Shown here in pieces: positions 1 to 64,000 of a stretch of 64,000 nt of DNA; position 1 is the first letter of the stretch; every line of letters starts with the position of its first letter. Location: NCBI RefSeq assembly GCF_014203325.1, contig NZ_JACHIV010000001.1, forward strand, positions 4,961,501 to 5,025,500, given 5' to 3'. A program made the position numbers and the translations under genes. The notes beneath the pieces are model-generated. The model did not search any database. It worked only from the letters and a program-made list of their open reading frames with translations, and had not been told where the DNA came from. Source of the DNA: Saccharopolyspora gloriosae (GTDB lineage Bacteria; Actinomycetota; Actinomycetes; Mycobacteriales; Pseudonocardiaceae).

Positions 1-41
1 TAAGGGCCGCGGTCCTCGTTCGCCGATTCCGCCGGACCGCC

Positions 42-1520
42 TCAACCCGTGGCGAGCGAGGTCGTCAACCGCGTTCCGTCCGCGGTGCGCAGGTAGCAGT
101 GCACGGCCTGCGCACCGTCGTCGGAGTCGCTGTCGTCGTCCGTCGCGGTCTGCCGCTTGAGCTCCCAGGAGCGCTCCGAAGGCACCAGCGCGCCGTAGCG
201 CAGCGCGGCGTCCTTGCCCGGCAGGACGATCTTGTCCGAGGCGAAGTACGCGGCGCACATCCCTTCGCCGAACCGGGCGAGCTCCGCCTCCCCCGGGTAG
301 GCGATGTCGTTGGTGGAGCCGCTGCCGAACGGATCTCCCGATGCGTATATCTCCAGGTCGTGCGGCTCCGAGCAGCGGCGGACCTCCTGCTCCGGCACGG
401 TCGAACCGGCTCTCGGCGTGCCGACCGCGCACGGGTCCGACTTGCTCGGCGCGAAGGTCTCCAGGTCACCGCCCGGTCCGTAGCTCAGCGTCGCCTCCTC
501 CGCTTCCGGGACGCCGGGGACCAGCGCGAACCGGCCGAGCAGCAGACCGGCCACGAACAGCACCACCGCCGCCGCGATCAGCGGCCTGCGGCCGAATCCA
601 CCCGCACGAGCGGACGACCGCACCGGGGCCGTACCTGCCGGGACCTGCGCCGTCGCCGCCGGACCGGGTCCGGTGGCCAGCAGCGCGCGGGCCTGCGCGG
701 AGGTGAAGCGGGCACGCGGGTCGGCGATGAGCAAACCCATGATCAGCGATCCGAGCGGGCCCTGGGTCCGAGTCATCCGGGGCGTCTCGTTGAGCACCGC
801 GTGCAGCGTCGCCGCCGTGGTCTGCCGGTCGAACGGCAACCACCCCTCGGCGGCGAAGAACAACGTCGCGCCCAGCGACCACAGGTCGCTGGCGGGTGTC
901 GCGTCCGCGCCCTGGATGCGTTCCGGGGCCATGAACGACGGCGAGCCGATGATGCTGCCGCTGGTGGTCAACCGCGTGTCGTCCAGGGTCTGCGCGATCC
1001 CGAAGTCGGCCAGCTTCACCCCGCTGCCCGAGATCATGATGTTGCTCGGCTTCACGTCCCGGTGCACGATCCCCGCCGCGTGCGCGGCCTCCAACGCGGA
1101 CAGCAACCGCCGGGCCAGGTCCAGGACCTGTTCCGGGGGCATCGGACCGCGTTCGCCGACGACCTCGGTGAGCGTGCCCGCCAGCACCAGCTCCATCACG
1201 ATGAACGTGCCGCCCGCTTCGCTGAGCACGTCGAACACCGTGACCACCGCCGGGTCGCTGAGCCGGCCCGCGGCCCGCGCCTCCCGCAGCACCCGTTCCT
1301 CGAACACGGCCCGCTCCGCGGGCGGCACCCCGTCCGGGACGTGCAGCTGCTTGATCGCGACCTCGCGGCCGATCACCTGGTCCCAGGCCCGCCAGACGAT
1401 GCCCATGCCGCCGCGACCGAGCTCACCGGTCACCTGGTAGCGGCGCCCGATCGTGCGCGTCAGCGCATCCGTCCGTTCCACCACGCCCGCCCCTCCCCCA
1501 CTTCGTCCTGAAACGTTCAT
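42..1520 (-). CDS. Membrane-anchored serine/threonine protein kinase (PknB-like, single TM)
   Basis: Phosphorylates Ser/Thr on target proteins at the membrane. The 492-residue product has a kinase domain at about 28-285: glycine loop GELGRGGMG near 32-40, catalytic lysine in REVAIK near 57, HRDVKPSN near 153-160, DFG at 172-174 and the activation-segment end MAPE near 197-200. A proline/alanine linker and one TM helix (about 313-334) follow, then a roughly 150-residue outer domain with several cysteines, unlike PASTA repeats, so the signal sensed is unknown. The ATG at 1520 is chosen because the open frame upstream belongs to no kinase sequence and covers thyX. It lies about 35 bp beyond the thyX stop on the same strand and could be co-transcribed. 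Confidence 0.9.
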   Translation of the reverse strand: MNVSGRSGGGAGVVERTDALTRTIGRRYQVTGELGRGGMGIVWRAWDQVIGREVAIKQLHVPDGVPPAERAVFEERVLREARAAGRLSDPAVVTVFDVLSEAGGTFIVMELVLAGTLTEVVGERGPMPPEQVLDLARRLLSALEAAHAAGIVHRDVKPSNIMISGSGVKLADFGIAQTLDDTRLTTSGSIIGSPSFMAPERIQGADATPASDLWSLGATLFFAAEGWLPFDRQTTAATLHAVLNETPRMTRTQGPLGSLIMGLLIADPRARFTSAQARALLATGPGPAATAQVPAGTAPVRSSARAGGFGRRPLIAAAVVLFVAGLLLGRFALVPGVPEAEEATLSYGPGGDLETFAPSKSDPCAVGTPRAGSTVPEQEVRRCSEPHDLEIYASGDPFGSGSTNDIAYPGEAELARFGEGMCAAYFASDKIVLPGKDAALRYGALVPSERSWELKRQTATDDDSDSDDGAQAVHCYLRTADGTRLTTSLATG

Positions 1521-1555
1521 CCCATCGGACGAAAGAGGGTCGGGCGCGGTTCCCG

Positions 1556-2308
1556 TCAGCCTTCGCTGACGAAGGGGCTGGAAGCGACCTCGGAACCGTC
1601 CTTGAGGGCGGTGATCTCGAAGTCGCCGAACACGTTCGGCGCGGTCTTCTGCAGCTGCCGCAGGCACTCCACGGCGAGCGAGCGGATCTCGACGTCCGCG
1701 TGCTCGCTGGCGCGCATCGCCACGAAGTGCCGCCACGCGCGGTAGTTCCCGCTGACGACGATGCGGGTCTCGGTGGCGTTGGGCAGCACCGCGCGCGCGG
1801 CCTGCCGCGCCTGCTTGCGGCGCAGGGTGGCCTTCGGCTCGTCCGCGAACTTCTCCTGCAGCGCGTCTAGCAGCTCGGTGTAGGCGGCGACGCTGGCCTC
1901 GGTGGCGCGCACGAACTTCTCGTGCAGCTCCGGGTCCTCGGCGATCACGTCGGGCTCGACCACCGCGGCGTCGCGTTCCGGCACGTAGCGCTGGGACAGC
2001 TGCGAGTAGGAGAAGTGCCGGTGCCGGATCAGCTCGTGGGTCAGCGACCGCGACATGCCGGTCAGGTAGAAGGTGACCGAGCCGTGCTCCAGCACCGAGA
2101 GGTGGCCGACCTCCATGATGTGCCGGAGGTAGCCGGCGTTGGTCGCCGTCGCCGGGTTCGGCTTGTGCCAGGACTGGTAGCAGGCCCGGCCGGCGAACTC
2201 CGCGAGCGCCTGGCCGCCGTCCGCGTCGGTGGACCACTCCACGTCGGCCGGCGGGAAGAACTCGGTCTTGCCGATCAGCTGGACCTTCGGCGGCACGATG
2301 TCGGTCAC
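1556..2308 (-). CDS. thyX: Flavin-dependent thymidylate synthase ThyX
   Basis: Makes dTMP from dUMP using methylene-tetrahydrofolate and FADH2. The 250-residue product carries the diagnostic ThyX motif [13 protein letters not shown] at about 95-107, with the dUMP/FAD-binding arginines and serine in place. GTG at 2308 is chosen as start because the protein then begins close to the family core ([10 protein letters not shown]) and has normal ThyX length; an upstream extension to 2428 is possible but its residues look like noncoding GC-rich sequence. In many actinobacteria thyX sits beside dapB and dapA; here it is 11 kb from dapB and next to a kinase gene. Confidence 0.95.
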
Positions 2309-2493
2309 GGTGCGCGGACCCTTCTCGGTCGGAGTGCGGATGTCCTGCCGCACGCCCGCGGCCGGGCGCCGGCGGCTTCGAGCGTAACCGGCCACCCCGA
2401 CGCCCAGGCCCGACCGCCACGACCGCACCGATGACGACCCGCTGACACCATCGTGTCCTTGCGCGACGTCACCTGCGACGCCATAGTGGCGTC

Positions 2494-3066
2494 ATGGACC
2501 TCAGCCCTTACATCGCCCAGCTCCGGGAAGACCTCGGCTCCGCCGCGTCGGCGGGCGACGAGCAGACCCGGCAGACCGCCGCCGCGCTGTCGGCCGCGAT
2601 CGAGCCCGCCACCCGGCTCGCGATCATGAACGCGCTCTCCGACCTCGCCGCGGAAGTGACGACGCACCTGGACGGCCAGGTGGTCGACGTCCGGCTGGAC
2701 GGCCGCGATGTCCGCGTCGTCGTCAGCGGCGGCGGCACCGCGCGCTCGACCGCGGCCGAGGAGGAACGACCACCCACTCCGCCGCCCGGTGCCGACGGCG
2801 GCGACATCAGCCGGATCACCCTGCGCCTGCTCGACGAGATCAAGGGGCAGGCCGAGCAGGCGGCGTCGACGCAAGGCGTCTCGCTCAACACCTGGGTGGC
2901 GCAGGCCGTGCAGGGCGCACTGCACGGCGGCCGACCGCGCGGCCCGTGGGACCACCGCCCCGGGCGCGGTCCGGGTTGGGGAGGCCCGCCCGGCTCCGGC
3001 CGCTGGCGTCCGGACGGGCCGGACGACGGCCCCGGTTCACGGCTCCACGGCTGGGTGCACGGCTGA
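2494..3066 (+). CDS. Ribbon-helix-helix (HicB/Arc-like) protein
   Basis: The 190-residue protein has an N-terminal helical part, a central Pro/Glu-rich linker and, at about 108-145, the segment SRITLRLLDEIK followed by GVSLNTWVAQAVQ, which reads as an Arc/HicB ribbon-helix-helix DNA-binding unit. The tail is Gly/Pro/Arg-rich and low in complexity. It lies 25 bp before a DUF4097 gene, which suggests a two-gene operon in which this protein may regulate or partner the next. Despite the HicB resemblance no HicA-like toxin is adjacent, so a toxin-antitoxin role is not supported. It is transcribed divergently from thyX across about 185 bp. Confidence 0.7.
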   Translation: MDLSPYIAQLREDLGSAASAGDEQTRQTAAALSAAIEPATRLAIMNALSDLAAEVTTHLDGQVVDVRLDGRDVRVVVSGGGTARSTAAEEERPPTPPPGADGGDISRITLRLLDEIKGQAEQAASTQGVSLNTWVAQAVQGALHGGRPRGPWDHRPGRGPGWGGPPGSGRWRPDGPDDGPGSRLHGWVHG

Positions 3067-3091
3067 GCGCGACGGGAAGGCGGACGAGGCG

Positions 3092-4066
3092 ATGAGCGGC
3101 AACGGCACGGGCGGACCGAATTCCGAGGAGTCCGCCGGTCGGGAACCGAACGATCTGGTGCGGACGCAGGACTTCGACACCGCGGCTCCCATCGAGGTCG
3201 ACATCGGCAACAGCATCGGGTCGATCACGGTGGAGCTGGCGACGACGGACGTCACGCACGTCGAGGTGCGCCACGATTCCGCGGCGGGCGGCACCGATTG
3301 GCGCAGCGGGCTCACCGGCCTGCTGAGCTGGGTCAGCGATCAGTTCGGTGATGCGGCGCAGCGCGGCGGTCTCGGTGAACGCGCCTTCGGCGAGCGCGGA
3401 CTGCGCGAACCGATGGCCGAGGCGGTGCGCCAGACCCGCATCGACATGACCGGCAACCGGCTCACGGTGCGAACTCCGAGCACGGTGCCGCTGCGCACGG
3501 TCCCGTTGGCGGTGACCGTCCGGGCACCGGCGGAGTCCCAGCTGGGGCTGCGCTCGGCGAGCGGCGACGTGCGGGTGACCGGACCGGCGGGCCGGGTGCA
3601 GGTGCAGTCCGGCGGCGGCGCGGTCTCGGTCGAGCAGGCCGCGGGCAACGCGGTCGCCCGCACCGGCTCCGGGGCGTTGCGCTTGGGCGACATGGCCGCC
3701 GGGGTGCAGGCGCGCAGCGGCAGCGGCGATGTGGAGGTCGTGTCCGTGCGGGCAGCGTCCTCGGTGGTGACCGGGAGCGGTTCGGTGTGGCTGGGCGCCG
3801 TGGAATCGGACGTGCTGGTGCGCTCGGGCAGCGGTGACGTCGCCATCGCCGACGCCGCGGCGGGCCAGATCGAGCTCATCACCGGGTCGGGCGGGTTGCG
3901 GGTCGCGCTGCGGCACGGGACCGACGCGGAGGTCGACCTCACGTCCACCACCGGGGCCGTGCACAGCGACCTCGTGGTCTCCGAGGAAGCCACCGCCGCG
4001 GAACCGGCGTTGCGGATCTTCGGCCGCAGCGGCAGCGGGGACGCGCTGCTCACGTCCGCCGTGTGA
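3092..4066 (+). CDS. DUF4097-type beta-strand-repeat protein
   Basis: The 324-residue product has no signal peptide or TM segment. From about residue 135 it repeats the short pattern SGSGDV / GSGSV / GSGG at intervals of 20-25 residues (SASGDVRV, SGGGAVSV, TGSGALRL, SGSGDVEV, TGSGSVWL, SGSGDVAI), the signature of the DUF4097 right-handed beta-helix or adhesin-like fold. Molecular function of this family is not established. It follows the ribbon-helix-helix gene by 25 bp, and its stop codon region overlaps the convergent winged-helix gene by 17 bp. The start at 3092 follows a GAGGCG stretch; a longer frame exists upstream but overlaps the preceding gene. Confidence 0.75.
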   Translation: MSGNGTGGPNSEESAGREPNDLVRTQDFDTAAPIEVDIGNSIGSITVELATTDVTHVEVRHDSAAGGTDWRSGLTGLLSWVSDQFGDAAQRGGLGERAFGERGLREPMAEAVRQTRIDMTGNRLTVRTPSTVPLRTVPLAVTVRAPAESQLGLRSASGDVRVTGPAGRVQVQSGGGAVSVEQAAGNAVARTGSGALRLGDMAAGVQARSGSGDVEVVSVRAASSVVTGSGSVWLGAVESDVLVRSGSGDVAIADAAAGQIELITGSGGLRVALRHGTDAEVDLTSTTGAVHSDLVVSEEATAAEPALRIFGRSGSGDALLTSAV

Positions 4067-5279
4067 GGGCGCGCAGCGCTTCGACGAGGCGATCGTCGCC
4101 GCGCGATCCGATGACGATCCCGTCCAGTCCCAGCCAACCGGCCATCTCGCTGAGGGCGTCGGCGAGTTCCGGGGCGATCACCGCGGGGTCCTGGCCGGGT
4201 TCGGCGAAGGCTCCGGGAACCCGCAGCACCTTCGCCGCCCGGTCCGCCTTCAGGTCGACGCGGCCGACCAGTTCACCGTTGAGCAGGAAGGGGAACACGT
4301 AGTAGCCGTACTCCCGCTTGGGCTCCGGGACGTAGATCTCGATGCGGTAGCGGAAGCCGAACAACCGCTCGGCGCGGGACCGCTCCCAGATCAGCGGATC
4401 GAACGGGCACAGCAGGGCGCGTCCGCGAACGCGTCGAGGCGTGCGAGCCGCGGCGTGCAGGTACGCCTGCTGCCGCCAGCCCGCCACGGCAACGGGTTCG
4501 AGTTCGCCGCCGTCGACGAGCTCTGCCACGGCTCGCCGGGATTGCGACGGGCTCAGCCGGTAGTAGTCGCGGAGGTCGGACTCGGTGGCCACCCCGAGCG
4601 CCGCGGCGGACCGCAGCACCAGTTCGCGAACGGCGTCCTCTTCGGCGGGGTCGTGGGTGAGCACGTCGGACGGCAGCACCCGTTCCGGCAGGTCGTAGAG
4701 CCGTTCGAACCCCTTGCGGGTACCGGTGGTGAGCTCGCCCATGGCGAACAGGAGCTCGCAGACTCGCTTGGTGTCGGTGCGGTTCCACCATGGACCGCGC
4801 CCTTGGCGGACGTCACCACCGATCTCCCGCTCCAAGGTGCCCGCACCGACGGGGCCGAGGTCTTTGACGGCCGCGAGCACGTCATCGACCAAGCCGGGCG
4901 AGTTCTCCAGCAGTTCGCGCGACCGGCTGCGCCAGGAGCCGCCGTACATCCGCATCCGCCACCGCAGCAGCGACCAGTCCCGCACGGGGATCAGCGACGC
5001 CTCGTGCGCCCAGTACTCGACGAACAGCCGCGGTTTGGCGGCGGTCGACGACCAGGCCGCGTCGTCGAGCAGCGCAGCGGGATAAGCGCCGAGGCGGCTG
5101 AACAGCGGCATGTAGTGCGCCCGGACCGCGACGTTCACCGAATCCAGCTGCAGCAGTTTGGTGCGGCTCAACGCCCGGTTCAGGTGTTGACGGGTCACCT
5201 GCCCGGTGGGCCGGGAATCGGTGAAACCTTGGGCCGCCAGCGCGGTGCGCCGGGCCGCGGCGGCGCTCATGGTCTGCAT
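4050..5279 (-). CDS. Winged-helix protein of the YcaQ/AlkZ-like (HTH_42) family
   Basis: The 409-residue protein shows the family hallmarks: an N-terminal helical part with QLDSVNVAVRAHYMPLFSR, then YWAHEASLIP near residue 105, and a C-terminal part with FDPLIWERSR and EPKREYGYYVFP, where family members carry the glycosylase and DNA-contact residues. YcaQ and AlkZ unhook interstrand crosslinks or excise bulky alkylated bases, so a DNA-repair glycosylase role is likely but not certain for this paralogue. The start is one of two neighbouring ATGs (5279 or 5270). It converges on and overlaps the end of the DUF4097 gene and diverges from an acetyltransferase gene. Confidence 0.8.
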   Translation of the reverse strand: MQTMSAAAARRTALAAQGFTDSRPTGQVTRQHLNRALSRTKLLQLDSVNVAVRAHYMPLFSRLGAYPAALLDDAAWSSTAAKPRLFVEYWAHEASLIPVRDWSLLRWRMRMYGGSWRSRSRELLENSPGLVDDVLAAVKDLGPVGAGTLEREIGGDVRQGRGPWWNRTDTKRVCELLFAMGELTTGTRKGFERLYDLPERVLPSDVLTHDPAEEDAVRELVLRSAAALGVATESDLRDYYRLSPSQSRRAVAELVDGGELEPVAVAGWRQQAYLHAAARTPRRVRGRALLCPFDPLIWERSRAERLFGFRYRIEIYVPEPKREYGYYVFPFLLNGELVGRVDLKADRAAKVLRVPGAFAEPGQDPAVIAPELADALSEMAGWLGLDGIVIGSRGDDRLVEALRALTRRT

Positions 5280-5421
5280 TCGCGAAATGGTGCCATCCCG
5301 GACTGACAGTCCGGACCTCCGAACCGATCTTCCTGCTCGGATGCGCCACGCCGGTCGGTCGCGCGCCCCGGTGATCCCCTGCCCCCGGGTGCCAGGGAGC
5401 GCGGGCGCTAGGTTGGCGCGC

Positions 5422-5988
5422 ATGGCTGATGCCGAGGTGCGGGCCGCGACGCCCGCCGACGCCCCCGAGATCGCCCGGATCCAGCTCGCGACCTGGCGCA
5501 GCGCGTACGGGGAACTGCTGCCGCCGGAGGTGCTCGCCGGACTGGACGAAGCGGAGACGGCTCAGCAGTGGACCGAGGCCCTCAGCGACGGGCCGACGAC
5601 GGTGCTGGTCGCCGCCGAAGGCGACTGGCTCGTCGGGTTCTGCGTGGCGGGCCCCGCTCCCGAGCAGGAAGCAGCGGCTGCGGACGGTGCCGCACCGGCC
5701 GACCTGGCGACCGTCGCCTTGGTGAGCACGGTGCTCGTCGAACCCCGTTGGGGCCGCCGCGGACACGGCGGGCGGCTGCTGGCGACGATGGCGCAGCGCC
5801 TCACCGAGGGCGGCGCGACGCGCGGCATCAGCTGGATCCCGGAGGCCGATTCGGTGTCCCAAGCCTTCTTCGAACACGCGGGCTGGGTCCCGGACGGAAC
5901 GGTGCGCACCCTCGACGCGGGCGGCCGTCCGGTGCGCGAGCTGCGGCTCTCCGGCCCGCTCGACCTGCATTTGCACCACCACGAATGA
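5422..5988 (+). CDS. GNAT family N-acetyltransferase
   Basis: A 188-residue single-domain GNAT enzyme expected to transfer acetyl from acetyl-CoA to an amine. The core runs from VRAATPADAPEIARIQLATW through the strand ending VSTVLVEP to the pyrophosphate-binding loop RWGRRGHGGRLL at about 109-120, which matches the Q/RxxGxG/A signature, and on to a C-terminal SQAFFEHAGWVPDG motif typical of the fold. A run of alanines before VALVSTVLVEP is a loop insertion. The ATG at 5422 fits the start of the first strand. The substrate cannot be read from the sequence. It is divergent from the YcaQ-like gene and stands alone. Confidence 0.85.
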   Translation: MADAEVRAATPADAPEIARIQLATWRSAYGELLPPEVLAGLDEAETAQQWTEALSDGPTTVLVAAEGDWLVGFCVAGPAPEQEAAAADGAAPADLATVALVSTVLVEPRWGRRGHGGRLLATMAQRLTEGGATRGISWIPEADSVSQAFFEHAGWVPDGTVRTLDAGGRPVRELRLSGPLDLHLHHHE

Positions 5989-6288
5989 TCCGGGCACCGC
6001 GTACGACGGCGATCTCGAATCCGCGCATTCACCGGAAATTCATCCCTTCGGCCGCGAAACCGCGAACTCGGCGCAAATGCACAACCCGCCCGCCGCGACT
6101 TCTCGGCGAGCACCGATCGAGCTGAACCCGAAGGCCCGGCCTCCGGGAGGCACGACGATTTTCGCTGCGTAGTGGAACTGCTCGAAGAATGGTGCGGAAA
6201 ACGCGGCACTGAATACCCGTGCACCGAGTAGCGCCACCGCGGTGTTGCTAGCCTGTGGCGGACCGCACTCCGACATTCGGGTGGACAT
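5989..6288. other. Intergenic 300 bp without a recognisable gene
   Basis: Somewhat less GC-rich than its flanks and with no coding-like frame. A TAGCCT hexamer near 6250 could be a -10 box for the next gene. No hairpin terminator or repeat was recognised. Confidence 0.4.
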
Positions 6289-6780
6289 GTGCTGACGTCG
6301 ATCGGATTGATCGCCACCGCCTTCGGCATGTCCGTGGCCTCCGCGCTGGTGCCGGTGATCAGCGTCGAGATCTTCGTGGTCGGCTTGGTCGTCAAGAGCC
6401 CGGAATTGCCGTGGTGGCTGCTGGCCCTGGTCGTGACCGTCGGCCAGATCGGCGGGAAGCTGCTGTACTACTACGCGGCCCGCGGCCTGATCCGGCTGCC
6501 GCGCTTCATGCAGCGCAAGAGCGATCCGGGACGACACCCGGGCCGGTGGGCCGCGTGGCTGGAGCGCTTCCGCTTCAGCTGCCAGACCCGCCCGGTGTGG
6601 GCGGGCGGTGTGCTGCTGCTCAGCGCGACGGCGAGCCTGCCGCCGTTCCTGGCGACGTGCGTGATCGCCGGCTGGGCCCGGGTACCGGTGAGCACCTTCC
6701 TGATCACGGGGCTGGTGGGCCGCTTCGCGCGTTTCGCCGCGTTGGCCGTCGCCCCCGGCATCATGATCGCCTGGCTCTGA
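6289..6780 (+). CDS. Small polytopic membrane protein, possibly VTT/DedA-like
   Basis: A 163-residue protein dominated by hydrophobic segments: about 3-30 (IGLIATAFGMSVASALVP), 40-60 (WWLLALVVTVGQIGGKLLYY), 105-125 and 138-160. The GQIGGKLLYYYAARG stretch and the later helix with SLPPF resemble the cores of small SNARE-associated (VTT/DedA/YqaA) proteins, which act in lipid scrambling or membrane homeostasis. The resemblance is partial, so the name is tentative. GTG at 6289 is used because no better start lies in frame. The gene has no operon partners. Confidence 0.6.
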   Translation: MLTSIGLIATAFGMSVASALVPVISVEIFVVGLVVKSPELPWWLLALVVTVGQIGGKLLYYYAARGLIRLPRFMQRKSDPGRHPGRWAAWLERFRFSCQTRPVWAGGVLLLSATASLPPFLATCVIAGWARVPVSTFLITGLVGRFARFAALAVAPGIMIAWL

Positions 6781-6911
6781 CCACCGGGAACGCACGGACG
6801 CCGCCGCACCTGGACCACGCGTTCGTGTCCAGTGCGGCGGCGACCGTCCGCTCCTGATCCCGCGCGGTGCGCCGCGGCGACTACAGCACGGGAGATCGGT
6901 GCTCATCGAGG

Positions 6912-7157
6912 TCAGGGCAGCGGCAGCAGCTTCCCGGGGACCCCGGCGACGGAATCGAGCAGCCCGAGCACCGGGATGCCCAGCGGCGCGAAGGTCCACT
7001 TGTTGTGCAGGTCCCCGGTGTCCGGCTGGTCGACGATCACGACGCCGTCCTCTTCCGGGGCGGGCTGCGGTGCGGCGACGGCGGTCGCGGCGGAGCCCAG
7101 CAGGGCGGTGCCGACGAGTGCGGAGGCGGCGAGGCCGCGGCGCAACGAGGCGTTCAT
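6912..7157 (-). CDS. Small secreted protein with signal peptide
   Basis: An 81-residue product. The first 29 residues form a Sec signal peptide (MNASLRRGLAASALVGTALLG, cleavage after AVAA). The mature part of about 52 residues contains EEDGVVIVDQPDTGD and ends in IPVLGLLDSVAGVPGKLLPLP. It is 23 bp downstream of another tiny secreted protein that shares the VxGLLD element near its C-terminus, so the two are likely paralogues in one transcript. Such short exported proteins in mycelial actinobacteria are often surface-associated, but I do not recognise this family and assign no function. Confidence 0.7.
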   Translation of the reverse strand: MNASLRRGLAASALVGTALLGSAATAVAAPQPAPEEDGVVIVDQPDTGDLHNKWTFAPLGIPVLGLLDSVAGVPGKLLPLP

Positions 7158-7180
7158 GGTGAGGGTTCCTTTCCGGAGGG

Positions 7181-7384
7181 TCAGCTCAGCGCGTCGAGCA
7201 GGCCGACGACGGGGTTGAGGGCGGCGGTGGGCAGTCCGACCGTCGGGCTGAGCAGGCCGCCCGCGTCGACGCCCGGGATGATCCAGATGGACGGCGGGTC
7301 GGCCTGCGCGACACCGGCCCCGAGCCCGAGCAGGGCGAGACTCGTGACGACCGCGGCGGTCGCCCTGGCGACACTTCTCGACAT
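7181..7384 (-). CDS. Very small secreted protein
   Basis: A 67-residue product with a signal peptide (MSRSVARATAAVVTSLALLG, cleavage after AQA near 28) and a mature part of only about 39 residues: DPPSIWIIPGVDAGGLLSP, then VGLPTAALNPVVGLLDALS. It is rich in Gly, Leu, Val and Pro, has no cysteines and shows a loose repeat of GLL plus proline. An AAGGAG-type ribosome site lies just before the ATG at 7384. It is the first gene of a two-gene unit with the next secreted protein. Function is unknown. Confidence 0.65.
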   Translation of the reverse strand: MSRSVARATAAVVTSLALLGLGAGVAQADPPSIWIIPGVDAGGLLSPTVGLPTAALNPVVGLLDALS

Positions 7385-7569
7385 GGTGTTCTCCTTCTTC
7401 CTTCCAACCCGCCGAGCGGCGGGAAGTCTCCGGCGCCCCGGTCGATCCGAGGCGGTGCGGTGCTCTCGGCACCACCTGCGCTGCGCAGCCGCGCACCGTT
7501 CGCTCCGGCCGCCGCGGTCTCAGCGGTGGCACCGCCGAGCGGTGAAGCGGCCGGAGCACCGGCGGGCCC

Positions 7570-8817
7570 TCAGCAGACGGCGTCGGTGGGTTTGGGGTTC
7601 CCCAGGCCGAACAGAGGGCGCAGCAGCAACCCGGCGTAGGTGCCCGCGATGGCGAGCACGCCCCACAGCCAGCCGTGCAGGCTGAACGAGGCGATGCCGG
7701 AGAAGTAGGCGCCGATGTTGCAGCCGCCCGCGAGCCGGGCGCCGATGCCCATCAGGACGCCGCCGAGCACGGCGCCGACGGCGAGCCGCCACGGGATGCG
7801 GCGGTGCAGCACGAACGCGCCCGCGGCCGCGGAGGCGATCAGCGCGCCGATCATGATCCCGAAGTCCATCACCGAGATCTTGTCGGCGAGCACGGACGCG
7901 TCGAGCTTCGCGGCGTTCTCCGGAATGGCCCAGAACGGGGCGTCGGAGATGTCGATGCCGATCCAGCCGAGGAACTTCGCGCCCCACAGCCCGAACGCCG
8001 AGGTGATGCCCCAGGGCCCGCCGGAGATGAACAGGGTCAGCGCGTTGAGCCCGGCGAGCAGCAGCGCCCCGGCCCACAGCGGCCAGGAGCCGCGCAGCAC
8101 CCGCAGCAGGCCCTGCGCGGTGGGCGGTGCGTCGATCGGCGGCGGGGTGCGGCGGCGCTCGACGAACAGCGACACGGCGACCACCGCACCGATGATCACC
8201 AGGGAGATCAGCAGCGCGCCCGGATATCCCAGCGGGGTGTCGGCGAACGACACCGTCGGCCCGGTCTTCTGCAGCGCGCTGATCCACGGGGCGAGGAAGG
8301 CGCTGAGCACGGATCCGGCGATGAACCCGCCGAGCGTGTAGAGGATCGCGGTCTGGCCGCTGCCGACGGCGAACAGCGTGCCGGAGGCGCACGAGCCGCC
8401 GACCTGCATGCCGACGCCGAACAGGAACGAACCGAGGATCACGCCGAGCCCGGCGGGTGCGACGGTGCCTTCGGGCGCGCCGGACAGGCCGAGCCCCGCG
8501 CCGAGGATCACCGCGAACAGCGCGCAGGCCACGGCGAGCATCAGCATGTGCGCGCGCAGCGCCCGGCCTTGTCCGACGGCGACGAGCTGCCGCCACGCCG
8601 AGGTGAAGCCGAACCGGGAGTGGAACAGCACGGTGCCGAGGGCGAGGCCGACGACGTAGAGCACCGCGAGCTTCCAGCCCGCCTCGTGGGCGACGGCGAG
8701 GCCGACGACGACGGCCAGCAGGACGCCGAGGGTGACGACGCCGGGCCGCGCGGGCGGGGCCGCGGGCGGTGGCGGTGGCGGGGTTCTCTGTTCGCTGATC
8801 GTGTCCACTGCGGACAT
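7570..8817 (-). CDS. YeeE/YedE-family membrane transporter (sulfur or selenium related)
   Basis: A 415-residue polytopic membrane protein with about ten TM helices. It carries the two family signatures around conserved cysteines: GGSCASGTLFAVGSGQ in the first half and GGCNIGAYFSGIASFSLHGW near the C-terminus. Family members such as YeeE move thiosulfate across the membrane through such cysteines, and YedE homologues are linked to selenium metabolism. A proline run near residues 13-20 precedes the first helix. The ATG at 8817 begins MSAVDTISEQ; the open frame upstream is the antisense of the next gene. It lies 17 bp after the Met-rich membrane gene and is probably co-transcribed. Confidence 0.85.
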   Translation of the reverse strand: MSAVDTISEQRTPPPPPPAAPPARPGVVTLGVLLAVVVGLAVAHEAGWKLAVLYVVGLALGTVLFHSRFGFTSAWRQLVAVGQGRALRAHMLMLAVACALFAVILGAGLGLSGAPEGTVAPAGLGVILGSFLFGVGMQVGGSCASGTLFAVGSGQTAILYTLGGFIAGSVLSAFLAPWISALQKTGPTVSFADTPLGYPGALLISLVIIGAVVAVSLFVERRRTPPPIDAPPTAQGLLRVLRGSWPLWAGALLLAGLNALTLFISGGPWGITSAFGLWGAKFLGWIGIDISDAPFWAIPENAAKLDASVLADKISVMDFGIMIGALIASAAAGAFVLHRRIPWRLAVGAVLGGVLMGIGARLAGGCNIGAYFSGIASFSLHGWLWGVLAIAGTYAGLLLRPLFGLGNPKPTDAVC

Positions 8818-8834
8818 GCGGTCTCTCCTTGATT

Positions 8835-10589
8835 TCAGGGGGTCAGGGGGCCGGAGACGGCAACAACGGTGCCACGTGGAACCCACTGACCGGCAGGTTC
8901 GGAGCCGTGCATTCCGCCACTCATCCCCGGCATGTTCATCTGCATCGCGTCGACCTTGGCGGAGGCGTAGACGACGACGGGGTCGTCGATGACCTGGCCA
9001 CGTGCGGCGAGCCAGGTGTCGAATCCGGCGACCGACGGCGGTTCGCCGCCGAACGCCTCGGACAGCGCCATCCCGTATTCGAGGGAGCGGTAGTCGCGGG
9101 GGTCGAAGCGCAGCGGCGCGGCGGAGCTGGCGGTGGTCGTCGTGACGGGGCTGTGCATCAGCCACGGCGCGAGGTGCACGCCGTAGAGGTGCAGCGGCGC
9201 CTCGTTCTGCGATGCCGCGATCGAGTCGAGGTGTTCGGCGGCCTGCGTCCAGCCGCCCACGAGGATCAGCGCGCGGTCGGGGTGCGGCGCGTCGCCGGTG
9301 GGCAGCCCGGCTTGCGCCGCCGCCTCGCGCACGACGTCCGCCGCGTGCCGGGAGCGCGGCGAGTCGTCGCCGAGCACGGTGATGCCGGGTGCGCCGTTGC
9401 GGTGGATGTAGCCGACGAGTTCGCGCAGCGCCTCGGCGTCGTCGTCCGCGAGCGCCTCGGCGGGGCAGGATTCCAGCGGCGCGCGCTGCCCGGCGACGAG
9501 CCCGGCGAGCGCGACGCTGGCGCATTCCGGTCCGTCCGGCCCGGTGGAGCCGGGCACGGCGGGTCCGTCGCCGGTGTCGACTTCGACGCTGCCCTGCTCG
9601 TCACCGCCGGTGCGCCGTAGTTCGACGTCGCTGCGACCGGCGGGCAGGTCCACTTCGGCCCACGTACCGGAGGTGCCGGGCCGGGGCTGCGCCCGCACCG
9701 GGGTGCCGCCGGCCTCGACGGTGATGTCATCGGTGACGCTCTCGGGCAGGTGCACCAGGTTGCGGCCGGGGCGGTGCGGGGTGATCAGCACCGGCACGTC
9801 CTGGTCGGCGACGGTCGCGTGCGCGAGTCGCGGCACTCCCGGCTGCGGCAGTTCACCGGGTTTCGGGATGCCGGGCAGCACGGTCCACGCGACGAAGGCC
9901 ACGGCGACGGCGGCGGCGCCGTACCGGTAGATCCGCCACGGGTCGCCGCGCCGCAGCAGCACCGCAAGGACGGCGACGACGAGGGCGGCCGCGACGATGA
10001 GCAGCAGCACCGCGCCGAATCCGGTCAGCAGCCGCCGGTCGGCGATGCCGGTGAGCACGAGTTGCACGGCGGCGGCCACGACGAGCACGGCGGCCAGCGC
10101 CAGTGCGAGCGGTCCGGGTCGCAGTGCGCCTCCGGACCGGTGTTCGGCGGGCACGGTGAGCCCGATGCCGGTCAGCCCGAACCAGGTGACGACGGCCGCG
10201 GTGACGACGGTGGTGACGAAGAACTCGGCGGGCGAGTGCCCGAGGGCGCTTTCCACCACGACGAGCACGGTGAGCGCGAAGCCCAGGTAGGCGGCGGGGG
10301 TGGGCCACCGCAGCGCGATCGGCAGCGCCAGCAGCAGCACGGCGTGCAGCACCGCGACGGTGCCGTTGACGTCGAGAACGGGGATCGACAGCAGGCTCGC
10401 CGCAGCGCCCGCCGCGGCCGCGGCCCAGGCCGTCCACGTCGTGGCTCGGCCGGTCACGCGGACCGTGGGGCGCAGCAGTCCGAGCCCGGCGGCCACCGCG
10501 GTCCCACCGAGCAGCAGCACGCGCAGCAGCAGCCCCGCGGCGTCCACCCCGGCCACTCCGGTGCCCGAATGCATACCGCTCATGTCCAT
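8835..10589 (-). CDS. Large membrane protein with Met/His-rich ends, possible copper link (DUF6239-like?)
   Basis: A 584-residue protein. The first 270 residues hold about eight hydrophobic helices; the rest is a soluble region of mixed strands and helices with IRHNGAPGITVLGDD-like and LYGVHLAPWLMHSP elements. It opens with MDMSGMHSG and near its end has MQMNMPGMSGGMHG; Met/His clusters of this kind often bind Cu(I). I do not recognise the family with certainty; it could belong to the poorly described DUF6239 group. The gene precedes the YeeE/YedE transporter by 17 bp and follows the secreted propeller gene, suggesting a shared metal or sulfur task. Confidence 0.55.
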   Translation of the reverse strand: MDMSGMHSGTGVAGVDAAGLLLRVLLLGGTAVAAGLGLLRPTVRVTGRATTWTAWAAAAAGAAASLLSIPVLDVNGTVAVLHAVLLLALPIALRWPTPAAYLGFALTVLVVVESALGHSPAEFFVTTVVTAAVVTWFGLTGIGLTVPAEHRSGGALRPGPLALALAAVLVVAAAVQLVLTGIADRRLLTGFGAVLLLIVAAALVVAVLAVLLRRGDPWRIYRYGAAAVAVAFVAWTVLPGIPKPGELPQPGVPRLAHATVADQDVPVLITPHRPGRNLVHLPESVTDDITVEAGGTPVRAQPRPGTSGTWAEVDLPAGRSDVELRRTGGDEQGSVEVDTGDGPAVPGSTGPDGPECASVALAGLVAGQRAPLESCPAEALADDDAEALRELVGYIHRNGAPGITVLGDDSPRSRHAADVVREAAAQAGLPTGDAPHPDRALILVGGWTQAAEHLDSIAASQNEAPLHLYGVHLAPWLMHSPVTTTTASSAAPLRFDPRDYRSLEYGMALSEAFGGEPPSVAGFDTWLAARGQVIDDPVVVYASAKVDAMQMNMPGMSGGMHGSEPAGQWVPRGTVVAVSGPLTP

Positions 10590-10751
10590 CGAGAGAACCT
10601 CACTCCAGCAGAATTTCCCGGCGCAGCGGGGGAAATCAGGTGTCGCGCCCTGGCGGGGCCGGCGGGCCGGGCTTGCGACGCACGTTCCGGGCGGGCACCG
10701 GTGGGAAGCGCGGTGGTGAACCGGCTCCCCACCGGTGCCCGAGGACTTCGG

Positions 10752-10973
10752 GGGTCGTTGCAGGATGATCTTTTGGTAGTTGTCTTGTCAGTGGCGAAGC
10801 TGCTGAGCAGCGACCAGCCAGAGCAAGGTGACCACCCGCGGGTTCTCAGCGGCTTCCTCGCGAGGACAGCTTTTTCCCTCGTGGCGGAGCCACTCGGGAA
10901 AAAGATCCCGCAGTGAGGAAGCCGCTGAGGTTCCGCAGAGCGACCAGCTACGCAGATCACTCTGAACGGACCC
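10752..10973 (+). repeat. Structured dispersed repeat, copy E1, with 5' GAA hairpin
   Basis: The core is 10830-10936. Constant blocks GACCACCCGCGGGTTCTCAG, GCGAGGACAGC, GATCCCGCAG and CTGAGGTTCCGC frame an outer stem (10845-10861 with 10913-10929, 16 of 17 pairs plus one G-T) and an inner stem (10870-10878 CTTTTTCCC with 10896-10904 GGGAAAAAG) topped by GTGGC/GCCAC. About 35 bp upstream is a GAA-loop hairpin (CAGTGGC-GAA-GCTGCTG). Flanks shared with copy E5 are a GATGATCTTTTG block before it and a GATCNCTCTGA block after it. It lies between the stop of the SBP56-like gene and the next gene. Confidence 0.85.
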
Positions 10974-12806
10974 TTACTTCAGATCCTCGTCCGCGACGAC
11001 GAACAGTTCGGAGTGCGGTTTGGCGTTCCCGAACGGTCCGTGCGGCCACGACTTCCGGTTGAAGTTGATGCCGGTCTCACCGGTCACTTCGTCCTTGAAG
11101 GTCTCGTCGACGCTGACCTTGCCGTCCTTGGCCAGGTCGACCATGTTGACCTTGTGGTCGCCGTCGAGCCCGGAGCGGGCCACGAAGTAGTTCGACACGG
11201 CGAGCCTGCTCGGCTGCTTGGTCTCCTCGTAGCGTCCGTCGGCGCCTTCGGTGAAGTTGTCGTAGGCGCCCCAGTGCGGTCCCGCGCCCGGCTGTCCCGG
11301 GTTGATGGGTGCCGCGCCGGCCAGCGTCGGGCAGTCCTGTCCGCCACCGTTCTCCGCCTTCTCGACGGTGTCGATGGTGCACTGGAAATCGGTCCCGGCG
11401 TTGACGATCTTGGAGATGTCCAGGGTGTAGACGCCACCGGTGGATCCGGGGTCGTCCGGCCCGAGCGCGCCCTTCTGCCGCCCCTGCACCGCGCGGTACA
11501 GCAGCTTGTCGTCCGGGCTGGTCTGGATCCAGCCGCCGTTGGAGCTGCTGCCCCTGGCGTCGTTGTTGGCCGGATCGATGGCCTTCAGCGCCTGCCCGTC
11601 GTCGAAGACCTGGGTCCAGCGCGGTGCCGGTGCGGTGATGTCCGGCGTGTAGAACACCGCGCCGCCCTGCATGGTCTGGGCGAACGCGCCCTTGTGACCG
11701 GGCAGGTTGGTGACGGTCGTTTCCATCACCGCGCGGCTCTCGGAGTGCAGCGGGTCGGCGGGGTCGGCCCGCGGCCCGTCGGGCAGGTAGGACACGGCCC
11801 GCAGCTTGGGGTGGTTGCGGTCGGAGATGTCCCAGGTCCGGACGGTCGGCCTGCGCAGGTACGGCGACGGCTGCTTGACCGGGTCCAGGATGATGTTGCG
11901 GGGTTCCGCGTAGTCACTGGTGATCAGCGTGTTCAGGTCTTCGCGGGCCTGGATGCCGTGCGGGTTGGCGCAGGTCGGCTTGCCGAGCCGCGGCAGGTTG
12001 TCGCACAGCTTCGGGTCGTCGCCCTGCGGTGTCGCCGCCGGAGATTGCGACAGCACCTTCCCGTTCGGGTCGAATCGCACGACTTCCCCGGGACTTCCCG
12101 CGAAACCATTTCCGACGTGCACGGATCCGTCGTCGTACCGGTAAGGACCGGGTGCGACGGGACCGCCCATGTAGGTGCCGTAGGAAGTGCCGTCCGACAA
12201 CGTCCAATACGCGTCCGGAACGGAACCGCCGAGCGTCTGGGTCGGCAGGCTGACGCCCTTGAGCTCCAGGTTCGGCAGTTTCGTGACGTCGAACGCGTAA
12301 GTGGCGCCGAGGAAAAGCGCACCGGCGAAGATGGTGTCGCCCTTGTGCCACACGTATTGCATGTGGTGCGGCTCGTTCTCCACCAGCGGTCCGACGGTCG
12401 CGGTGTTGACGACCTTGCCGTAGGTCTCCGAGCCCTTGGTCGCGTCGATGACGGCGAGGAAGTCGGGTCCGGGCAGCGCGTTCTTCACCTTGTCGACGGG
12501 ATTTCCGACCGAGCCGGGAAGGTTCTTCACGTCCTTGACGGCGGTGTCGGCGATGTTCTCGTCACCGGCCCACACCACCAGCCATTCCTTGCGCTTGCCG
12601 TCGGCGGCCTTGGTGGCGTTGCGGCTCACGACGTGGTTGGTGACCGAGTAGTTCTTGCCATCGGCACCCGGCACCGTGTGGGTCTTGATCTGCACATCCG
12701 CGTAGGCATCGGTATCACCGACCGGCAACGTGACGACACCGACCGCGAGCAGCGCGGCGGTCAGCCCGGTCAGTCCCTTGCGCCATGCGCGCGACTGGAT
12801 TCTCAT
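10974..12806 (-). CDS. Secreted beta-propeller, SBP56 (selenium-binding / methanethiol oxidase) related
   Basis: A 610-residue protein with a signal peptide (about 1-37, cleavage near DAYA). Several segments align by eye with the SBP56/SELENBP1/methanethiol oxidase family: EPHHMQYVWHKGDTIFAG near 146-163, then PHGIQAREDLNTLITSDYAEPRNI followed by VRTWDISDRNHPKLRAV (compare the TEWGxP...LYVWDW region of the family), and GGWIQTSPDDKLLYRAV (compare DIQISLDDRFLYV). Histidines fit a metal site, as in copper-dependent methanethiol oxidase. The ATG at 12806 has GGAGAG upstream. Neighbouring YeeE/YedE and Met-rich genes would suit volatile sulfur or selenium chemistry outside the cell. This assignment is an inference from short motifs. 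Confidence 0.55.
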   Translation of the reverse strand: MRIQSRAWRKGLTGLTAALLAVGVVTLPVGDTDAYADVQIKTHTVPGADGKNYSVTNHVVSRNATKAADGKRKEWLVVWAGDENIADTAVKDVKNLPGSVGNPVDKVKNALPGPDFLAVIDATKGSETYGKVVNTATVGPLVENEPHHMQYVWHKGDTIFAGALFLGATYAFDVTKLPNLELKGVSLPTQTLGGSVPDAYWTLSDGTSYGTYMGGPVAPGPYRYDDGSVHVGNGFAGSPGEVVRFDPNGKVLSQSPAATPQGDDPKLCDNLPRLGKPTCANPHGIQAREDLNTLITSDYAEPRNIILDPVKQPSPYLRRPTVRTWDISDRNHPKLRAVSYLPDGPRADPADPLHSESRAVMETTVTNLPGHKGAFAQTMQGGAVFYTPDITAPAPRWTQVFDDGQALKAIDPANNDARGSSSNGGWIQTSPDDKLLYRAVQGRQKGALGPDDPGSTGGVYTLDISKIVNAGTDFQCTIDTVEKAENGGGQDCPTLAGAAPINPGQPGAGPHWGAYDNFTEGADGRYEETKQPSRLAVSNYFVARSGLDGDHKVNMVDLAKDGKVSVDETFKDEVTGETGINFNRKSWPHGPFGNAKPHSELFVVADEDLK

Positions 12807-13427
12807 CTTCTCTCCGGTCTGTAACTGATTTCCACCAACGTCTCGACACCGTTTCTTCTCATTCGGACAACGGGATTCGGACACACAGGTGTCCCCACAA
12901 CCGGTTTCCCGACAGATCAGAATCGAGATGGAAACCGCTTCAGGGCACACGGGGTCACCGGACCACGCGATCGCGTTCCGGATTCGGATGGATCGACGAG
13001 CCGACGGGTCGAAATCGGATCAGGGGTGAATGCGTTCCGACTCACATTTCCCGGCTCCCGCCACCCGTTCATGCGACTGCCGATCCGGGATGGATTTCAT
13101 CCGGATCGGATGCGGGTGCGGGACATCGGAAAAGACCGCGGAATGCGTTCGCTCAGCCGGTTCGATCGCGACTGTGCGGAACCGCACCGCCGCGGCGAAC
13201 GCAGCAATCAGAAACTACGACAGAGGGCGCTGGACTGCTGCTGCAAATCTACGTGCAGCCGGACCACCAGAGTGGCGAACCTCGACATGCGCTAGATCAT
13301 GCGGCGCCTGCGCTGATGATGTCAACTGACCGACCACAGCATGAGACGGAGCCGCGAATCCCCTGCGAAAGCATTGCGAAACGGCATCCATCACCCGAAT
13401 GCGGGTACCGGCGATGAGCCAGGCGAA
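12807..13427. other. Intergenic 620 bp, no convincing gene
   Basis: Upstream of the SBP56-like gene and downstream of the dapB operon. Base composition is less GC-rich than the flanks (several ATTC, GATC and AAAT stretches). Frames open on the plus strand between 13026 and 13330 have poor codon bias and no start context. It probably holds the promoter of the secreted propeller gene. No hairpin or repeat was recognised. Confidence 0.4.
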
Positions 13428-13913
13428 CTACCGTTCCGCGTCCGGTTCGCCGCGCTGGAGTTCGATCGCCCGGCGCATCGCCTTGCGCCCGCGGTTGCGG
13501 TCCCCGGCGAGGTCGTACGCCTGCGCGAGGGCGAACCACGCCCGCCAATCGCGCGGGGACTCTTCCAGCTCCGCCTGCTTCGCCTCGAACCACTCGTCGG
13601 CGGCGTCCCGCTCCACGCGGCCGGACGGGCGGCGCGGCAGGTGCGACACGTCCGGCAGCGAGCCTTCGTCGTGCAGCAGCCGCGCGAGCCGCTCCATCTG
13701 CGCCCCGAACCGGAGCTGGTCCACGACCAGCAGCGCGCCCAGCACGGGCAGCACGAAGATCGCGACGCCGAGCGCCACGAAGATCGGCCGACCGGTGACG
13801 ATCATCGTGATCGCCCGGCCGCCCATCAGGACCAGGTACACCAGCAGCACCGCGGCGACCACGAACGCCGCGGTGCGCGGGCCGGGCCCGCGCCGCCGCT
13901 CACCGTCGGACAT
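13428..13913 (-). CDS. Two-TM membrane protein with TPR-like tail
   Basis: A 161-residue protein: a short Arg-rich start, two TM helices (about 14-34 and 44-64), and a cytoplasmic tail whose WRAWFALAQAYDLAGDRNRG...AIELQRGE reads as a single tetratricopeptide-like helix pair. The function is unknown, but proteins of this shape commonly follow dapB in actinobacteria. Its ATG lies immediately after the dapB stop codon, so the two are translationally coupled at the end of the pnp-M16-dapB unit. Confidence 0.75.
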   Translation of the reverse strand: MSDGERRRGPGPRTAAFVVAAVLLVYLVLMGGRAITMIVTGRPIFVALGVAIFVLPVLGALLVVDQLRFGAQMERLARLLHDEGSLPDVSHLPRRPSGRVERDAADEWFEAKQAELEESPRDWRAWFALAQAYDLAGDRNRGRKAMRRAIELQRGEPDAER

Positions 13914-16060
<2,147 letters not shown>

Positions 16061-16100
16061 CTTCTCCGGGTCTCGTCGCCGTACGCCCTGCCACACGATA

Positions 16101-16135
16101 CGGCCCGCCCCGGACGTGCTGTCCGGGACGGGCCG
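16101..16135 (-). terminator. GC-rich hairpin between pnp and the M16 peptidase
   Basis: CGGCCCG plus CCCGGAC pair with GTCCGGG plus CGGGCCG around a short GTGCT loop. There is no U-tract, as is common in actinobacteria. It sits 35 bp after the pnp stop and before the M16 start, so it may partly terminate or process the transcript. Confidence 0.65.
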
Positions 16136-16170
16136 CTTCGCCTCGCTGCTGATCTCAGCGATTCATCGGA

Positions 16171-18429
16171 TCACTCGGCGGGAGCTTCCGCCGGAGCCTC
16201 GGCCGGGGCGTCCTCGGCCTTCGCGGCGTCGCCCTCTTCGTCGACGACGATGAGGCTGATCTTGCCGCGGTTGTCGATGTCGGCGATCTCCACGCGCAGC
16301 TTGTCGCCGACGTTCACGACGTCTTCGACCTTGCCGATGCGCTTGCCGTTGCCCAGCTTGGAGATGTGCACCAGGCCGTCCTTGCCCGGCAGCAGCGAGA
16401 CGAACGCGCCGAACGCCGCGGTCTTGACCACGGTGCCCAGGAAGCGCTCGCCGACCTTCGGCAGCTGCGGGTTCGCGATGGCGTTGATCTTGTCGATCGC
16501 CGCTTCCGCGGACGGGCCGTCGGCCGCACCCACGTAGATGGTGCCGTCGTCCTCGATGGTGATCTCGGCGCCGGTCTCCTCGGTGATCGAGTTGATCATC
16601 TTGCCCTTCGGCCCGATGACCTCGCCGATCTTGTCGACCGGGATGGAGACCGAGGTGACGCGCGGCGCGTGCGGGCTCATCTCGTCCGGCGTGCCGATGG
16701 CCTCGTCCATGACCTCCAGGATCGTGAACCTGGCGTCCTTGGCCTGGCCCAGCGCCTGCGCCAGCACGGCCGACGGGATGCCGTCGAGCTTGGTGTCCAG
16801 CTGCAGCGCCGTCACGAACTCCTTCGTGCCGGCGACCTTGAAGTCCATGTCACCGAACGCGTCCTCGGCACCGAGGATGTCGGTCAGCGCCACGTAGTGC
16901 GTCTCGCCGTCGACGACGTCGGACACGAGGCCCATCGCGATGCCCGCGACCGAGGCCTTCAGCGGCACACCGGCGTTGAGCAGCGACAGCGTCGAGGCGC
17001 AGACCGAGCCCATCGAGGTGGAACCGTTGGAGCCCAGCGCCTCGGAGACCTGGCGCAGCGCGTACGGGAACTCCTCGCGCGTCGGCAGCACCGGCAGCAG
17101 CGCCCGCTCGGCCAGCGCGCCGTGGCCGATCTCGCGGCGCTTCGGGCTGCCGACCCGGCCGGTCTCACCGGTCGAGTACGGCGGGAAGTTGTAGTGGTGC
17201 ATGTACCGCTTGCTGGTCTCCGGACCGAGCGAGTCGATCGTCTGCTCCAGCCGCAGCATGTTCAGCGTGGACACGCCCATGATCTGGGTCTCGCCGCGCT
17301 CGAACAGCGCCGAACCGTGCGCCCGCGGCACCACGCCGACCTCGGCGGAGAGGCTGCGGATGTCGGTGAGGCCGCGACCGTCGATGCGGACCTTCTCGGT
17401 GATGATCCGCTGGCGCACCAGCTTCTTCGTCAGCGAGCGGAAGGCCGCGCCGATCTCCTTCTCGCGACCGGCGAAGGGCTGGCCCTCTTCGATGCCGGCC
17501 TTCTCCAGCGCGACCTGCTTGATCTCGTCGAGGCGGGACTCGCGCTCCTGCTTGCCCGCGATGGCCAGCGCCTGCGCCAGGTCGGCGGACACCGCGCCTT
17601 CGACGGCGGTGTAGGCGTCGTCCTGGTACGCCGGGAACAGCGGGTACTCGGCGGTGGCCTTGCCCGCGGTCTGGGCCAGCTGCTGCTGGGCCTGGCAGAG
17701 GGTGCGGATGAAGGGCTTCGCGGCTTCGAGACCGGCGGCGACGACCTCTTCGGTGGGCGCCTGGGCGCCCTGGCCGACCAGGTCGACGGTCTTGTCGGTG
17801 GCCTCGGCCTCGACCATCATGATCGCGACGTCGTCACCGACGATGCGACCGGCGACGACCATGTCGAACACCGCGCGCTCGAGCTGCTCGTAGGTGGGGA
17901 ACGCCACCCACTGCCCGTCGATCAGCGCCATCCGGGTGCCGCCGACCGGGCCGGAGAACGGCAGGCCGGACAGCTGCGTGGAGGCGGACGCGCCGTTGAT
18001 GGCGAGCACGTCGTACGGGTCCTTCGGGTCCAGGCTCATCACCGTGACCACGACCTGGATCTCGTTGCGCAGGCCGTCCACGAAGGACGGGCGCAGCGGC
18101 CGGTCGATCAGCCGGCAGGTCAGGATCGCGTCGGTGGAGGGGCGGCCCTCCCGGCGGAAGAACGAGCCGGGGATGCGGCCCGCCGCGTACATGCGCTCCT
18201 CGACGTCCACCGTCAGCGGGAAGAAGTCGAGGTTGTCCTTGGGGTGCTTGGAGGCCGTGGTGGCCGACAGCAGCATGGTGTCGTCGTCCAGGTAGGCGAC
18301 GACGCTGCCCGCGGCCTGCTTGGCCAGCCGGCCCGTCTCGAACCGGACCTCGCGGGTACCGAAGGCACCGTTGTCCAGCACCGCGGTCGCTTCGTAGACG
18401 CCTTCGTCAACGTTGTGCGCTTGTGTCAA
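16171..18429 (-). CDS. pnp: Polyribonucleotide nucleotidyltransferase (PNPase)
   Basis: The 3'-5' phosphorolytic exoribonuclease of RNA decay. The 752-residue protein has two RNase PH domains (about 10-150 and 330-560) joined by an all-helical linker, the active-site region with [17 protein letters not shown] and [19 protein letters not shown], a KH domain ([12 protein letters not shown], near 600) and a C-terminal S1 domain ([26 protein letters not shown]). It ends in an acidic-alanine tail ([13 protein letters not shown]). The start codon is at 18429, with GAGGAG upstream. It follows rpsO, the classic gene pair, separated by 235 bp that contain the rpsO hairpin. Confidence 0.98.
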
Positions 18430-18624
18430 GTGGAACTCCTCGTTTCAGGGGTCCACGGTCGCGCGGGGGACTCTTTCCGACGAGGCCGGTCATCGATCGA
18501 AGCCACCGGGCGGGTTGCCCGGAAGCCACTACCGAGGACCGGCGGATGATGACCCGCCGTGGGCGTGGACCCACATTCGTGCGCGGGCCGACAGTGGCCC
18601 GCCTTCATGCGTTCAGTTGTGCAT

Positions 18625-18657
18625 CGGGGGAGCGATCCACTGTGGATCGCTCCCCCG
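18625..18657 (-). terminator. Perfect 14-bp-stem hairpin after rpsO
   Basis: CGGGGGAGCGATCC pairs completely with GGATCGCTCCCCCG around a five-base ACTGT loop. It begins 8 bp after the rpsO stop on the minus strand and is followed by no U-run. Its place suggests a terminator or RNase III processing site limiting read-through into pnp, as known for rpsO-pnp in other bacteria. Confidence 0.75.
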
Positions 18658-18664
18658 ACTCAGG

Positions 18665-18934
18665 TCAACGACGCAGACCGAGCCGCTGGATCAGCGAGCG
18701 GTAGCGCTCGATGTCGACCTTGGTCAGGTAGTTCAGCAGACGCCGACGCCGACCGACCATCAGCAGCAGGCCACGACGCGAGTGGTGGTCGTGCTTGTGC
18801 ATCTTGAGGTGCTCGGTCAGGCCCGAGATCCGGTTGGTCAGCAGGGCCACCTGGGCCTCCGCCGAACCGGTGTCGGACTCGTGCAGACCGAAGTCGGTCA
18901 GGATCTGCTTCTTCTGAGCAGTGGACAGCGCCAC
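18665..18934 (-). CDS. rpsO: 30S ribosomal protein S15
   Basis: The 89-residue protein matches S15 in full length: [16 protein letters not shown], the [15 protein letters not shown] helix, [28 protein letters not shown], which contacts the 16S rRNA three-way junction, and the terminal RLGLRR. It is a primary binder in assembly of the 30S platform. GAGAG precedes the ATG. rpsO-pnp adjacency is widely conserved. Confidence 0.98.
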
Positions 18935-19265
18935 GGGTGAACTCTCCTTGTTTCGCGTGCCGTGTCAAGTGTTGCTTCGGATGCGCCTGGCACCGAGCGG
19001 CGAGCTCGAAGCCGGGATGAACACCGGGTGGGAACGCACCGGACACGACTCACGGCCATCGCCACACCTCGCACACCGGGCGGCCCACACCGGATTCGTC
19101 GACCCCGGACTCACCGGGGCCCCGATCCTGCGACGGCTCCGATCCCCAGGTTCGGCACCGACCAGGACACTGGTCGGACCGGATTCCCGGACCGGCCGGT
19201 CTCACCGGGTACAGGCACACCGGACACGGCCGCCACGGACTACAGCCGGATCCGAGGCCAGGATA
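18935..19265. other. Intergenic 330 bp upstream of rpsO
   Basis: Very rich in CACCGGA/CCGG tetramers and without a coding-like frame. It is expected to hold the rpsO promoter and the long leader through which S15 usually represses its own translation, but I could not identify a specific pseudoknot or -10 box. Confidence 0.35.
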
Positions 19266-19868
19266 TCAGGGGCTCCCCCGTCCACCCTGGTCCCCTGCGG
19301 ATCGGCGTGGCACCGCCACCGAGCGCACGTTCCGGTACACCGGCCCCGCCGGTCCTTGATCGCTGCGCACGAGCGCGACCTCGGACGCGTCCCACCACGG
19401 GCCCGCGTAGTCGTCGAGCCCGGCGAGCAGCGCCCGCCGGTCCGGCCTGCCCTCGTTCCACCGGGCCAGGGTGAGGTGCGCCCGGAACGCCTCCGGGTCG
19501 CCTCCCGCGGCGCGCACCAGCGCCCGCAACGCACGGGCATCGGAGTCGGCGGCGGGCTCCACGCCCGCCCACAGGACGCCGCGGAACGTGCCCGCCCCAG
19601 CGAGCCGCAGCCGCGGCGCCGTCGCCTCGCGCACGCGGTCGTCCAGCCGGACCGCCGAGGCGGCGGGGTCGGCGGGGCCGTGGAAGCACAGCGTCAGGTG
19701 CCACTGCCGCGGCGGCATGAGGCGGAAGCGCCGCACTCCGGCTCCGGCCCGTTCCAGCCCGGCCTCGTCGAGCGCGCCGCTGAGGTGCTCGATCGCCTCC
19801 CGCGGCGGCCACACCGCGGTGAACAGGCGCGGAAGCCCTGCATCCGATTCGCCGCCGGTTCTGCCCAC
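19266..19868 (-). CDS. thpR: RNA 2',3'-cyclic phosphodiesterase (2H/LigT family)
   Basis: A 200-residue 2H phosphoesterase with both catalytic HxT motifs: WHLTLCFHGP near 56-65 and AHLTLARW near 134-141. ThpR hydrolyses 2',3'-cyclic phosphate ends of RNA. The N-terminus LPRLFTAVWPP is the usual first strand, so the true start could be a few codons inside the GTG at 19868. The C-terminal residues after SVAVPRR are low complexity. It follows the small HTH gene on the same strand. Confidence 0.88.
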   Translation of the reverse strand: MGRTGGESDAGLPRLFTAVWPPREAIEHLSGALDEAGLERAGAGVRRFRLMPPRQWHLTLCFHGPADPAASAVRLDDRVREATAPRLRLAGAGTFRGVLWAGVEPAADSDARALRALVRAAGGDPEAFRAHLTLARWNEGRPDRRALLAGLDDYAGPWWDASEVALVRSDQGPAGPVYRNVRSVAVPRRSAGDQGGRGSP

Positions 19869-19935
19869 ACCGCGCAGTGTCCCAGCGCCGGGTCCGCCCG
19901 GGGAGTCCGCATCGGACGTCCGCGCCGGACGGACC

Positions 19936-20418
19936 TCAGGCCGCGCCGCTGGCAGCGCGGCGCAATAAGCCCGCCAGCTCCGGGTAGCGCCCGTCGATCA
20001 GCGCGGCGGCGGCCTCCAGCTCGCTCGGCTTGGCCGCGCCGCGCAGCACCGGCCACGCCGCTTCCTCGCCGTTGGCGCCCATCACCGGCAGCGTGTCCCG
20101 CCCCACCGACGGCCGGGAGTCGCGCACGTCGGCCAGCGCCGCCTGGATCGCCTCCGACTCCCCCGCCGTCACGCCGGGCACGAGCACCTTGCGCTCCAGC
20201 ATCACCAGCCTGGCCAGCACCGACGGATTTCCGATCTTGGCGCGGCGCCCGCTCATCACCTGGCTGAGCATCGGGGCGCTGATGCCGAGCACCTCCGCGA
20301 GCTGGGCCTGCGAGATCCGGAACGCCACCACGAGTCGGCGCACCCGGTCGCCCAGCGGTTCGCCGTACCACTCCCGCTGCAGCTCCAGATTGCGCTGGAC
20401 GCTCTTGTGTTCCGCCAC
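19936..20418 (-). CDS. Helix-turn-helix DNA-binding protein
   Basis: A 160-residue protein with a Cro/XRE-like HTH: FRISQAQLAEVLGISAPMLSQVMSGRRAKIGNP at roughly 30-60. The remainder is helical with no recognised ligand domain. GTG at 20418 is preferred because GGGGGAG lies seven bases before it and the family begins with the pattern xEHKSVQRNLELQREWYG; a frame open up to 20553 would overlap ribF's end. It directly follows ribF on the same strand and is likely in that operon. The regulated genes are unknown. Confidence 0.8.
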   Translation of the reverse strand: MAEHKSVQRNLELQREWYGEPLGDRVRRLVVAFRISQAQLAEVLGISAPMLSQVMSGRRAKIGNPSVLARLVMLERKVLVPGVTAGESEAIQAALADVRDSRPSVGRDTLPVMGANGEEAAWPVLRGAAKPSELEAAAALIDGRYPELAGLLRRAASGAA

Positions 20419-20549
20419 CTCAGCTCCCCCGGTGCCACCGTCGAACGCCGCCACCGGAAGATCCCCGGGAGCGGCCGGTACTGAATACTGCCAGGTCGCA
20501 ACGTGCCGCCGGACCGGTTTGCGAAATTCCTCCGCCCCCACGGAGTCGA

Positions 20550-21536
20550 TCAACCGCGCGCACTGAGGATCTCACGGGTGCGCACGACGTCCTGGTTCAT
20601 CTGCTCGATCAAGGCGTCCACCGAGTCGTAGCGCTCCATGCCGCGCAGCCTGCGCACGAAGTCCAACGCCACGTGCTCGCCGTAGAAATCGGCGTCCACG
20701 TCGAGCACGAACGCCTCCACCGTCCGTTCCGTACCGGAGAACGTGGGATTGCTGCCCACCGAGACCGCGGCGGGCAGCGTCTCGCCGGGTTCCGGGGAAC
20801 CGCGGCGGCGGTGGGTGAACCAGCAGGCGTACACGCCGTCGGCGGGCACCGCGGAGTACGCGGGGCTGGACAGGTTCGCGGTGGGGAAGCCGAGTTCGCT
20901 GCCGCCGCGGCCGGCGCCGCGCACCACGATGCCCTCCAGCCGGTGGTACCGGCCCAGCGCCGACGCCGCGGCCACCACGTCCCCGGCGTCGATGCACGAG
21001 CGGATGTAGGTCGAGGAGAACGTCACCGGCGCCTCCGCGGCCCCGTCGGCGCGCTCGGTCGGGCCGCTGACGAGGCGGTCCGAGGCCACTTCGAAGCCGA
21101 AGCGGTCGCCCAGCTCGGCCAGCACCGCGATGTCGCCCGCCGCGCGGTGGCCGAACGTGAAGTTCTCCCCCACCACGACCACGGCCGCGTGCAGCCGCTC
21201 CACGAGCAGTTCGTGCACGAACTCGGCCGCGGGCATCCGGGACAGCTCGGCGGTGAACGGCAGCACGCAGAACACGTCCACGCCGAGGCCCTCGGCGAGT
21301 TCCGCGCGCCGCTGCAGCGTGGTCAGCTGCGCGGGGTGGCTGCCGGGGCGCACCACTTCGGCCGGATGCGGGTCGAAGGTCATCAGCACGCAGGGGACGC
21401 CGCGCTCCCGCGCCGCCCGCACCGCGTGCGTGATCAACTGCTGGTGTCCTTGGTGGATCCCGTCGAAGACGCCGATGGTGACGACGCACCGGCCCCAACC
21501 GCCAGGGAGCTGCTCCAAACCGCGCCAACGCTGCAC
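20550..21536 (-). CDS. ribF: Bifunctional riboflavin kinase / FAD synthetase
   Basis: Converts riboflavin to FMN and FMN to FAD. The 328-residue protein has the adenylyltransferase domain with VVTIGVFDGIHQGHQQL (nucleotide-binding HxGH-like motif) near 19-35 and VVGENFTFGHRAAGD, then the kinase domain with GRGGSELGFPTANL at about 210 and the SVGSNPTF and DFYGEHVALDFVRRLR segments. GTG at 21536 (first residues VQRWRGLEQLP) is the normal family start; a TTG nine bases earlier is possible. It lies 37 bp after truB, the classic rbfA-truB-ribF gene order. Confidence 0.96.
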   Translation of the reverse strand: MQRWRGLEQLPGGWGRCVVTIGVFDGIHQGHQQLITHAVRAARERGVPCVLMTFDPHPAEVVRPGSHPAQLTTLQRRAELAEGLGVDVFCVLPFTAELSRMPAAEFVHELLVERLHAAVVVVGENFTFGHRAAGDIAVLAELGDRFGFEVASDRLVSGPTERADGAAEAPVTFSSTYIRSCIDAGDVVAAASALGRYHRLEGIVVRGAGRGGSELGFPTANLSSPAYSAVPADGVYACWFTHRRRGSPEPGETLPAAVSVGSNPTFSGTERTVEAFVLDVDADFYGEHVALDFVRRLRGMERYDSVDALIEQMNQDVVRTREILSARG

Positions 21537-21573
21537 GGCTGGCAAGCCTACTGCCTGCCCCCGGACAGGTCGT

Positions 21574-22557
21574 TCAGCCCGCCGGGGTCAGCACCAGCAC
21601 CGGCCGCGCGGTGCGCCCCTCGTCCTGCACCAGCGCCACCGCGCGACCGTCCGGCCCGAACACTCCGCAGGTGCCCGCGACGCCGGTGGCGGGGATGGTC
21701 TGCCCGTGGGTGAGCGCGCGCACCGTGCCCGCGTCGGTGTCGTGGCGGGCGAACGCGGTGGCGATGGCCTGGTCCAGGTCCATCGACAGGCCCGGTTCGG
21801 CTTCGAGCCGCTCCAGGGTGCGCGCGGTGGCCAGGCCGAAGGGCCCCACGCGGGTGCGGCGCAGCTGGCCGAGGTGGCCGCCGACGCCGAGCCGGGCGCC
21901 CAGGTCGCGCGCCAACGCCCGCACGTACGTGCCGGAGGAGCACTCGACGATCACGTCGAGCTCGATCATCCGGGTGGGCCAGGCGTCCGGCTCGGCCGCA
22001 GCGGCATCCGGCTCGGCGGCGTCGGGTTCAGCGGTGACCGCTTCCGGCTCGCGGACGGCCAGCAGGTCGAACCGCGACACCGTCACCGGCCGCGCGGCCA
22101 GCTCCACGTCCTTGCCCGCGCGAGCCAGCTCGTAGGCCCGCTTGCCGTTGACCTTGACCGCGCTCACCGAACTCGGCACCTGCTGGATGTCGCCGGTCAG
22201 CTCGGCGATGCCGTCCCGGATCGCCTGCTCGGTCACCCCGGCCGGGTCGGCCTGCGAGAGCAGCTCGCCTTCGGCGTCGTCGGTGCTGGTGGCCGCGCCG
22301 AGGCGGATCGTCGCCAAGTAGGCCTTGGTGTCCAGCGCCAGGTGCCCCAGCAGCTTCGTGGCCCGTTCCAGCCCCAGCACCAGCACGCCGGTGGCCATCG
22401 GATCCAGCGTTCCGGCATGCCCGACCTTGCGGGTGCCCATGATGCGCCGCACGCGGGACACCACGTCGTGCGAGGTCATGCCCGCCGGTTTGTCCACCAC
22501 GAGCAGACCGGGCGGGACGGCGGGACGGTTGCGTGCTGTTCGGGAGTGCTCGGACAC
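21574..22557 (-). CDS. truB: tRNA pseudouridine(55) synthase with an AEPDA-repeat insertion
   Basis: Modifies U55 in the T-loop of tRNA. The 327-residue protein begins LLVVDKPAGMTSHDVV and has the catalytic aspartate motif GHAGTLDPMATGVL near 46-59, plus the second active-site element SSGTYVRALARDLG. Between the PVTVSRFDLL strand and the IELDVIVECSSG strand is an unusual run of AEPDA repeats (about 175-193), a low-complexity acidic loop absent from standard TruB. The start is GTG at 22557 or a TTG at 22566. It is followed by ribF on the same strand. Confidence 0.95.
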   Translation of the reverse strand: MSEHSRTARNRPAVPPGLLVVDKPAGMTSHDVVSRVRRIMGTRKVGHAGTLDPMATGVLVLGLERATKLLGHLALDTKAYLATIRLGAATSTDDAEGELLSQADPAGVTEQAIRDGIAELTGDIQQVPSSVSAVKVNGKRAYELARAGKDVELAARPVTVSRFDLLAVREPEAVTAEPDAAEPDAAAAEPDAWPTRMIELDVIVECSSGTYVRALARDLGARLGVGGHLGQLRRTRVGPFGLATARTLERLEAEPGLSMDLDQAIATAFARHDTDAGTVRALTHGQTIPATGVAGTCGVFGPDGRAVALVQDEGRTARPVLVLTPAG

Positions 22558-22645
22558 GGCTGGCAATCATCCCCGACCCGTTCCGGCGCGGTGGCGGCGG
22601 CCCGTCGAAGCGGTGATCCACCGCTGAACGCGCGGCCAACGCCCA

Positions 22646-23968
22646 CTACGCCGCGGCGCCCACCTCGGCACCGACCACGGCCCACTTCCCCGATCGCGCC
22701 CGCAGCAGCAGGGTGATCAACCGCAGCAGCATGAACAGGCTCAGCCCCGTCCAGATCCCGGCCAGGCCCCAGCCGAAGGCCAGCGACAGCCAGATCAGCG
22801 GCAGGTAGCCGACGGCGGCGCTGAGCATCGTCGCGGTCCGCAGGTAGCGCGCGTCCCCGGCGCCGAGGAACACGCCGTCGAGCGCGAACACCACTCCGGC
22901 CACCGGCTGCTGCAGCACGAAGAACCACCACGCCGACGGCAGCTGCGCGAGCACCGCGGCATCGCTGGTGAACACCTTCGGCAGCACCGTCGCCAACGCG
23001 GCGAACACGGCGCCGAGCAGCACTCCGAACGCGAGCCCGTACCAGCTGATCTGCCGCGCGAGTCCCTTCGCCCGCTGCGCCGCACCGCCACCGAGGGCCG
23101 CGCCCACCAGCGATTGCGCGGCGATGGCCAGCGAGTCCAGCACGAGCGCCAGGAAGGACCACAGCTGCCACACCACCTGGTGCGCGGCGGCGGAGTCGGC
23201 TCCGGTGCGGGCCGCGACCGAGGTCGCAGACAGGAAGCACGCCTGGAAGGCCAGCGTGCGCAGCACCAGGTCCCGGCCCATGCCGAGCTGGGCGCGCATC
23301 GTCGCCGGGTCGGGCCGCAGCCCGGCGCGTTCCACCACGAGCGCCCGCAGGAACAGCGCCGCCGAGATGGACTGGCCGATCAGGTTCGCCACCGCCGACC
23401 CTTCCAGCCCCCACCCCAGCGGGTACACGAACAGCGGGCACAGCAGCGCCGAGGTGCCGTTGCCCGCGAGCACGAACCACAGCGGTCGCCGGGTGTCCTG
23501 CACCCCGCGCATCCAGCCGTTGCCGGCCATCGTGATCAGCACCAGCGGCGCTCCGAGCAGCGCGACCCGCAGCCACCGCGCCGCCGCGTCCGCGATCGGC
23601 CCCTCCCCGGCGAGCAGTTCGGCGATGGGCACCGCGAACAGCTGCGCCAGCACCAGCAGCAGCACGCCGACGGCGATGCCGAGCCAGGTGGCCTGCACCC
23701 CTTCGGCGACGGCGTCCTTGCGGCGTCCCGCGCCGTGCAGGCGGGCGGTGCGCGCCGTCGTCCCGTAGGACAGGAACGTGAGCTGGCTGGACACCAGCGT
23801 GAACAGGGTGCCGCCGAGGGCCAGGCCCGCCAGCGGCACCGCGCCCAGGTGCCCGATCACCGCGGTGTCGACGAGCACGTACAGCGGCTCGGCGGCCAGC
23901 ACGCCCAGCGCGGGCACGGCCAGCCCGAGCACCGTCCGCATCGGCACCCGCTCGGCGACCTCGCTCAC
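22646..23968 (-). CDS. MATE family efflux transporter (DinF-like)
   Basis: A 440-residue transporter with twelve predicted TM helices in two similar halves. Landmarks are LAVPALGVLAAEPLYVLVDTAVIGHLG at the start (helix 1-2, with the family proline and aspartate), GNGWMRGVQDTRRPLW between helices 4 and 5, and GVVFALDGVFLGAGDARYLR in the second half. The family exchanges Na+ or H+ for cationic drugs or metabolites. GTG at 23968 has GGGAGG seven bases before it. It lies between truB and the nrnA/CGNR genes, breaking the usual rbfA-truB continuity; the substrate is unknown. Confidence 0.92.
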   Translation of the reverse strand: MSEVAERVPMRTVLGLAVPALGVLAAEPLYVLVDTAVIGHLGAVPLAGLALGGTLFTLVSSQLTFLSYGTTARTARLHGAGRRKDAVAEGVQATWLGIAVGVLLLVLAQLFAVPIAELLAGEGPIADAAARWLRVALLGAPLVLITMAGNGWMRGVQDTRRPLWFVLAGNGTSALLCPLFVYPLGWGLEGSAVANLIGQSISAALFLRALVVERAGLRPDPATMRAQLGMGRDLVLRTLAFQACFLSATSVAARTGADSAAAHQVVWQLWSFLALVLDSLAIAAQSLVGAALGGGAAQRAKGLARQISWYGLAFGVLLGAVFAALATVLPKVFTSDAAVLAQLPSAWWFFVLQQPVAGVVFALDGVFLGAGDARYLRTATMLSAAVGYLPLIWLSLAFGWGLAGIWTGLSLFMLLRLITLLLRARSGKWAVVGAEVGAAA

Positions 23969-24035
23969 GACACCCTCCCGGTAAGCTGTGACATCGGTAT
24001 CCGCCCCTGACGAAGGCTATCGGTAAGGAGCTCGC

Positions 24036-24548
24036 ATGGACAGCGCCGATTACACGGAGCTGGCGCTGCGGCTCGCGAACGCCGACCTCACCGGCCTGGA
24101 CCGGCTGCGCGCGGCGCTGCACGACGAGCCGTGGTGGTCGCAACGCGTCCACGAACACGACCTGGAAGTGCTGCGCACCGTCGCGACCGGTCTGCGCGCC
24201 GCGTTCGACGCCATGATCGACGGAGACGCGGCGCGGGTGCAGGCGGCGACCAACGCCCTGCTCGAACGGCACCCGCCGCGACCGCGGCTGTCCGGGCACG
24301 GGCCGAGCTGGCACGTGCACGTGGCAGGCCCGGACGCCCCGCCCGCCACGGAGGTCGCCGCCGCGGCGGCCTGGGGCTTGGCGCAGGGCGTCGTGCAGCA
24401 CGGCACCGGCCGGTGGGGACGCTGCCAGGCCGCGGACTGCGCCACGTACTACCTGGACACCTCGACGAACCAGGCGAAGCGCTTCTGCTCGGCCCGCTGC
24501 GCGAACCGGGTCCACGTCGCCGCCTTCCGCGCCCGGCGCAAGAACTGA
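24036..24548 (+). CDS. CGNR zinc-finger (ABATE-domain) regulator
   Basis: A 170-residue protein with an N-terminal helical ABATE-like domain and a C-terminal treble-clef zinc finger whose four cysteines lie in GRCQAADCATYYLD and RFCSARCANRVHVAAFRAR, the CGNR motif (here CANR). Such proteins are thought to be stress-linked transcription regulators. It is the only plus-strand gene in the 13.4-32.1 kb block. It diverges from the MATE exporter gene across 67 bp, so the exporter is a plausible target. GTAAGGAG precedes the ATG. Confidence 0.85.
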   Translation: MDSADYTELALRLANADLTGLDRLRAALHDEPWWSQRVHEHDLEVLRTVATGLRAAFDAMIDGDAARVQAATNALLERHPPRPRLSGHGPSWHVHVAGPDAPPATEVAAAAAWGLAQGVVQHGTGRWGRCQAADCATYYLDTSTNQAKRFCSARCANRVHVAAFRARRKN

Positions 24549-24560
24549 GCCACCGGCCGT

Positions 24561-25604
24561 TCAGTCCAGTAGCGGGGCCTGCTCCAAGGCCGCGCGCACC
24601 GAGTCGAGGACGTCCTCGGCGGAACCGTCCGCGGTGAACCCGGCCGCCAGCCGGTGCCCGCCGCCTCCGCACAGGTTCGCGGCCTTGCCGACGTCCACGC
24701 GCCGGTCGGCGCGCAACGACACCGACCAGCGGTCCGCGGCGATCTCCTTGAGCACCACCGCGACCTCGGCTTCCGCCGTGGTCCGCACGATGTCGATCAC
24801 GCTGTCGAGTTCCTCGCTGCGCACCGGTTCGGATTCCGCCAGCCGCACCACCGCGTGCACCATTCCCAGCCCCTGCGCCGCGACGGGTTCCAGCGCGGCC
24901 TGGCCCAGCACGCCGGAGAGCATCGGCAGCCAGGCGAACGGGTGGGTGTCCATCAGGGAGCGGGTCAGCTCGTCCGGCTCGACCCCGGCCTCCAGCAGGC
25001 GCGCCGCCACCAGGTGCGTGGACGCCTGCGCCCGGCGGAACCTGCCGCTGTCGGTGACCAGGCCCGCGTACAGGCACCGCGCGATCGGCAGGTCCAGCGG
25101 GGCGCCGAGCTCGTCGAGCAGCCGCAGCACCAGCAGCACCGTCGCCACGGCCGTCTCGTCGATCACGTGGTGGGTGCCGAACCGGGGGTTCGCCACGTGG
25201 TGGTCGATGTTGAGCACGGAGCCGCCGGCGTCGATGGTGGCCCGCACTCGGCCCGCCAGCGCCCCCAGCCGTTGCAGGCTGCCCGCGTCGCACACCACGA
25301 GCAGCGGCGGCGCCGCGGGCACCTCGTCGGCGGGCACGATCAGGCCGTCTGGGTCGAGCACCCGCAGCGACCGGGGCACCGCGCCCGGATGCCCGAACGA
25401 CACCCGCACCCGAGCTCCCCTGCCGCGCAGCGCCCGGCCCAGCGCCAACGCGCTGCCCAGCGCGTCGGCATCCGGGTTGACGTGGGCGAGCAGCGTGACG
25501 TCGGAGGCTCCGGAGAGCAGCTTCGCCGCCGCCGCGACCTCCGCGGAGAGGGACTCGGCGCCGGTGCCCTCACCGGGCTGAGCGGTTCCGGGTTGCCCGT
25601 TCAC
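24561..25604 (-). CDS. DHH-family nanoRNase / pAp phosphatase (NrnA-like)
   Basis: A 347-residue phosphoesterase with DHH/DHHA1 architecture. The first metal motif is VTLLAHVNPDADALGSALALG near 40, the DHH motif NIDHHVANPRFG near 165, and the substrate motif CGGGGHRLAAGF near the C-terminus. The enzyme degrades 2-5 nt RNAs and dephosphorylates pAp. GTG at 25604 is preferred because GGAGG lies seven bases upstream; longer frames begin inside the rbfA tail. It follows rbfA on the same strand, as in many Gram-positives, and converges with the CGNR gene with a 12-bp gap. Confidence 0.92.
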   Translation of the reverse strand: MNGQPGTAQPGEGTGAESLSAEVAAAAKLLSGASDVTLLAHVNPDADALGSALALGRALRGRGARVRVSFGHPGAVPRSLRVLDPDGLIVPADEVPAAPPLLVVCDAGSLQRLGALAGRVRATIDAGGSVLNIDHHVANPRFGTHHVIDETAVATVLLVLRLLDELGAPLDLPIARCLYAGLVTDSGRFRRAQASTHLVAARLLEAGVEPDELTRSLMDTHPFAWLPMLSGVLGQAALEPVAAQGLGMVHAVVRLAESEPVRSEELDSVIDIVRTTAEAEVAVVLKEIAADRWSVSLRADRRVDVGKAANLCGGGGHRLAAGFTADGSAEDVLDSVRAALEQAPLLD

Positions 25605-25678
25605 AGGGTTCACCTCCACGCCGAACGCGCCGCACGACCACGGCGCCGCCCATAACGCACCGCATTCGAGCGGCCGGT

Positions 25679-26188
25679 TCAACCACTGTGTGGCCGACGC
25701 CGCAGATCGGCATCCGTGCCGGTCAGCGACTCGTCACCAGGAGTTTCCTCATCGTCATCATCGGTGTCGGCCGGTTCCGCACGGTAAGGGTCCGCTTCTC
25801 CCGCGTGCTCCGCTCCGGAAGCCAGCCGGGCGACCTCGGCGTCGGCCTCCTTGGCCCGCGCGACGAGCTCCTCCATCCGCCGCGCGTCGTCCGGCACGGT
25901 GTCCGCGACGAACGTCAGCGTCGGCGTGAACCGCACCCCGGTCTGCGCTCCCACGCGGGTGCGCAGCACACCGGTGGCGCTGGACAGGGCGGCGGCCGTC
26001 GACGCGTAGTCGCTGTCGTCGCCGAACACGGTGTAGTAGACCGTGGCGTCCCGCAGATCCGGGGTGACCCGAGCGTCGGTGATCGTCACCATCGCCAGTC
26101 GCGGGTCCTTGACCTCGTACTCCAGCCCCGAGGCCACGATCTGCGCGATGCGCTTCGCGAGCCTGCGGGCGCGCGCCGTATCCGCCAC
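25679..26188 (-). CDS. rbfA: Ribosome-binding factor A
   Basis: Assists late 16S rRNA processing in 30S maturation. The 169-residue protein has the single KH-like fold of Rbf[17 protein letters not shown] at the start, [30 protein letters not shown] near 30-60, and [27 protein letters not shown] 45-residue acidic tail ([14 protein letters not shown]) extends past the usual length. GTG at 26188 is preceded by GGAGG. It lies between DUF503 and nrnA in the translation block. Confidence 0.95.
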
Positions 26189-26386
26189 GGCGCACCTCCT
26201 CCGTCGATCCTGCGCCCGGGTACCCGGGCGTGAACATGGGTCCGTGCCTCCGGCGGCCGAACCATCACGGCACGGCTCCCGGCTGCGGCCCTCGGCCGGT
26301 CGGCCCACGACGACCGGAGCACCGGCACGGGCGGGCGGCACCGGCGGGGCGAAACGCCCGCGACCGGTGCAACCCGTCGACCGCCG

Positions 26387-26680
26387 TCAGTCTTCCGGCC
26401 CCAGCATGCGCTGCCGGGCCGACAAGAGTTCCACTTCGGGGCGCGCGGCGACCGCGCGCTCACACGCCTCCAGCACCTCGCGCACGTGCGAGGCGTCGCC
26501 GGAGACCACGCTCACCCCGATCAGCGCCCGGCGGTGCAGGTCTTGATCCCCTGCTTCCGCCGCGGCCACTTCGAAGCGCTTCCGCAGCTCGGCCACCACG
26601 GGCCGCACCACGGCGCGCTTCTGCTTCAGCGAGTGGACGTCACCGAGCAGCAAGTCCAGTTCCAGCGCACCGACGTACAT
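26387..26680 (-). CDS. DUF503 domain-containing protein
   Basis: A 97-residue protein beginning MYVGALELDLLLGDVHSLKQKR, the standard DUF503 (YlxP) start, with SVVSGDASHVREVLEACERAV in the second half. The function is unknown; YlxP homologues sit between infB and rbfA and are thought to take part in ribosome-linked processes. The ATG at 26680 is clear. It lies 77 bp downstream of infB beyond a strong terminator-like hairpin. Confidence 0.92.
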   Translation of the reverse strand: MYVGALELDLLLGDVHSLKQKRAVVRPVVAELRKRFEVAAAEAGDQDLHRRALIGVSVVSGDASHVREVLEACERAVAARPEVELLSARQRMLGPED

Positions 26681-26713
26681 CAGCGTCGTCTCCCGAGACT
26701 TCCGGCCCGCACG

Positions 26714-26751
26714 ACCGCCGGGGGCCGCCCGTGTGGACGGCCCCCGGCGGT
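26714..26751 (-). terminator. Hairpin directly after infB
   Basis: ACCGCCGGGGGCCG pairs over all 14 positions with CGGCCCCCGGCGGT around a ten-base loop. It starts 6 bp after the infB stop. There is no U-tract. It could end most infB transcripts and set lower expression of DUF503-rbfA-nrnA. Confidence 0.75.
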
Positions 26752-26757
26752 AGCGGA

Positions 26758-29700
26758 TCAGCTGCGCGGCTTCTCCCGCATCTCGTAGGTCTCGATGATG
26801 TCGTCGACCTTCAGGTCGGAGTACGACCCGAGCGTCAGACCACATTCGAAACCGTCGCGGACCTCGGTCGCGTCGTCCTTGAACCTCTTCAGCGAGCTGA
26901 GGGTGAGGTTCTCGGCGACGACCACGCTGTCGCGCAGCAACCGGGCCTTGGCGTTGCGGCGCATGATGCCGTCGGTGACCATGCAACCGGCGATCGTGCC
27001 GACCTTCGAGGACTTGAACACCTCGCGGACCTGCGCCCGGCCGAGCTCGACCTCTTCGTACTCGGGCTTGAGCATGCCCTTGAGCGCCTGCTCGATGTCC
27101 TCGATCGCCCGGTAGATCACCGAGTAGTACCGGATCTCCACGCCTTCGCGGTTGGCGACCTCGGCCGCCTTGCCCTCGGCCCGGACGTTGAAGCCCAGGA
27201 CAATGGTGTTCTCCGCGGTGGCCAGGTTGATGTCGGACTCGTTGATGCCACCGACACCGCGGTGGATCACCCGGAGCTCGACCTCTTCGCCCACGTCGAT
27301 CTTGCTGAGCGACTCTTCCAGCGCCTCGACGGTACCGGAGTTGTCACCCTTGATGATCAGGTTGAGCTGGTTGGTCTCCTTGAGCACCTTGTCCAGGTCT
27401 TCCAGGCTGACGCGCTTGCGCTTGGCAGCGTTCTGCGCCTCCCGGATCCGAGCACCTCGGCGGTCGGCGATCTGCCGAGCCACCCGGTCCTCGTCGACGA
27501 CCAGGAACGTGTCGCCGGCACCCGGCACCGAGGTGAACCCGATGACCTGCACCGGACGCGCCGGCGTCGCCACCGTGACGTCCTCGTCGTGCTCGTTGAT
27601 CATCCGCCGGACGCGGCCGTGCGCGTTGCCCGCGACGATCGAGTCACCGACCCGCAGCGAACCGCGCTGCACGAGGACCGTGGCGACCGGACCGCGACCG
27701 CGGTCCAGGTGCGCCTCGATCGCGACGCCCTGGGCCTCCATGTCGGGGTTGGCCCGCAGGTCCAGCGCGGCGTCCGCGGTGAGCAGGATCGCCTCCAGCA
27801 GGCCCTCGATGTTGGTGCCCTGCTTGGCGGAGATCTCGACGAACATGGTGTCGCCGCCGTACTCCTCGGCCACCAGGTTGTACTCGGTGAGCTGCTGGCG
27901 GATCTTGTCCGGGTTCGCACCCTCGACGTCGATCTTGTTCACCGCGACCACGATCGGCACGCCCGCGGCCTGCGAGTGGTTGATCGCCTCCACCGTCTGC
28001 GGCATGACGCCGTCGTCGGCGGCGATCACCAGCACGGCGATGTCCGTCGACTTCGCACCACGGGCACGCATGGCGGTGAACGCCTCGTGACCAGGGGTGT
28101 CGATGAAGGTGATCGGCCGCTCGTTGCCTTCGAGCTCGGTGACGACCTGGTAGGCACCGATGTGCTGGGTGATGCCACCGGCCTCACCGGCCTGCACGTT
28201 GGCCTTCCGGATCGTGTCCAGCAGCCGCGTCTTGCCGTGGTCGACGTGACCCATGACGGTCACGACCGGCGGCCGCGCCGCGAGCTGCTCCTCGGAGCTG
28301 TCCGGGTCGCCGAAGTTGATGTCGAACGACTCCAGCAGCTCCCGGTCCTCGTCCTCCGGGCTGACCATCTCGACCCGGTAGTTCATCTCCTGGCCGAGCA
28401 GTTCGAGGATCTCGTCGGAGACGGACTGGGTCGCGGTGACCATCTCGCCGAGGTGGAACATCGCCTGCACCAGCGAAGCCGGGTTGGCGTTGATCTTCTC
28501 GGCGAAGTCGGTCAGCGAAGCACCGCGGCGCAGGCGCAGGGTCTCCCCGCCACCGCGCGGGAGGCGGACACCGCCCACCGACGGCGCCTGCATGTTGTCC
28601 ATGTACTCCTGGCGCTTCTGCCGCTTGGACTTGCGTCCACGACGCGCCGGACCACCGGGACGGCCGAAGGCACCGGCAGCGCCACCGCGACCGCCGCCAC
28701 CAGGACGGCCACCGCCGCCGGGACGACCGCGGAAACCGCCGCCCGCCGGGGGCCCGCCGGCGGGAGCACCGCCGCCGCCACCACCGGGACCGCCGCCACC
28801 GCGGAAGCCGCCGCCACCGCCACCGGGACGACCGCCGCCGCCACCGGGACGGCCACCGCCGCCACCGGGACCGCCGGGACGACCGCCACCACGACCGCCG
28901 CCGGGGCCACCGGGGCCACCGGAGCGGGCCGGGCGCGACGGCATCATGCCGGGGTTCGGCCGGGGCGGCATCATGCCCGGGTTCGGGCGGTTGCCGCCGC
29001 CTTCACCGCCGCCGCGCGGGGCCGGAGTCCCGGACGCCGGAGCGGTGCCTGCGCCACCCTGACCACCGCGGTCGGGACGCTGTCCCGGACCACCGCGGCC
29101 GGGGCCCTGACCGCCCTGGCGCTGCTGCTGTCCTCCGCCGGCACCGCCACCGGGCCGCGGCGGACGCTGCGCCGGAGCGCCGGAGCCGACGCCGAACGGG
29201 TTGTTGCCGACGCGCGGCGAGCGCGGGCCGGGCTTGGGCTTGGAGCCCTGCGGCTTCGGCGGCACGGTGCCGTCGGCGTCGCCGCCCTGCTTCTGGTCCT
29301 GCTTCGGACCGGGACGCGGGCCGGGCTTCGGGCCGGGGCGCGGAGCCGAACCGGTCGAGCCGCCCTGCGCACCGGCGGCACGCTCCTCGCCACCCTGGGG
29401 CGCGGACTCCTGCTGGGAGCCCGCCTGCGCGGCGGGCGCCTGAGCGGCAGGTGCCTGCTCGAACGGCGTGGTCTCCGGAGCCGGGGCCTGCGGGCCGGGC
29501 TTCGGACCCGGCTTGGGGCCGGGCTTGGGCGCACCGGTGCTCTCACCGGGCGCCTGCTGGCCGCCGGGCTTCGGGCCGGGAGCGGGGGCCTGCGGACGCG
29601 GGCCGGGCTTCGGACCGGGCTTGGGCGCACCGTCACCGGACTGGCCTTCGGGCTTGCGCGGCGGCGCGGGCTTCGCGCCACCGGAGCGGCCGTTGGGCTT

Positions 29701-29865
29701 GCCGGACTTGGGGTATGCGTCGCGGAGTCGGCGCGCCACCGGGGCTTCCACGGTGGACGACGCGGACTTGACGTACTCGCCCTGCTCGGCGAGCTTGTTG
29801 AGGACTTCCTTGCTCGTTACACCGAGCTCTTTTGCGAGCTCATGCACGCGGGCCTTGCCTGCCAC
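26758..29865 (-). CDS. infB: Translation initiation factor IF-2 with long Gly/Pro-rich N-terminus
   Basis: GTPase that places fMet-tRNA on the 30S subunit. The 1035-residue protein has an IF2_N helix unit at 1-50 ([18 protein letters not shown]), about 370 residues of low complexity (GPKPGPKPG repeats, then Gly/Arg-rich repeats at about 290-405), and a conserved core: [12 protein letters not shown] near 530-541, [14 protein letters not shown] and [10 protein letters not shown] for the G domain, then domains II-IV ending [11 protein letters not shown] at 29865 is chosen because GAGGAGAG lies just upstream and the family begins [10 protein letters not shown]. Order ylxR-infB-DUF503-rbfA is conserved. 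Confidence 0.98.
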
Positions 29866-29981
29866 TGCTCTCCTCATCTGGGTGAGGCCGGGCGGCAGTC
29901 CCGCTCGACCTCGTCCTATTGCCGATGCGCGTTCATGTCTTCAGCTTCACGGCTGATTCATGACGGGTCGACCTGCTTCCT

Positions 29982-30380
29982 TCAACTGCTTCCGCACGGG
30001 AGGTTCCCGCGTCGGTCTGGGGATGAGCCGCTCGCCGACGGCGTCCCGGAGTCCGGATCGGAGTCCAGGTGTGCCTGCACGGCCGAGAGGTCCAGCGGAC
30101 CCGGCACGCGGAGTGCGCGGGGGAACGCTCGACGTCGCTCGGCGAGCCGAAGGCAACGGGGATCGGGGTGCAACCATGCTCCCCGGCCCGGTCGCCGACT
30201 TCGCGGATCGGGGACGGCGGCGGAACCCGCGGAGCCGTCCTCGGCCACCACTCGCAGCAGCTCGGCGGCCGACGTTCGGAGACGACATCCGACACAGGTC
30301 CGAACCGGTCCATCGGCACGGTCGAAGCCGTGCGTACCGGGCGATCTTGTGCGGATTCTCGCTCCCTCGCGTCGAGCCAC
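29982..30380 (-). CDS. YlxR (DUF448) RNA-binding protein, apparently leaderless
   Basis: A 132-residue protein whose core reads PVRTCVGCRLRTSAAELLRVV and, after a short loop, SRRPGRGAWLHPDPRCLRLAERRRAF, the YlxR fold with its GRGAW/Y signature, which binds RNA and acts in nusA-infB operons. In-frame GTG at 30380 gives about 25 extra residues before the core. A TAGAAT hexamer ends 6 bp before this GTG, so the transcript may begin at the start codon. The C-terminus after LSAVQAHLD is Ser/Asp/Pro-rich. It lies between nusA and infB. Confidence 0.8.
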   Translation of the reverse strand: MARREGARIRTRSPGTHGFDRADGPVRTCVGCRLRTSAAELLRVVAEDGSAGSAAVPDPRSRRPGRGAWLHPDPRCLRLAERRRAFPRALRVPGPLDLSAVQAHLDSDPDSGTPSASGSSPDRRGNLPCGSS

Positions 30381-30385
30381 CAATG

Positions 30386-30391
30386 ATTCTA
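30386..30391 (-). promoter_or_regulatory. Putative -10 box (TAGAAT) for a leaderless ylxR-infB transcript
   Basis: On the minus strand TAGAAT is followed by CATTG and then the GTG start of ylxR, so the expected transcription start coincides with the start codon. No convincing -35 hexamer was found. Leaderless genes of this geometry are common in actinobacteria. It would let infB be expressed apart from rimP-nusA. Confidence 0.4.
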
Positions 30392-30466
30392 ACCCGTTGC
30401 CGCCACGACTTGTATCCGAGTCCGTCACCGCGGTGGCGGCCGGTCGTCGGCCGGCCGCCACGGGGG

Positions 30467-31552
30467 TCATTCCGCGGTACCGACCGCGGGCAGTTCGTCG
30501 GCTCCGGACGCACCGGCGCCGGGGTCGATGCCGGGCGCCGGGGCGACCGCCTGTCCGGCGGACGTGGTCGGCGAGCCGGGGTCGGCGTCGCTGCGGATGT
30601 CGATCCGCCAGCCGGTGAGCCGCGCGGCGAGCCGGGCGTTCTGCCCTTCCTTGCCGATCGCGAGCGACAGCTGGAAGTCGGGCACGACGACGCGCGCGGT
30701 CTTGGCGCGCTCGTCGACGACCTCCACCGAGATCACCTTGGCCGGCGACAGCGCGTTGCCGACGAAGGTCGCCGGGTCCTCGGAGAAGTCGATGATGTCG
30801 ATCTTCTCGCCGCCCAGTTCGCTCATCACGTTGCGCACGCGCGAGCCCATCGGGCCGATGCAGGCGCCCTTGGCGTTGACACCGCCGACCGTGGAGCGCA
30901 CCGCGATCTTCGAGCGGTGCCCGGCCTCGCGGGCGACGGCCGGGATCTCGACGGTGCCGTCGGCGATCTCCGGGACCTCCAGCGCGAACAGCCTGCGCAC
31001 CAGGTTGGGGTGGGTGCGGGAGAGCGTGATCTGCGGGCCGCGGGCGCTGCGGGAGACGCCGACGACGTAGCACTTGACCCGGGAACCGTGGTCGTAGCGC
31101 TCGCCGGGCACCTGCTCGGCGGCGGGGATGACGCCTTCGCTGTCCCCGACCTGCACGATGACCATGCCGCGCGAGTTGGCCTTGGCGTCGCGCTGCACGA
31201 CACCGCCGAGGATCTCGCCCTCCTTGGTGGAGAACTCCCCGAAGGTGCGCTCGTGCTCGGCGTCGCGCAGCCGCTGCAGGATGACCTGCCGCGCCGTGGT
31301 CGCCGCGATCCGCCCGAAGCCCTCGGGCGTGTCGTCCCATTCCTCGTCGACCGCGCCCTCGGAGTCCAAGGTGTGCGCGAGCACGCGCACCACTCCGGTC
31401 TTGCGGTCCACTTCCACCCGGGCGTGCTGCTGGTGCCCTTCGGTGTGCCGGTATGCCGTCAGCAGCGCTGATTCGATCGCTTCCAGGACCGTCTCGAACG
31501 GGATGTCCTTGTCGCGTTCGATCGCTCGCAGCGCGGCGATGTCGACGTTCAC
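30467..31552 (-). CDS. nusA: Transcription termination/antitermination factor NusA
   Basis: RNA polymerase-bound factor for pausing, termination and antitermination. The 361-residue protein has the N-terminal polymerase-binding domain ([20 protein letters not shown]), an S1 domain ([25 protein letters not shown] near 110) and two KH domains ([19 protein letters not shown] and [19 protein letters not shown]). It ends in a short acidic/Pro-Ala tail and lacks the C-terminal repeats of proteobacterial NusA, normal for actinobacteria. GTG at 31552 overlaps the rimP stop by 4 bp. Confidence 0.97.
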
Positions 31553-32100
31553 CTCGACTCCTCCGTGTCTTCCCGGTCGTCGCCTTCCGGGCCGTCGGCC
31601 GCCCGCTTGAGCAGGACGAGGTCCTGCGCCGGTGGCTGCTGGAATTCCACCTCGACCACCGCGCGCTCGATGTCACGGTAGGCCAGCGTCCGGATCTGCT
31701 GCTCCACGAGCACCTGGACGCTCTCGTCGGCGGCGGCTCCGACGCGCGCGGTGAGTTCACCGCCGTCGGAAAGCTTGATCTTGACCAGGCGGTGCTGGGC
31801 ACGGCGCCAATGCCGGGGCCGGGTCAGCGGCCGGTCGGTGCCGGGCGAAGTCACCTCCAGGGTGTACGCCCCGGCGAGGACGTGTTCGTGCGCGTCCAGC
31901 ACCTTCGACACGGCACGGCTGAGCTCGGAGATCTCGTCGAGACCCACCCCGTCATCGGAGTCCACGACGACCTTCACCAGGCGGCGTCTGCCTGCCTGCT
32001 GCACGTCGAGCTCCTCAAGGTCGAAACCGGCCGCGGACACGGCGTCGGCGACGACGGGCTCCAGCAGCGCGATGGCCTCATCGCGCGGCGGGCTGGACAC
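31549..32100 (-). CDS. rimP: Ribosome maturation factor RimP
   Basis: Assists 30S head assembly. The 183-residue protein has the N-terminal alpha/beta domain ([23 protein letters not shown]) with the conserved [26 protein letters not shown], then [22 protein letters not shown] before the SH3-like domain. GTG at 32100 has AAGGAG eight bases upstream, so the longer frame to 32181 is not used. It is the first gene of the rimP-nusA unit and overlaps nusA by 4 bp. Confidence 0.96.
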
Positions 32101-32347
32101 GTTGGCACTCCTTGATTCGGGGATGATCGGGTCACTTCGGAGGTGATCGGGCCGGACCGATCGTGCGGCCCGGCGACGCACCGGTTCGGGCGGTGACGCC
32201 TTCGTCCGGACTCGCGAAACCGCGTCCGGCGCTGGGCGCGCGGGCCGCGGTCGTCCAGCTTATCTGGTCGGTTCCAGGCACGGCGCGGCGTGGCCTCCGT
32301 GCGGGCCGACGCCGCCCTCCGCGGCCTGCCTGGCAGGATGGATCAGC

Positions 32348-32845
32348 GTGCGAGCCCCCTTCTCCTCCCGTCACCCGAACGGGCCTTCGCGGGTCGGACG
32401 CCGCGAGGTGTTGCGGCTGTTCGCGGCGTTGCCCGCCGTCGCCGTGGCGACCTCCGCGTGCACCGGTGGCGAGGACGTGCCGGACCCGTTGACGGCCTTG
32501 GCGACCGCGGCCCGCTCGGACGCCGCGCTGGCGCAGGGCGTCGCGCGGACGCATCGCGCGCTGGGGGCGGAGGCCGGCGCCGTCGCGGAGATCCGGTCGG
32601 AGCACGCGCGGCTGCTGCAGCGGGAGATCGACCGGCTGGACCCGCCGGACGAGCCGCGCCGGCACTCGGCGCCCGCGGTCCAGGTGCCGGCGTCGGCGGA
32701 CGCGGCGAAGGCGGAGTTGAAGAAGGCGCTGGCGCTCGCCGAGCAGTCCGCGGCGAAGCTGTGCCCGACGTTGCCGGGTTACCGCTCGGGGCTGACCGGT
32801 TCGGTCTCGGCCAGCTGCGCGAGCTTGGCGGAGGTGCTGGCGTGA
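32348..32845 (+). CDS. Putative Tat/lipoprotein with helical domain (DUF4439 partner)
   Basis: A 165-residue protein with an N-terminal export signal: twin arginines in VGRREVLRLFAALPAVAVA and a lipobox ending TSAC, so the mature lipoprotein would start at Cys38. The mature part is helical (AALAQGVARTHRALGAEAG, IRSEHARLLQREIDRLDPP), with an EIRSEH-like stretch that resembles a four-helix bundle. It overlaps the next gene by 4 bp (GTGA); the two are probably made together. It diverges from rimP. The function is unknown. Confidence 0.7.
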   Translation: MRAPFSSRHPNGPSRVGRREVLRLFAALPAVAVATSACTGGEDVPDPLTALATAARSDAALAQGVARTHRALGAEAGAVAEIRSEHARLLQREIDRLDPPDEPRRHSAPAVQVPASADAAKAELKKALALAEQSAAKLCPTLPGYRSGLTGSVSASCASLAEVLA

Positions 32846-33303
32846 GCGAGGAACTGACCGAAGCGGGCGCGACCGCGTTGGCCGCGGCGTTGCGCGCGGA
32901 GCACGCCGCGGTGTGGACCTACGAGCTGGTGACGGCGTTCGTGTCGCGCCCCCAGGTCCGCTCGGCGGTCGCGGAGGCGACCGGCGTGCACGAGGGGCAT
33001 CGGGACGAGGCGCAGCGCCTGATCCGCGCCACGGGGGCCACTCCCCCGGCGGCCTCGCCCGCCTATTCGCTGCCGCAGCCGATGACCGACGAGGGTTCGG
33101 CGATCGCCGTGCTGATCATCGCGGAGCAGGAGTGCCAGGTCGGCTGGCGCTCGGTGCTGGAGAACACCGAGCCGGACGGCCCTGACCCGGCGGTGCGCCG
33201 CACAGCCCTGACCGCCCTGACCACGGCCGCCACCCGCGCCACCCGCTGGCGCATCACCGCAGGCCGCACCCCCGCAGCCGAAGCCCAGCCCGGCAAGCCC
33301 TGA
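32842..33303 (+). CDS. Ferritin-like DUF4439 protein
   Basis: A 153-residue helical protein with LRAEHAAVWTYELVTAFV near the start and GHRDEAQRLIRATGA later, which read as the ferritin-like EExH-type helices of DUF4439. The C-terminal half has ECQVGWRSVLENT and an alanine/threonine-rich last helix. A di-iron or metal role is possible, but the ligand set is incomplete by eye. It is translationally coupled (4-bp overlap) with the preceding lipoprotein. It is followed by the mini-hairpin array and structured repeat E2. Confidence 0.7.
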   Translation: MSEELTEAGATALAAALRAEHAAVWTYELVTAFVSRPQVRSAVAEATGVHEGHRDEAQRLIRATGATPPAASPAYSLPQPMTDEGSAIAVLIIAEQECQVGWRSVLENTEPDGPDPAVRRTALTALTTAATRATRWRITAGRTPAAEAQPGKP

Positions 33304-33391
33304 AGCCCCCGAGCACAGGCAGCCACCCCACCCACCGAACAACGAAGCCCAACCCAGCACCTCAAACAGCGACCCCACACCCACAGGCCCT

Positions 33392-33612
33392 GCCTTACGG
33401 CGACGCCGCGCTGTGGGCGGCGAAGCACGCCTGCTTAGCGGCCGAAGGCCGTGCCTCGCGGCGAAGCCGTGCAGTGGGGCGGACGAAGTCCCGTCTACCT
33501 TGCGGCCGTAGGCCGTGCCTCGCGGCGAAGCCGTGCAGTGGGCGGCGAAGCCAAGCCTGCCCGGCGGCCGAAGGCCGTGCCTGTATGTGCGAAGCACATA
33601 GCCCACGTCAAA
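33392..33612 (+). repeat. Array of nine GAA-loop mini-hairpins (array A2)
   Basis: Short perfect stems with trinucleotide loops follow each other every 12-25 bases: CGGC-GAC-GCCG (33398), CGGCC-GAA-GGCCG (33439), CGGC-GAA-GCCG (33459), GGAC-GAA-GTCC (33481), CGGCC-GTA-GGCCG (33503), CGGC-GAA-GCCG (33523), GGC-GAA-GCC (33544), CGGCC-GAA-GGCCG (33565) and TATGTGC-GAA-GCACATA (33584-33600). Spacers such as GTGCCT and GTGCAGTGGG recur. The array leads straight into structured repeat E2. Stems vary in sequence while pairing is kept. Confidence 0.8.
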
Positions 33613-33617
33613 AAGGT

Positions 33618-33724
33618 GACCACCCGCGGGTTCTCAGCTTCCTTCTCGCGAGGACAGCTTTTTCCCTCGTGGCGGAGCCACTCGGGAAAAAGATCCCGCA
33701 GCGAGAAGGAAGCTGAGGTTCCGC
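33618..33724 (+). repeat. Structured dispersed repeat, copy E2
   Basis: The outer stem is 33633-33649 (CTCAGCTTCCTTCTCGC) with 33701-33717, a perfect 17-bp match. The inner stem is CTTTTTCCC with GGGAAAAAG plus GTGGC/GCCAC. Constant blocks are GACCACCCGCGGGTTCTCAG, GCGAGGACAGC, GATCCCGCAGCGAG and TGAGGTTCCGC. It lies in the space between convergent genes, immediately after mini-hairpin array A2. The outer arm differs from copies E1, E3 and E4 in up to half its bases, with compensating changes in the other arm. Confidence 0.88.
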
Positions 33725-33767
33725 CACAGGACCACCCGAGCAAAAAGGAGCCCGACCCATGCACACG

Positions 33768-34910
33768 TCAGCCGCTGTCTTGGGGCCAGCCTAGGCGGAG
33801 CGCGTCTCGGGTGACTTCGGTGAGGCGCTGGTCTTCGTAGTCGTCGGGCTGCGAGAAGTAGCCGGATTCGCCGACGACGACGAGCCGGGCCTGCTGCTCG
33901 GAGTAGTAGCCGACGTCGCTGCTGAGGCCGGGGAACTCGTCGGGCAGGTCGCGTCCGGCGGAGACGAGGTCCATCACGTTGCCGGTGCCGTCCTGGGTGA
34001 CGAGCTCGTTGAGCTGCGCGGCCGTGGCGGCGTCGGCCATCCGGATCGTGACCACGGAGGTCAGCACGCGCTGCCCGTCGGGCAGGGTCGCGGTGTAGAG
34101 CGCCCGGGTGAGGTGTTCGCAGCTGTTGTCGTTGAAGAATTCCGCGATCTTCCCCGTGGAGACCTTCGCGCAGCCCTGCTGGCCCTCTTCGCGCAGTTCC
34201 AGGTTGAAGCGGTTCTGCGTCTGCGGCACCGGAACGGGGGCTTCGCCGGCTTCTTCGGCCGGGTCGGAGGAGGGCTTGATCAGCAGCCAGAGCAGGCCGG
34301 ACACCACGGCCACGCCGAACAGGACGAGTCCGCGCAGCGCCCACCCGTAGGGGGTGATGGCGGTGCCGCCGACTCCGGCGCCCGCCGCGGCGGGCGCGGG
34401 GCGGACGGGTTCCTGCCTGTTCGTGGAGGGGTAGGCGCGCTGGTTGAGGTCGGCGCCGTGCTGCTGGTGCTGCTGCTGCTGGCCGCTGTGCTGGGCGTAG
34501 CCCTGCTGCTGCGGGTACTGCTGCTGGGCCGCGTAGGGCTGCTGCTGGCCGTAGCCCTGGCCGGGGTGCTGCGGGTACTGCTGCTGTCCCGCGCCGCCCC
34601 ACGACCCTGCGGCTCCCGGGTGGCTCTGGTGCTGAGCAGCCTGGTTCTGAGCTCCCGGATGGTGCTGCTGGGGCTGCCCGTAACCGGGTGTGCTCTGCCC
34701 GTAGGCCTGCTGCGCGTGCGGCTGACCGCCGTGCGACGTCTGGGCCGACGGCTGGTGGAAGGCAGGGCGGGTCGCCTCGCCGGGTCCGCCCAGGGTGTCC
34801 GGGCTGAAGTCGGCGGGGGCCGCGCTGCGGTGCTCTTGGTTCACCCGTGAGTTGTCGCGCTGGAGTGGCGCAGTGTCAGCTCGCTGCGCGTTCTGCGGCG
34901 AGCCTGTCAT
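33768..34910 (-). CDS. Q/P-rich single-TM protein
   Basis: A 380-residue protein: an N-terminal disordered region of about 170 residues dominated by Gln, Pro, Gly and Tyr (GYGQPQQHHPG, QQQYPQQQGYAQHSG), one TM helix (WALRGLVLFGVAVVSGLLWLLI) near 205-226 and an outer domain of about 150 residues with two cysteines (GCAKVSTGKIAEFFNDNSCEH) and a mixed fold. ATG at 34910 follows GAAGAG; a GTG at 34946 is an alternative. The topology suggests a cytoplasmic disordered tail and an extracellular domain. The family was not recognised. Confidence 0.7.
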   Translation of the reverse strand: MTGSPQNAQRADTAPLQRDNSRVNQEHRSAAPADFSPDTLGGPGEATRPAFHQPSAQTSHGGQPHAQQAYGQSTPGYGQPQQHHPGAQNQAAQHQSHPGAAGSWGGAGQQQYPQHPGQGYGQQQPYAAQQQYPQQQGYAQHSGQQQQHQQHGADLNQRAYPSTNRQEPVRPAPAAAGAGVGGTAITPYGWALRGLVLFGVAVVSGLLWLLIKPSSDPAEEAGEAPVPVPQTQNRFNLELREEGQQGCAKVSTGKIAEFFNDNSCEHLTRALYTATLPDGQRVLTSVVTIRMADAATAAQLNELVTQDGTGNVMDLVSAGRDLPDEFPGLSSDVGYYSEQQARLVVVGESGYFSQPDDYEDQRLTEVTRDALRLGWPQDSG

Positions 34911-35009
34911 CTCTTCGGGTGCACCTTGGGGGTCCGGCACGAGCACTAACGGTAGCGGTTGCGGATCGCGCGCAGAACAGCACGTGTGCTGGGAAGACGT
35001 TCGGGCTGC

Positions 35010-36035
35010 TCAGCCCCGCAGCGCGCGCAGCACCAGGTCGACGTCCGCTTCGGTGTTGTAGAGGTGGAACGACAGCCGCGCCTTGCCCGCTCTGGCGGCG
35101 CAGGCGATGCCCGCGTCGGTGAGCTTCCGAGCCGCGTCGTCACCGGGCACGGACACGATCGCGGAGCCTTCGGCGGGGACGCCGAGTTCGGCCCGCACCT
35201 GGTCGGCCAGTCCCGCGCAGTGCGCGCGCACCCGCGTCAGGTCGAGTCCGGCCAGCGCGCGCAGCGAGGCGGCGGCGCCGACCTGGGCCAGCCACGCCGG
35301 TGACAGGTCGAGCCCGCGTCCGCCGGGCGCCTGCCGCAGCGGGAGTCCGTAGATGCTGCTCATGCCGCCCCCGGCGTACCAGTTGGCGTGGTTCGGGCGG
35401 GGCGCGGGCGCGTCGGGGTGCTGCGCCAGCCAGGCGGCGCCGCGCGGCGCGAGCAGCCACTTGTAGCCGGTGCCGACGACGTGGTCGACCCAGTCGAGTT
35501 CCATCGGCAGCCAGCCCGCGGCCTGGGTGACGTCGAGCAGCACTCGGGTGGGCGTGCCGCGCACCGCGTCGCGCAGCGCGCCGAGGTCGACGAGCCGCCC
35601 GTCCGCGGACTGCACGACGCTCACCGCCACCAGGTCGTGGTCGGCGGCCTTGTCCGGGATCGCTTCGAGCGGCACCTCGTCGACTTGCACGCCGCGGTCG
35701 GTTTGGGCGGCGAACGGGAAGCTGACGCTGGTGAACTCGTCTTCGGCGACGAGGACTCGGGCGCCGTCGGGCAGGTCGGCGGCGATGATCCCGACGAGCT
35801 GGGAGATGGTGGCGCCGATGGCGATCCGGTCGGCGGGCACGCCGATGAGCTCGGCGAACGACTCCCGGCCCGCGTCGGTGTCGGCGTCGAAGTCGGTCGG
35901 GCGGGCGCCGCCGGCGCCCCAGGTGGCGACGGCTGCGGCGACGGCCTCCACGGTCCCGGTGGGCGGCACCCCGATGCTCGCGGTGTTGAGGTAGCCGTCG
36001 GGGACGTCGAAGGTGAGGCCGAATGCGGTGCGCAT
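35010..36035 (-). CDS. Class V aminotransferase (PLP-dependent, SufS/isopenicillin epimerase-like)
   Basis: A 341-residue fold-type I PLP enzyme. The Schiff-base lysine is in DHVVGTGYKWLLAPRG near residue 190, and the cofactor-contact aspartate in VLLDVTQAAGWLPMEL. The start MRTAFGLTFDVPDGYLNTASIGVPP has the class V N-terminal anchor. No cysteine-containing lobe typical of SufS is seen near the C-terminus, so it need not be a cysteine desulfurase. It diverges from yjbQ across 72 bp. The substrate is unknown. Confidence 0.88.
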   Translation of the reverse strand: MRTAFGLTFDVPDGYLNTASIGVPPTGTVEAVAAAVATWGAGGARPTDFDADTDAGRESFAELIGVPADRIAIGATISQLVGIIAADLPDGARVLVAEDEFTSVSFPFAAQTDRGVQVDEVPLEAIPDKAADHDLVAVSVVQSADGRLVDLGALRDAVRGTPTRVLLDVTQAAGWLPMELDWVDHVVGTGYKWLLAPRGAAWLAQHPDAPAPRPNHANWYAGGGMSSIYGLPLRQAPGGRGLDLSPAWLAQVGAAASLRALAGLDLTRVRAHCAGLADQVRAELGVPAEGSAIVSVPGDDAARKLTDAGIACAARAGKARLSFHLYNTEADVDLVLRALRG

Positions 36036-36107
36036 ACCGCGATCCTCACCGACGCGGCCGGTGGCGCGCCAGAGCCGGCGGGGGGAACGGCGTTCTACGG
36101 TGGCGTC

Positions 36108-36518
36108 ATGCGAAGCGCGGAAGTGGAGATCCGGACCGGTTCGACCGAGGTGGTCTACGACCTGGGTTCCGAGTGCGAGCGGTTCCTGCGGTCGGCCGGC
36201 GCGCAGGAGGGCCTGCTCAACCTGTGGGTGCCGCACGCGACGGCGGGCCTGGCGGTGATCGAGACCGGCGCAGGCAGCGATGAGGACCTGTTGGCGCAGC
36301 TGCGCGAGCTGCTGCCCGCGGACGGGCGCTGGCGGCATCGGCACGGTTCGCCGGGGCACGGCCGGGATCACGTGCTGCCCGCGCTGGTGCCGCCTTATGC
36401 GACGGTGCCGGTGCTGGAGGGGCGGATGGCGCTGGGCACCTGGCAATCGGTGTGCCTGGTCGACACGAACGTCGACAACCCGGTGCGCCGGGTGCGCTTG
36501 AGCTTCCTGGAGGGCTAG
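36108..36518 (+). CDS. YjbQ family protein (UPF0047)
   Basis: A 136-residue single-domain protein with the YjbQ signature: LLNLWVPHATAGLAVIETG near 38-56, RWRHRHGSPGHGRDHVLPALVPP near 75-97 and GTWQSVCLVD near the end. Some members show weak secondary thiamine-phosphate synthase activity; the physiological role is unclear. Conserved His, Glu and Asp residues would form the metal-like site. It stands alone. Confidence 0.92.
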   Translation: MRSAEVEIRTGSTEVVYDLGSECERFLRSAGAQEGLLNLWVPHATAGLAVIETGAGSDEDLLAQLRELLPADGRWRHRHGSPGHGRDHVLPALVPPYATVPVLEGRMALGTWQSVCLVDTNVDNPVRRVRLSFLEG

Positions 36519-36696
36519 GCCCGGAATTGCGGTCCCCGAAGGTCTCACCCGACGAGTGGAATCCCGGCTCGACGGGAGTAGTTCCCGTCGATTTCGCGAG
36601 AAATCGCGCGGCCACCGGCGGGCGGCGGGTAGTTGCGCGCGCAGAGATGGCTCACATCTTGATCATGAACGCCGGGTCTCGTGCCAGGATGGACCG

Positions 36697-37389
36697 ATGA
36701 CCGCGCGACTGGTCCTGTGGGACGTGGATCTGACCCTGATCGACGCGCGCAGCATCGGCGTCGACTGGTACCGCCGGGTTCTTTCCGAGGTCACCGGCGT
36801 GCACTTGCAGCACGTGCCGGACATGGCGGGCAAGACCGAGCTGGCGATCACCGGCGAGGTGCTCGCGGCGCACGACATCGACGCCGCCGCGGACACCGTG
36901 GCGGCCATGTTCGCCGCGCTGACGGCCGTGGTGCTCGCCGACCGGGACGCGTTGTCGTTGCGCGGCAGCGCGATGCCCGGCGCCGCGCAGGCCCTCGCGG
37001 CGCTGGCCGAGGTACCGGGTGTGGTGCAGAGCCTCGTCACCGGCAACCTGCCGGAGGTCGCGTTCCACAAGCTCGACGCGTTCGGCCTGCACCGGCACGT
37101 GGACTTCGACATCGGCGGGTTCGGCGCCGAGTCGCTGCACCGGCACGACCTGATCAGCGCGGCCGTGGCGAAGGCCGCGGCCAAGCACGACGCGGAGTTC
37201 GCCCCGGAGTCGGTGATCGTCGTCGGGGACACCCCGCGCGACGTGGCGGGGGCGTTGCACCACGGGGCGATCGCGGTCGGCGTGGCATCCGGCCGCAGCG
37301 ACGAGCGGGAACTGCGCGCGGCGGGGGCGCACGTGGTGCTGCCCGACCTCACCGACACCGACGCGGTGCTGAAGGCCGTCGCGGGCTGA
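36697..37389 (+). CDS. HAD family hydrolase (phosphoglycolate phosphatase-like)
   Basis: A 230-residue HAD phosphatase. Motif I is VLWDVDLTLID near 6-16 with the nucleophile aspartate, motif II near VTGNLPEV (Thr), motif III lysine near HKLDAFG, motif IV VIVVGDTPRDVAGA near 175. The cap domain is helical (C1 type). The second aspartate of DxDxT is present (DVDLT). It probably acts on a small phosphorylated metabolite. The start ATG at 36697 gives the standard first strand. Confidence 0.9.
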   Translation: MTARLVLWDVDLTLIDARSIGVDWYRRVLSEVTGVHLQHVPDMAGKTELAITGEVLAAHDIDAAADTVAAMFAALTAVVLADRDALSLRGSAMPGAAQALAALAEVPGVVQSLVTGNLPEVAFHKLDAFGLHRHVDFDIGGFGAESLHRHDLISAAVAKAAAKHDAEFAPESVIVVGDTPRDVAGALHHGAIAVGVASGRSDERELRAAGAHVVLPDLTDTDAVLKAVAG

Positions 37390-37513
37390 GGAACCCGCGT
37401 CGCACGGCCGGCGCCCGTCGACCTCGGGCGGTGCGTTGCGCCGTGACCGGTTCGGCCCAACGGGTCCGCACGAATGCGGCATTCTCGCCGAGCGCGTGCG
37501 CTATACGTGGGAG

Positions 37514-40189
37514 ATGGATCGCGCGGACGCCGACGGAGAAGACGCCACCGAGCCGGACGGCGACGGCGGGAAGCCGGACAAGGACGGCCGGGAGCCGCCC
37601 GAACAAGAGCCGATGTCCTCGCTGTTCTCCCTGAATTCCGTCCGGGACAGCGACATCCGTGGTGACCTCTTCCAGATCGGCCAGTGGACCGGCAACCTGC
37701 ATCCCTTGCCGTCGACCGAACCTCCCGCTGAGCTCACCGCGGCCGTCCCGCGCCGCCCGTCGCTGCTGCTCGGCCGCGATCGGGAGTTGGAGTCCGTGCT
37801 GACCACGTCGAATCCGGTGTGCGCGGTGGTCGGCATGGGCGGGGCGGGCAAGACCACGCTGGCGCTGGAGGCCGCGTACCGGTTGCGCGAGCAGGGAGGC
37901 TACGCGGGCGGGGTGCTGTTCCTGGACTGCCGCGGTTACCCGCGGAGCGATCCCCGGGACCGCGAGGTCCCGATGGCGTTCGAGCAGGTCACGTCGACCT
38001 TGCTGCACTGGCTCGGCGTGCACGACGCACCGCGGGCGGACGCGGCGACGAAGCGGTTGCAGCAGCGCTACGAGGAGTTCGCCGAGCGGGGGCTCCCGCT
38101 GTTGCTGATGCTCGACAACCTCGGCACGACGTTCGACCCCGAGCCGTTGCTGCCGGCGCCCCGCGCGCACCGGACGTTGATCACCACCCGCGCCGCGGAC
38201 GCCGTGCGGGACGCGGCGCTGGTCCGGCTCCCGGAGCTGTCCTCGGCCGCGGCGGTCGAGTTGCTGCGGGCGGAGCTGGAGCGCGCGGCCCCGGACGATC
38301 CGAGGGCTCGGGACTCGGAGGGGTTGCACGAGGTCGCCGAGGTGTGCGGACGGTTACCGCTGACCCTGTCGGTGATCGCCGCGATGCTGAGCCGGAGCCC
38401 GAAGGAGTTGAGCGCGGTCGCCGCTCAGCTCGCCGCGTCGCAGCGGCTCACCGTGCTGGATTCGGTCCGGTCGGCGTTCGAGTTGTCGATCCGGACGCTG
38501 CGGGAATCACCCGCCGAGATCGACCGGGAGGCCGCGGCGCTGTTCCAGCGGATGGGTTGCCTGCCGGGCAGCGAGTTCACCGAGCGCAGCGCCGCCGCGC
38601 TGCTGGACGAGCCGGATGCGGCGCGGGCGTGGGCGCTGCTGGACCGGTTGTGCACGGCTCACCTGCTGGCGCCGAGCGGGCATGCCGATCAGGTCCGGTT
38701 CCTGGATCTCGCCGGGGAGTACGCGTCGAAGCTGTTCGCGGAACTCCCGTCGGGCGCGGACGCCCAGGACGGGTCGACGCCGTCGCAGCTGGACGTGCTG
38801 GTCCGGCTCGCGGAGAGCGCCGCGTCGGCGACCCGCGCCGATATGTCCACAGTGGACTACCCGGAGGACCCGCAGGCCGCGGCGCAGGCCCTCCAGCGGC
38901 TGATCGCGGAGCAGGACGCGCTGGGGATGCTCACCGCCCGCGCCGCCGACATGGCCGAGCCGGAGCCGGAATCCGAGGCGCGCGGGCGGCTGTTGACGGC
39001 GAGCCGCACGATCGCGATCTCACTGGTGGTGCTCTACGAACGCACCGGACGCGGACGGGAGTCGCTGGCGGCGTCGCGCCTGCTGCTGCGCGTGACGAGG
39101 GCGCTGGACGACCGCCGCGGTGAGCTCGACGCCTTCCTCGCGATGTGCCGCGGCCTGCTGGCCGTGGACGCCCGCCCGGAGGCGGCCCGCTGCCTGCACG
39201 AGGCGAGCAAGCTCACCCGGCAGCTCGACGGCTACCCGACCGAGTTCATGCGGACCTTCGCGGAGCTGGCCTGCGAGGTGGGCGAGCTGGCCGCCGGCGC
39301 CGAGGAGTTCACCGGCCTGCTGGACCGGTACCGGAAGTCCGGGGACGTCGAGGGGCGGCTCGCCGCGCTGCACGGGCTCGGGCGCGTCGCCTTCCTCCGC
39401 GACGACCTGCCGGAAGCCGTGCGCAGGCACGAACAGGCACGGGATCTGGCGCAACGACACGCTTGCGCACCGCACGCGGAACGCGCGCTGGGCGAACTGG
39501 GCGAATGCCACGCGCGGCTGGGCGACACCGAGCGCGCCGCCCGGTGCCACGAGGACGCGAAGCGGTCCGCCGAGCAGCGCGGATTCCCGCACGGCGCCGC
39601 GGTGGCCGCGCACCACCTCGGCGATCTGCACCGGGATCAGGGCGAGGACGCCGAAGCGCTGGAGCGCTACGCGGAGGCCGAGCGCGGTTACCGCGAAGCG
39701 GGCGACGTCGCTCGCGCGGACCGGCTGGTCGAGCTGATCCGCGCGATGCGGACCGGACCGGAGCGACCGACGCTCGCGGCGGATCCGCCGCTCCCGGTGG
39801 AACCGCCGCCGATCGCGTCCCCGCCGCGGCGGAATCCGTCGACCGTGGCGCGCTCCATGTTCGACGTGCTCGTGGTGCTGGGCGTGCTGACCGCGGCGCA
39901 GGTCTGGTCCGCGCGCGAAGGAACCCCGGCCGTTCCGTGGACGTGGTGGACGCTGGCCGTCCTGCTGCTCGCGACGGCCGGCGCACGCCGGTACGCCTAT
40001 CGCTTCACCACGATCGGGTTGTCCCACTGGTGGTGGGCGCTGGACGTCCTGGCCTACGGGGCGGTGCTCGGCTACTTCGCGGGCATCGCGCTCGACGCGG
40101 GGCAGGTGAACGCCGTGGTCGGCATCGCCGTCGTCCTGCTGTCCGCCGGGGCCACCACGTACGTCCGCGGCCGACTGCGCCCCCGCTGA
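37514..40189 (+). CDS. NB-ARC/STAND ATPase with TPR repeats and C-terminal membrane segments
   Basis: An 891-residue NLR-like protein. After a 60-residue acidic disordered start comes a short motif (DIRGDLFQIGQWTGNLH) like the linker of actinobacterial STAND proteins. The NTPase follows: Walker A VVGMGGAGKTTLAL near 106-119, Walker B LPLLLMLDNLG near 200, sensor RTLITTRAADAV, and CGRLPLTLSVIA (GLPL-like) near 280. About ten TPR-like helix pairs run from about 500 to 750. It ends with four TM helices (about 780-885). Such proteins regulate signalling or sense phage; the effector here would be the membrane part. The ATG at 37514 follows GGGAG. Confidence 0.85.
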   Translation: MDRADADGEDATEPDGDGGKPDKDGREPPEQEPMSSLFSLNSVRDSDIRGDLFQIGQWTGNLHPLPSTEPPAELTAAVPRRPSLLLGRDRELESVLTTSNPVCAVVGMGGAGKTTLALEAAYRLREQGGYAGGVLFLDCRGYPRSDPRDREVPMAFEQVTSTLLHWLGVHDAPRADAATKRLQQRYEEFAERGLPLLLMLDNLGTTFDPEPLLPAPRAHRTLITTRAADAVRDAALVRLPELSSAAAVELLRAELERAAPDDPRARDSEGLHEVAEVCGRLPLTLSVIAAMLSRSPKELSAVAAQLAASQRLTVLDSVRSAFELSIRTLRESPAEIDREAAALFQRMGCLPGSEFTERSAAALLDEPDAARAWALLDRLCTAHLLAPSGHADQVRFLDLAGEYASKLFAELPSGADAQDGSTPSQLDVLVRLAESAASATRADMSTVDYPEDPQAAAQALQRLIAEQDALGMLTARAADMAEPEPESEARGRLLTASRTIAISLVVLYERTGRGRESLAASRLLLRVTRALDDRRGELDAFLAMCRGLLAVDARPEAARCLHEASKLTRQLDGYPTEFMRTFAELACEVGELAAGAEEFTGLLDRYRKSGDVEGRLAALHGLGRVAFLRDDLPEAVRRHEQARDLAQRHACAPHAERALGELGECHARLGDTERAARCHEDAKRSAEQRGFPHGAAVAAHHLGDLHRDQGEDAEALERYAEAERGYREAGDVARADRLVELIRAMRTGPERPTLAADPPLPVEPPPIASPPRRNPSTVARSMFDVLVVLGVLTAAQVWSAREGTPAVPWTWWTLAVLLLATAGARRYAYRFTTIGLSHWWWALDVLAYGAVLGYFAGIALDAGQVNAVVGIAVVLLSAGATTYVRGRLRPR

Positions 40190-40315
40190 TCGCTTCCCTC
40201 CCCGACCGCGCCGTTGCCGATCGACCGAAGACCGGAGGTGACGCCGCGCAGGACGAACGGGTGCGGCGACGAACTTCGAACTCCGTCGACACCGCGAACA
40301 TCGTCCGAGCGCGAA

Positions 40316-40345
40316 AACGGCGGCCTGCGCGCGCAGGCCGCCGTT
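40316..40345. terminator. Bidirectional terminator-like palindrome between the STAND gene and proS
   Basis: AACGGCGGCCTGCGC pairs perfectly with GCGCAGGCCGCCGTT (30-bp palindrome, 15-bp arms). It sits between two converging genes, 11 bp after the proS stop on the minus strand, so it can serve both transcripts. Confidence 0.75.
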
Positions 40346-40355
40346 CGGGGTTCGT

Positions 40356-42104
40356 TCAGCCGCGGACGGTCTGGACGAGGTGGCCGACGGCCTTGTCGAC
40401 GTCGATCTCCTCGCGGTCGCCGGTGCGGCGGTCCTTGACCTCCACGACGCCCTTCGCGAGTCCCTTGCCGACGACGAGGATCGTGGGCACGCCCACGAGT
40501 TCCGCGTCGGCGAACTTCACGCCGGGCGAGGAGGTGCGGTCGTCCAGCAGGACCCGCAGGCCCGCCTCGTCGAGTTCGGCGGCGAGGCGCTCGCCGCCTT
40601 CGCGGACCGCCTCGTCCTTGCCCGCGATGACCACGTGCACGTCGGCGGGAGCGACCTCGCGCGGCCACACCAGGCCGAGCTCGTCGTGGCTCTGCTCGGC
40701 GATCGCGGCGACCAGCCGGGAGACGCCGACGCCGTAGGAACCCATCGTGATCCGCTTCGGCTTGCCGTCCTGGCCGAGGGCGTCGAGGCCGAACGCGTCG
40801 GCGTACTTGCGGCCGAGCTGGAAGATGTGGCCGATCTCGATGCCGCGGGCCGCGACCAGCGTGCCGCCGCCGTCCGGCGCGGCGTCGCCCTCGCGGACCT
40901 CGGCGGCCTCGATGGTGCCGTCGGGGGTGAAGTCGCGGCCGCAGACCAGGTCCACGACGTGGTGCCCGGCCTGGTCGGCGCCGGTGACCCACGCGGTGCC
41001 GCTGACCACGCGCGGGTCGGCGAGGTAGCGGATTCCGTTGTCCTGCAGCGCCTTCGGGCCGATGTAGCCCTTCACCAGGAACGGGTTCGCGGCGAAGTCG
41101 GCCTCGTCGACGAGCTCGACCTCGGCGGGTTCGACGGCCGCTTCGAGCCGCTTGAAGTCGACCTCGCGGTCGCCGGGGACGGCGACGGCCAGCATTTCCC
41201 ACTTCTCCGCGCCGGGCTCGCGGGTCTTGACGAGCACGTTCTTGAGCGTGTCGGCGGCGGTGAAGGTGCGGCCCATCTCGGCGGCGTTGAGGAAGTCCAC
41301 CAGCGACTCGATGGTCGGCGTACCGGGCGTGTGGTGGACCTGCGCGGCCGGCTTGTCCTCGATGGACTCGGCAGCGGGCACCGGGGTCACGACGGCCTCG
41401 ACGTTCGCGGCGTAGTCGGAATCGGTGCTGCGCACGAAGGTGTCCTCGCCGGTCGGGCTCTCCGCGAGGAATTCCTCGGAGGCGGACCCGCCCATCGCGC
41501 CGGAGGTCGCGGCGACGATCACGTAGCGCAGGCCCACCCGGTCGAAGATCCGGACGTAGGCGTCGCGGTGCAGCCGGTAGGAGTTCGACAGGCCGTCGTC
41601 GTCGATGTCGAAGGAGTAGGAGTCCTTCATGACGAACTCGCGCCCGCGCAGGATGCCCGCGCGGGGACGTTCCTCGTCCCGGTACTTGGTCTGGATCTGG
41701 TACAGCATGACCGGGTAGTCCTTGTAGGAGTTGTACTCGCCCTTGACGGTGAGCGTGAACAGCTCCTCGTGCGTCGGCCCCAGCAGCATGTCGGCGCCCT
41801 TGCGGTCCTGGAGCCGGAACAGCAGCGGGCCGTACTCGGTCCACCGGTTCGACTGCTCGTAGGGCTCGCGCGGCAGCAGCGCGGGGAAGTGGATCTCCTG
41901 CGCGCCGATGCCGTTCATCTCCTGGCGCACGACCTCTTCGACGTTGCGCAGCACCTGCAGGCCCAGCGGCAGCCACGAGTAGATGCCCGGGGCGACTCGA
42001 CGCACGTATCCGGCGCGCACGAGCAGCTTGTGGCTCGGCACCTCGGCGTCGGCCGGATCCTCGCGCAGGGTACGCAAGAACAACGTCGACATCCTCGTGA
42101 TCAC
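40356..42104 (-). CDS. proS: Prolyl-tRNA synthetase
   Basis: Charges tRNA(Pro). The 582-residue protein is the bacterial-type (ProRS with an editing insertion): class II motif 1 near [23 protein letters not shown], motif 2 [23 protein letters not shown], a YbaK-like insertion between about 230 and 390, motif 3 [17 protein letters not shown], and an anticodon-binding domain ([14 protein letters not shown]). GTG at 42104 ([17 protein letters not shown]) is the common actinobacterial start, with GAGGAG about 10 bases before it. A palindromic terminator follows. Confidence 0.97.
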
Positions 42105-42284
42105 GGCGGGCGCTCCTCGGGCGGGTCGAAAATGCGGAATACCGACATGTTCACGTGGTGGAACGTGCGGTCCTCGCAGGGTAGCGACCCCCACCGGGGT
42201 CCTCGCCAGCGGATTGCCCGCGTCGCGGACGCGCCCGCGACGCCGACGACACCGCGGCCCTCGGGGTCACTACCCTGATCGCTC

Positions 42285-43028
42285 GTGCTGGTGCTGCTGC
42301 CTCCTTCCGAGACCAAGGCCGCGGGCGGCGACGGTCCGCCGCTGGACCTGGACGCGCTGTCCTGCCCGGAGCTCACCCCGACGCGGCGGAAGCTGGCGGA
42401 GGCGCTGCGGTCGCTCGCCGACGACGTCCCGGCGAGCCTGTCCGCGCTGGGCCTCTCCCCGCGCCAGTCCGGCGAGGTGGAGCGCAACGCGGCGCTGTTC
42501 GACTCCCCCACCGCCCCCGCGCTGGAGCGCTACACCGGGGTGCTGTTCGACGCGTTGGACGTCGCGTCGCTCACGGCCGCCGAGCGGGCTCGGGCGGATG
42601 CGCGGCTGGCGGTGGGCTCCGCGCTGTTCGGCCTGGTGCGCGGCGGCGACCCCATTCCGGCGTACCGCTTGTCGGCGGGCAGTTCGCTGCCCGGTTTCGG
42701 CACGTTGCGCGGGGTGTGGCGTCCGGTGCTGGAGCCGGTGCTGCGCGAATCGGGCGAGCCCGTGGTGGATCTGCGGTCGGGCGCGTACGCGGCGCTGGCG
42801 CGGGTGCCGGGCGCGATCGACGTCCAGGTGCTGGCCGAGAACGCGCAAGGCGAGCGCAAGGTAGTCAGCCACCACAACAAGTCCCACAAGGGCCGCCTGG
42901 CCCGCGTCCTGGCCACCACGACCACCGAGCCCACCTCGGTGGACGACGTGATCGACCTGGCGCGACAGGCCGACATGCACGTGGAACGCCCGGCGGAGAC
43001 CTCCCTCACCATCGTCATCCCCACCTGA
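42285..43028 (+). CDS. yaaA: Peroxide stress protein YaaA (UPF0246)
   Basis: A 247-residue YaaA-family protein starting MLVLLPPSETKAAGG with the family signature PPSETK, then RYTGVLFDALD near 85, GSALFGLVRGGDPIPAYRLSAGSSLPG near 105-130 and a C-terminal HNKSHKGRLAR. YaaA lowers free iron and protects DNA during peroxide stress, and the fold binds DNA. GTG at 42285 fits the family start. It diverges from proS. It is followed by mini-hairpin array A3. Confidence 0.92.
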   Translation: MLVLLPPSETKAAGGDGPPLDLDALSCPELTPTRRKLAEALRSLADDVPASLSALGLSPRQSGEVERNAALFDSPTAPALERYTGVLFDALDVASLTAAERARADARLAVGSALFGLVRGGDPIPAYRLSAGSSLPGFGTLRGVWRPVLEPVLRESGEPVVDLRSGAYAALARVPGAIDVQVLAENAQGERKVVSHHNKSHKGRLARVLATTTTEPTSVDDVIDLARQADMHVERPAETSLTIVIPT

Positions 43029-43100
43029 CCCGAACCCATCGCACGACGGGCCCGTCCACCCGAGACGCCAGGCCCACCAACAACGCGGCAAAGCGCCCTC

Positions 43101-43228
43101 CCGCAGCGGCGAAGCCCAGCCTCGGGCCGCGAAGCGAGCCCGCCTCGCGGCGAAGCCGTGCCTTGGGCTGCGAAGCAAGCCTGCCTGGCGGCCGAAGGCC
43201 GTGCTTGTATTCGCGCAGCGAATAGCCC
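43101..43228 (+). repeat. Array of GAA-loop mini-hairpins (array A3)
   Basis: Stems with three-base loops: GGC-GAA-GCC (43108), CGC-GAA-GCG (43128), CGGC-GAA-GCCG (43148), TGC-GAA-GCA (43169), CGGCC-GAA-GGCCG (43189) and TATTCGC-GCA-GCGAATA (43208-43224). The last has a different stem from the equivalent one in array A2 (TATGTGC/GCACATA), but is perfectly paired and followed by the same GCCCACGT block. It leads into structured repeat E3. Confidence 0.8.
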
Positions 43229-43241
43229 ACGTCCAAAAGCC

Positions 43242-43349
43242 GACCACCCGCGGGTTCTCAGTCGGTCTCTCGCGAGGACAGCTTTTTCCCTCGTGGCGGA
43301 GGCCACTCGGGAAAAAGATCCCGCAGCGAGAGACCGACTGAGGTTCCGC
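43242..43349 (+). repeat. Structured dispersed repeat, copy E3
   Basis: The outer stem is 43257-43273 (CTCAGTCGGTCTCTCGC) with 43326-43342, a perfect 17-bp pair. The inner stem is CTTTTTCCC with GGGAAAAAG, with GTGGC/GCCAC on top (one extra G in the loop). Constant blocks are the same as in E1, E2 and E4. It lies between yaaA and the DEAD-box helicase, immediately after array A3. Confidence 0.88.
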
Positions 43350-43394
43350 CACTCGACCCCCCACCCAAACCATGATCAAGATCTAGCGGTCAGC

Positions 43395-43400
43395 TAGACT
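43395..43400 (+). promoter_or_regulatory. Possible -10 box for the DEAD-box helicase, leaving a long leader
   Basis: TAGACT at this position is the best -10-like hexamer between repeat E3 and the helicase start at 43598. If used, the mRNA would have a leader of about 190 bases. Long leaders are usual for cold-shock RNA helicase genes. No -35 box was identified. Confidence 0.25.
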
Positions 43401-43597
43401 CGGGGCGCACTGGACAAGGCGACCGCCTGGGAACAAGCCCGACGAGTCAAGCCGGACACGTTCACCCCGATCCCCCTCTCCGGCTCCGGTGCTCCCCGCC
43501 ATCCACCAGCGGCGCCGTAGTCGCGCCGGGCTCGTCCTTGTGATCAGCGCGCGACCGCGCGGCCTCCCCGAGACGTGCCAGTTCCCGGAGGTTCGCT

Positions 43598-45160
43598 GTG
43601 CGTCCCAGTTCGTCCCCCGCCGCCCGTTCCCGGCGCCCCCGCCGCCGCGGCCCGGCCAAGCCCGCGGCGCCCGCCGCGCCGAGCCTGTTCGACCAGGTCG
43701 GCGTGACCGCGGTCGACCCGGCCCCGTTCGATTCGCTGGGTCTGCCGCAGAAGCTCGTGGCGAGCCTCGCCGAGGCGGGCCTCACGGAGGCGTTCCCGAT
43801 CCAGGCGGCGACCATCCCGGACGCGCTGAGCGGGCGCGACGTGCTGGGCCGCGGCCAGACCGGTTCCGGCAAGACCCTCGCGTTCGGACTGCCGCTGCTG
43901 GCGATGCAGCGCGGCAACGCCCGCGCGATCCACCCCCGCGGCCTCGTCCTGGTGCCGACGCGGGAGCTCGCCACTCAGGTCACGAACGCGCTCAAGCCGC
44001 TGGCGAAGTCGCTCGGGCTGTACGTGCGCGAGGTCGTCGGGGGCATGCCGTTCAACCGGCAGGCCGACACGCTGCGCCGGGGCGTGGACGTGCTCGTCGC
44101 CACCCCGGGCCGGCTGTCCGACCACGTGCGCCAGGGCACCTGCGTGCTGTCCGAAGTGGAGCGCACCGCGCTCGACGAGGCCGACCAGATGGCCGACATG
44201 GGCTTCCTGCCGCAGGTCCGCGACATCCTCGACCTGATCCCCGCCGACGGCCAGCGCCTGCTGTTCTCCGCGACCCTCGACGGCGACGTCGACAAGCTGG
44301 TGCGCGAGTACATGACCGACCCGGTGGTGCACTCGCTGGCACCGCCCGCGGCCAGCGTGGACAGCATGGACCACCACCAGTTCCTGGTGTCGGCGGACGA
44401 GAAGCTCAACGTGCTGTCCCGCATCGCCGCCCGCGACGGCCGCACGATCATGTTCGTGCGCACGAAGCACCACGCGGACCGGCTGACGAAGAAGCTGCGC
44501 GCCTCCGGGGTCCGCGCGGGCGCGCTGCACGGCGGCAAGGCGCAGAACGCCCGGACCCGGATCCTCGACGAGTTCCGCGCGGGCACCACTGAAACGCTGG
44601 TCGCGACGAACGTGGCGGCCCGCGGCATCCACGTCGACGACGTGAGCCTGGTGGTGCACGTGGAGCCGCCGGCGGACCCGAAGGACTACCTGCACCGCGC
44701 CGGGCGGACCGCGCGCGCCGGTGCGACGGGCACGGTCGTGACGATCGTGACCGACGACCAGAAGCGCGCGTTCCAGCAGATGGCCACCAAGGCCGGTGTC
44801 ACCGCGACGACGACGAAGATCGCCCCGCAGGACGCGGAGCTGGTGCGGCTGACCGGTGCTCGGGAGCCCAGCGGCGTCGCCGTGGCCGAACCGCGCAAGG
44901 ACACCCCTCGCGGTGGCGGCGCGCGCGGCGGTTCCGGGCAGGGCCGTCGTCAGGGCGGCTCGCGCGGTGGCGGTCAGGGCCAGGGCCAGTCCCGTTCGCG
45001 GGACGACCGGCCCGCGCGGGTCGACCAGCGCGGCCGCGGGGTCTGGGAGGACCAGCGGGGCGGCGCCCCGCGCGGTGGCGACCGGAACAGGCGCAACGGC
45101 TCCGCGAACGCCCGTGGCGGCCAGCGCCCGCAGCGCTCCCGGCAGTCCTGGGCGGGCTGA
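43598..45160 (+). CDS. DEAD-box RNA helicase
   Basis: A 520-residue ATP-dependent RNA helicase: Q motif FPIQAATIP near 65, motif I GRGQTGSGKT near 85, PTREL, TPGR, motif II DEAD near 190 (ALDEADQMADMG), SAT (FSATLDGD), and in the second RecA domain ARGIHVDD and HRAGRTARAG. The tail from about 430 is Arg/Gly/Gln-rich (RGGG, RRQGGSRGG), likely for RNA binding. GTG at 43598 follows GGAGG. The N-terminus is Arg/Pro-rich (about 30 residues). Probably acts in RNA decay or cold adaptation. Confidence 0.95.
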   Translation: MRPSSSPAARSRRPRRRGPAKPAAPAAPSLFDQVGVTAVDPAPFDSLGLPQKLVASLAEAGLTEAFPIQAATIPDALSGRDVLGRGQTGSGKTLAFGLPLLAMQRGNARAIHPRGLVLVPTRELATQVTNALKPLAKSLGLYVREVVGGMPFNRQADTLRRGVDVLVATPGRLSDHVRQGTCVLSEVERTALDEADQMADMGFLPQVRDILDLIPADGQRLLFSATLDGDVDKLVREYMTDPVVHSLAPPAASVDSMDHHQFLVSADEKLNVLSRIAARDGRTIMFVRTKHHADRLTKKLRASGVRAGALHGGKAQNARTRILDEFRAGTTETLVATNVAARGIHVDDVSLVVHVEPPADPKDYLHRAGRTARAGATGTVVTIVTDDQKRAFQQMATKAGVTATTTKIAPQDAELVRLTGAREPSGVAVAEPRKDTPRGGGARGGSGQGRRQGGSRGGGQGQGQSRSRDDRPARVDQRGRGVWEDQRGGAPRGGDRNRRNGSANARGGQRPQRSRQSWAG

Positions 45161-45227
45161 ACGACTTCGCGCGGCGGCGGAGCCTCAGCGGCTCCGCCGC
45201 CCGACGCACTGCGGAGTCCTTCAGAAT

Positions 45228-45322
45228 GATCTTTTGATCGGTGCCTCGTCAGCGGCGGGGCCGCTGAGGTTCCGCTGAGCGACCACCTGCGAAGGTCATG
45301 CTGAAACGACTCCTACGCGGAT
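45228..45322 (+). repeat. Collapsed or partial copy E5 of the structured repeat family
   Basis: It starts with the AATGATCTTTTG block shared with copy E1. A stem TCAGCGGC-GGG-GCCGCTGA with a GGG loop (45248-45267) then runs directly into GGTTCCGC, the 3' constant block. GAGCGACCA and GATCGCTCTGA blocks follow, as after copy E1. The long variable stem and inner hairpin of the other copies are missing, as if deleted. It is located between the helicase and the PPOX gene. Confidence 0.65.
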
Positions 45323-45344
45323 CGCTCTGAGAGGGGTGCTGGAA

Positions 45345-45761
45345 GTGGCGAAGTCGCGCACCGTGTCGTTGTCCGAGGCCAGCGCCGAGTTCCTGGCGTT
45401 CTGGGCGGAACCGCACGTCTGCACGTTGACGACGGTGCGCGCGGACGGCACTCCGCACGTCGTCCCGGTGAACTCCACGCTGGACGTGGCGACGGGGATC
45501 GCGCGGGTGCTGAGCTCCCACGATTCGCACAAGGCACGGCAGGTCCGCGCGTCCGGCGAGCCGGGCGCGCGGGTCGCGCTGTGCCAGGTGGACGGGCGCC
45601 GCTGGTCCACGCTGGAGGGAGTCGCGGTGGTCCGCGACGATCCGGCGGTGGTCGCCGACGCCGAAGCCCGCGCCACCGCCCGCTACGGCCGCCCGCCCCG
45701 CCCGAACCCGAACCGCGTCATCCTGGAGATCACCGTGACCCGGGCCTTGAGCAACCTCTGA
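45345..45761 (+). CDS. Pyridoxamine-5'-phosphate-oxidase-like (PPOX/F420-type) protein
   Basis: A 138-residue split-barrel protein with the F420-dependent PPOX pattern: WAEPHVCTLTTVRADGTPHVVPV near 20-42, the RVLSSHDSHKARQVRASGEPGARVALCQVDGRRW core, and VVRDDPAVVADAEARATARYGR near the end. GTG at 45345 is preferred because GAGGGG lies about 8 bases before it; an upstream GTG at 45336 would overlap that site. It probably reduces or binds a flavin-like substrate. Standalone gene; the substrate is unknown. Confidence 0.85.
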   Translation: MAKSRTVSLSEASAEFLAFWAEPHVCTLTTVRADGTPHVVPVNSTLDVATGIARVLSSHDSHKARQVRASGEPGARVALCQVDGRRWSTLEGVAVVRDDPAVVADAEARATARYGRPPRPNPNRVILEITVTRALSNL

Positions 45762-45821
45762 TCGGGCACGACGTTCTCGCAAGGCACGTGAGGCCCGGAC
45801 GGCGGGCACGACGCTCCATCG

Positions 45822-47553
45822 CTACTCACCGATCACGGGCGGCGCGGATCGGCGCACCTCGCCCGACCACACGTCGTCCTCCTCCACCAGCCAGTTCGGG
45901 TGCACGTCCTGGTCAACGTCCGGAACGGCGCGCGCACCACGATTCCCGCCCCCGCCGCCCATCGGAACCGACGCTCCGCCCCACGGGTGCCCCGGGCGCG
46001 GCTCGAGTGCACGTCGGAGCCCTTCCGCATCGACGCCCGTACCGCGTCGGCGAACGGCGCCAGCTTCTGCCACCACTCGCGCAGCAGACCCGAATCGGTG
46101 TCCCGTTCCGCATCGGCGAACATGTCGAGCCAGGCGAGCGCCGCGGGAGCACCCGCCGCGCACAGCTCCTCACCCCACGCCAGCACGGCCGGTAGTGCCG
46201 AACGCGGTCCACCGCACAGCCGGTGGTAGCACTCGTCGACCAGCAAGGACCGCCACTCGTCGTCGACCGCCGCTGGCGCGGTGCCCCCGCCGAGGCCCTC
46301 CCGCCGTGCGAGGTAGTGCCGCGCCAACGACCTGTTTCCGGCCGCGAAGCGCTCCGGCGACCGCCCCCGCGAATAGCGCACCATCGCTTCGCGCACCACG
46401 TCGTCGTAGGTCAGGCGCCCCCGGCTTTCCCGGACGAACGGATGCCGCCGCAGCCGCCGGAAGACCTCACCCGCCCGGTCCGGCCCGACCAGAACGCCCA
46501 GCGCATCCTCGTCGAGCTCGCGCGGGAACGCGGCGAGCAGCGCGTCCTCGCGCTCGGCCACGTCCTCGACCCGGGTCGGCGAGCGACGCCGAATCCCGCA
46601 CCTCGTCGGCGAGCTTCGACACCAGTAGCGGAAGCCCACCGGAGAGCCTGCTGACGGAGCCGAGGACGGTCACGTCCGTGATCCCCCGACCCCCCAGCAA
46701 CGCCCTGATCTCGTCCTGGGTGAACGGTTCGAGGTGCCAGTTCTGGGTGATGGGCGCGTACTCGCCCCAGTTGTTGACGTCCAGCGGATGTTGTCCCGCG
46801 ACGACCAGGACAAGGTTCATCGGAAGCTCCCCGAACCGGCCTTCCAACAGGCGCAGCAGCCAGGGTTCGAGCAACGCCGCGGTGTGCTCGTAGTTGTCGA
46901 CGAACAGCGCCAGCGGGCGATGCTCGGCCAGCTTGCGCATGTCCTCGACCAGCAGCGGCGAGAGCTCGGCGACCGGGGACAGCAGCAGACGGGCCTGGTC
47001 GTGGGTGCGGAACTTCCCCGCGAGGAACGCGCGGGTCTGCTCGAGGCGGGCGGCGATCTCGTCCGAGGCGTACTCGTCGGTCACCGCGGTCAGTCCCGGC
47101 ACGGCGGTCTTCGCGATTCCCCGGCCGATGGAGCACGCCGTGCGTGACGAACAGCTCCCTGGCCGCCGGCGGCGCCTGCGGATCGGAGAGCACGTCGTCC
47201 CTGCTCTTCACGTATTCGTCCAGACGGAGCTGGAAGGCTCGTGCCTGACCTCCCTGCCCCGCCCACTGTCGCGAGATCGCGGCGAGCGTGGAGACCACGT
47301 CCGGATCGACCTCGTCGATCACCGAGGTCAGCGCCTCCCCGTCCAGGGCGATCGCACGGAGCCTCCGCAGCAGCGCGGTCTTCCCGATCCCTGCCTGACC
47401 GCTCACGGAGAACACGAACCGCCGCCCCGGGGCGAGCGGATCCGAGTTCAGGTGCGCGCGAAACCCGTCGCACTGTCGGCTGCGGCCGATGAACGCGTCG
47501 CTCTGGCGCTGCCGGATGAGTTCTTGCAGGCTGCGGGCGCGCCGACCGTCCAT
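45822..47553 (-). pseudogene. STAND/AAA-type ATPase gene broken by three frameshifts
   Basis: Coding signal runs continuously over about 575 codons but changes frame three times. Segment 1 (47553 to about 47120) has MDGRRARSLQELIRQRQ and Walker A FSVSGQAGIGKTALLRR. After a frame change near 47110-47140 comes VPGLTAVTDEYASDE, Walker B LALFVDNYEH and LSGGLPLLVSKLADEV. Near 46560-46600 (beside CCCGGG) the frame changes again to RVEDVAEREDALLAAF and further helices. Near 45960-46020 (C/G runs) it changes back, ending PNWLVEEDDVWSGEV. Each shift lies in a GC homopolymer, so real decay and sequencing error are both possible. Confidence 0.75.
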
Positions 47554-47736
47554 CGGATCATCGTGCCAGCCCGAGCACCCCTTCCGGGGCGAAATCTCGC
47601 GCTGCGCTGCGCCACTCCCACCGCTGCACGGGAACGGCCACCTGACGGCGATGGCGGCGGGTCGTCGAAGATCGCCGGACGTGACCTCCCCCGCTCCCGG
47701 ACCACACGAACCGTCGTCCCGTGATGAGGTGGTGGT

Positions 47737-48951
47737 GTGAGTGCGCAGCGGAAACCCGTCGACGTCGTGGGCATCGGTGCTGACGGCTGGGAAGGCCTGT
47801 CCGCGTCGGCGCGGCGGCGCGTCGAGGCGGCCGACGTCGTGTTCGGCAGCCGCCGCCAGCTCGACCTGGTCCCGCGAGGCGGGGCCGAGCACGTCGCCTG
47901 GCCGTCGCCGATGCTGCCCGCGCTGCCGGGGTTGTTCGCCGAGCACGACAGCCGGGCGATCTGCGTGCTGGCCAGCGGCGATCCCATGTTCCACGGTATC
48001 GGCGCCACCTTGGCCCGGGTGCTCGGCGCGGAGCGCCTGCGGGTGCTGCCGCACGTGTCGTCGGTGGCGCTGGCGTGCGCGCGGCTGGGCTGGGCGGAGC
48101 AGGACGCGACGGTGGTGAGCCTCGTCGGCGCGCACGCCGAGCTGCTGCACCCGGAGATCCAGCCGGGGCGGCGGCTGATCGTGCTCAGCTCCGACGCGCA
48201 CACGCCCGCGCGGGTGGCGGCGCTGCTGGTGGCCCGCGGCTTCGGCGGCAGCACCTTGGCGGTGCTGGGCGATCTCGGCGCGCCCGAGGAGTCCCGGGTG
48301 GACGCGACGGCGGCCCGGTGGCCGCACCCGGAGGTGCCGGCGCTGAACGTGATCGGCGTGCACTGCGCGGCCGACGCCGACGCCGAACGCAGGCCGCGCA
48401 CGCCGGGCCTGCCGGACTCGGCGTTCCAGCACGACGGGCAGCTCACCAAGCGCGACGTCCGCGCGCTCACGGTGGCCCGGCTGGCGCCGGCGCCCGGTGA
48501 GCTGTTGTGGGACGTCGGTGCGGGCGCCGGTAGCATCGCGATCGAGTGGATGCGCTGCGACCCGGCGAACCGCGCGGTCGCGATCGAGCACCGCGAGGAC
48601 CGGGCGGCCCGCATCACGACGAACGCGATGACCCTCGGCGTCCCCGGCCTGAGCGTGGTCGTCGGCGCGGCGCCGGAGGCGCTGGACGGCTTGGACGCGC
48701 CCGACGCGGTGTTCGTGGGCGGTGGCGCGACCGCCCCGGGAGTGCTCCAACGCTGCTGGGACGCGCTGCGGCCGGGAGGCCGCCTGGTGGTGAACGCGGT
48801 GACGATCGAATCGGAGGTTCTGGTGGCGGACTGGTACGCCCGCTGCGGCGGTGAGCTGGTGCGGATCGCGGCGGAGCACGCTTCGCCGGTGGGCGGTTTC
48901 ACCGGCTGGCGGCCCGCGATGCGGATCACCCAGTGGACGGTGACCCGATGA
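47737..48951 (+). CDS. cobL: Precorrin-6Y C5,15-methyltransferase (decarboxylating), CobL
   Basis: Catalyses two methylations and a decarboxylation of the corrin ring. The 404-residue protein fuses CbiE (about 1-210: VVGIGADGWEGL, VLASGDPMFHGIGATL, LPHVSSVALACARLGW) with CbiT (from about 235: DVGAGAGSIAIEWMRCDP is the SAM-binding motif). GTG at 47737 begins the family start. It overlaps cobM by 4 bp. No cobalamin riboswitch was recognised in the 180 bp before it. Confidence 0.95.
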   Translation: MSAQRKPVDVVGIGADGWEGLSASARRRVEAADVVFGSRRQLDLVPRGGAEHVAWPSPMLPALPGLFAEHDSRAICVLASGDPMFHGIGATLARVLGAERLRVLPHVSSVALACARLGWAEQDATVVSLVGAHAELLHPEIQPGRRLIVLSSDAHTPARVAALLVARGFGGSTLAVLGDLGAPEESRVDATAARWPHPEVPALNVIGVHCAADADAERRPRTPGLPDSAFQHDGQLTKRDVRALTVARLAPAPGELLWDVGAGAGSIAIEWMRCDPANRAVAIEHREDRAARITTNAMTLGVPGLSVVVGAAPEALDGLDAPDAVFVGGGATAPGVLQRCWDALRPGGRLVVNAVTIESEVLVADWYARCGGELVRIAAEHASPVGGFTGWRPAMRITQWTVTR

Positions 48952-49691
48952 CGGTGCACTTCATCGGAGCCGGTCCCGGCGCCGCCGACCTGATCACGGT
49001 GCGCGGGCGGGACGTGCTCGCCGCCTCCCCCGTCTGCCTGTACGCGGGCAGCCTGGTCCCGGTGGAGCTGCTGGAGCACTGCCCGGACGGCGCGCGGCTG
49101 GTCGACACGGCGAACCTGAACCTGGACGAGATCCTCGCCGAGCTGGTCGCCGCGCACGAGGCGGGCCGGGACGTGGCTCGGCTGCACTCCGGTGATCCGT
49201 CGGTGTTCAGCGCGGTCGCCGAGCAGATGCGCCGCCTCGACGCGGCCGGGGTGCCCTACGACGTGGTGCCCGGCGTGCCCGCGTTCGCCGCCGCCGCGGC
49301 GACGTTGAAGCGCGAGTTCACCGTGCCCGGCGTCGGCCAGACCGTGGTGCTCACCCGCACCTCGAAGCAGGCCACGCCGATGCCGGAGGGCGAGGACCTG
49401 GCGACGCTCGGCCGCAGCGGCGCGACGATGGTGCTGCACCTCGCGGTGAACCGGATCGAGGCGCTCGTCGAGGAGCTGGTGCCGAACTACGGGGCGGACT
49501 GCCCGGTGGCGGTCGTCGCCGGGGCGAGCCGCGCCGACGAGGTCGTGCTGCGCGGCACCCTCGCCGACATCGCCGACTCGGTGCGCGCCGCCGGGATCAC
49601 CCGCACCGCGGTCGTCGTGGTCGGCGAGGTCCTCACCGCCGCCACCTTCCCGGACAGCCACCTGTACTCCACCACCCGCTGCCGCAGCTGA
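48948..49691 (+). CDS. cobM: Precorrin-4 C11-methyltransferase
   Basis: Methylates C11 in aerobic corrin synthesis. The 247-residue SAM-dependent enzyme has VHFIGAGPGAADLITVRG at the start, ARLHSGDPSVFSAVAEQM near 80, VVPGVPAFAAAAATLKREFTVPG near 105, and the trailing GTLADIADSVRAAGITRTAVVVVG. ATG at 48948 overlaps the cobL stop by 4 bp. It ends the first half of the cobalamin genes; the rest lie 11 kb away. Confidence 0.95.
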   Translation: MTVHFIGAGPGAADLITVRGRDVLAASPVCLYAGSLVPVELLEHCPDGARLVDTANLNLDEILAELVAAHEAGRDVARLHSGDPSVFSAVAEQMRRLDAAGVPYDVVPGVPAFAAAAATLKREFTVPGVGQTVVLTRTSKQATPMPEGEDLATLGRSGATMVLHLAVNRIEALVEELVPNYGADCPVAVVAGASRADEVVLRGTLADIADSVRAAGITRTAVVVVGEVLTAATFPDSHLYSTTRCRS

Positions 49692-49715
49692 CCGACCACG
49701 ACGGGTGAGGATCGC

Positions 49716-50273
49716 TTGATCGACGTCGTCGCACCCGTCAAGACCGATCGCCTGTCGCTGCGCCCGTTCGCCGAGCGCGACGTGGCGGACGTGTTCGCCT
49801 TCGAGTCGCTGCCGGAGGTGGCCCGCTACCTGTACAACGAGCCCCGCACCTCGGAGGAGTGCGCGGCCCTGGTGGCGGAGCGCGCCGAGCGGACGTCGCT
49901 GCGCGCGGAAGGCGACAGCGTGGTGCTCGCCGTCGACCTGCACGGCACGGTGATCGACCACGTCTCGCTGGCCTGGCTCAGCGAGCAGCACCGCCAGGGC
50001 GCGTTCGGTTTCGTCCTGCACCCCGGTCACCAGGGCCGCGGCTACGCGACGGAGGCCGCCGCGGAGATGCTGCGGATCGGTTTCGACCGGCTCGGCCTGC
50101 ACCGGATCATCGGTCGCTGCGACACGCGGAACACGGGTTCGGCCGGGGTGATGGAGCGCCTCGGCATGCGCTTGGAGGCGCGCTTCGTGGAGTCCGAGAT
50201 CTTCAAGGGCGAGTGGGGCGGCGAACTCCACTACGCGATGCTCGCGGCCGAGTGGCGCGCCTCCGCACGGTGA
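49716..50273 (+). CDS. GNAT N-acetyltransferase (RimJ/RimL-like)
   Basis: A 185-residue RimJ/RimL-type acetyltransferase: TDRLSLRPFAERDVADVF start, FVLHPGHQGRGYATEAAAEML acetyl-CoA loop near 105-125, NTGSAGVMERLGMRLEA and a GEWGGELHYAML end. TTG at 49716 follows GGGTGAGG with suitable spacing, so this rare start is accepted. It lies 25 bp after cobM and may be read through from it, but the accessory genes begin here. The target is unknown. Confidence 0.85.
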   Translation: MIDVVAPVKTDRLSLRPFAERDVADVFAFESLPEVARYLYNEPRTSEECAALVAERAERTSLRAEGDSVVLAVDLHGTVIDHVSLAWLSEQHRQGAFGFVLHPGHQGRGYATEAAAEMLRIGFDRLGLHRIIGRCDTRNTGSAGVMERLGMRLEARFVESEIFKGEWGGELHYAMLAAEWRASAR

Positions 50274-50310
50274 ATCCGGGCCGAGCGGCGAATCCGGGCG
50301 GCCCGATCGC

Positions 50311-50820
50311 TCAGGTGAGCCGGTCGAGGGCGGGGCACTCGGAGTCGAGGATGTTGCGTTCCAGGCGTTCGAGGGTGCCCAGCACGGCGGTCTGCTCGTC
50401 GGCGGAGAGGTCGCTGGTGGTGGCTCGTTCGAGTTCTTCCCACATCCGCTCGACCCGGTCGCGCAGCGCGAGCCCGGCCGCGGTCGCTTCGACGAGCACG
50501 ACCCGCCCGTCCTGGTCGCTGCGGGTGCGGCGGACGAACCCGGCGCGTTCCAGCCGCTGCACGGTGCGGGTCATGGTGGCGGAGTCGGAGCCGAGCACGT
50601 TGATCAAATCGGTCTGCCGTTGCGTGCCGGTGTTCCACAGGTGCATCAGCAGCAGTTCCTGACCGGGGTGCAGGCCGCAGCCGCGCAGGAGCTGACCGGC
50701 GAACATCCGGTGCAGCCTGGCGAGCCGGAACAGCGCGTGGCTGACCGGCCCGGCGGTGGCGAAGCACGGCGGCACGATCTCCTCCGACGCGGGCACCGCG
50801 CAGCTCGGCGACTCGGCCAT
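50311..50820 (-). CDS. MarR family transcriptional regulator
   Basis: A 169-residue winged-helix regulator: the recognition part is QTDLINVLGSDSATMTRTVQRLERAGFVRRTRSDQDGR (residues about 77-115) with the wing RVVLVEATAAG. A leading alpha-helix with GLHPGQELLLMHLW fits MarR dimerisation. Two cysteines near residues 8 and 20 (PSCAVP, PPCFAT) might sense redox, as in NemR-like factors. It diverges from the ene-reductase gene across 173 bp that contain a palindrome (50948-50967), its probable operator. ATG at 50820. Confidence 0.9.
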   Translation of the reverse strand: MAESPSCAVPASEEIVPPCFATAGPVSHALFRLARLHRMFAGQLLRGCGLHPGQELLLMHLWNTGTQRQTDLINVLGSDSATMTRTVQRLERAGFVRRTRSDQDGRVVLVEATAAGLALRDRVERMWEELERATTSDLSADEQTAVLGTLERLERNILDSECPALDRLT

Positions 50821-50947
50821 CGCGCCCCTTCCCCGTGAAGCTGACTGGTCAGTGAATGAACTCTCCACGATAACCGACCGGGCACCACCCCTCCGAAAGC
50901 TGTGATGAGCACTGCAGAAATCCCGCCGCGGGAAGATCTCGGGCGAT

Positions 50948-50967
50948 TTAGCTGTTCGGACAGTTAA
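50948..50967. promoter_or_regulatory. Likely MarR operator between the regulator and ene-reductase genes
   Basis: TTAGCTGT and ACAGTTAA form an imperfect inverted repeat (7 of 8 positions match) around TCGG. It lies about 25 bp before the ene-reductase start and well placed to block its transcription. The assignment rests on position and symmetry only. Confidence 0.5.
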
Positions 50968-50993
50968 CCGCGCCCCCTCCGGGAAGGATCACC

Positions 50994-52058
50994 ATGCCCA
51001 CCGCGTTCGATCCGCTCGACCTGGCCGGAACCCGACTGCGCAACCGCATCGCGATGGCCCCGATGACTCGCAGCCGCGCCGCCGGGAACCTGCCCGACGA
51101 GTCCACGACCACCTACTACCGGCAGCGCGCCACCGCCGGGCTGATCATCACCGAAGGCGTGCAGCCGTCGGTGCGCGGCCAGGGGTACCCGTCGACACCC
51201 GGCCTGCACAGCGACTCCCAGGTGGCCGCGTGGCGGAAGGTCACCGACGCGGTGCACGCGGAAGGGGGCGTGATCTTCGCGCAGCTGATGCACGCGGGGC
51301 GCATCAGCCACCCGAGTTCGCTGCCGGACGGGCGACCGCCGCTCGGCCCCTCCGCGGTCGCCGCGGAAGGCCGGATCTTCACCGCCGACGGCATGCGGGA
51401 CCTGATCACTCCGGAGGAGCTCACCGAGGACGGCATCGCCGAGGTCATCGCCGAATTCGCCGCCGCCGCCCGCAACGCCGTCGACGCCGGGTTCGACGGC
51501 GTCGAGCTGCACGGCGCGAACGGCTACCTGCTGCACCAGTTCCTGTCCGACAACGCGAACCTCCGCACCGACGGCTGGGGAGGGTCGGTCGGAGGACGCA
51601 TCCGCCTCACCGTCGAGGTCGCCCGCGCGGTGGCGGCGGCGATCGGTTCGCGCCGGGTGGGCCTGCGGATCTCCCCCGGCTCCGGCTCCAACGACATCGT
51701 GGAGCACGCGGTGGCCGAGTCGTACTCGGCGCTGATCGACGCGATCAACCCGCTGCACCTGGCCTACCTGCACGTGCTGGAGAGCCCGGACCGGGGTCTG
51801 ACGCTGCGGTTGCGCGACCGGTTCGACGGCGCGTTCCTGCTGAACCCGCACACCCCCGGCCGCCAGACCGGCACGGCGGACCTGCCGCTGGTCGAGCAGG
51901 GCGTCGCGGACGCGCTCACCTTCGGCTCGCTGTTCCTGGCGAACCCGGACCTGCCGGCGCGGCTGGCCGCGGGCGGCCCGTTCAACACCCCCGATGCCGC
52001 CACCCTCTACGGCGGCGGCGACCACGGCTACACCGACTACCCGCCCCTGGCGGCCTGA
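50994..52058 (+). CDS. Old yellow enzyme family alkene reductase (NemA-like)
   Basis: FMN-dependent reductase of activated C=C bonds, nitro compounds or electrophiles. The 354-residue TIM barrel starts MPTAFDPLDLAGTRLRNRIAMAPMTRSRA, has FAQLMHAGRISHPSS with the barrel histidine region, FDGVELHGANGYLLHQFLSDNANLRTDGWGG near 165-195 with the substrate-binding H/N pair and Tyr, and the C-terminal ALTFGSLFLANPDLP strand. Gene orientation opposite a MarR regulator suggests induction by electrophiles. A second oxidoreductase gene follows. Confidence 0.95.
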   Translation: MPTAFDPLDLAGTRLRNRIAMAPMTRSRAAGNLPDESTTTYYRQRATAGLIITEGVQPSVRGQGYPSTPGLHSDSQVAAWRKVTDAVHAEGGVIFAQLMHAGRISHPSSLPDGRPPLGPSAVAAEGRIFTADGMRDLITPEELTEDGIAEVIAEFAAAARNAVDAGFDGVELHGANGYLLHQFLSDNANLRTDGWGGSVGGRIRLTVEVARAVAAAIGSRRVGLRISPGSGSNDIVEHAVAESYSALIDAINPLHLAYLHVLESPDRGLTLRLRDRFDGAFLLNPHTPGRQTGTADLPLVEQGVADALTFGSLFLANPDLPARLAAGGPFNTPDAATLYGGGDHGYTDYPPLAA

Positions 52059-52088
52059 CCCCGGCCGACCAGCGAACAGGAGACCACA

Positions 52089-52529
52089 ATGGACGGAAAC
52101 GCGATCACCGCGGAGTTCGCCGATCGGTTCAACTCGCCGATCATCGAGGAGTTCCGCGCGAACGGCGGGCAGGTGGGCGGCGAGCTCGCCGGAACGCCGA
52201 TCCTGCTGCTGCACAACGTGGGCGCGCGCAGCGGCGCCACCCGCGTCAACCCGATGGCGTACGTGGAGCACGAGGGCCGCTACCTGGTGCTCGCCTCCAA
52301 GGCCGGGGCTGACGCGCATCCCGCCTGGTACCACAACTTGAAGGCGAATCCGGACGCCGTCGTCGAGGTCGGCACCGAGACGCTGCGGGTCCGCGCCGAG
52401 GAGCTCACCGGCGCCGAACGGGACGCCCGCTACGCCGAAGCGGCGGCGGCGTTCCCGGTCATGGCCGAGCACCAGAGCAAGACCGACCGGGTCATCCCGA
52501 TCATCGCCCTGACGCCCACCGGCGGCTGA
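52089..52529 (+). CDS. Deazaflavin (F420)-dependent nitroreductase-family protein (DDN-like), copy 1
   Basis: A 146-residue DDN-family split-barrel protein: EFRANGGQVGGELAGTPILLLHNVGARSG at the start, then YVEHEGRYLVLASKAGADAHPAWYHNL and a C-terminal TDRVIPIIALTP strand. It is homologous over most of its length to the gene at 54337, the second copy. F420 binding is a family trait. It is probably co-transcribed with the ene-reductase (30 bp gap). Confidence 0.92.
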   Translation: MDGNAITAEFADRFNSPIIEEFRANGGQVGGELAGTPILLLHNVGARSGATRVNPMAYVEHEGRYLVLASKAGADAHPAWYHNLKANPDAVVEVGTETLRVRAEELTGAERDARYAEAAAAFPVMAEHQSKTDRVIPIIALTPTGG

Positions 52530-52537
52530 ACGACCGG

Positions 52538-52563
52538 GCGGGCGCCCCCGCGCGGGCGCCCGC
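52538..52563. terminator. Hairpin between DDN copy 1 and the TetR gene
   Basis: GCGGGCGCCC pairs with GGGCGCCCGC around CCGCGC, directly 9 bp after the stop of the deazaflavin-dependent gene. It may separate the ene-reductase transcript from the TetR gene. Confidence 0.55.
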
Positions 52564-52605
52564 CGCGCGGACGGATAGCGCGGAGCGGGGCCGTACACTG
52601 CGCGC

Positions 52606-53202
52606 ATGGCTGAGCGGCTTTCCACGAGGGAGATCTCCCGGCGAGCGGTCCGCCAGAAGATCGAGTCCGTGGCGATGGAGTTGTTCCTGGAGAAGGGCTT
52701 CGACGCCACGACCGTCGACCAGATCGCCGCCGAGGCGGGGATCTCCGCGCGCAGCTTCTTCCGCTACTTCCCCACCAAGGAGGACGTCGTCATCGGCGAC
52801 CCGGTGGAGTACGGCACCGTGCTGCGGGATGCGCTGGAAGCCCGCCCGGCCGAGGAGGACGCCGTGCACGCGGTGCGCGGCGCGCTGGTGGAGTTCATCG
52901 GCGCGGTGGCCGAGAACCCGGCGGCGGTGGGCATCTCGACGATCGTGCTGACCACGCCGTCGCTGTGGGCCAAGCACCAGGAGAAGCAGCGGGTGTGGGC
53001 GGAGCTGTTGCAGCCCGAGACCCTGCGCCGCCTGGGCGGCGCCCCGCACCCGGAGCTGCTGGCCACGGCGATCCTGGAGTCGGCGTTGGCGACGTTCCAC
53101 GCGAGCCTGATGCACTGGGCTTCCCGCGATGGCAACGACGACCTGCACGAACTGTTCCGGTTGGCGACGGCGGCGACGGCGGGGACACCACCCTCGACGT
53201 GA
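52606..53202 (+). CDS. TetR family transcriptional regulator
   Basis: A 198-residue regulator: RQKIESVAMELFLEKGFDATTVDQIAAEAGISARSFFRYFPTKEDVV is a standard TetR HTH at about 18-65. The ligand domain is all helical with VEFIGAVAENPAAVGISTIVLTTP and WAELLQPETLRRLGG. It stands just upstream (76 bp) of the SDR gene in the same direction, with an inverted repeat in the gap that is its most likely operator. It may regulate itself and the SDR-DDN-SDR genes. Confidence 0.92.
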   Translation: MAERLSTREISRRAVRQKIESVAMELFLEKGFDATTVDQIAAEAGISARSFFRYFPTKEDVVIGDPVEYGTVLRDALEARPAEEDAVHAVRGALVEFIGAVAENPAAVGISTIVLTTPSLWAKHQEKQRVWAELLQPETLRRLGGAPHPELLATAILESALATFHASLMHWASRDGNDDLHELFRLATAATAGTPPST

Positions 53203-53217
53203 CAGTTACCGTCGAAC

Positions 53218-53268
53218 TTGACAGCTACTGACGTGTTTAACATACACTGCCAGAACATCGTCTGGCAG
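53218..53268 (+). promoter_or_regulatory. Probable promoter plus TetR-type operator before the SDR gene
   Basis: TTGACA (53218-53223) and TACACT (53243-53248, spacing 19) form a plausible promoter. A perfect 8-bp inverted repeat CTGCCAGA / TCTGGCAG with a six-base gap lies at 53247-53268, overlapping the expected start site and ending about 10 bp before the ATG. This suits repression by the adjacent TetR protein. Confidence 0.5.
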
Positions 53269-53277
53269 GAGTTGCTC

Positions 53278-54219
53278 ATGTCCCTCATCACCACCCCCTT
53301 CGGTTCGAGCACCACTGCGGACGAGGTCGCGGCCGGCCACGACCTCACCGGCAAGCGCGCGGTCGTCACCGGAGCCGCCTCCGGGATCGGCGTCGAGACG
53401 GCCCGCGCGCTCGCCCGCGCCGGAGCGGAGGTCACCATCGGCGTCCGCGACCTGGCCGCGGGTCGCGCCGCCGCCGACGACATCGGCGCGACCACCGGTG
53501 CCGAGGTCCGGGTCGCCGAACTCGACCTCCTCGACCTCAACGGCGTGCGCCGATTCGCCGCCGAGTGGCGCGGACCGCTGCACCTGCTGATCAACAACGC
53601 CGGCGTGATGGCCGTGCCGGAGCTCCGGCGCACCCCCGAGGGCTGGGAGCAGCAGTTCGCCACCAACCACCTGGGCCACTTCGAGCTGGCCACCGGCCTG
53701 CACGCGGCGCTCGCCGAAGCCGGGGGCGCGCGGATCGTCGCGGTGTCCTCCAGCGGTCACCACGCCTCGCCCGTCGTGTTCGACGACCTGCACTACGAAC
53801 GCCGCCCCTACGACCCGTGGAGCGCCTACGGGCAGTCCAAGTCCGCGAACGCGCTGTTCGCGGTGGAGGCGACCCGGCGCTGGAGCGGCGACGGGATCCA
53901 CGCCAACTCGCTGATGCCCGGCGGGATCATGACCGCCCTCCAGCGCCACATCCCCGCCGAGACCCGCGCCGAGTGGTCCAGGGCACCGATGCTGAAGACC
54001 CCGCAGCAGGGCGCCGCCACCTCGCTCGTCGCGGCGCTCGCCCCCGAATTCGCGGAGATCGGCGGGAAGTACCTGGAGGATTGCGCGGAGTCACCGGTCA
54101 TCGCCGACGACGCCGAGACGACCCCCGTGAGCGGCGGTGTCCGGCGGTGGGCGCTGGACCCGGAGGCCGCCGAACGGCTCTGGGAGGTCTCGCGGCGGCT
54201 GCTCGACGACGCGGCCTGA
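53278..54219 (+). CDS. Short-chain dehydrogenase/reductase, copy 1
   Basis: A 313-residue NAD(P)-dependent SDR: TGAASGIGVETARALARAGAEV cofactor motif near 25-50, the NNAGV motif near 105, catalytic SSSGHH and YGQSKSANALFA (YxxxK) near 155-190. It resembles the long-type, WWOX/retinol-dehydrogenase-like SDRs (YxxxK with SKSANALF). The start ATG at 53278 follows CAGGAG. It is upstream of the second DDN gene (118 bp gap). Confidence 0.92.
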   Translation: MSLITTPFGSSTTADEVAAGHDLTGKRAVVTGAASGIGVETARALARAGAEVTIGVRDLAAGRAAADDIGATTGAEVRVAELDLLDLNGVRRFAAEWRGPLHLLINNAGVMAVPELRRTPEGWEQQFATNHLGHFELATGLHAALAEAGGARIVAVSSSGHHASPVVFDDLHYERRPYDPWSAYGQSKSANALFAVEATRRWSGDGIHANSLMPGGIMTALQRHIPAETRAEWSRAPMLKTPQQGAATSLVAALAPEFAEIGGKYLEDCAESPVIADDAETTPVSGGVRRWALDPEAAERLWEVSRRLLDDAA

Positions 54220-54336
54220 GATCTCCGGCGCGCCCGGTGATCTCGGACGCTGGGACCTGTTCCCCAGGGGCACCTCCGTTCCCTAGTCTCGACGCGTTTG
54301 ATCTTCATCAGCACGACCGCAGGAGGAGCACGTCCA

Positions 54337-54771
54337 GTGGAGGGGAACGAGATCACCGCGACCGCGGCGGCGCGCTTCAACGCCCCCGTGATCGCGAAGT
54401 TCCGGGCGAACGGCGGCCTGGTGGGCGGAACCTTCGCCGGGATTCCGCTGCTGCTGCTGCACAGCACCGGCGCCCGGACCGGCCGCGACCACCTCACGCC
54501 GTTGGCGTACCTGGAGCACGAAGGCCGCTACCTGGTGTTCGCCTCGAAGGCGGGCGCCGACATCCACCCCGACTGGTACTTCAACCTGAAGGCCAATCCG
54601 GCCGCCCGCATCGAGATCACCACCGACGTCGTCGACGTCCGCGCCCACGAGCTCATCGGGGTGGAGCGCGACATCAGGTTCGCCCAGATGACGGGCCTGT
54701 TCCCGTACTTCGCCGCGCACCAGGCGAAAACGGAGCGCGTCTTCCCCGTGCTCGCCCTCGCCACCGGCTGA
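54337..54771 (+). CDS. Deazaflavin (F420)-dependent nitroreductase-family protein (DDN-like), copy 2
   Basis: A 144-residue paralogue of the gene at 52089 with matching RFNAPVIAKFRANGGLVGG, YLEHEGRYLVFASKAGADIHPDWYFNLKANP and HELIGVERDIRFAQM segments. About half of the residues appear identical by eye. GTG at 54337 follows AGGAGG by 10 bases and starts at the family position. It lies between two SDR genes. Confidence 0.92.
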   Translation: MEGNEITATAAARFNAPVIAKFRANGGLVGGTFAGIPLLLLHSTGARTGRDHLTPLAYLEHEGRYLVFASKAGADIHPDWYFNLKANPAARIEITTDVVDVRAHELIGVERDIRFAQMTGLFPYFAAHQAKTERVFPVLALATG

Positions 54772-54863
54772 TCCCGGCGAGAGTCGCGCAGCGGTACCGC
54801 GGGAGCCGCGCGGTTGCTCTACTCGATGGGCCGGGGGATCGCGCGAGGAAAGGAGAGCTCCGC

Positions 54864-55607
54864 ATGGCTCAGCCGCTCGCAGGGAAGTCGGCGCTGGTGA
54901 CCGGCGGGTCGCGCGGGATCGGCGCGGCCATCGCCCGCCGCCTCGCCGAGCACGGCGCCGCCGTCGTGATCACGCACTCGAACTCGGCGGAGGCGGCGCG
55001 GCGAGTGGCCGCCGGGATCAGCGCCGACGGTGGACGCGCGGTGGCCGTGCGCGCGGACGCCGGGGTGCCCGAGCAGGTCCGGGCCGCGGTCACCCGCGCC
55101 GTCGAGGTGTTCGGCGGCTTGGACGTCCTGGTCAACAACGCCGCGACGGTCGCCACCGGTGTGCTCGACGAGTTGTCGCTGGAGGAGTTCGACCGGGCGC
55201 TGTCGATCAACGTCCGCGGGCCCTTCGTCGCCATCCAGGAGGCGTCGAAGCACCTGCCGGACGGCGGGCGGATCATCAACATCGGCACCTCGATGGTCGA
55301 GCACAACCCGTTCACCGGGAAGCTCGCGTACGTCACGAGCAAGTCCGCCCTCGCCGGGCTCACCCGCAGCGCCGCCCGCGACCTGGCATCGCGCCGGATC
55401 ACCGTGAACAACGTCCAGCCCGGCGCGATCGACACCGCGCTGAACCCGGCCGACGGCCCCCGCTCGCACGTGCTGCAGGCCATGATCCCGCTGGGCCACT
55501 TCGGCACCGGCGAGCAGATCGCGAGCCTGGTGGCCCACCTCGCGAGCCCCGAAGCCGACTACATCACCGGAGCCACGATCAACGCCGACGGCGGCTACGC
55601 CACTTGA
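54864..55607 (+). CDS. Short-chain dehydrogenase/reductase, copy 2 (FabG-like)
   Basis: A 247-residue classical SDR: TGGSRGIGAAIARRLAEHG near 13-31, NNAATVATG near 90, the catalytic IGTSM and YVTSK near 140-158, NVQPGAIDTALN near 182 and a final GATINADGGYAT. This is the 3-oxoacyl-ACP reductase-like pattern, with NADP preference likely from the Arg after the glycine motif. GAAAGGAG precedes the ATG. It ends the redox gene cluster; the substrate is unknown. Confidence 0.93.
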   Translation: MAQPLAGKSALVTGGSRGIGAAIARRLAEHGAAVVITHSNSAEAARRVAAGISADGGRAVAVRADAGVPEQVRAAVTRAVEVFGGLDVLVNNAATVATGVLDELSLEEFDRALSINVRGPFVAIQEASKHLPDGGRIINIGTSMVEHNPFTGKLAYVTSKSALAGLTRSAARDLASRRITVNNVQPGAIDTALNPADGPRSHVLQAMIPLGHFGTGEQIASLVAHLASPEADYITGATINADGGYAT

Positions 55608-55689
55608 GCTCCGCCCGTCCTCCGTCCTGCTCTAGGGGGTGGCGGAACCTCGCGGGCTGTCCTTTCCAGGTGAGCCGCGTTCGTGGTCG

Positions 55690-55847
55690 TTGTCCTGTCA
55701 GCGGCGAAGCCGCTGAGCAGTGACCAGCTTGAGCAAAACGACCACCGGCGGGTTCTCAGCGGCCTTCTCGCGAGGACAGCGATTTCGCCGTGTATCGGAC
55801 ATACATCAGAAATCGATCCCGCAGCGAGAAGGCCGCTGAGGTTCCGC
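55690..55847 (+). repeat. Structured dispersed repeat, copy E4, with 5' GAA hairpin
   Basis: The core is 55740-55847. The outer stem 55755-55771 (CTCAGCGGCCTTCTCGC) pairs perfectly with 55824-55840. The inner stem is different from the other copies: CGATTTC (55780-55786) with GAAATCG (55809-55815) instead of CTTTTTCCC/GGGAAAAAG, and the apical TGTAT/ATACA replaces GTGGC/GCCAC. Constant blocks GACCACC, GGGTTCTCAG, GCGAGGACAGC, GATCCCGCAGCGAG and CTGAGGTTCCGC are kept. Upstream at about 55700 is CAGCGGC-GAA-GCCGCTG. Confidence 0.88.
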
Positions 55848-55886
55848 TACCTGACCCGCTACTCAAGCCAAGATAAAAAACCGCAA

Positions 55887-56084
55887 TCACCGGTCAAAAG
55901 TGCCCATTCTGGTGCTTGTGGTGAAGTCTGCCCAGGTGGCGGCGGTGAACGTCAGGATCGGGCTGGTGGGGCCGAGTTTGGAGTCGCGGACGCCGACGTG
56001 GCCCGCCGCCGCGCCGACTTCGACGCAGCCGTTGGCGGCGTGGCTGCGACTGGACTTCCGCCAGCGGGTGATGCGGCCGGTCAT
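55887..56084 (-). CDS. DUF397 protein
   Basis: A 65-residue DUF397 protein: WRKSSRSHAANGCVEVG near 9-25 is the family signature and GVRDSKLGPTSPILTFTAATWADFT the C-terminal half. DUF397 genes follow XRE regulators in hundreds of actinobacterial loci. Its ATG overlaps the XRE stop by 4 bp. It probably works with that regulator. Confidence 0.92.
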   Translation of the reverse strand: MTGRITRWRKSSRSHAANGCVEVGAAAGHVGVRDSKLGPTSPILTFTAATWADFTTSTRMGTFDR

Positions 56085-56947
56085 GCGTGTTCCTCCAGAA
56101 CTCGTTTGATCAGGTCGTTGGAGTCGGACGTCTTCAGCGCCGTCGACCGCAGCCGGTCGAACGCCGCCCGGAACGGGGCCACCGCGGCGGGTTCCTCGTA
56201 GTAGAGGACTTCGATCCGGTTCTCCACGTAGGCGGTGCCGAGCTCGTGGTCGAACTCCGGCGGGTAGGTCAGGAGCATGAACGCGCCGTCGACGCCGGTG
56301 AGCAGACCCGCCGAGAACGGCTGGATCCGGATCTCGACGTTCGGCTGCTCGTTCCACTCCAGCAGCGCCTCCAGCTGCGCGACGTGCACGCCGAGTCCGC
56401 CGTTGACGTGGTGCAGCGCGGCCTCGCTGAGGATGGCGTGCACCGAAGGGGACCGGCCGCCGCCGAGGACTTCGCGCTGCCGGGCCATCCGCAGTTCGAC
56501 GCGGCGTTCGCGGTCCTTCTTGCGCAGCTTCGGGGCGCCGCCCCGCACGATCGCGTCCGCGTACGCCCAGGTCTGGAACAGGCCCGGCACCAAGTGGGTG
56601 TCCCAGCTCTCGACCCGGTCGGCCATCGTTTCGACGCCGAGGAACAGCTTCAGGTAGTCCGGCAGCGCTTCCTCGGAGTCGAACCTGATCCACCAGTCCG
56701 TGCTCTTGCGGCTGCGGTCCCGCAGCGACAGGAAGAAGTCGACGCGGTCCCCGGCGCCGTAGAAGCGCAGCAGCGTTTCGAGCTCCAGGGGTTTCGGCAT
56801 CCGGCGGCCGACTTCGAAGTGGCCGATGTTCTGGACGCTGCCGCGCACGGCTTTCGCCGCTTCGGCTCGGGTGATCCCGGCCCGTTCGCGCAGCCGCGTC
56901 AGTTCCCAGGCGATCCAGCGCTTCAGCGCCGTCGGACTCGTGCTCAC
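56081..56947 (-). CDS. XRE-type helix-turn-helix regulator with DUF5753
   Basis: A 288-residue regulator: the XRE HTH is AGITRAEAAKAVRGSVQNIGHFEVGRRMP near 22-50, and the DUF5753 domain runs from about 90 to the end (ADRVESWDTHLVPGLFQTWAYADAIVRG, then RQREVLGGGRSPSVHAILSEAAL). GTG at 56947 follows GAGAGGG. It forms the classic pair with the DUF397 gene. This family acts in development or secondary metabolism in actinomycetes; targets are unknown. Confidence 0.92.
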   Translation of the reverse strand: MSTSPTALKRWIAWELTRLRERAGITRAEAAKAVRGSVQNIGHFEVGRRMPKPLELETLLRFYGAGDRVDFFLSLRDRSRKSTDWWIRFDSEEALPDYLKLFLGVETMADRVESWDTHLVPGLFQTWAYADAIVRGGAPKLRKKDRERRVELRMARQREVLGGGRSPSVHAILSEAALHHVNGGLGVHVAQLEALLEWNEQPNVEIRIQPFSAGLLTGVDGAFMLLTYPPEFDHELGTAYVENRIEVLYYEEPAAVAPFRAAFDRLRSTALKTSDSNDLIKRVLEEHA

Positions 56948-57187
56948 CCGCCGCCCTCTCCGTGTCGTGGCGTTAGGAGTGTGCCCGTCCGCGGCGACCA
57001 ACATCATCACCCGATCAGGGATCTAGTCCGGAGCAAGTGCCGAATGTAGCGTGCTCCACATCGGTGATCACCGTTTCGCCAGGTGGGGGCGGCACTTCGC
57101 TCGGCTCCGGCACCGCCGATGCGGTCCGATCGATCCGCTCCGACGCGGTTCGGACCCGATCTCCTCCCGTCGAACGGAGTTCGCGCC

Positions 57188-57472
57188 ATGGATGCGATCG
57201 GCAACCTGCGACACCTCGTCGAGCGGGGGTTCCAAGGCGCTCCGGTGCACAACGACGTCGGCGACCTGGACGCCCTGATGTACGTGCGGCACTGGCCGGC
57301 GGGCGTGGTCGATGTGGTCATCGTCTACTCGCACGAAGAGGCTTTCGCCTACCGCGCGAGCGGAATCGACCCGGACGCCTCGCTGCTCAACTTCCCGGCG
57401 CGGGTCCACTGGCGGCAGGCGGGGCACCCCGATTCGGTCACCACCGCCGTGCTCGGCCTCGACGAACCCTGA
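57188..57472 (+). CDS. Hypothetical protein of 94 residues
   Basis: Product MDAIGNLRHLVERGFQ... is mixed alpha/beta with VVDVVIVYSHEEAFAYRAS in the middle and ends TTAVLGLDEP. No signal peptide, TM or cysteine. I do not recognise the family. ATG at 57188 is used because the longer frame to 57083 looks noncoding. It is divergent from the XRE gene and converges with the hydrolase gene, two bp away. Such a small protein next to an XRE/DUF397 pair may be the pair's target. Confidence 0.6.
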   Translation: MDAIGNLRHLVERGFQGAPVHNDVGDLDALMYVRHWPAGVVDVVIVYSHEEAFAYRASGIDPDASLLNFPARVHWRQAGHPDSVTTAVLGLDEP

Positions 57473-57474
57473 GC

Positions 57475-58203
57475 TCAGGCGCGCAACTCCCGCAGCACCC
57501 AGGACATCGCCCGGGTCACGGCCGCGCGAGAGGCGGGCGCGTGGTCGAGGACGTCGAACGAGTGCCGGCCTTCCGGCACGTCGATCACGTCGAGGTGCGC
57601 GCCGCGCTGGTGCGCCTGCGCGGTGAAGGCCCCGACCCCGTCCGCGATCTCGGCGTCCTCCAGCCCGGCCCTGGTCAGCAGGATCGGCAGCGAACCCGCC
57701 GAGGCGAGCGCCTCCGCCGGGCGGAACCGGGCATCGACTTCCCAGCCCGGCAGCGGCGCCAGCACCGGGTAGCTCGCGGCGACGCAGCGGAGCCACTCCG
57801 GCGCCCCGCCGATCCAGTCGGCCGTGAGCAGTCCGCCGCCGGAGAAGAACCACAGCGCCACCCGATCCCGGTCCGCTCCGGGGAGTTCTCGGGCTCGCGC
57901 GACCGCGTCGGCGAGCGCGTCCGCCGCCACCGGGTAGTCCGCGGGCGAGTGCAGCGGGTGATCGATGGTGATCCCGATGGCACCGCTACCGGCGGCCAGC
58001 GAGCCGTAGCCCCGGAACACCGGCCATTCCCGAGGAGTCGGCCGCAGCTGCGGCGGGAGCGGGCCGCCGTGCACGAACACCACCACCGGCAGCGGCTCCC
58101 CCGCCTCCTCGCCCGGCCGGTACACGTCGATCGCGCCGTCCCGCTCCGGTTCGACGTCGGCCACGGGGAGCACGAACGGCTGCAGGTACGTCGGTTCCGC
58201 CAT
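57475..58203 (-). CDS. Alpha/beta hydrolase
   Basis: A 242-residue hydrolase. The oxyanion motif HGGPLPPQ lies near 53 after the strand LPVVVFV. The nucleophile serine is probably in VALWFFSGGGLLT near 125 (FSGGG instead of GxSxG), and the histidine in VPEGRHSFDVLDH near the end. The closest pattern is the dienelactone hydrolase or acetyl-esterase group. ATG at 58203. It diverges from the CocE-like gene. Confidence 0.8.
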   Translation of the reverse strand: MAEPTYLQPFVLPVADVEPERDGAIDVYRPGEEAGEPLPVVVFVHGGPLPPQLRPTPREWPVFRGYGSLAAGSGAIGITIDHPLHSPADYPVAADALADAVARARELPGADRDRVALWFFSGGGLLTADWIGGAPEWLRCVAASYPVLAPLPGWEVDARFRPAEALASAGSLPILLTRAGLEDAEIADGVGAFTAQAHQRGAHLDVIDVPEGRHSFDVLDHAPASRAAVTRAMSWVLRELRA

Positions 58204-58417
58204 GGCTCGATCACACCAACGCGCCCGGTGCGGCGCAACGGATTTGCGGGCTCTCCCGGCACGATCCCCGCTCGACGCCGTGCGGCCGTCCTGCCCGTGG
58301 CCCTGATCACATCGGAGTTGAGCATGCCGCTGCGGCCGGGTGTCTGCTGCGTCCCGCAGTGATCGTGCCGCTCCTGGAGCGGTCGCACCTCGCCCACCGC
58401 CGTCCTGGGAGGAACAA

Positions 58418-60151
58418 GTGAAAAGATCCCGCGCCGTCGCCTGCGCCGCCTCCGCGCTCGTCGCCTGCACGCTGACCGTCACCGCCGCCGTCACCGCCGC
58501 CACCGCGGCACCCGGGTCCGGGGCCGTCGCCACCGCCGACGACCCGGTCACCCACGAGGACAACGACCGCGTCCCGGAGGGCGCCGCCTGGACGCAGCAC
58601 TACTTCCCGTCCGCGGACGGTTCCGGCACCGAGCTGCACGCCGACGTGCTGCTGCCGGAAGGGCTCGCCGAGGGCGAGCAGGTGCCGGTCATCATGTCGG
58701 CGGGCTCGTACTTCGGGCACTCCGGGCAGATGAGCGACGAGGGCTGGGAGCACACCGGCCCTTCGGACCGCTTCTACGACTTCATCGAAGGCACCGACCT
58801 GTTCCAGCGCGGCTACGCGTTCGTCATGGTCGACACGCGCGGCTTCGGCGGCTCCACCGGCTGCCTCGACTTCGGCGGACCCGGCGAACAGGCCGACGTC
58901 GAAGCGGCGATCGACTGGTCCGCGGCCCAGCCGTGGTCGACCGGCGCGGTGGGCATGTACGGCAAGTCCTACGACGCGATCACCGGGCTGATCGGCAACA
59001 ACCTGGACCAGGACGCGCTCAAGGCCGTCGTCGCTCAGGAGCCCATCTGGGACCTGTACCGCAACATCCACTCCAACGGCGTGCCCCGCACGACCATCGC
59101 GCACACCGCCACCACCTACAACGAGATCGCGGCGCAACCGCAGCTGCCGGACGACGATCCCCGCTACCGCGCCAACGCCGCCTACGAGCAGGCCCACCCG
59201 GAGTGCCTGCTGGACAACCTCGCCGGGTACCAGACCGGTGACCGGGAATCCGAGTACTGGCGGGCTCGCGACCTCGCCGAACAGGCGAAGGGCACCGACA
59301 CGCCGCTGTTCGTCACCCAGGGCTTCCTGGAGTGGAACACCGAGGCCGAGGCGATCCAGGAGTACCTCGACAACCACCAGGGCCCCGAGCGCGGCTGGCT
59401 CGGCCAGTGGGACCACAAGCGCGGCAACGAACGCACCGCCGACGGCCGCCTGGAGATGGGTCGCGAAGGCTGGTTCGAGGAGACGATCTCCTTCTACGAC
59501 CAGCACCTCAAGGGCGTCGAACCGCCGGTCGCGCACCCGAACTACGCGATCCAGGACAGCGGCGGCGCGTGGCGCGCGCAGGAGACCTGGCCGACGCCCG
59601 ACGGCACCGCGACCGTCCCGCTCGGCGGCGGGTCCTACGTGGACGACGGCGCGGAGGGCGGGCCCACGGCCGAGAACACCTTCACCGCGTTCTCCGAGCC
59701 GCTCGCGCGGGACACCCGGCTCACCGGCACGCCGCGGATCTCGCTGGAGGCCGAGGGGCGCGGCAACGCCATGGTCCAGCTCTACGACGTCGCCCCGGAC
59801 GGCAAGGCCGTCATGTTCGACGAGCAGGTCTCCGTGCTGAACGCCGGCACCACGGCCTTCGACCTGAAGTCGACGGACTGGACGCTGCCCGCCGGGCACT
59901 CGCTGGCCGTGGGCATCGGCACCGTCCAGCCCAGCGGCGTCACCGCGCCCTTCCGGGACTGGATGGACTCGCCCTCCCGCGAGACGATCGACGTCACCGG
60001 CGCCCGGCTCGACCTCGCGCTGGAGGACCCGTCCGACGACGCCGCCACCGAGGGCGCCCGAGCACCGTGGCTGGACACCTACCTGCTGCTGAACACGAAG
60101 GACCTCCCCCTCGGCGACCCGACCTTCACGCTGCCCCCGGCTCGCCCCTGA
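58418..60151 (+). CDS. Secreted CocE/NonD-type X-Pro dipeptidyl-peptidase-like hydrolase
   Basis: A 577-residue exported serine hydrolase of the S15/CocE family. The first 30 residues are a signal peptide (VKRSRAVACAASALVACTLTVTAAV, cleavage near TAA). The catalytic serine is in AVGMYGKSYDAITG near 190, with the RGFGGSTGCLDF loop before it, the histidine in GQWDHKRGNE near 330, and a C-terminal jelly-roll domain (PLARDTRLTGTPRISLEAEG onward). GTG at 58418 follows GGGAGGAA. Possible substrates are ester or peptide compounds in the medium. Confidence 0.9.
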   Translation: MKRSRAVACAASALVACTLTVTAAVTAATAAPGSGAVATADDPVTHEDNDRVPEGAAWTQHYFPSADGSGTELHADVLLPEGLAEGEQVPVIMSAGSYFGHSGQMSDEGWEHTGPSDRFYDFIEGTDLFQRGYAFVMVDTRGFGGSTGCLDFGGPGEQADVEAAIDWSAAQPWSTGAVGMYGKSYDAITGLIGNNLDQDALKAVVAQEPIWDLYRNIHSNGVPRTTIAHTATTYNEIAAQPQLPDDDPRYRANAAYEQAHPECLLDNLAGYQTGDRESEYWRARDLAEQAKGTDTPLFVTQGFLEWNTEAEAIQEYLDNHQGPERGWLGQWDHKRGNERTADGRLEMGREGWFEETISFYDQHLKGVEPPVAHPNYAIQDSGGAWRAQETWPTPDGTATVPLGGGSYVDDGAEGGPTAENTFTAFSEPLARDTRLTGTPRISLEAEGRGNAMVQLYDVAPDGKAVMFDEQVSVLNAGTTAFDLKSTDWTLPAGHSLAVGIGTVQPSGVTAPFRDWMDSPSRETIDVTGARLDLALEDPSDDAATEGARAPWLDTYLLLNTKDLPLGDPTFTLPPARP

Positions 60152-60164
60152 CCGCGCGACCACC

Positions 60165-60200
60165 CGGCCCCGCCGCTCCCGAACCGGAGCGGCGGGGCCG
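60165..60200 (+). terminator. Hairpin terminator after the CocE-like gene
   Basis: CGGCCCCGCCGCTCC pairs perfectly (15 bp) with GGAGCGGCGGGGCCG around CGAACC. It starts 14 bp after the stop of the secreted hydrolase. Confidence 0.75.
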
Positions 60201-60242
60201 ACCACTCGGCGGGCTTCAGCTCCACCAAGAAGGATCAAAGCT

Positions 60243-60281
60243 TTCGTTTCGTTCGATTCGTTCGTACCTTTCGGTTAGGAT
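60243..60281 (+). promoter_or_regulatory. TTCG-repeat operator and promoter of the antitoxin gene
   Basis: Six TTCG tetramers lie at 60243, 60248, 60252, 60257, 60261 and 60270, in two near-identical CGTTCG/TTCGTTCG blocks. A TAGGAT -10 box (60276-60281) follows, about 35 bp before the antitoxin start. Iterated short sites over a promoter fit autorepression by an antitoxin. Confidence 0.5.
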
Positions 60282-60316
60282 GACGTCGGCAACACGCCCC
60301 TGCCGGACGGAGCACG

Positions 60317-60793
60317 ATGATGACCGCGTCGCTCGAACAGCACACGGTGCTGCCTCCTGACGAATCCGCCCACGCGGTCCTCCAGAAGCTCGCGGGCGCT
60401 TTGAACACGGAGCGTGCCCAGCAAGCGAAGCTCGTGAGCGCGGACGGCGACGAGCTGGAGATGCCGGACGAGATCTACGAGGTGCTGCGCGAAGTGGTCG
60501 CCGCGATGTCCAGCGGCCTGGCCGTCACCATCGCCCCGCTGCACGCGATGCTGACCACCCAACAAGCCGCCGACCTGCTGAACATCTCCCGTCCGACCCT
60601 GGTCAAGCTGCTGGAATCAGGCCGGATCCCGTTCGAACAGCGCTCCAGCCACCGCCGCCTCCGGTTGGCGGACGTGCTGGAGTACGAGCGCGGCTCCCGG
60701 CAGGTGCAGCAGACCGCTCTGGACGAGATGACCCGAGCGGCCGTGGAGGACGGCAGTGCGGACGACGACATCGGGTTCATGCGCACTCGGTGA
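60317..60793 (+). CDS. Excisionase-type helix-turn-helix antitoxin
   Basis: A 158-residue protein with an N-terminal helical arm and a MerR-like/excisionase HTH at about 77-118: LTTQQAADLLNISRPTLVKLLESGRIPF, then SHRRLRLADVLEYE. This family pairs with PIN-domain toxins; the next frame overlaps its stop by 4 bp (GTGA) and begins like a PIN domain but is cut short. The C-terminal acidic tail (EDGSADDDIGFMRTR) would contact the toxin. ATG at 60317 (or the second ATG at 60320). Confidence 0.85.
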   Translation: MMTASLEQHTVLPPDESAHAVLQKLAGALNTERAQQAKLVSADGDELEMPDEIYEVLREVVAAMSSGLAVTIAPLHAMLTTQQAADLLNISRPTLVKLLESGRIPFEQRSSHRRLRLADVLEYERGSRQVQQTALDEMTRAAVEDGSADDDIGFMRTR

Positions 60794-60909
60794 TCGTGAG
60801 CTTCCCCGCCTTCCTCGATTCCTGCGTGCTCGTTCCGATCAACGTCACGGACGTGGTGCCGAGATTCGCCGAGGAGGCGCAGCGGTTGCCATCGGTTCGG
60901 TGGTCGTAG
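60790..60909 (+). pseudogene. Truncated PIN-domain toxin remnant
   Basis: GTG at 60790 opens VIVSFPAFLDSCVLVPINVT, the usual PIN-toxin start with the first catalytic aspartate (FLDSCVL), and continues DVVPRFAEEA before a TAG at 60909 after 39 residues. Normal toxins have 150-200. The other acidic residues and later helices are absent, and the next gene (cbiD) begins 70 bp later on the other strand, so the toxin cannot be active. Confidence 0.75.
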
Positions 60910-60978
60910 CGAGGTCGGCGCCCCCACGATCGTTGCTCGCACTCGGTGCTGAATCCGGCCGGAGCTGGTCGAGCACGT

Positions 60979-62076
60979 TCAGCGCTGTTCGAACGGGGCG
61001 TGGCCGACTAGGTCTCCTGCTCGGTTGATGACCAGGATCTCCACGTCGATGGGGGCTCCCTGCAACGTGGTGAGGGAGAAGTCGCGGGCTCGGGTGGCGA
61101 TGAGGTCGCCGAGCGGAATGCCCGCCTCCTGGCACAGGGTCAGCGCTTCCAACGCGGTGTTGGCGTTGCGGACGCGGTGGGTGAACTCCGCGGAGCCGCC
61201 CGCGTCGCCGACGATGTTCGCCAGCAGGGCGAAGTTCACCTGGGAGCGCTTCGAGTGCAGGTCCAGGTGCCCGTCGGCGAGCTTGGCGAGCTTGCCGATG
61301 CCGCCCGCGATCGTCAGCCGCGGCACGGGGTTGCGGCGCAGGTACTTCAGCACCGCGCCGGCGAAATCACCCATGTCCAGCAGCGCTTCCGGCGCGAGCT
61401 CGTAGGTGCGCTCCACCAGCTTCTCCGAGGTGCTGCCGGTGCATCCGGCGACGTGGGTCAAGCCCTCGGCGCGCGCGACGTCCACGCCGCGCCGGATGCT
61501 GTCGATCCACGCCGAGCACGAGTACGGCACCACCACCCCGGTCGTGCCCAGGATCGACAGGCCGCCGAGGATGCCCAGCCGCGGGTTCCAGGTGTGGCGG
61601 GCGAGTTCCTCGCCGTTCTCGACGGAGATCTCCACGACCACGTCACCGGTGCCGCCGTGCTCGGCGGCGACCCGCTGCACGACCTCGCGGATCAGCTTGC
61701 GGGGCACCGGGTTGATGGCGGGTTCGCCCACGGGCAGCGGCAGGCCCGGTTTCGTCACGGTGCCGACACCGGTTCCGGCGCGGAACACGACGCCCGCTCC
61801 GGGCTCGGCGCGGCGCACCGTCGCCGACACCAGGGCGCCGTGGGTCACGTCCGGGTCGTCCCCGGCGTCCTTCACGATCGCCGCCATCGCCGAGCCGGCG
61901 TCGAGGCGTTCGCGGGCGAGGGCGAACGCGGGCCGGTGCCCCTTGGGCAGCACGATCTCCACCGGGTCCGGGAAGGTCCCGGTCAGCAGCGCCGTGTACG
62001 CGGCGGCGGTGGACGCCGTCGCGCACGCGCCCGTGGTCCACCCGTAGCGCAGCGCGGGGCCTTCCTGACCAGTCAT
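60979..62076 (-). CDS. cbiD: Cobalt-precorrin-5B (C1)-methyltransferase
   Basis: SAM-dependent enzyme of corrin ring contraction. The 365-residue protein starts RYGWTTGACATASTAAA, the CbiD glycine/TGACA signature, and continues with IVLPKGHRPAF and VVEISVENGEELARHTWNPRLGILGGLSILGTTGVVVPYS near 180-220. ATG at 62076 follows GGAGG. It diverges from cobK with only 34 bp between starts, leaving no room for a riboswitch. Named by the anaerobic gene, as is usual in actinobacteria. Confidence 0.95.
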   Translation of the reverse strand: MTGQEGPALRYGWTTGACATASTAAAYTALLTGTFPDPVEIVLPKGHRPAFALARERLDAGSAMAAIVKDAGDDPDVTHGALVSATVRRAEPGAGVVFRAGTGVGTVTKPGLPLPVGEPAINPVPRKLIREVVQRVAAEHGGTGDVVVEISVENGEELARHTWNPRLGILGGLSILGTTGVVVPYSCSAWIDSIRRGVDVARAEGLTHVAGCTGSTSEKLVERTYELAPEALLDMGDFAGAVLKYLRRNPVPRLTIAGGIGKLAKLADGHLDLHSKRSQVNFALLANIVGDAGGSAEFTHRVRNANTALEALTLCQEAGIPLGDLIATRARDFSLTTLQGAPIDVEILVINRAGDLVGHAPFEQR

Positions 62077-62110
62077 GATGCCGCCTCCTTCACCGTGAAA
62101 GGGTGCACGC

Positions 62111-62860
62111 ATGCACAGCAGCGACGCGACCGGGGTGCGGCGCATCCTGGTTCTCGGCGGTACCGGCGAGGCCCGCGACCTCGCCGCGCGGCTCGGCGAC
62201 GACGCGGGCGTGCACGTGATCTCCTCGCTGGCGGGCCGGGTGCGCGATCCGAAGCTGCCCGCCGGGGAGGTCCGCGTCGGCGGGTTCGGCGGCGCCGACG
62301 GGCTCGCCGCGTGGCTGCGCGAGCACCGCATCGACGCGGTGGTCGACGCGACGCACCCGTTCGCGCGGGTGATCACCGCCAACGCCGCACGCGCCTGCGC
62401 GCTGGCGGGCACGCCGCTGCTGGTGCTGCGCCGTCCCGCGTGGGAAGCGGAACCGGGCTGGCACCTGGTGGGCTCGCTGGACGAGGCCGCCGCCGCGCTG
62501 CCGGGGCTCGGCGAGCGGATCTTCCTCAGCACCGGCCGCCAGGGCGTGGGCCGGTTCGCGCACCTGGACCTGCGGTTCCTGCTGCGCGCCGTCGACCCGC
62601 CGGACCCGCCGCTGCCGCCGCACCTCACGACGCTGCTGGCGCGCGGACCGTTCACCTTCGACGACGAGGTGGCGCTGCTGCGCGAGCACCGCATCGACGT
62701 GCTGGTCACGAAGAACAGCGGCGGCCCGATGACCCGCGCGAAGCTCGACGCGGCGCGGGAGCTCGGCGTCGCGGTGGTCGTGGTGCAGCGGCCACCCGAA
62801 CCGCGGGTGCCCGCCACCACCGTCGAGGAAGCGCTGGAACGCCTGCGTCACGCCGGGTAG
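62111..62860 (+). CDS. cobK: Precorrin-6A reductase
   Basis: NADPH-dependent reduction of precorrin-6A. The 249-residue protein starts GVRRILVLGGTGEARDLAARLGDDAGV (Rossmann motif), with VDATHPFARVITANAARACALAGTPLLVLRRPAWE near 75-110 and LVTKNSGGPMTRAKLDAARELGVAVVVVQRP near the end. ATG at 62111. It overlaps the convergent cobJ stop by 13 bp. Confidence 0.95.
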   Translation: MHSSDATGVRRILVLGGTGEARDLAARLGDDAGVHVISSLAGRVRDPKLPAGEVRVGGFGGADGLAAWLREHRIDAVVDATHPFARVITANAARACALAGTPLLVLRRPAWEAEPGWHLVGSLDEAAAALPGLGERIFLSTGRQGVGRFAHLDLRFLLRAVDPPDPPLPPHLTTLLARGPFTFDDEVALLREHRIDVLVTKNSGGPMTRAKLDAARELGVAVVVVQRPPEPRVPATTVEEALERLRHAG

Positions 62861-64000
62861 CGGCGCGGGGTGAACACCGCGCCACCGACCGCCTTGGTCG
62901 TCGACGAGCCGATCACCAGCAGGCAACGCATGTCCACATCGGACGGATCGAGGTCGCCGAGTTCCACCGTCCGCACGGATTCCTGCGGCCCGCCCACGTC
63001 CCGCCCGATGATCACCGGGGTCTCCGGCGCGCGGTGCTTGAGCAGCGCGTCGCGGGCGGCGCCGACCTGCCAGGTCCGGCTGCGCGACGCCGGGTTGTAG
63101 ATCGCCATCGCCAGGTCCGCCTTCGCCGCCGCCTCCAAGCGCTCGACGATGATCTCCCACGGCTTGAGCCGGTCCGACAACGACAGCACGCAGTAGTCGT
63201 GGCCCAGCGGAGCGCCGACGCGGCTCGCCACGGCCTGCGCGGCGGTCAGGCCGGGCAGCACCCGCACCGGGACGTCGGTGAACCGCTCCTCGGTCGCGAC
63301 CTCCAGCACGGCGCTGGCCATCGCGAACACGCCCGGATCGCCGGAGGACACCACCACGACCCGCGAACCGCGCCGGGCCAGGTCCAGCGCGAACTCGGCG
63401 CGCTCGGCCTCGACCCGGTTGTCCGAGGCGTGCTTGCGCTGGCGCGGATTGGTCGCGAGCCGGTCCAGGTAGGGGCCGTAGCCGACGAGGTCGTCGGCGG
63501 CGGCGACGGCGGTGTGGGCCTCCGGGGTCGTCCACTGCGGACCCGCGGGGCCGAGGCCGACGACCACGACCTCGCCGATGCCGGGCTCGCGCGCCGCGGC
63601 GGGCGCGGATTGCTCAGTCGTGGCAGGGGAAACCGGGACGCCGGTCGCGTCCGTCAGGTTCAGCGGGCTGCCCGAGTTCACCGGGCTCGGCAGCAGCGCC
63701 AGCGAGAAGTACGGCACCGACGCCGGATCCACCTCGGCCAGCGGCAGCAACCGCTGGCGCTCCGTGGTGGCGCGCTCCACGAAGTACGCCTCGTCGAGCC
63801 GTCCCGCCTTCTCGAACGCCTCCTTCACACCGTCGAAGGTGCGGCCCAGCTTCATCACCGCGGCCGCGTCCGTCGAGGCCAGGTGCTCGGCGAGCTTGTC
63901 CGGCTCCAGCGTCCCCGGCAGCACCGTCAGCACCTCGTCGCGCTCCGCCAGCGGGCGCCCCAGCATCGCGGCGGCGCCGCTGACGGAGGTCACGCCGGGG
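62848..64000 (-). CDS. cobJ: Precorrin-3B C17-methyltransferase, probably a CobI-CobJ fusion (partial)
   Basis: The 3' part of a gene that continues beyond the window end. The visible residues include a CobI-like C-terminus (VMKLGRTFDGVKEAFEKAGRLDEAYFVERAT, near the first 75) and, after a linker with SAPAAAREPG, a complete CobJ domain: EVVVVGLGPAGPQWTTPEAHTAV, VGYGPYLDRL, VSSGDPGVFAMASAVLEVA and AMAIYNPASRSRTWQVG. A two-domain CobIJ is usual in actinobacteria. It converges with cobK. The N-terminal start lies outside this sequence. Confidence 0.93.
   Translation of the reverse strand, partial: PGVTSVSGAAAMLGRPLAERDEVLTVLPGTLEPDKLAEHLASTDAAAVMKLGRTFDGVKEAFEKAGRLDEAYFVERATTERQRLLPLAEVDPASVPYFSLALLPSPVNSGSPLNLTDATGVPVSPATTEQSAPAAAREPGIGEVVVVGLGPAGPQWTTPEAHTAVAAADDLVGYGPYLDRLATNPRQRKHASDNRVEAERAEFALDLARRGSRVVVVSSGDPGVFAMASAVLEVATEERFTDVPVRVLPGLTAAQAVASRVGAPLGHDYCVLSLSDRLKPWEIIVERLEAAAKADLAMAIYNPASRSRTWQVGAARDALLKHRAPETPVIIGRDVGGPQESVRTVELGDLDPSDVDMRCLLVIGSSTTKAVGGAVFTPRRYPA

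Follow-up and report, generated by a model that had tools for sequence, protein, structure and literature searches.

The window, by which we mean the whole 64-kb stretch of DNA analysed here, belongs to a Saccharopolyspora genome (G000) and carries four copies of one nested hairpin, all intergenic and on the + strand: copy 1 at 10830-10936 (outer stem type CGGCTTC, 126 bits), copy 2 at 33618-33724 (CTTCCTT, 127.6 bits), copy 3 at 43242-43349 (TCGGTCT, 121.9 bits) and copy 4 at 55740-55847 (CGGCCTT, 112.7 bits). A previous sequence-only reading had placed four copies sharing short constant blocks at these positions and had described a switch to an alternative inner stem in copy 4; both observations were confirmed. 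A two-block pattern matched these four copies and nothing else in the window, with no match in 100 shuffles, and each copy folded 7.3-7.7 s.d. better than its shuffled versions. In the comparisons below, G000-G005 are six genomes of the genus, G001 being the nearest relative of the window genome.

Site 1 contains a complete 224-bp unit of type I, a probable mini-transposon (MITE; see below), at 10750-10973 (+). It is bounded by a left terminal inverted repeat at 10750-10771 (+, 3 mismatches to the TIR-1 motif) and a right one at 10954-10973 (-, 2 mismatches over 20), and harbours a small upstream hairpin (hp1, GCGAAGC loop) at 10786-10810 (+) besides the main one. The TTA adjoining the right repeat (10974-10976) is the stop codon of a - strand gene. 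The trinucleotide preceding the left repeat is TTC (10747-10749) instead of TTA, presumably an altered copy of a TTA duplication, since the same site in G001 has a single TTA and no insert (length difference of -227 in the ortholog comparison). Site 4 also corresponds to a type I unit (55653-55886, +), with hp1 at 55696-55720 (+) and decayed TIR-2-like ends, placed by eye against TIR-2 units; the adjacent TCA (55887-55889) is the stop codon of a - strand ORF (55887-56693), and GGCGGAACC at 55641-55649, beside the unit, looks like a remnant of an older copy. The other two hairpins are preceded by small hairpins of type II, both on the + strand. That of site 2 (33582-33607) ends an array of mini-hairpins with pattern matches at 33437, 33501 and 33563, and that of site 3 (43206-43231) has a stem that changed together with its partner. 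At the position of copy 2, G001 carries the stem CTGTCTT, and no copy was detected in G002 or G003; the orthologs of copy 3 have CTGTCTT in G001 and TTGGTCT in G002. A fifth element (45213-45313, +, 45.7 bits, ends drawn by eye), overlooked by the sequence-only reading, is a hairpin-less relic with one CTGAGGTTCCGC block (45264-45275) between TIR-1-like repeats (about 45213-45232 and 45293-45313); window positions 45161-45312 correspond to just 21 bases in G002.

Complete units, of about 200-235 bp, have a terminal repeat at each end, between which a small hairpin, a linker, the nested main hairpin and a tail follow one another, and we infer that the remaining copies in the window derive from units of this kind whose ends have since decayed. 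The terminal repeats fall into at least two sets (TIR-1 and TIR-2), each common to a full IS5-family insertion sequence (IS) of 0.9-1 kb in a relative. The TIR-1 IS of G002 encodes a transposase matching NF033580 (IS5; E 1.5e-68) and the Pfam domains DUF4096 and DDE_Tnp_1, and in the three copies read it was flanked on both sides by TTA or TAA. The relative with the TIR-2 IS (G240) has 219 TIR-2 ends with at most 1 mismatch, including IS of 962-963 bp (NF033580, E 6.9e-59) and hairpin units of 231-233 bp; ten of these units were read, and nine were flanked by the same trinucleotide at either end (TGA or TCA), the remaining one (L365) showing TGA and TCA. Complete units and these IS have 3-bp TNA duplications in common.

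Within the window genome, TIR-1 was recognised to the left of 8 and to the right of 6 of the 65 type I copies (0.45 expected on each side from scrambled motifs), 4 of the 65 having both ends within 6 mismatches, and shuffled flanks gave no left matches. TIR-2 (up to 5 mismatches of 17) was found on the left of 11 and on the right of 11 of the 65 (expectations of 0.6 and 1.0). Most type I copies showed no recognisable terminal repeats, and in type II copies these were at or near chance, so the MITE origin of both rests on shared anatomy. In local alignments of the two flanks of 299 copies, real pairs scored on average about the same as swapped ones in all three groups, and only a small top tail (score of 24 or more in 3/95 type I, 2/98 type II and 4/106 other copies) pointed to repeats. 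An end-motif search of the window genome, allowing 2 mismatches for TIR-1 and 1 for TIR-2, yielded 17 and 13 ends respectively, 13 and 6 of these being read as loci, and among the matches listed no pair lay at IS spacing. Judged from the shared ends, insertion sequences of the IS5 type probably move the hairpin mini-transposons. Of the origins that the sequence-only reading had left side by side, it is the mobile hairpin that gains from these repeats, from the TNA duplications and from the element-free sites of relatives.

Since the target appears to be TNA, TGA and TAA stop codons of either strand could take an insertion and be restored by the duplication, which would gather copies directly behind genes. 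The positions fit this expectation, as a stop codon lay within 50 nt in 84 of the 88 copies facing the 3' end of a gene, and in the 12 listed cases (restricted to stops at most 60 nt from the hairpin) the right repeat motif always ended between -1 and 7 nt from the opposing stop. With a simple home-made gene caller, none of 119 copies was wholly within a gene; these 119, which provide the 3'-end and tandem-pair counts, are those present in the fetched stretches, partly chosen for known copies, out of at least 298 in the genome. Between tandem genes, 44 copies were antisense and 22 sense to their neighbours, an excess that the target rule alone does not explain. This excess also bears on the idea that the element is the intrinsic transcription terminator of the adjoining gene; the sequence-only reading had named a novel terminator or processing element among its options. 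In 75 of the 88 copies facing 3' ends the GC-rich hairpin lies at a distance of 28-46 nt from the opposing stop codon, which would suit a terminator, but the antisense preference does not, wobble is tolerated on the other strand (though at 9:9 in G000, see below), and no T-run was seen beside the hairpin in the sequences read. Moreover, the site 1 unit has the stop codon on one side and, on the other, a native hairpin which is also present in G001, where the copy is missing. A terminator function for the neighbouring gene is consequently very unlikely.

The hairpin itself may offer a further target. In one relative, 7 of the 8 IS of the TIR-2 kind among the matches listed sit in the CTGAG motif of the hairpin, suggesting that the core can also serve as a landing site, and the junctions of three IS that were read placed the TIR-2 landing in GGAACC-TNA. 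The window genome had no TIR-2 ends within this landing site, and none of the three TIR-1 IS read in G002 lay in a hairpin core.

At least 298 exact pattern matches were counted in the window genome, 140 forward and 158 reverse, and hence the common orientation claimed for the copies holds for the window and not genome-wide, while their intergenic location was also seen in the 119 copies examined genome-wide. As a side observation, no dnaA was seen in the first six genes called on the contig. Exact matches numbered 106-298 in each of G000-G003 and 13 each in G004 and G005, and a model search of the family found the hairpin in 66 of 249 genomes, with at most 15 matches scored per genome. At orthologous sites a copy was detectable in 31 and not in 42 of 73 site-by-genome comparisons, some of the 42 being decayed copies; few junctions were clean, many of those found automatically were blurred, and only site 1 (by eye) and the site at 1773086 were called readable. 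High copy number, intergenic location and an imperfect palindrome are also traits of REP/REPIN sequences, moved through single-stranded DNA by a tyrosine (Y1, RAYT) transposase, and among the matches listed in one genome (G018) copies were sorted by strand according to chromosome half (22 of 26 on the - strand in the first, 22 of 25 on the + strand in the second). Nevertheless, Y1_Tnp (PF01797) had no match in the copy-rich G000-G003 and was present in the copy-poor G004 and G005 (2 of the 6 genus genomes), and terminal repeats with TNA duplications fit a DDE transposase. The REP/REPIN reading is thus largely refuted for the window genus and, as a general account, hardly credible. A retroelement product was also considered and rejected, a reverse transcriptase (PF00078) being present in one of the six genus genomes, which was not G000.

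We then considered the stems. In 26 copies of the window genome, 99.7% of the cells pair, which bears out the matched changes in both arms described earlier; 13 pairs had changed on both sides, a number that one shuffle in 500 attained, and no shuffle of 500 attained the covariation score of 0.284. The conclusion drawn from such changes, namely that they imply selection on structure, proved unsafe as stated, because whole stems are replaced at orthologous sites. Only one stem was unchanged in the 27 readable ortholog pairs (those passing filters among the 31 occupied comparisons), and differences affected 158 of 432 arm positions and 16 of 648 positions in the constant ends. These 27 pairs derive from 21 window-genome sites and are not fully independent; in two of them the copy is oppositely oriented in G002 (1765905 and 4389979). 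From a set of 230 copies, 29 with arms other than 12 and 11 letters were dropped. Stem type frequencies also differed between genomes, as exemplified by TTGGTCTC, found in 10 of 30 copies in G002 and in 0 of 119 in G000. Judging by these alignments, a stem is seldom retained at its site between related species, and stem exchange appears to be rapid. With genome-specific type frequencies, replacement of whole stems means that much of the within-genome covariation can stem from the copying of matched arms together, and such covariation alone is no proof of selection. Within G000, stem type showed linkage scores of z -0.6 with the tail, 2.2 with the left linker, 2.2 with the A/G core variant and 5.7 with the upstream type. 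Matching could instead be mutational, if template switching within a quasi-palindrome, from one arm to the other, made the stems agree without copying between loci, and arms were indeed perfect in 90 of the 117 readable G000 copies. Template switching, however, would be expected to remove the conserved mismatches as well, both GGTTC/GGTTC and the internal loop, and it leaves unexplained the presence of one type, such as TTGGTCTC, at many sites of one genome; we regard it as unlikely. The swap of the outer stem as a unit for other types, both arms staying matched, would occur after insertion; its likeliest routes are gene conversion from one copy to another and a nested insertion with a later deletion.

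Other evidence bears on whether the fold is constrained. Outside G000, G·T mismatches numbered 66 and A·C mismatches 6 in 91 distinct arm pairs (with at most 2 non-standard pairs each), 28 of the 66 G·T falling at one position. Substitutions in the constant blocks (4 C>T, 29 G>A) revealed no C>T bias able to explain this excess, so the sense-strand fold seems favoured, which is a hint of selection on it. Inside G000 there was no G·T excess (9:9 G·T to A·C in 117 copies; 3 to 1 among the distinct pairs of a smaller set). Core blocks were strongly conserved in other genera, although most such loci were found by patterns requiring some of these blocks. Two observations independently support a constrained fold: the internal-loop blocks are conserved in other genera, and G·T is in excess outside the window genome. 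Both also speak for selection on a structured RNA, either a small RNA or one acting in cis, to which the transposon ends would be incidental; given the even ratio in G000, the concentration of G·T at one position and the polymorphic presence among genomes, we find this doubtful. Rfam gave no match to the repeats: at the curated threshold only Actino-pnp was found in the window, and a permissive scan of 8 loci gave two weak matches, both below gathering scores. A possible, still tentative extension is that the core, which is shared by units with different TIRs, is a functional module selected on its folded sense strand independently of the carrier ends, with its CTNAG landing site directing new insertions to existing copies instead of genes, and with the outer stem homogenised in each genome into private types, so that the sites of related species would differ in stem.

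Altogether, we favour, with a probability of about 0.8, the reading that each repeat is the conserved core of a non-autonomous mini-transposon (MITE) and that these form a family in Saccharopolyspora and other Pseudonocardiaceae, which would be mobilised in trans by IS5-family transposases and whose stems are replaced as units. The earlier interpretation is, as a whole, partly supported. Several hundred intergenic repeats of an industrially important genus would be accounted for in this way, and the data suggest a mobile family that inserts where the cost to the host is low, namely at stop codons and, in some genomes, in its own hairpin. The case is also a natural example of strong within-genome covariation that can arise largely by whole-stem replacement, calling for caution in RNA discovery from repeats.

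As far as Rfam and a mostly open-access literature search reach, the statement that no named family has this layout holds, no paper among the matches listed being recognised as describing this repeat. REP palindromes are likewise numerous intergenic hairpins, some of them used as landing sites (PMC1525189, PMC3733652); association with REPs is reported for the IS3, IS110, IS4, IS256 and IS5 families, ISNm1106 (IS5) being found at REPs in 4 of 7 and 7 of 14 copies (PMC1525189). Unlike REPs, which are 20-40 bp long, the element described here is a nested hairpin of about 100 nt in a unit with terminal repeats, and the copy-rich genomes tested have no Y1 transposase. The MITEs of IS5-family IS are similarly short, too small for a transposase gene, provided with the TIRs of full IS and a short duplication, abundant and intergenic. 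A large structured dispersed repeat with a long fold, high copy number and intergenic location also exists in the Bacillus cereus group (bcr1). What distinguishes the present family from MITEs of IS5-family IS is its large nested hairpin, with a core conserved across genera and common to units with different TIRs, and the exchange of the outer stem between copies.

Sequence reading and folding confirmed the claim of the sequence-only reading that the window stretches 10830-10936, 33618-33724, 43242-43349 and 55740-55847 are genuine copies of a single nested hairpin. Within the window, a pattern of two constant blocks matched exactly 4 times; 100 shuffles gave no match. In 26 copies from the window genome (G000), 99.7% of the cells of the proposed fold were paired, 13 pairs had changed in both partners, and neither any of 500 shuffles nor any of 6 slid structures reached the covariation score. 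The constant parts in the Saccharopolyspora-type genus are GCGGGTTCTCAG, CTCGCGAGGACAGC, GATCCCGCAGCGAG and CTGAGGTTCCGC, and the seven to eight base pairs that lie between CTCAG and CTCG are variable; in G240, one of the other genomes compared, the third constant block is CTCCCGGAG. The main hairpin is preceded upstream by a smaller one whose loop resembles GCGAAGC. This small hairpin is either type I, TGTCAGCGGCGAAGCCGCTGAGCAG, or type II, TATGTGCGAAGCACATAGCCCACG, the latter closing an array of mini-hairpins. The 119 G000 copies readable in context comprised 65 of type I, 50 of type II and 4 unclear ones. Upstream of type II copies, at about 33400-33607 and 43100-43231 in the window, lie arrays of mini-hairpins, each ~20 nt long with a GAA-type loop (such as GCGGCCGAAGGCCGTGCC), and by eye their arms vary jointly. 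Four G240 loci (L385-L388) are 284-338-base units carrying an extra GC-rich insert, possibly another small element, inside the outer stem arms.

The contig that holds the window, a single one of 6,825,909 bases, yielded 298 exact matches to the two-block pattern (140 forward, 158 reverse). Exact matches numbered 106, 187, 106, 13 and 13 in five other members of its GTDB genus, 51 in G018, from another genus, and 1 each in two further genomes, any match being found in 9 of 41 genomes. By our own count among the matches listed, G018 copies are sorted by strand, 22 of 26 lying on the minus strand in the first half of the chromosome and 22 of 25 on the plus strand in the second. The covariance model search of relatives that had been proposed, with a model from 26 copies and scoring limited to 15 matches in any one genome, found the hairpin in 66 of 249 family genomes and 14 of 46 genera (E 0.001). 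The model also matched named records of Saccharopolyspora, Actinopolyspora, Halopolyspora, Saccharomonospora and Prauserella, and weakly Labedaea; the remaining named matches, some from unrelated phyla, may be due to chance. No Rfam family matched the hairpin, and among the matches listed in a literature search we recognised no publication dealing with this repeat.

None of the 119 G000 copies lay wholly within a gene called by a home-made codon-usage gene caller. The 3'-side gene was directed at the element in 88 of the 119; of these 88, 84 had that gene's stop codon no more than 50 nt from the hairpin, and 75 had it 28-46 nt away. Flanking genes were convergent at 44 copies and divergent at 7; in tandem pairs, 44 copies were antisense and 22 sense relative to the genes. 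In the same window, an Actino-pnp RNA (RF01688, 67.9 bits) was found at 18485-18543 on the minus strand, just upstream of the ORF 16171-18429, taken to be pnp.

Evidence for mobility came from the ends of the units. The first window copy is absent from the nearest relative, G001, where the surrounding sequence is ~94-96% identical; comparison of the two delimits an insert of 224 bases (10750 to 10973) ending in the inverted repeats GGGGGTCGTTGCAGGATGATCT and AGATCACTCTGAACGGACCC (TIR-1), beyond which TTA forms the neighbouring gene's stop codon. G001 has one TTA at this position, and the left duplicate in the window reads TTC. The same repeats bound a full insertion sequence of ~0.9 kb in G002, of the same genus, which encodes an IS5-family transposase; each of the three copies that were read has TTA or TAA on either flank, and a fourth is indicated by repeat positions alone.

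Alignment of left against right flanks also revealed another kind of end, TIR-2 (GTGCCTGTCTTTGAAC), with 219 occurrences in G240 when one mismatch is allowed. Ten G240 hairpin units that were read, of 231-233 bases, have near-perfect terminal repeats; nine are flanked left and right by the same triplet, TGA or TCA, and one by TGA plus TCA. Three G240 insertion sequences of 962-963 bases also have TIR-2 ends, and the one checked encodes an IS5-family transposase. Shorter units without the main hairpin are present in G240, G005 and G000; one such relic is a fifth window element, at 45213-45313, within a 152-base stretch that corresponds to 21 bases in G002.

The terminal repeats are mostly eroded in G000. 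Among the 65 type I copies, TIR-2 was recognisable at 11 left and 11 right ends (scrambled motifs predict 0.6 and 1.0) and at both ends of 3; TIR-1 was recognisable at 8 left and 6 right ends (0.45 expected each) and at both ends of 4. In type II copies, recognition of either was at or near chance by the same comparison. With stops restricted to those at most 60 nt from the hairpin, 12 cases were listed of a recognisable right repeat facing a stop codon, and in these the end of the motif lay from 1 nt beyond the stop to 7 nt short of it. A 3-bp TNA target taking in the stop codon would account for this position, as the codon is restored by the duplication. We infer that most G000 copies lacking visible ends arrived by the same route as those retaining them.

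In some genomes the hairpin itself serves as a landing site. In G240, GGAACC-TNA, which is the hairpin block CTGAGGTTCC in reverse, directly precedes 17 exact TIR-2 ends (31 with at most one mismatch); among the matches listed, 7 of 8 TIR-2 pairs at insertion-sequence spacing had an end in it, both junctions being read for three. Five such ends were found in G017 and none in G000, and none of the three TIR-1 insertion sequences read in G002 lay in this site: one was in a mini-hairpin array, one directly adjoined a decayed unit and the third was unclassified. The landing-site role is therefore demonstrated for TIR-2 alone, in genomes other than G000.

Stems turn over rapidly between genomes. 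Comparing G000 sites with G001, G002 and G003, a copy was detectable in 31 of 73 site-by-genome comparisons, some of the other 42 being decayed copies rather than empty sites. Among 27 ortholog pairs with both copies readable, the stem was the same in 1 and different in 26, both copies being fully complementary in 19 of the latter; differences affected 158 of 432 arm positions versus 16 of 648 in the constant end blocks. Common stem types differ among genomes: TTGGTCTC accounts for 10 of 30 copies in G002 versus none of 119 in G000 (p 2.8e-8, Fisher test), and TCGGTCTC for 11 of 119 in G000 and none of those read in G001 (14), G002 (30) or G003 (9); some types, such as CGGCTTCC, are common to several genomes. 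Within G000, stem type showed no linkage to the tail sequence and weak linkage to the left linker and to a core variant, and 5 of 117 copies had at least 3 non-standard pairs, some resembling replacement of one arm alone. We conclude that stems are exchanged as whole units between copies. Gene conversion would be the simplest route; a second would be deletion between repeated blocks after a nested insertion at CTGAG. At two sites (G000:C1:1765905 and 4389979) the copy has the opposite orientation in G002.

The fold itself is probably under selection. Other genera strongly conserve the internal-loop blocks and the GGTTC/GGTTC mismatches, even though replication errors that repair quasi-palindromes should erase these features; this conservation must be read with caution, as many of the loci were found with patterns that require some of those blocks. 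Distinct arm pairs outside G000 contained 66 G·T versus 6 A·C mismatches (28 of the 66 G·T at one position), an excess that also supports selection and is not mirrored by a C>T bias in the constant blocks (4 C>T against 29 G>A changes). Within G000 the ratio was 9 to 9, so recent changes there show no G·T preference. The G·T excess suggests that the sense strand is what folds, whether as RNA or single-stranded DNA, and argues against the hairpin acting as a terminator for transcripts of the opposite gene.

Among six genus genomes, G001 alone matched the reverse transcriptase model PF00078 (E 1e-12; locus L292, G001:C22). The repeat resembles REP elements, including in its use as a landing site by insertion sequences, as described for REP elements in PMC1525189; it differs in that copy-rich genomes of the genus gave no hit to PF01797, the model for Y1 transposases. 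The repeat works like the MITEs of IS5-type insertion sequences, mini-transposons without their own transposase, and by the features tested it is such a MITE family, with putative mobilisation in trans.
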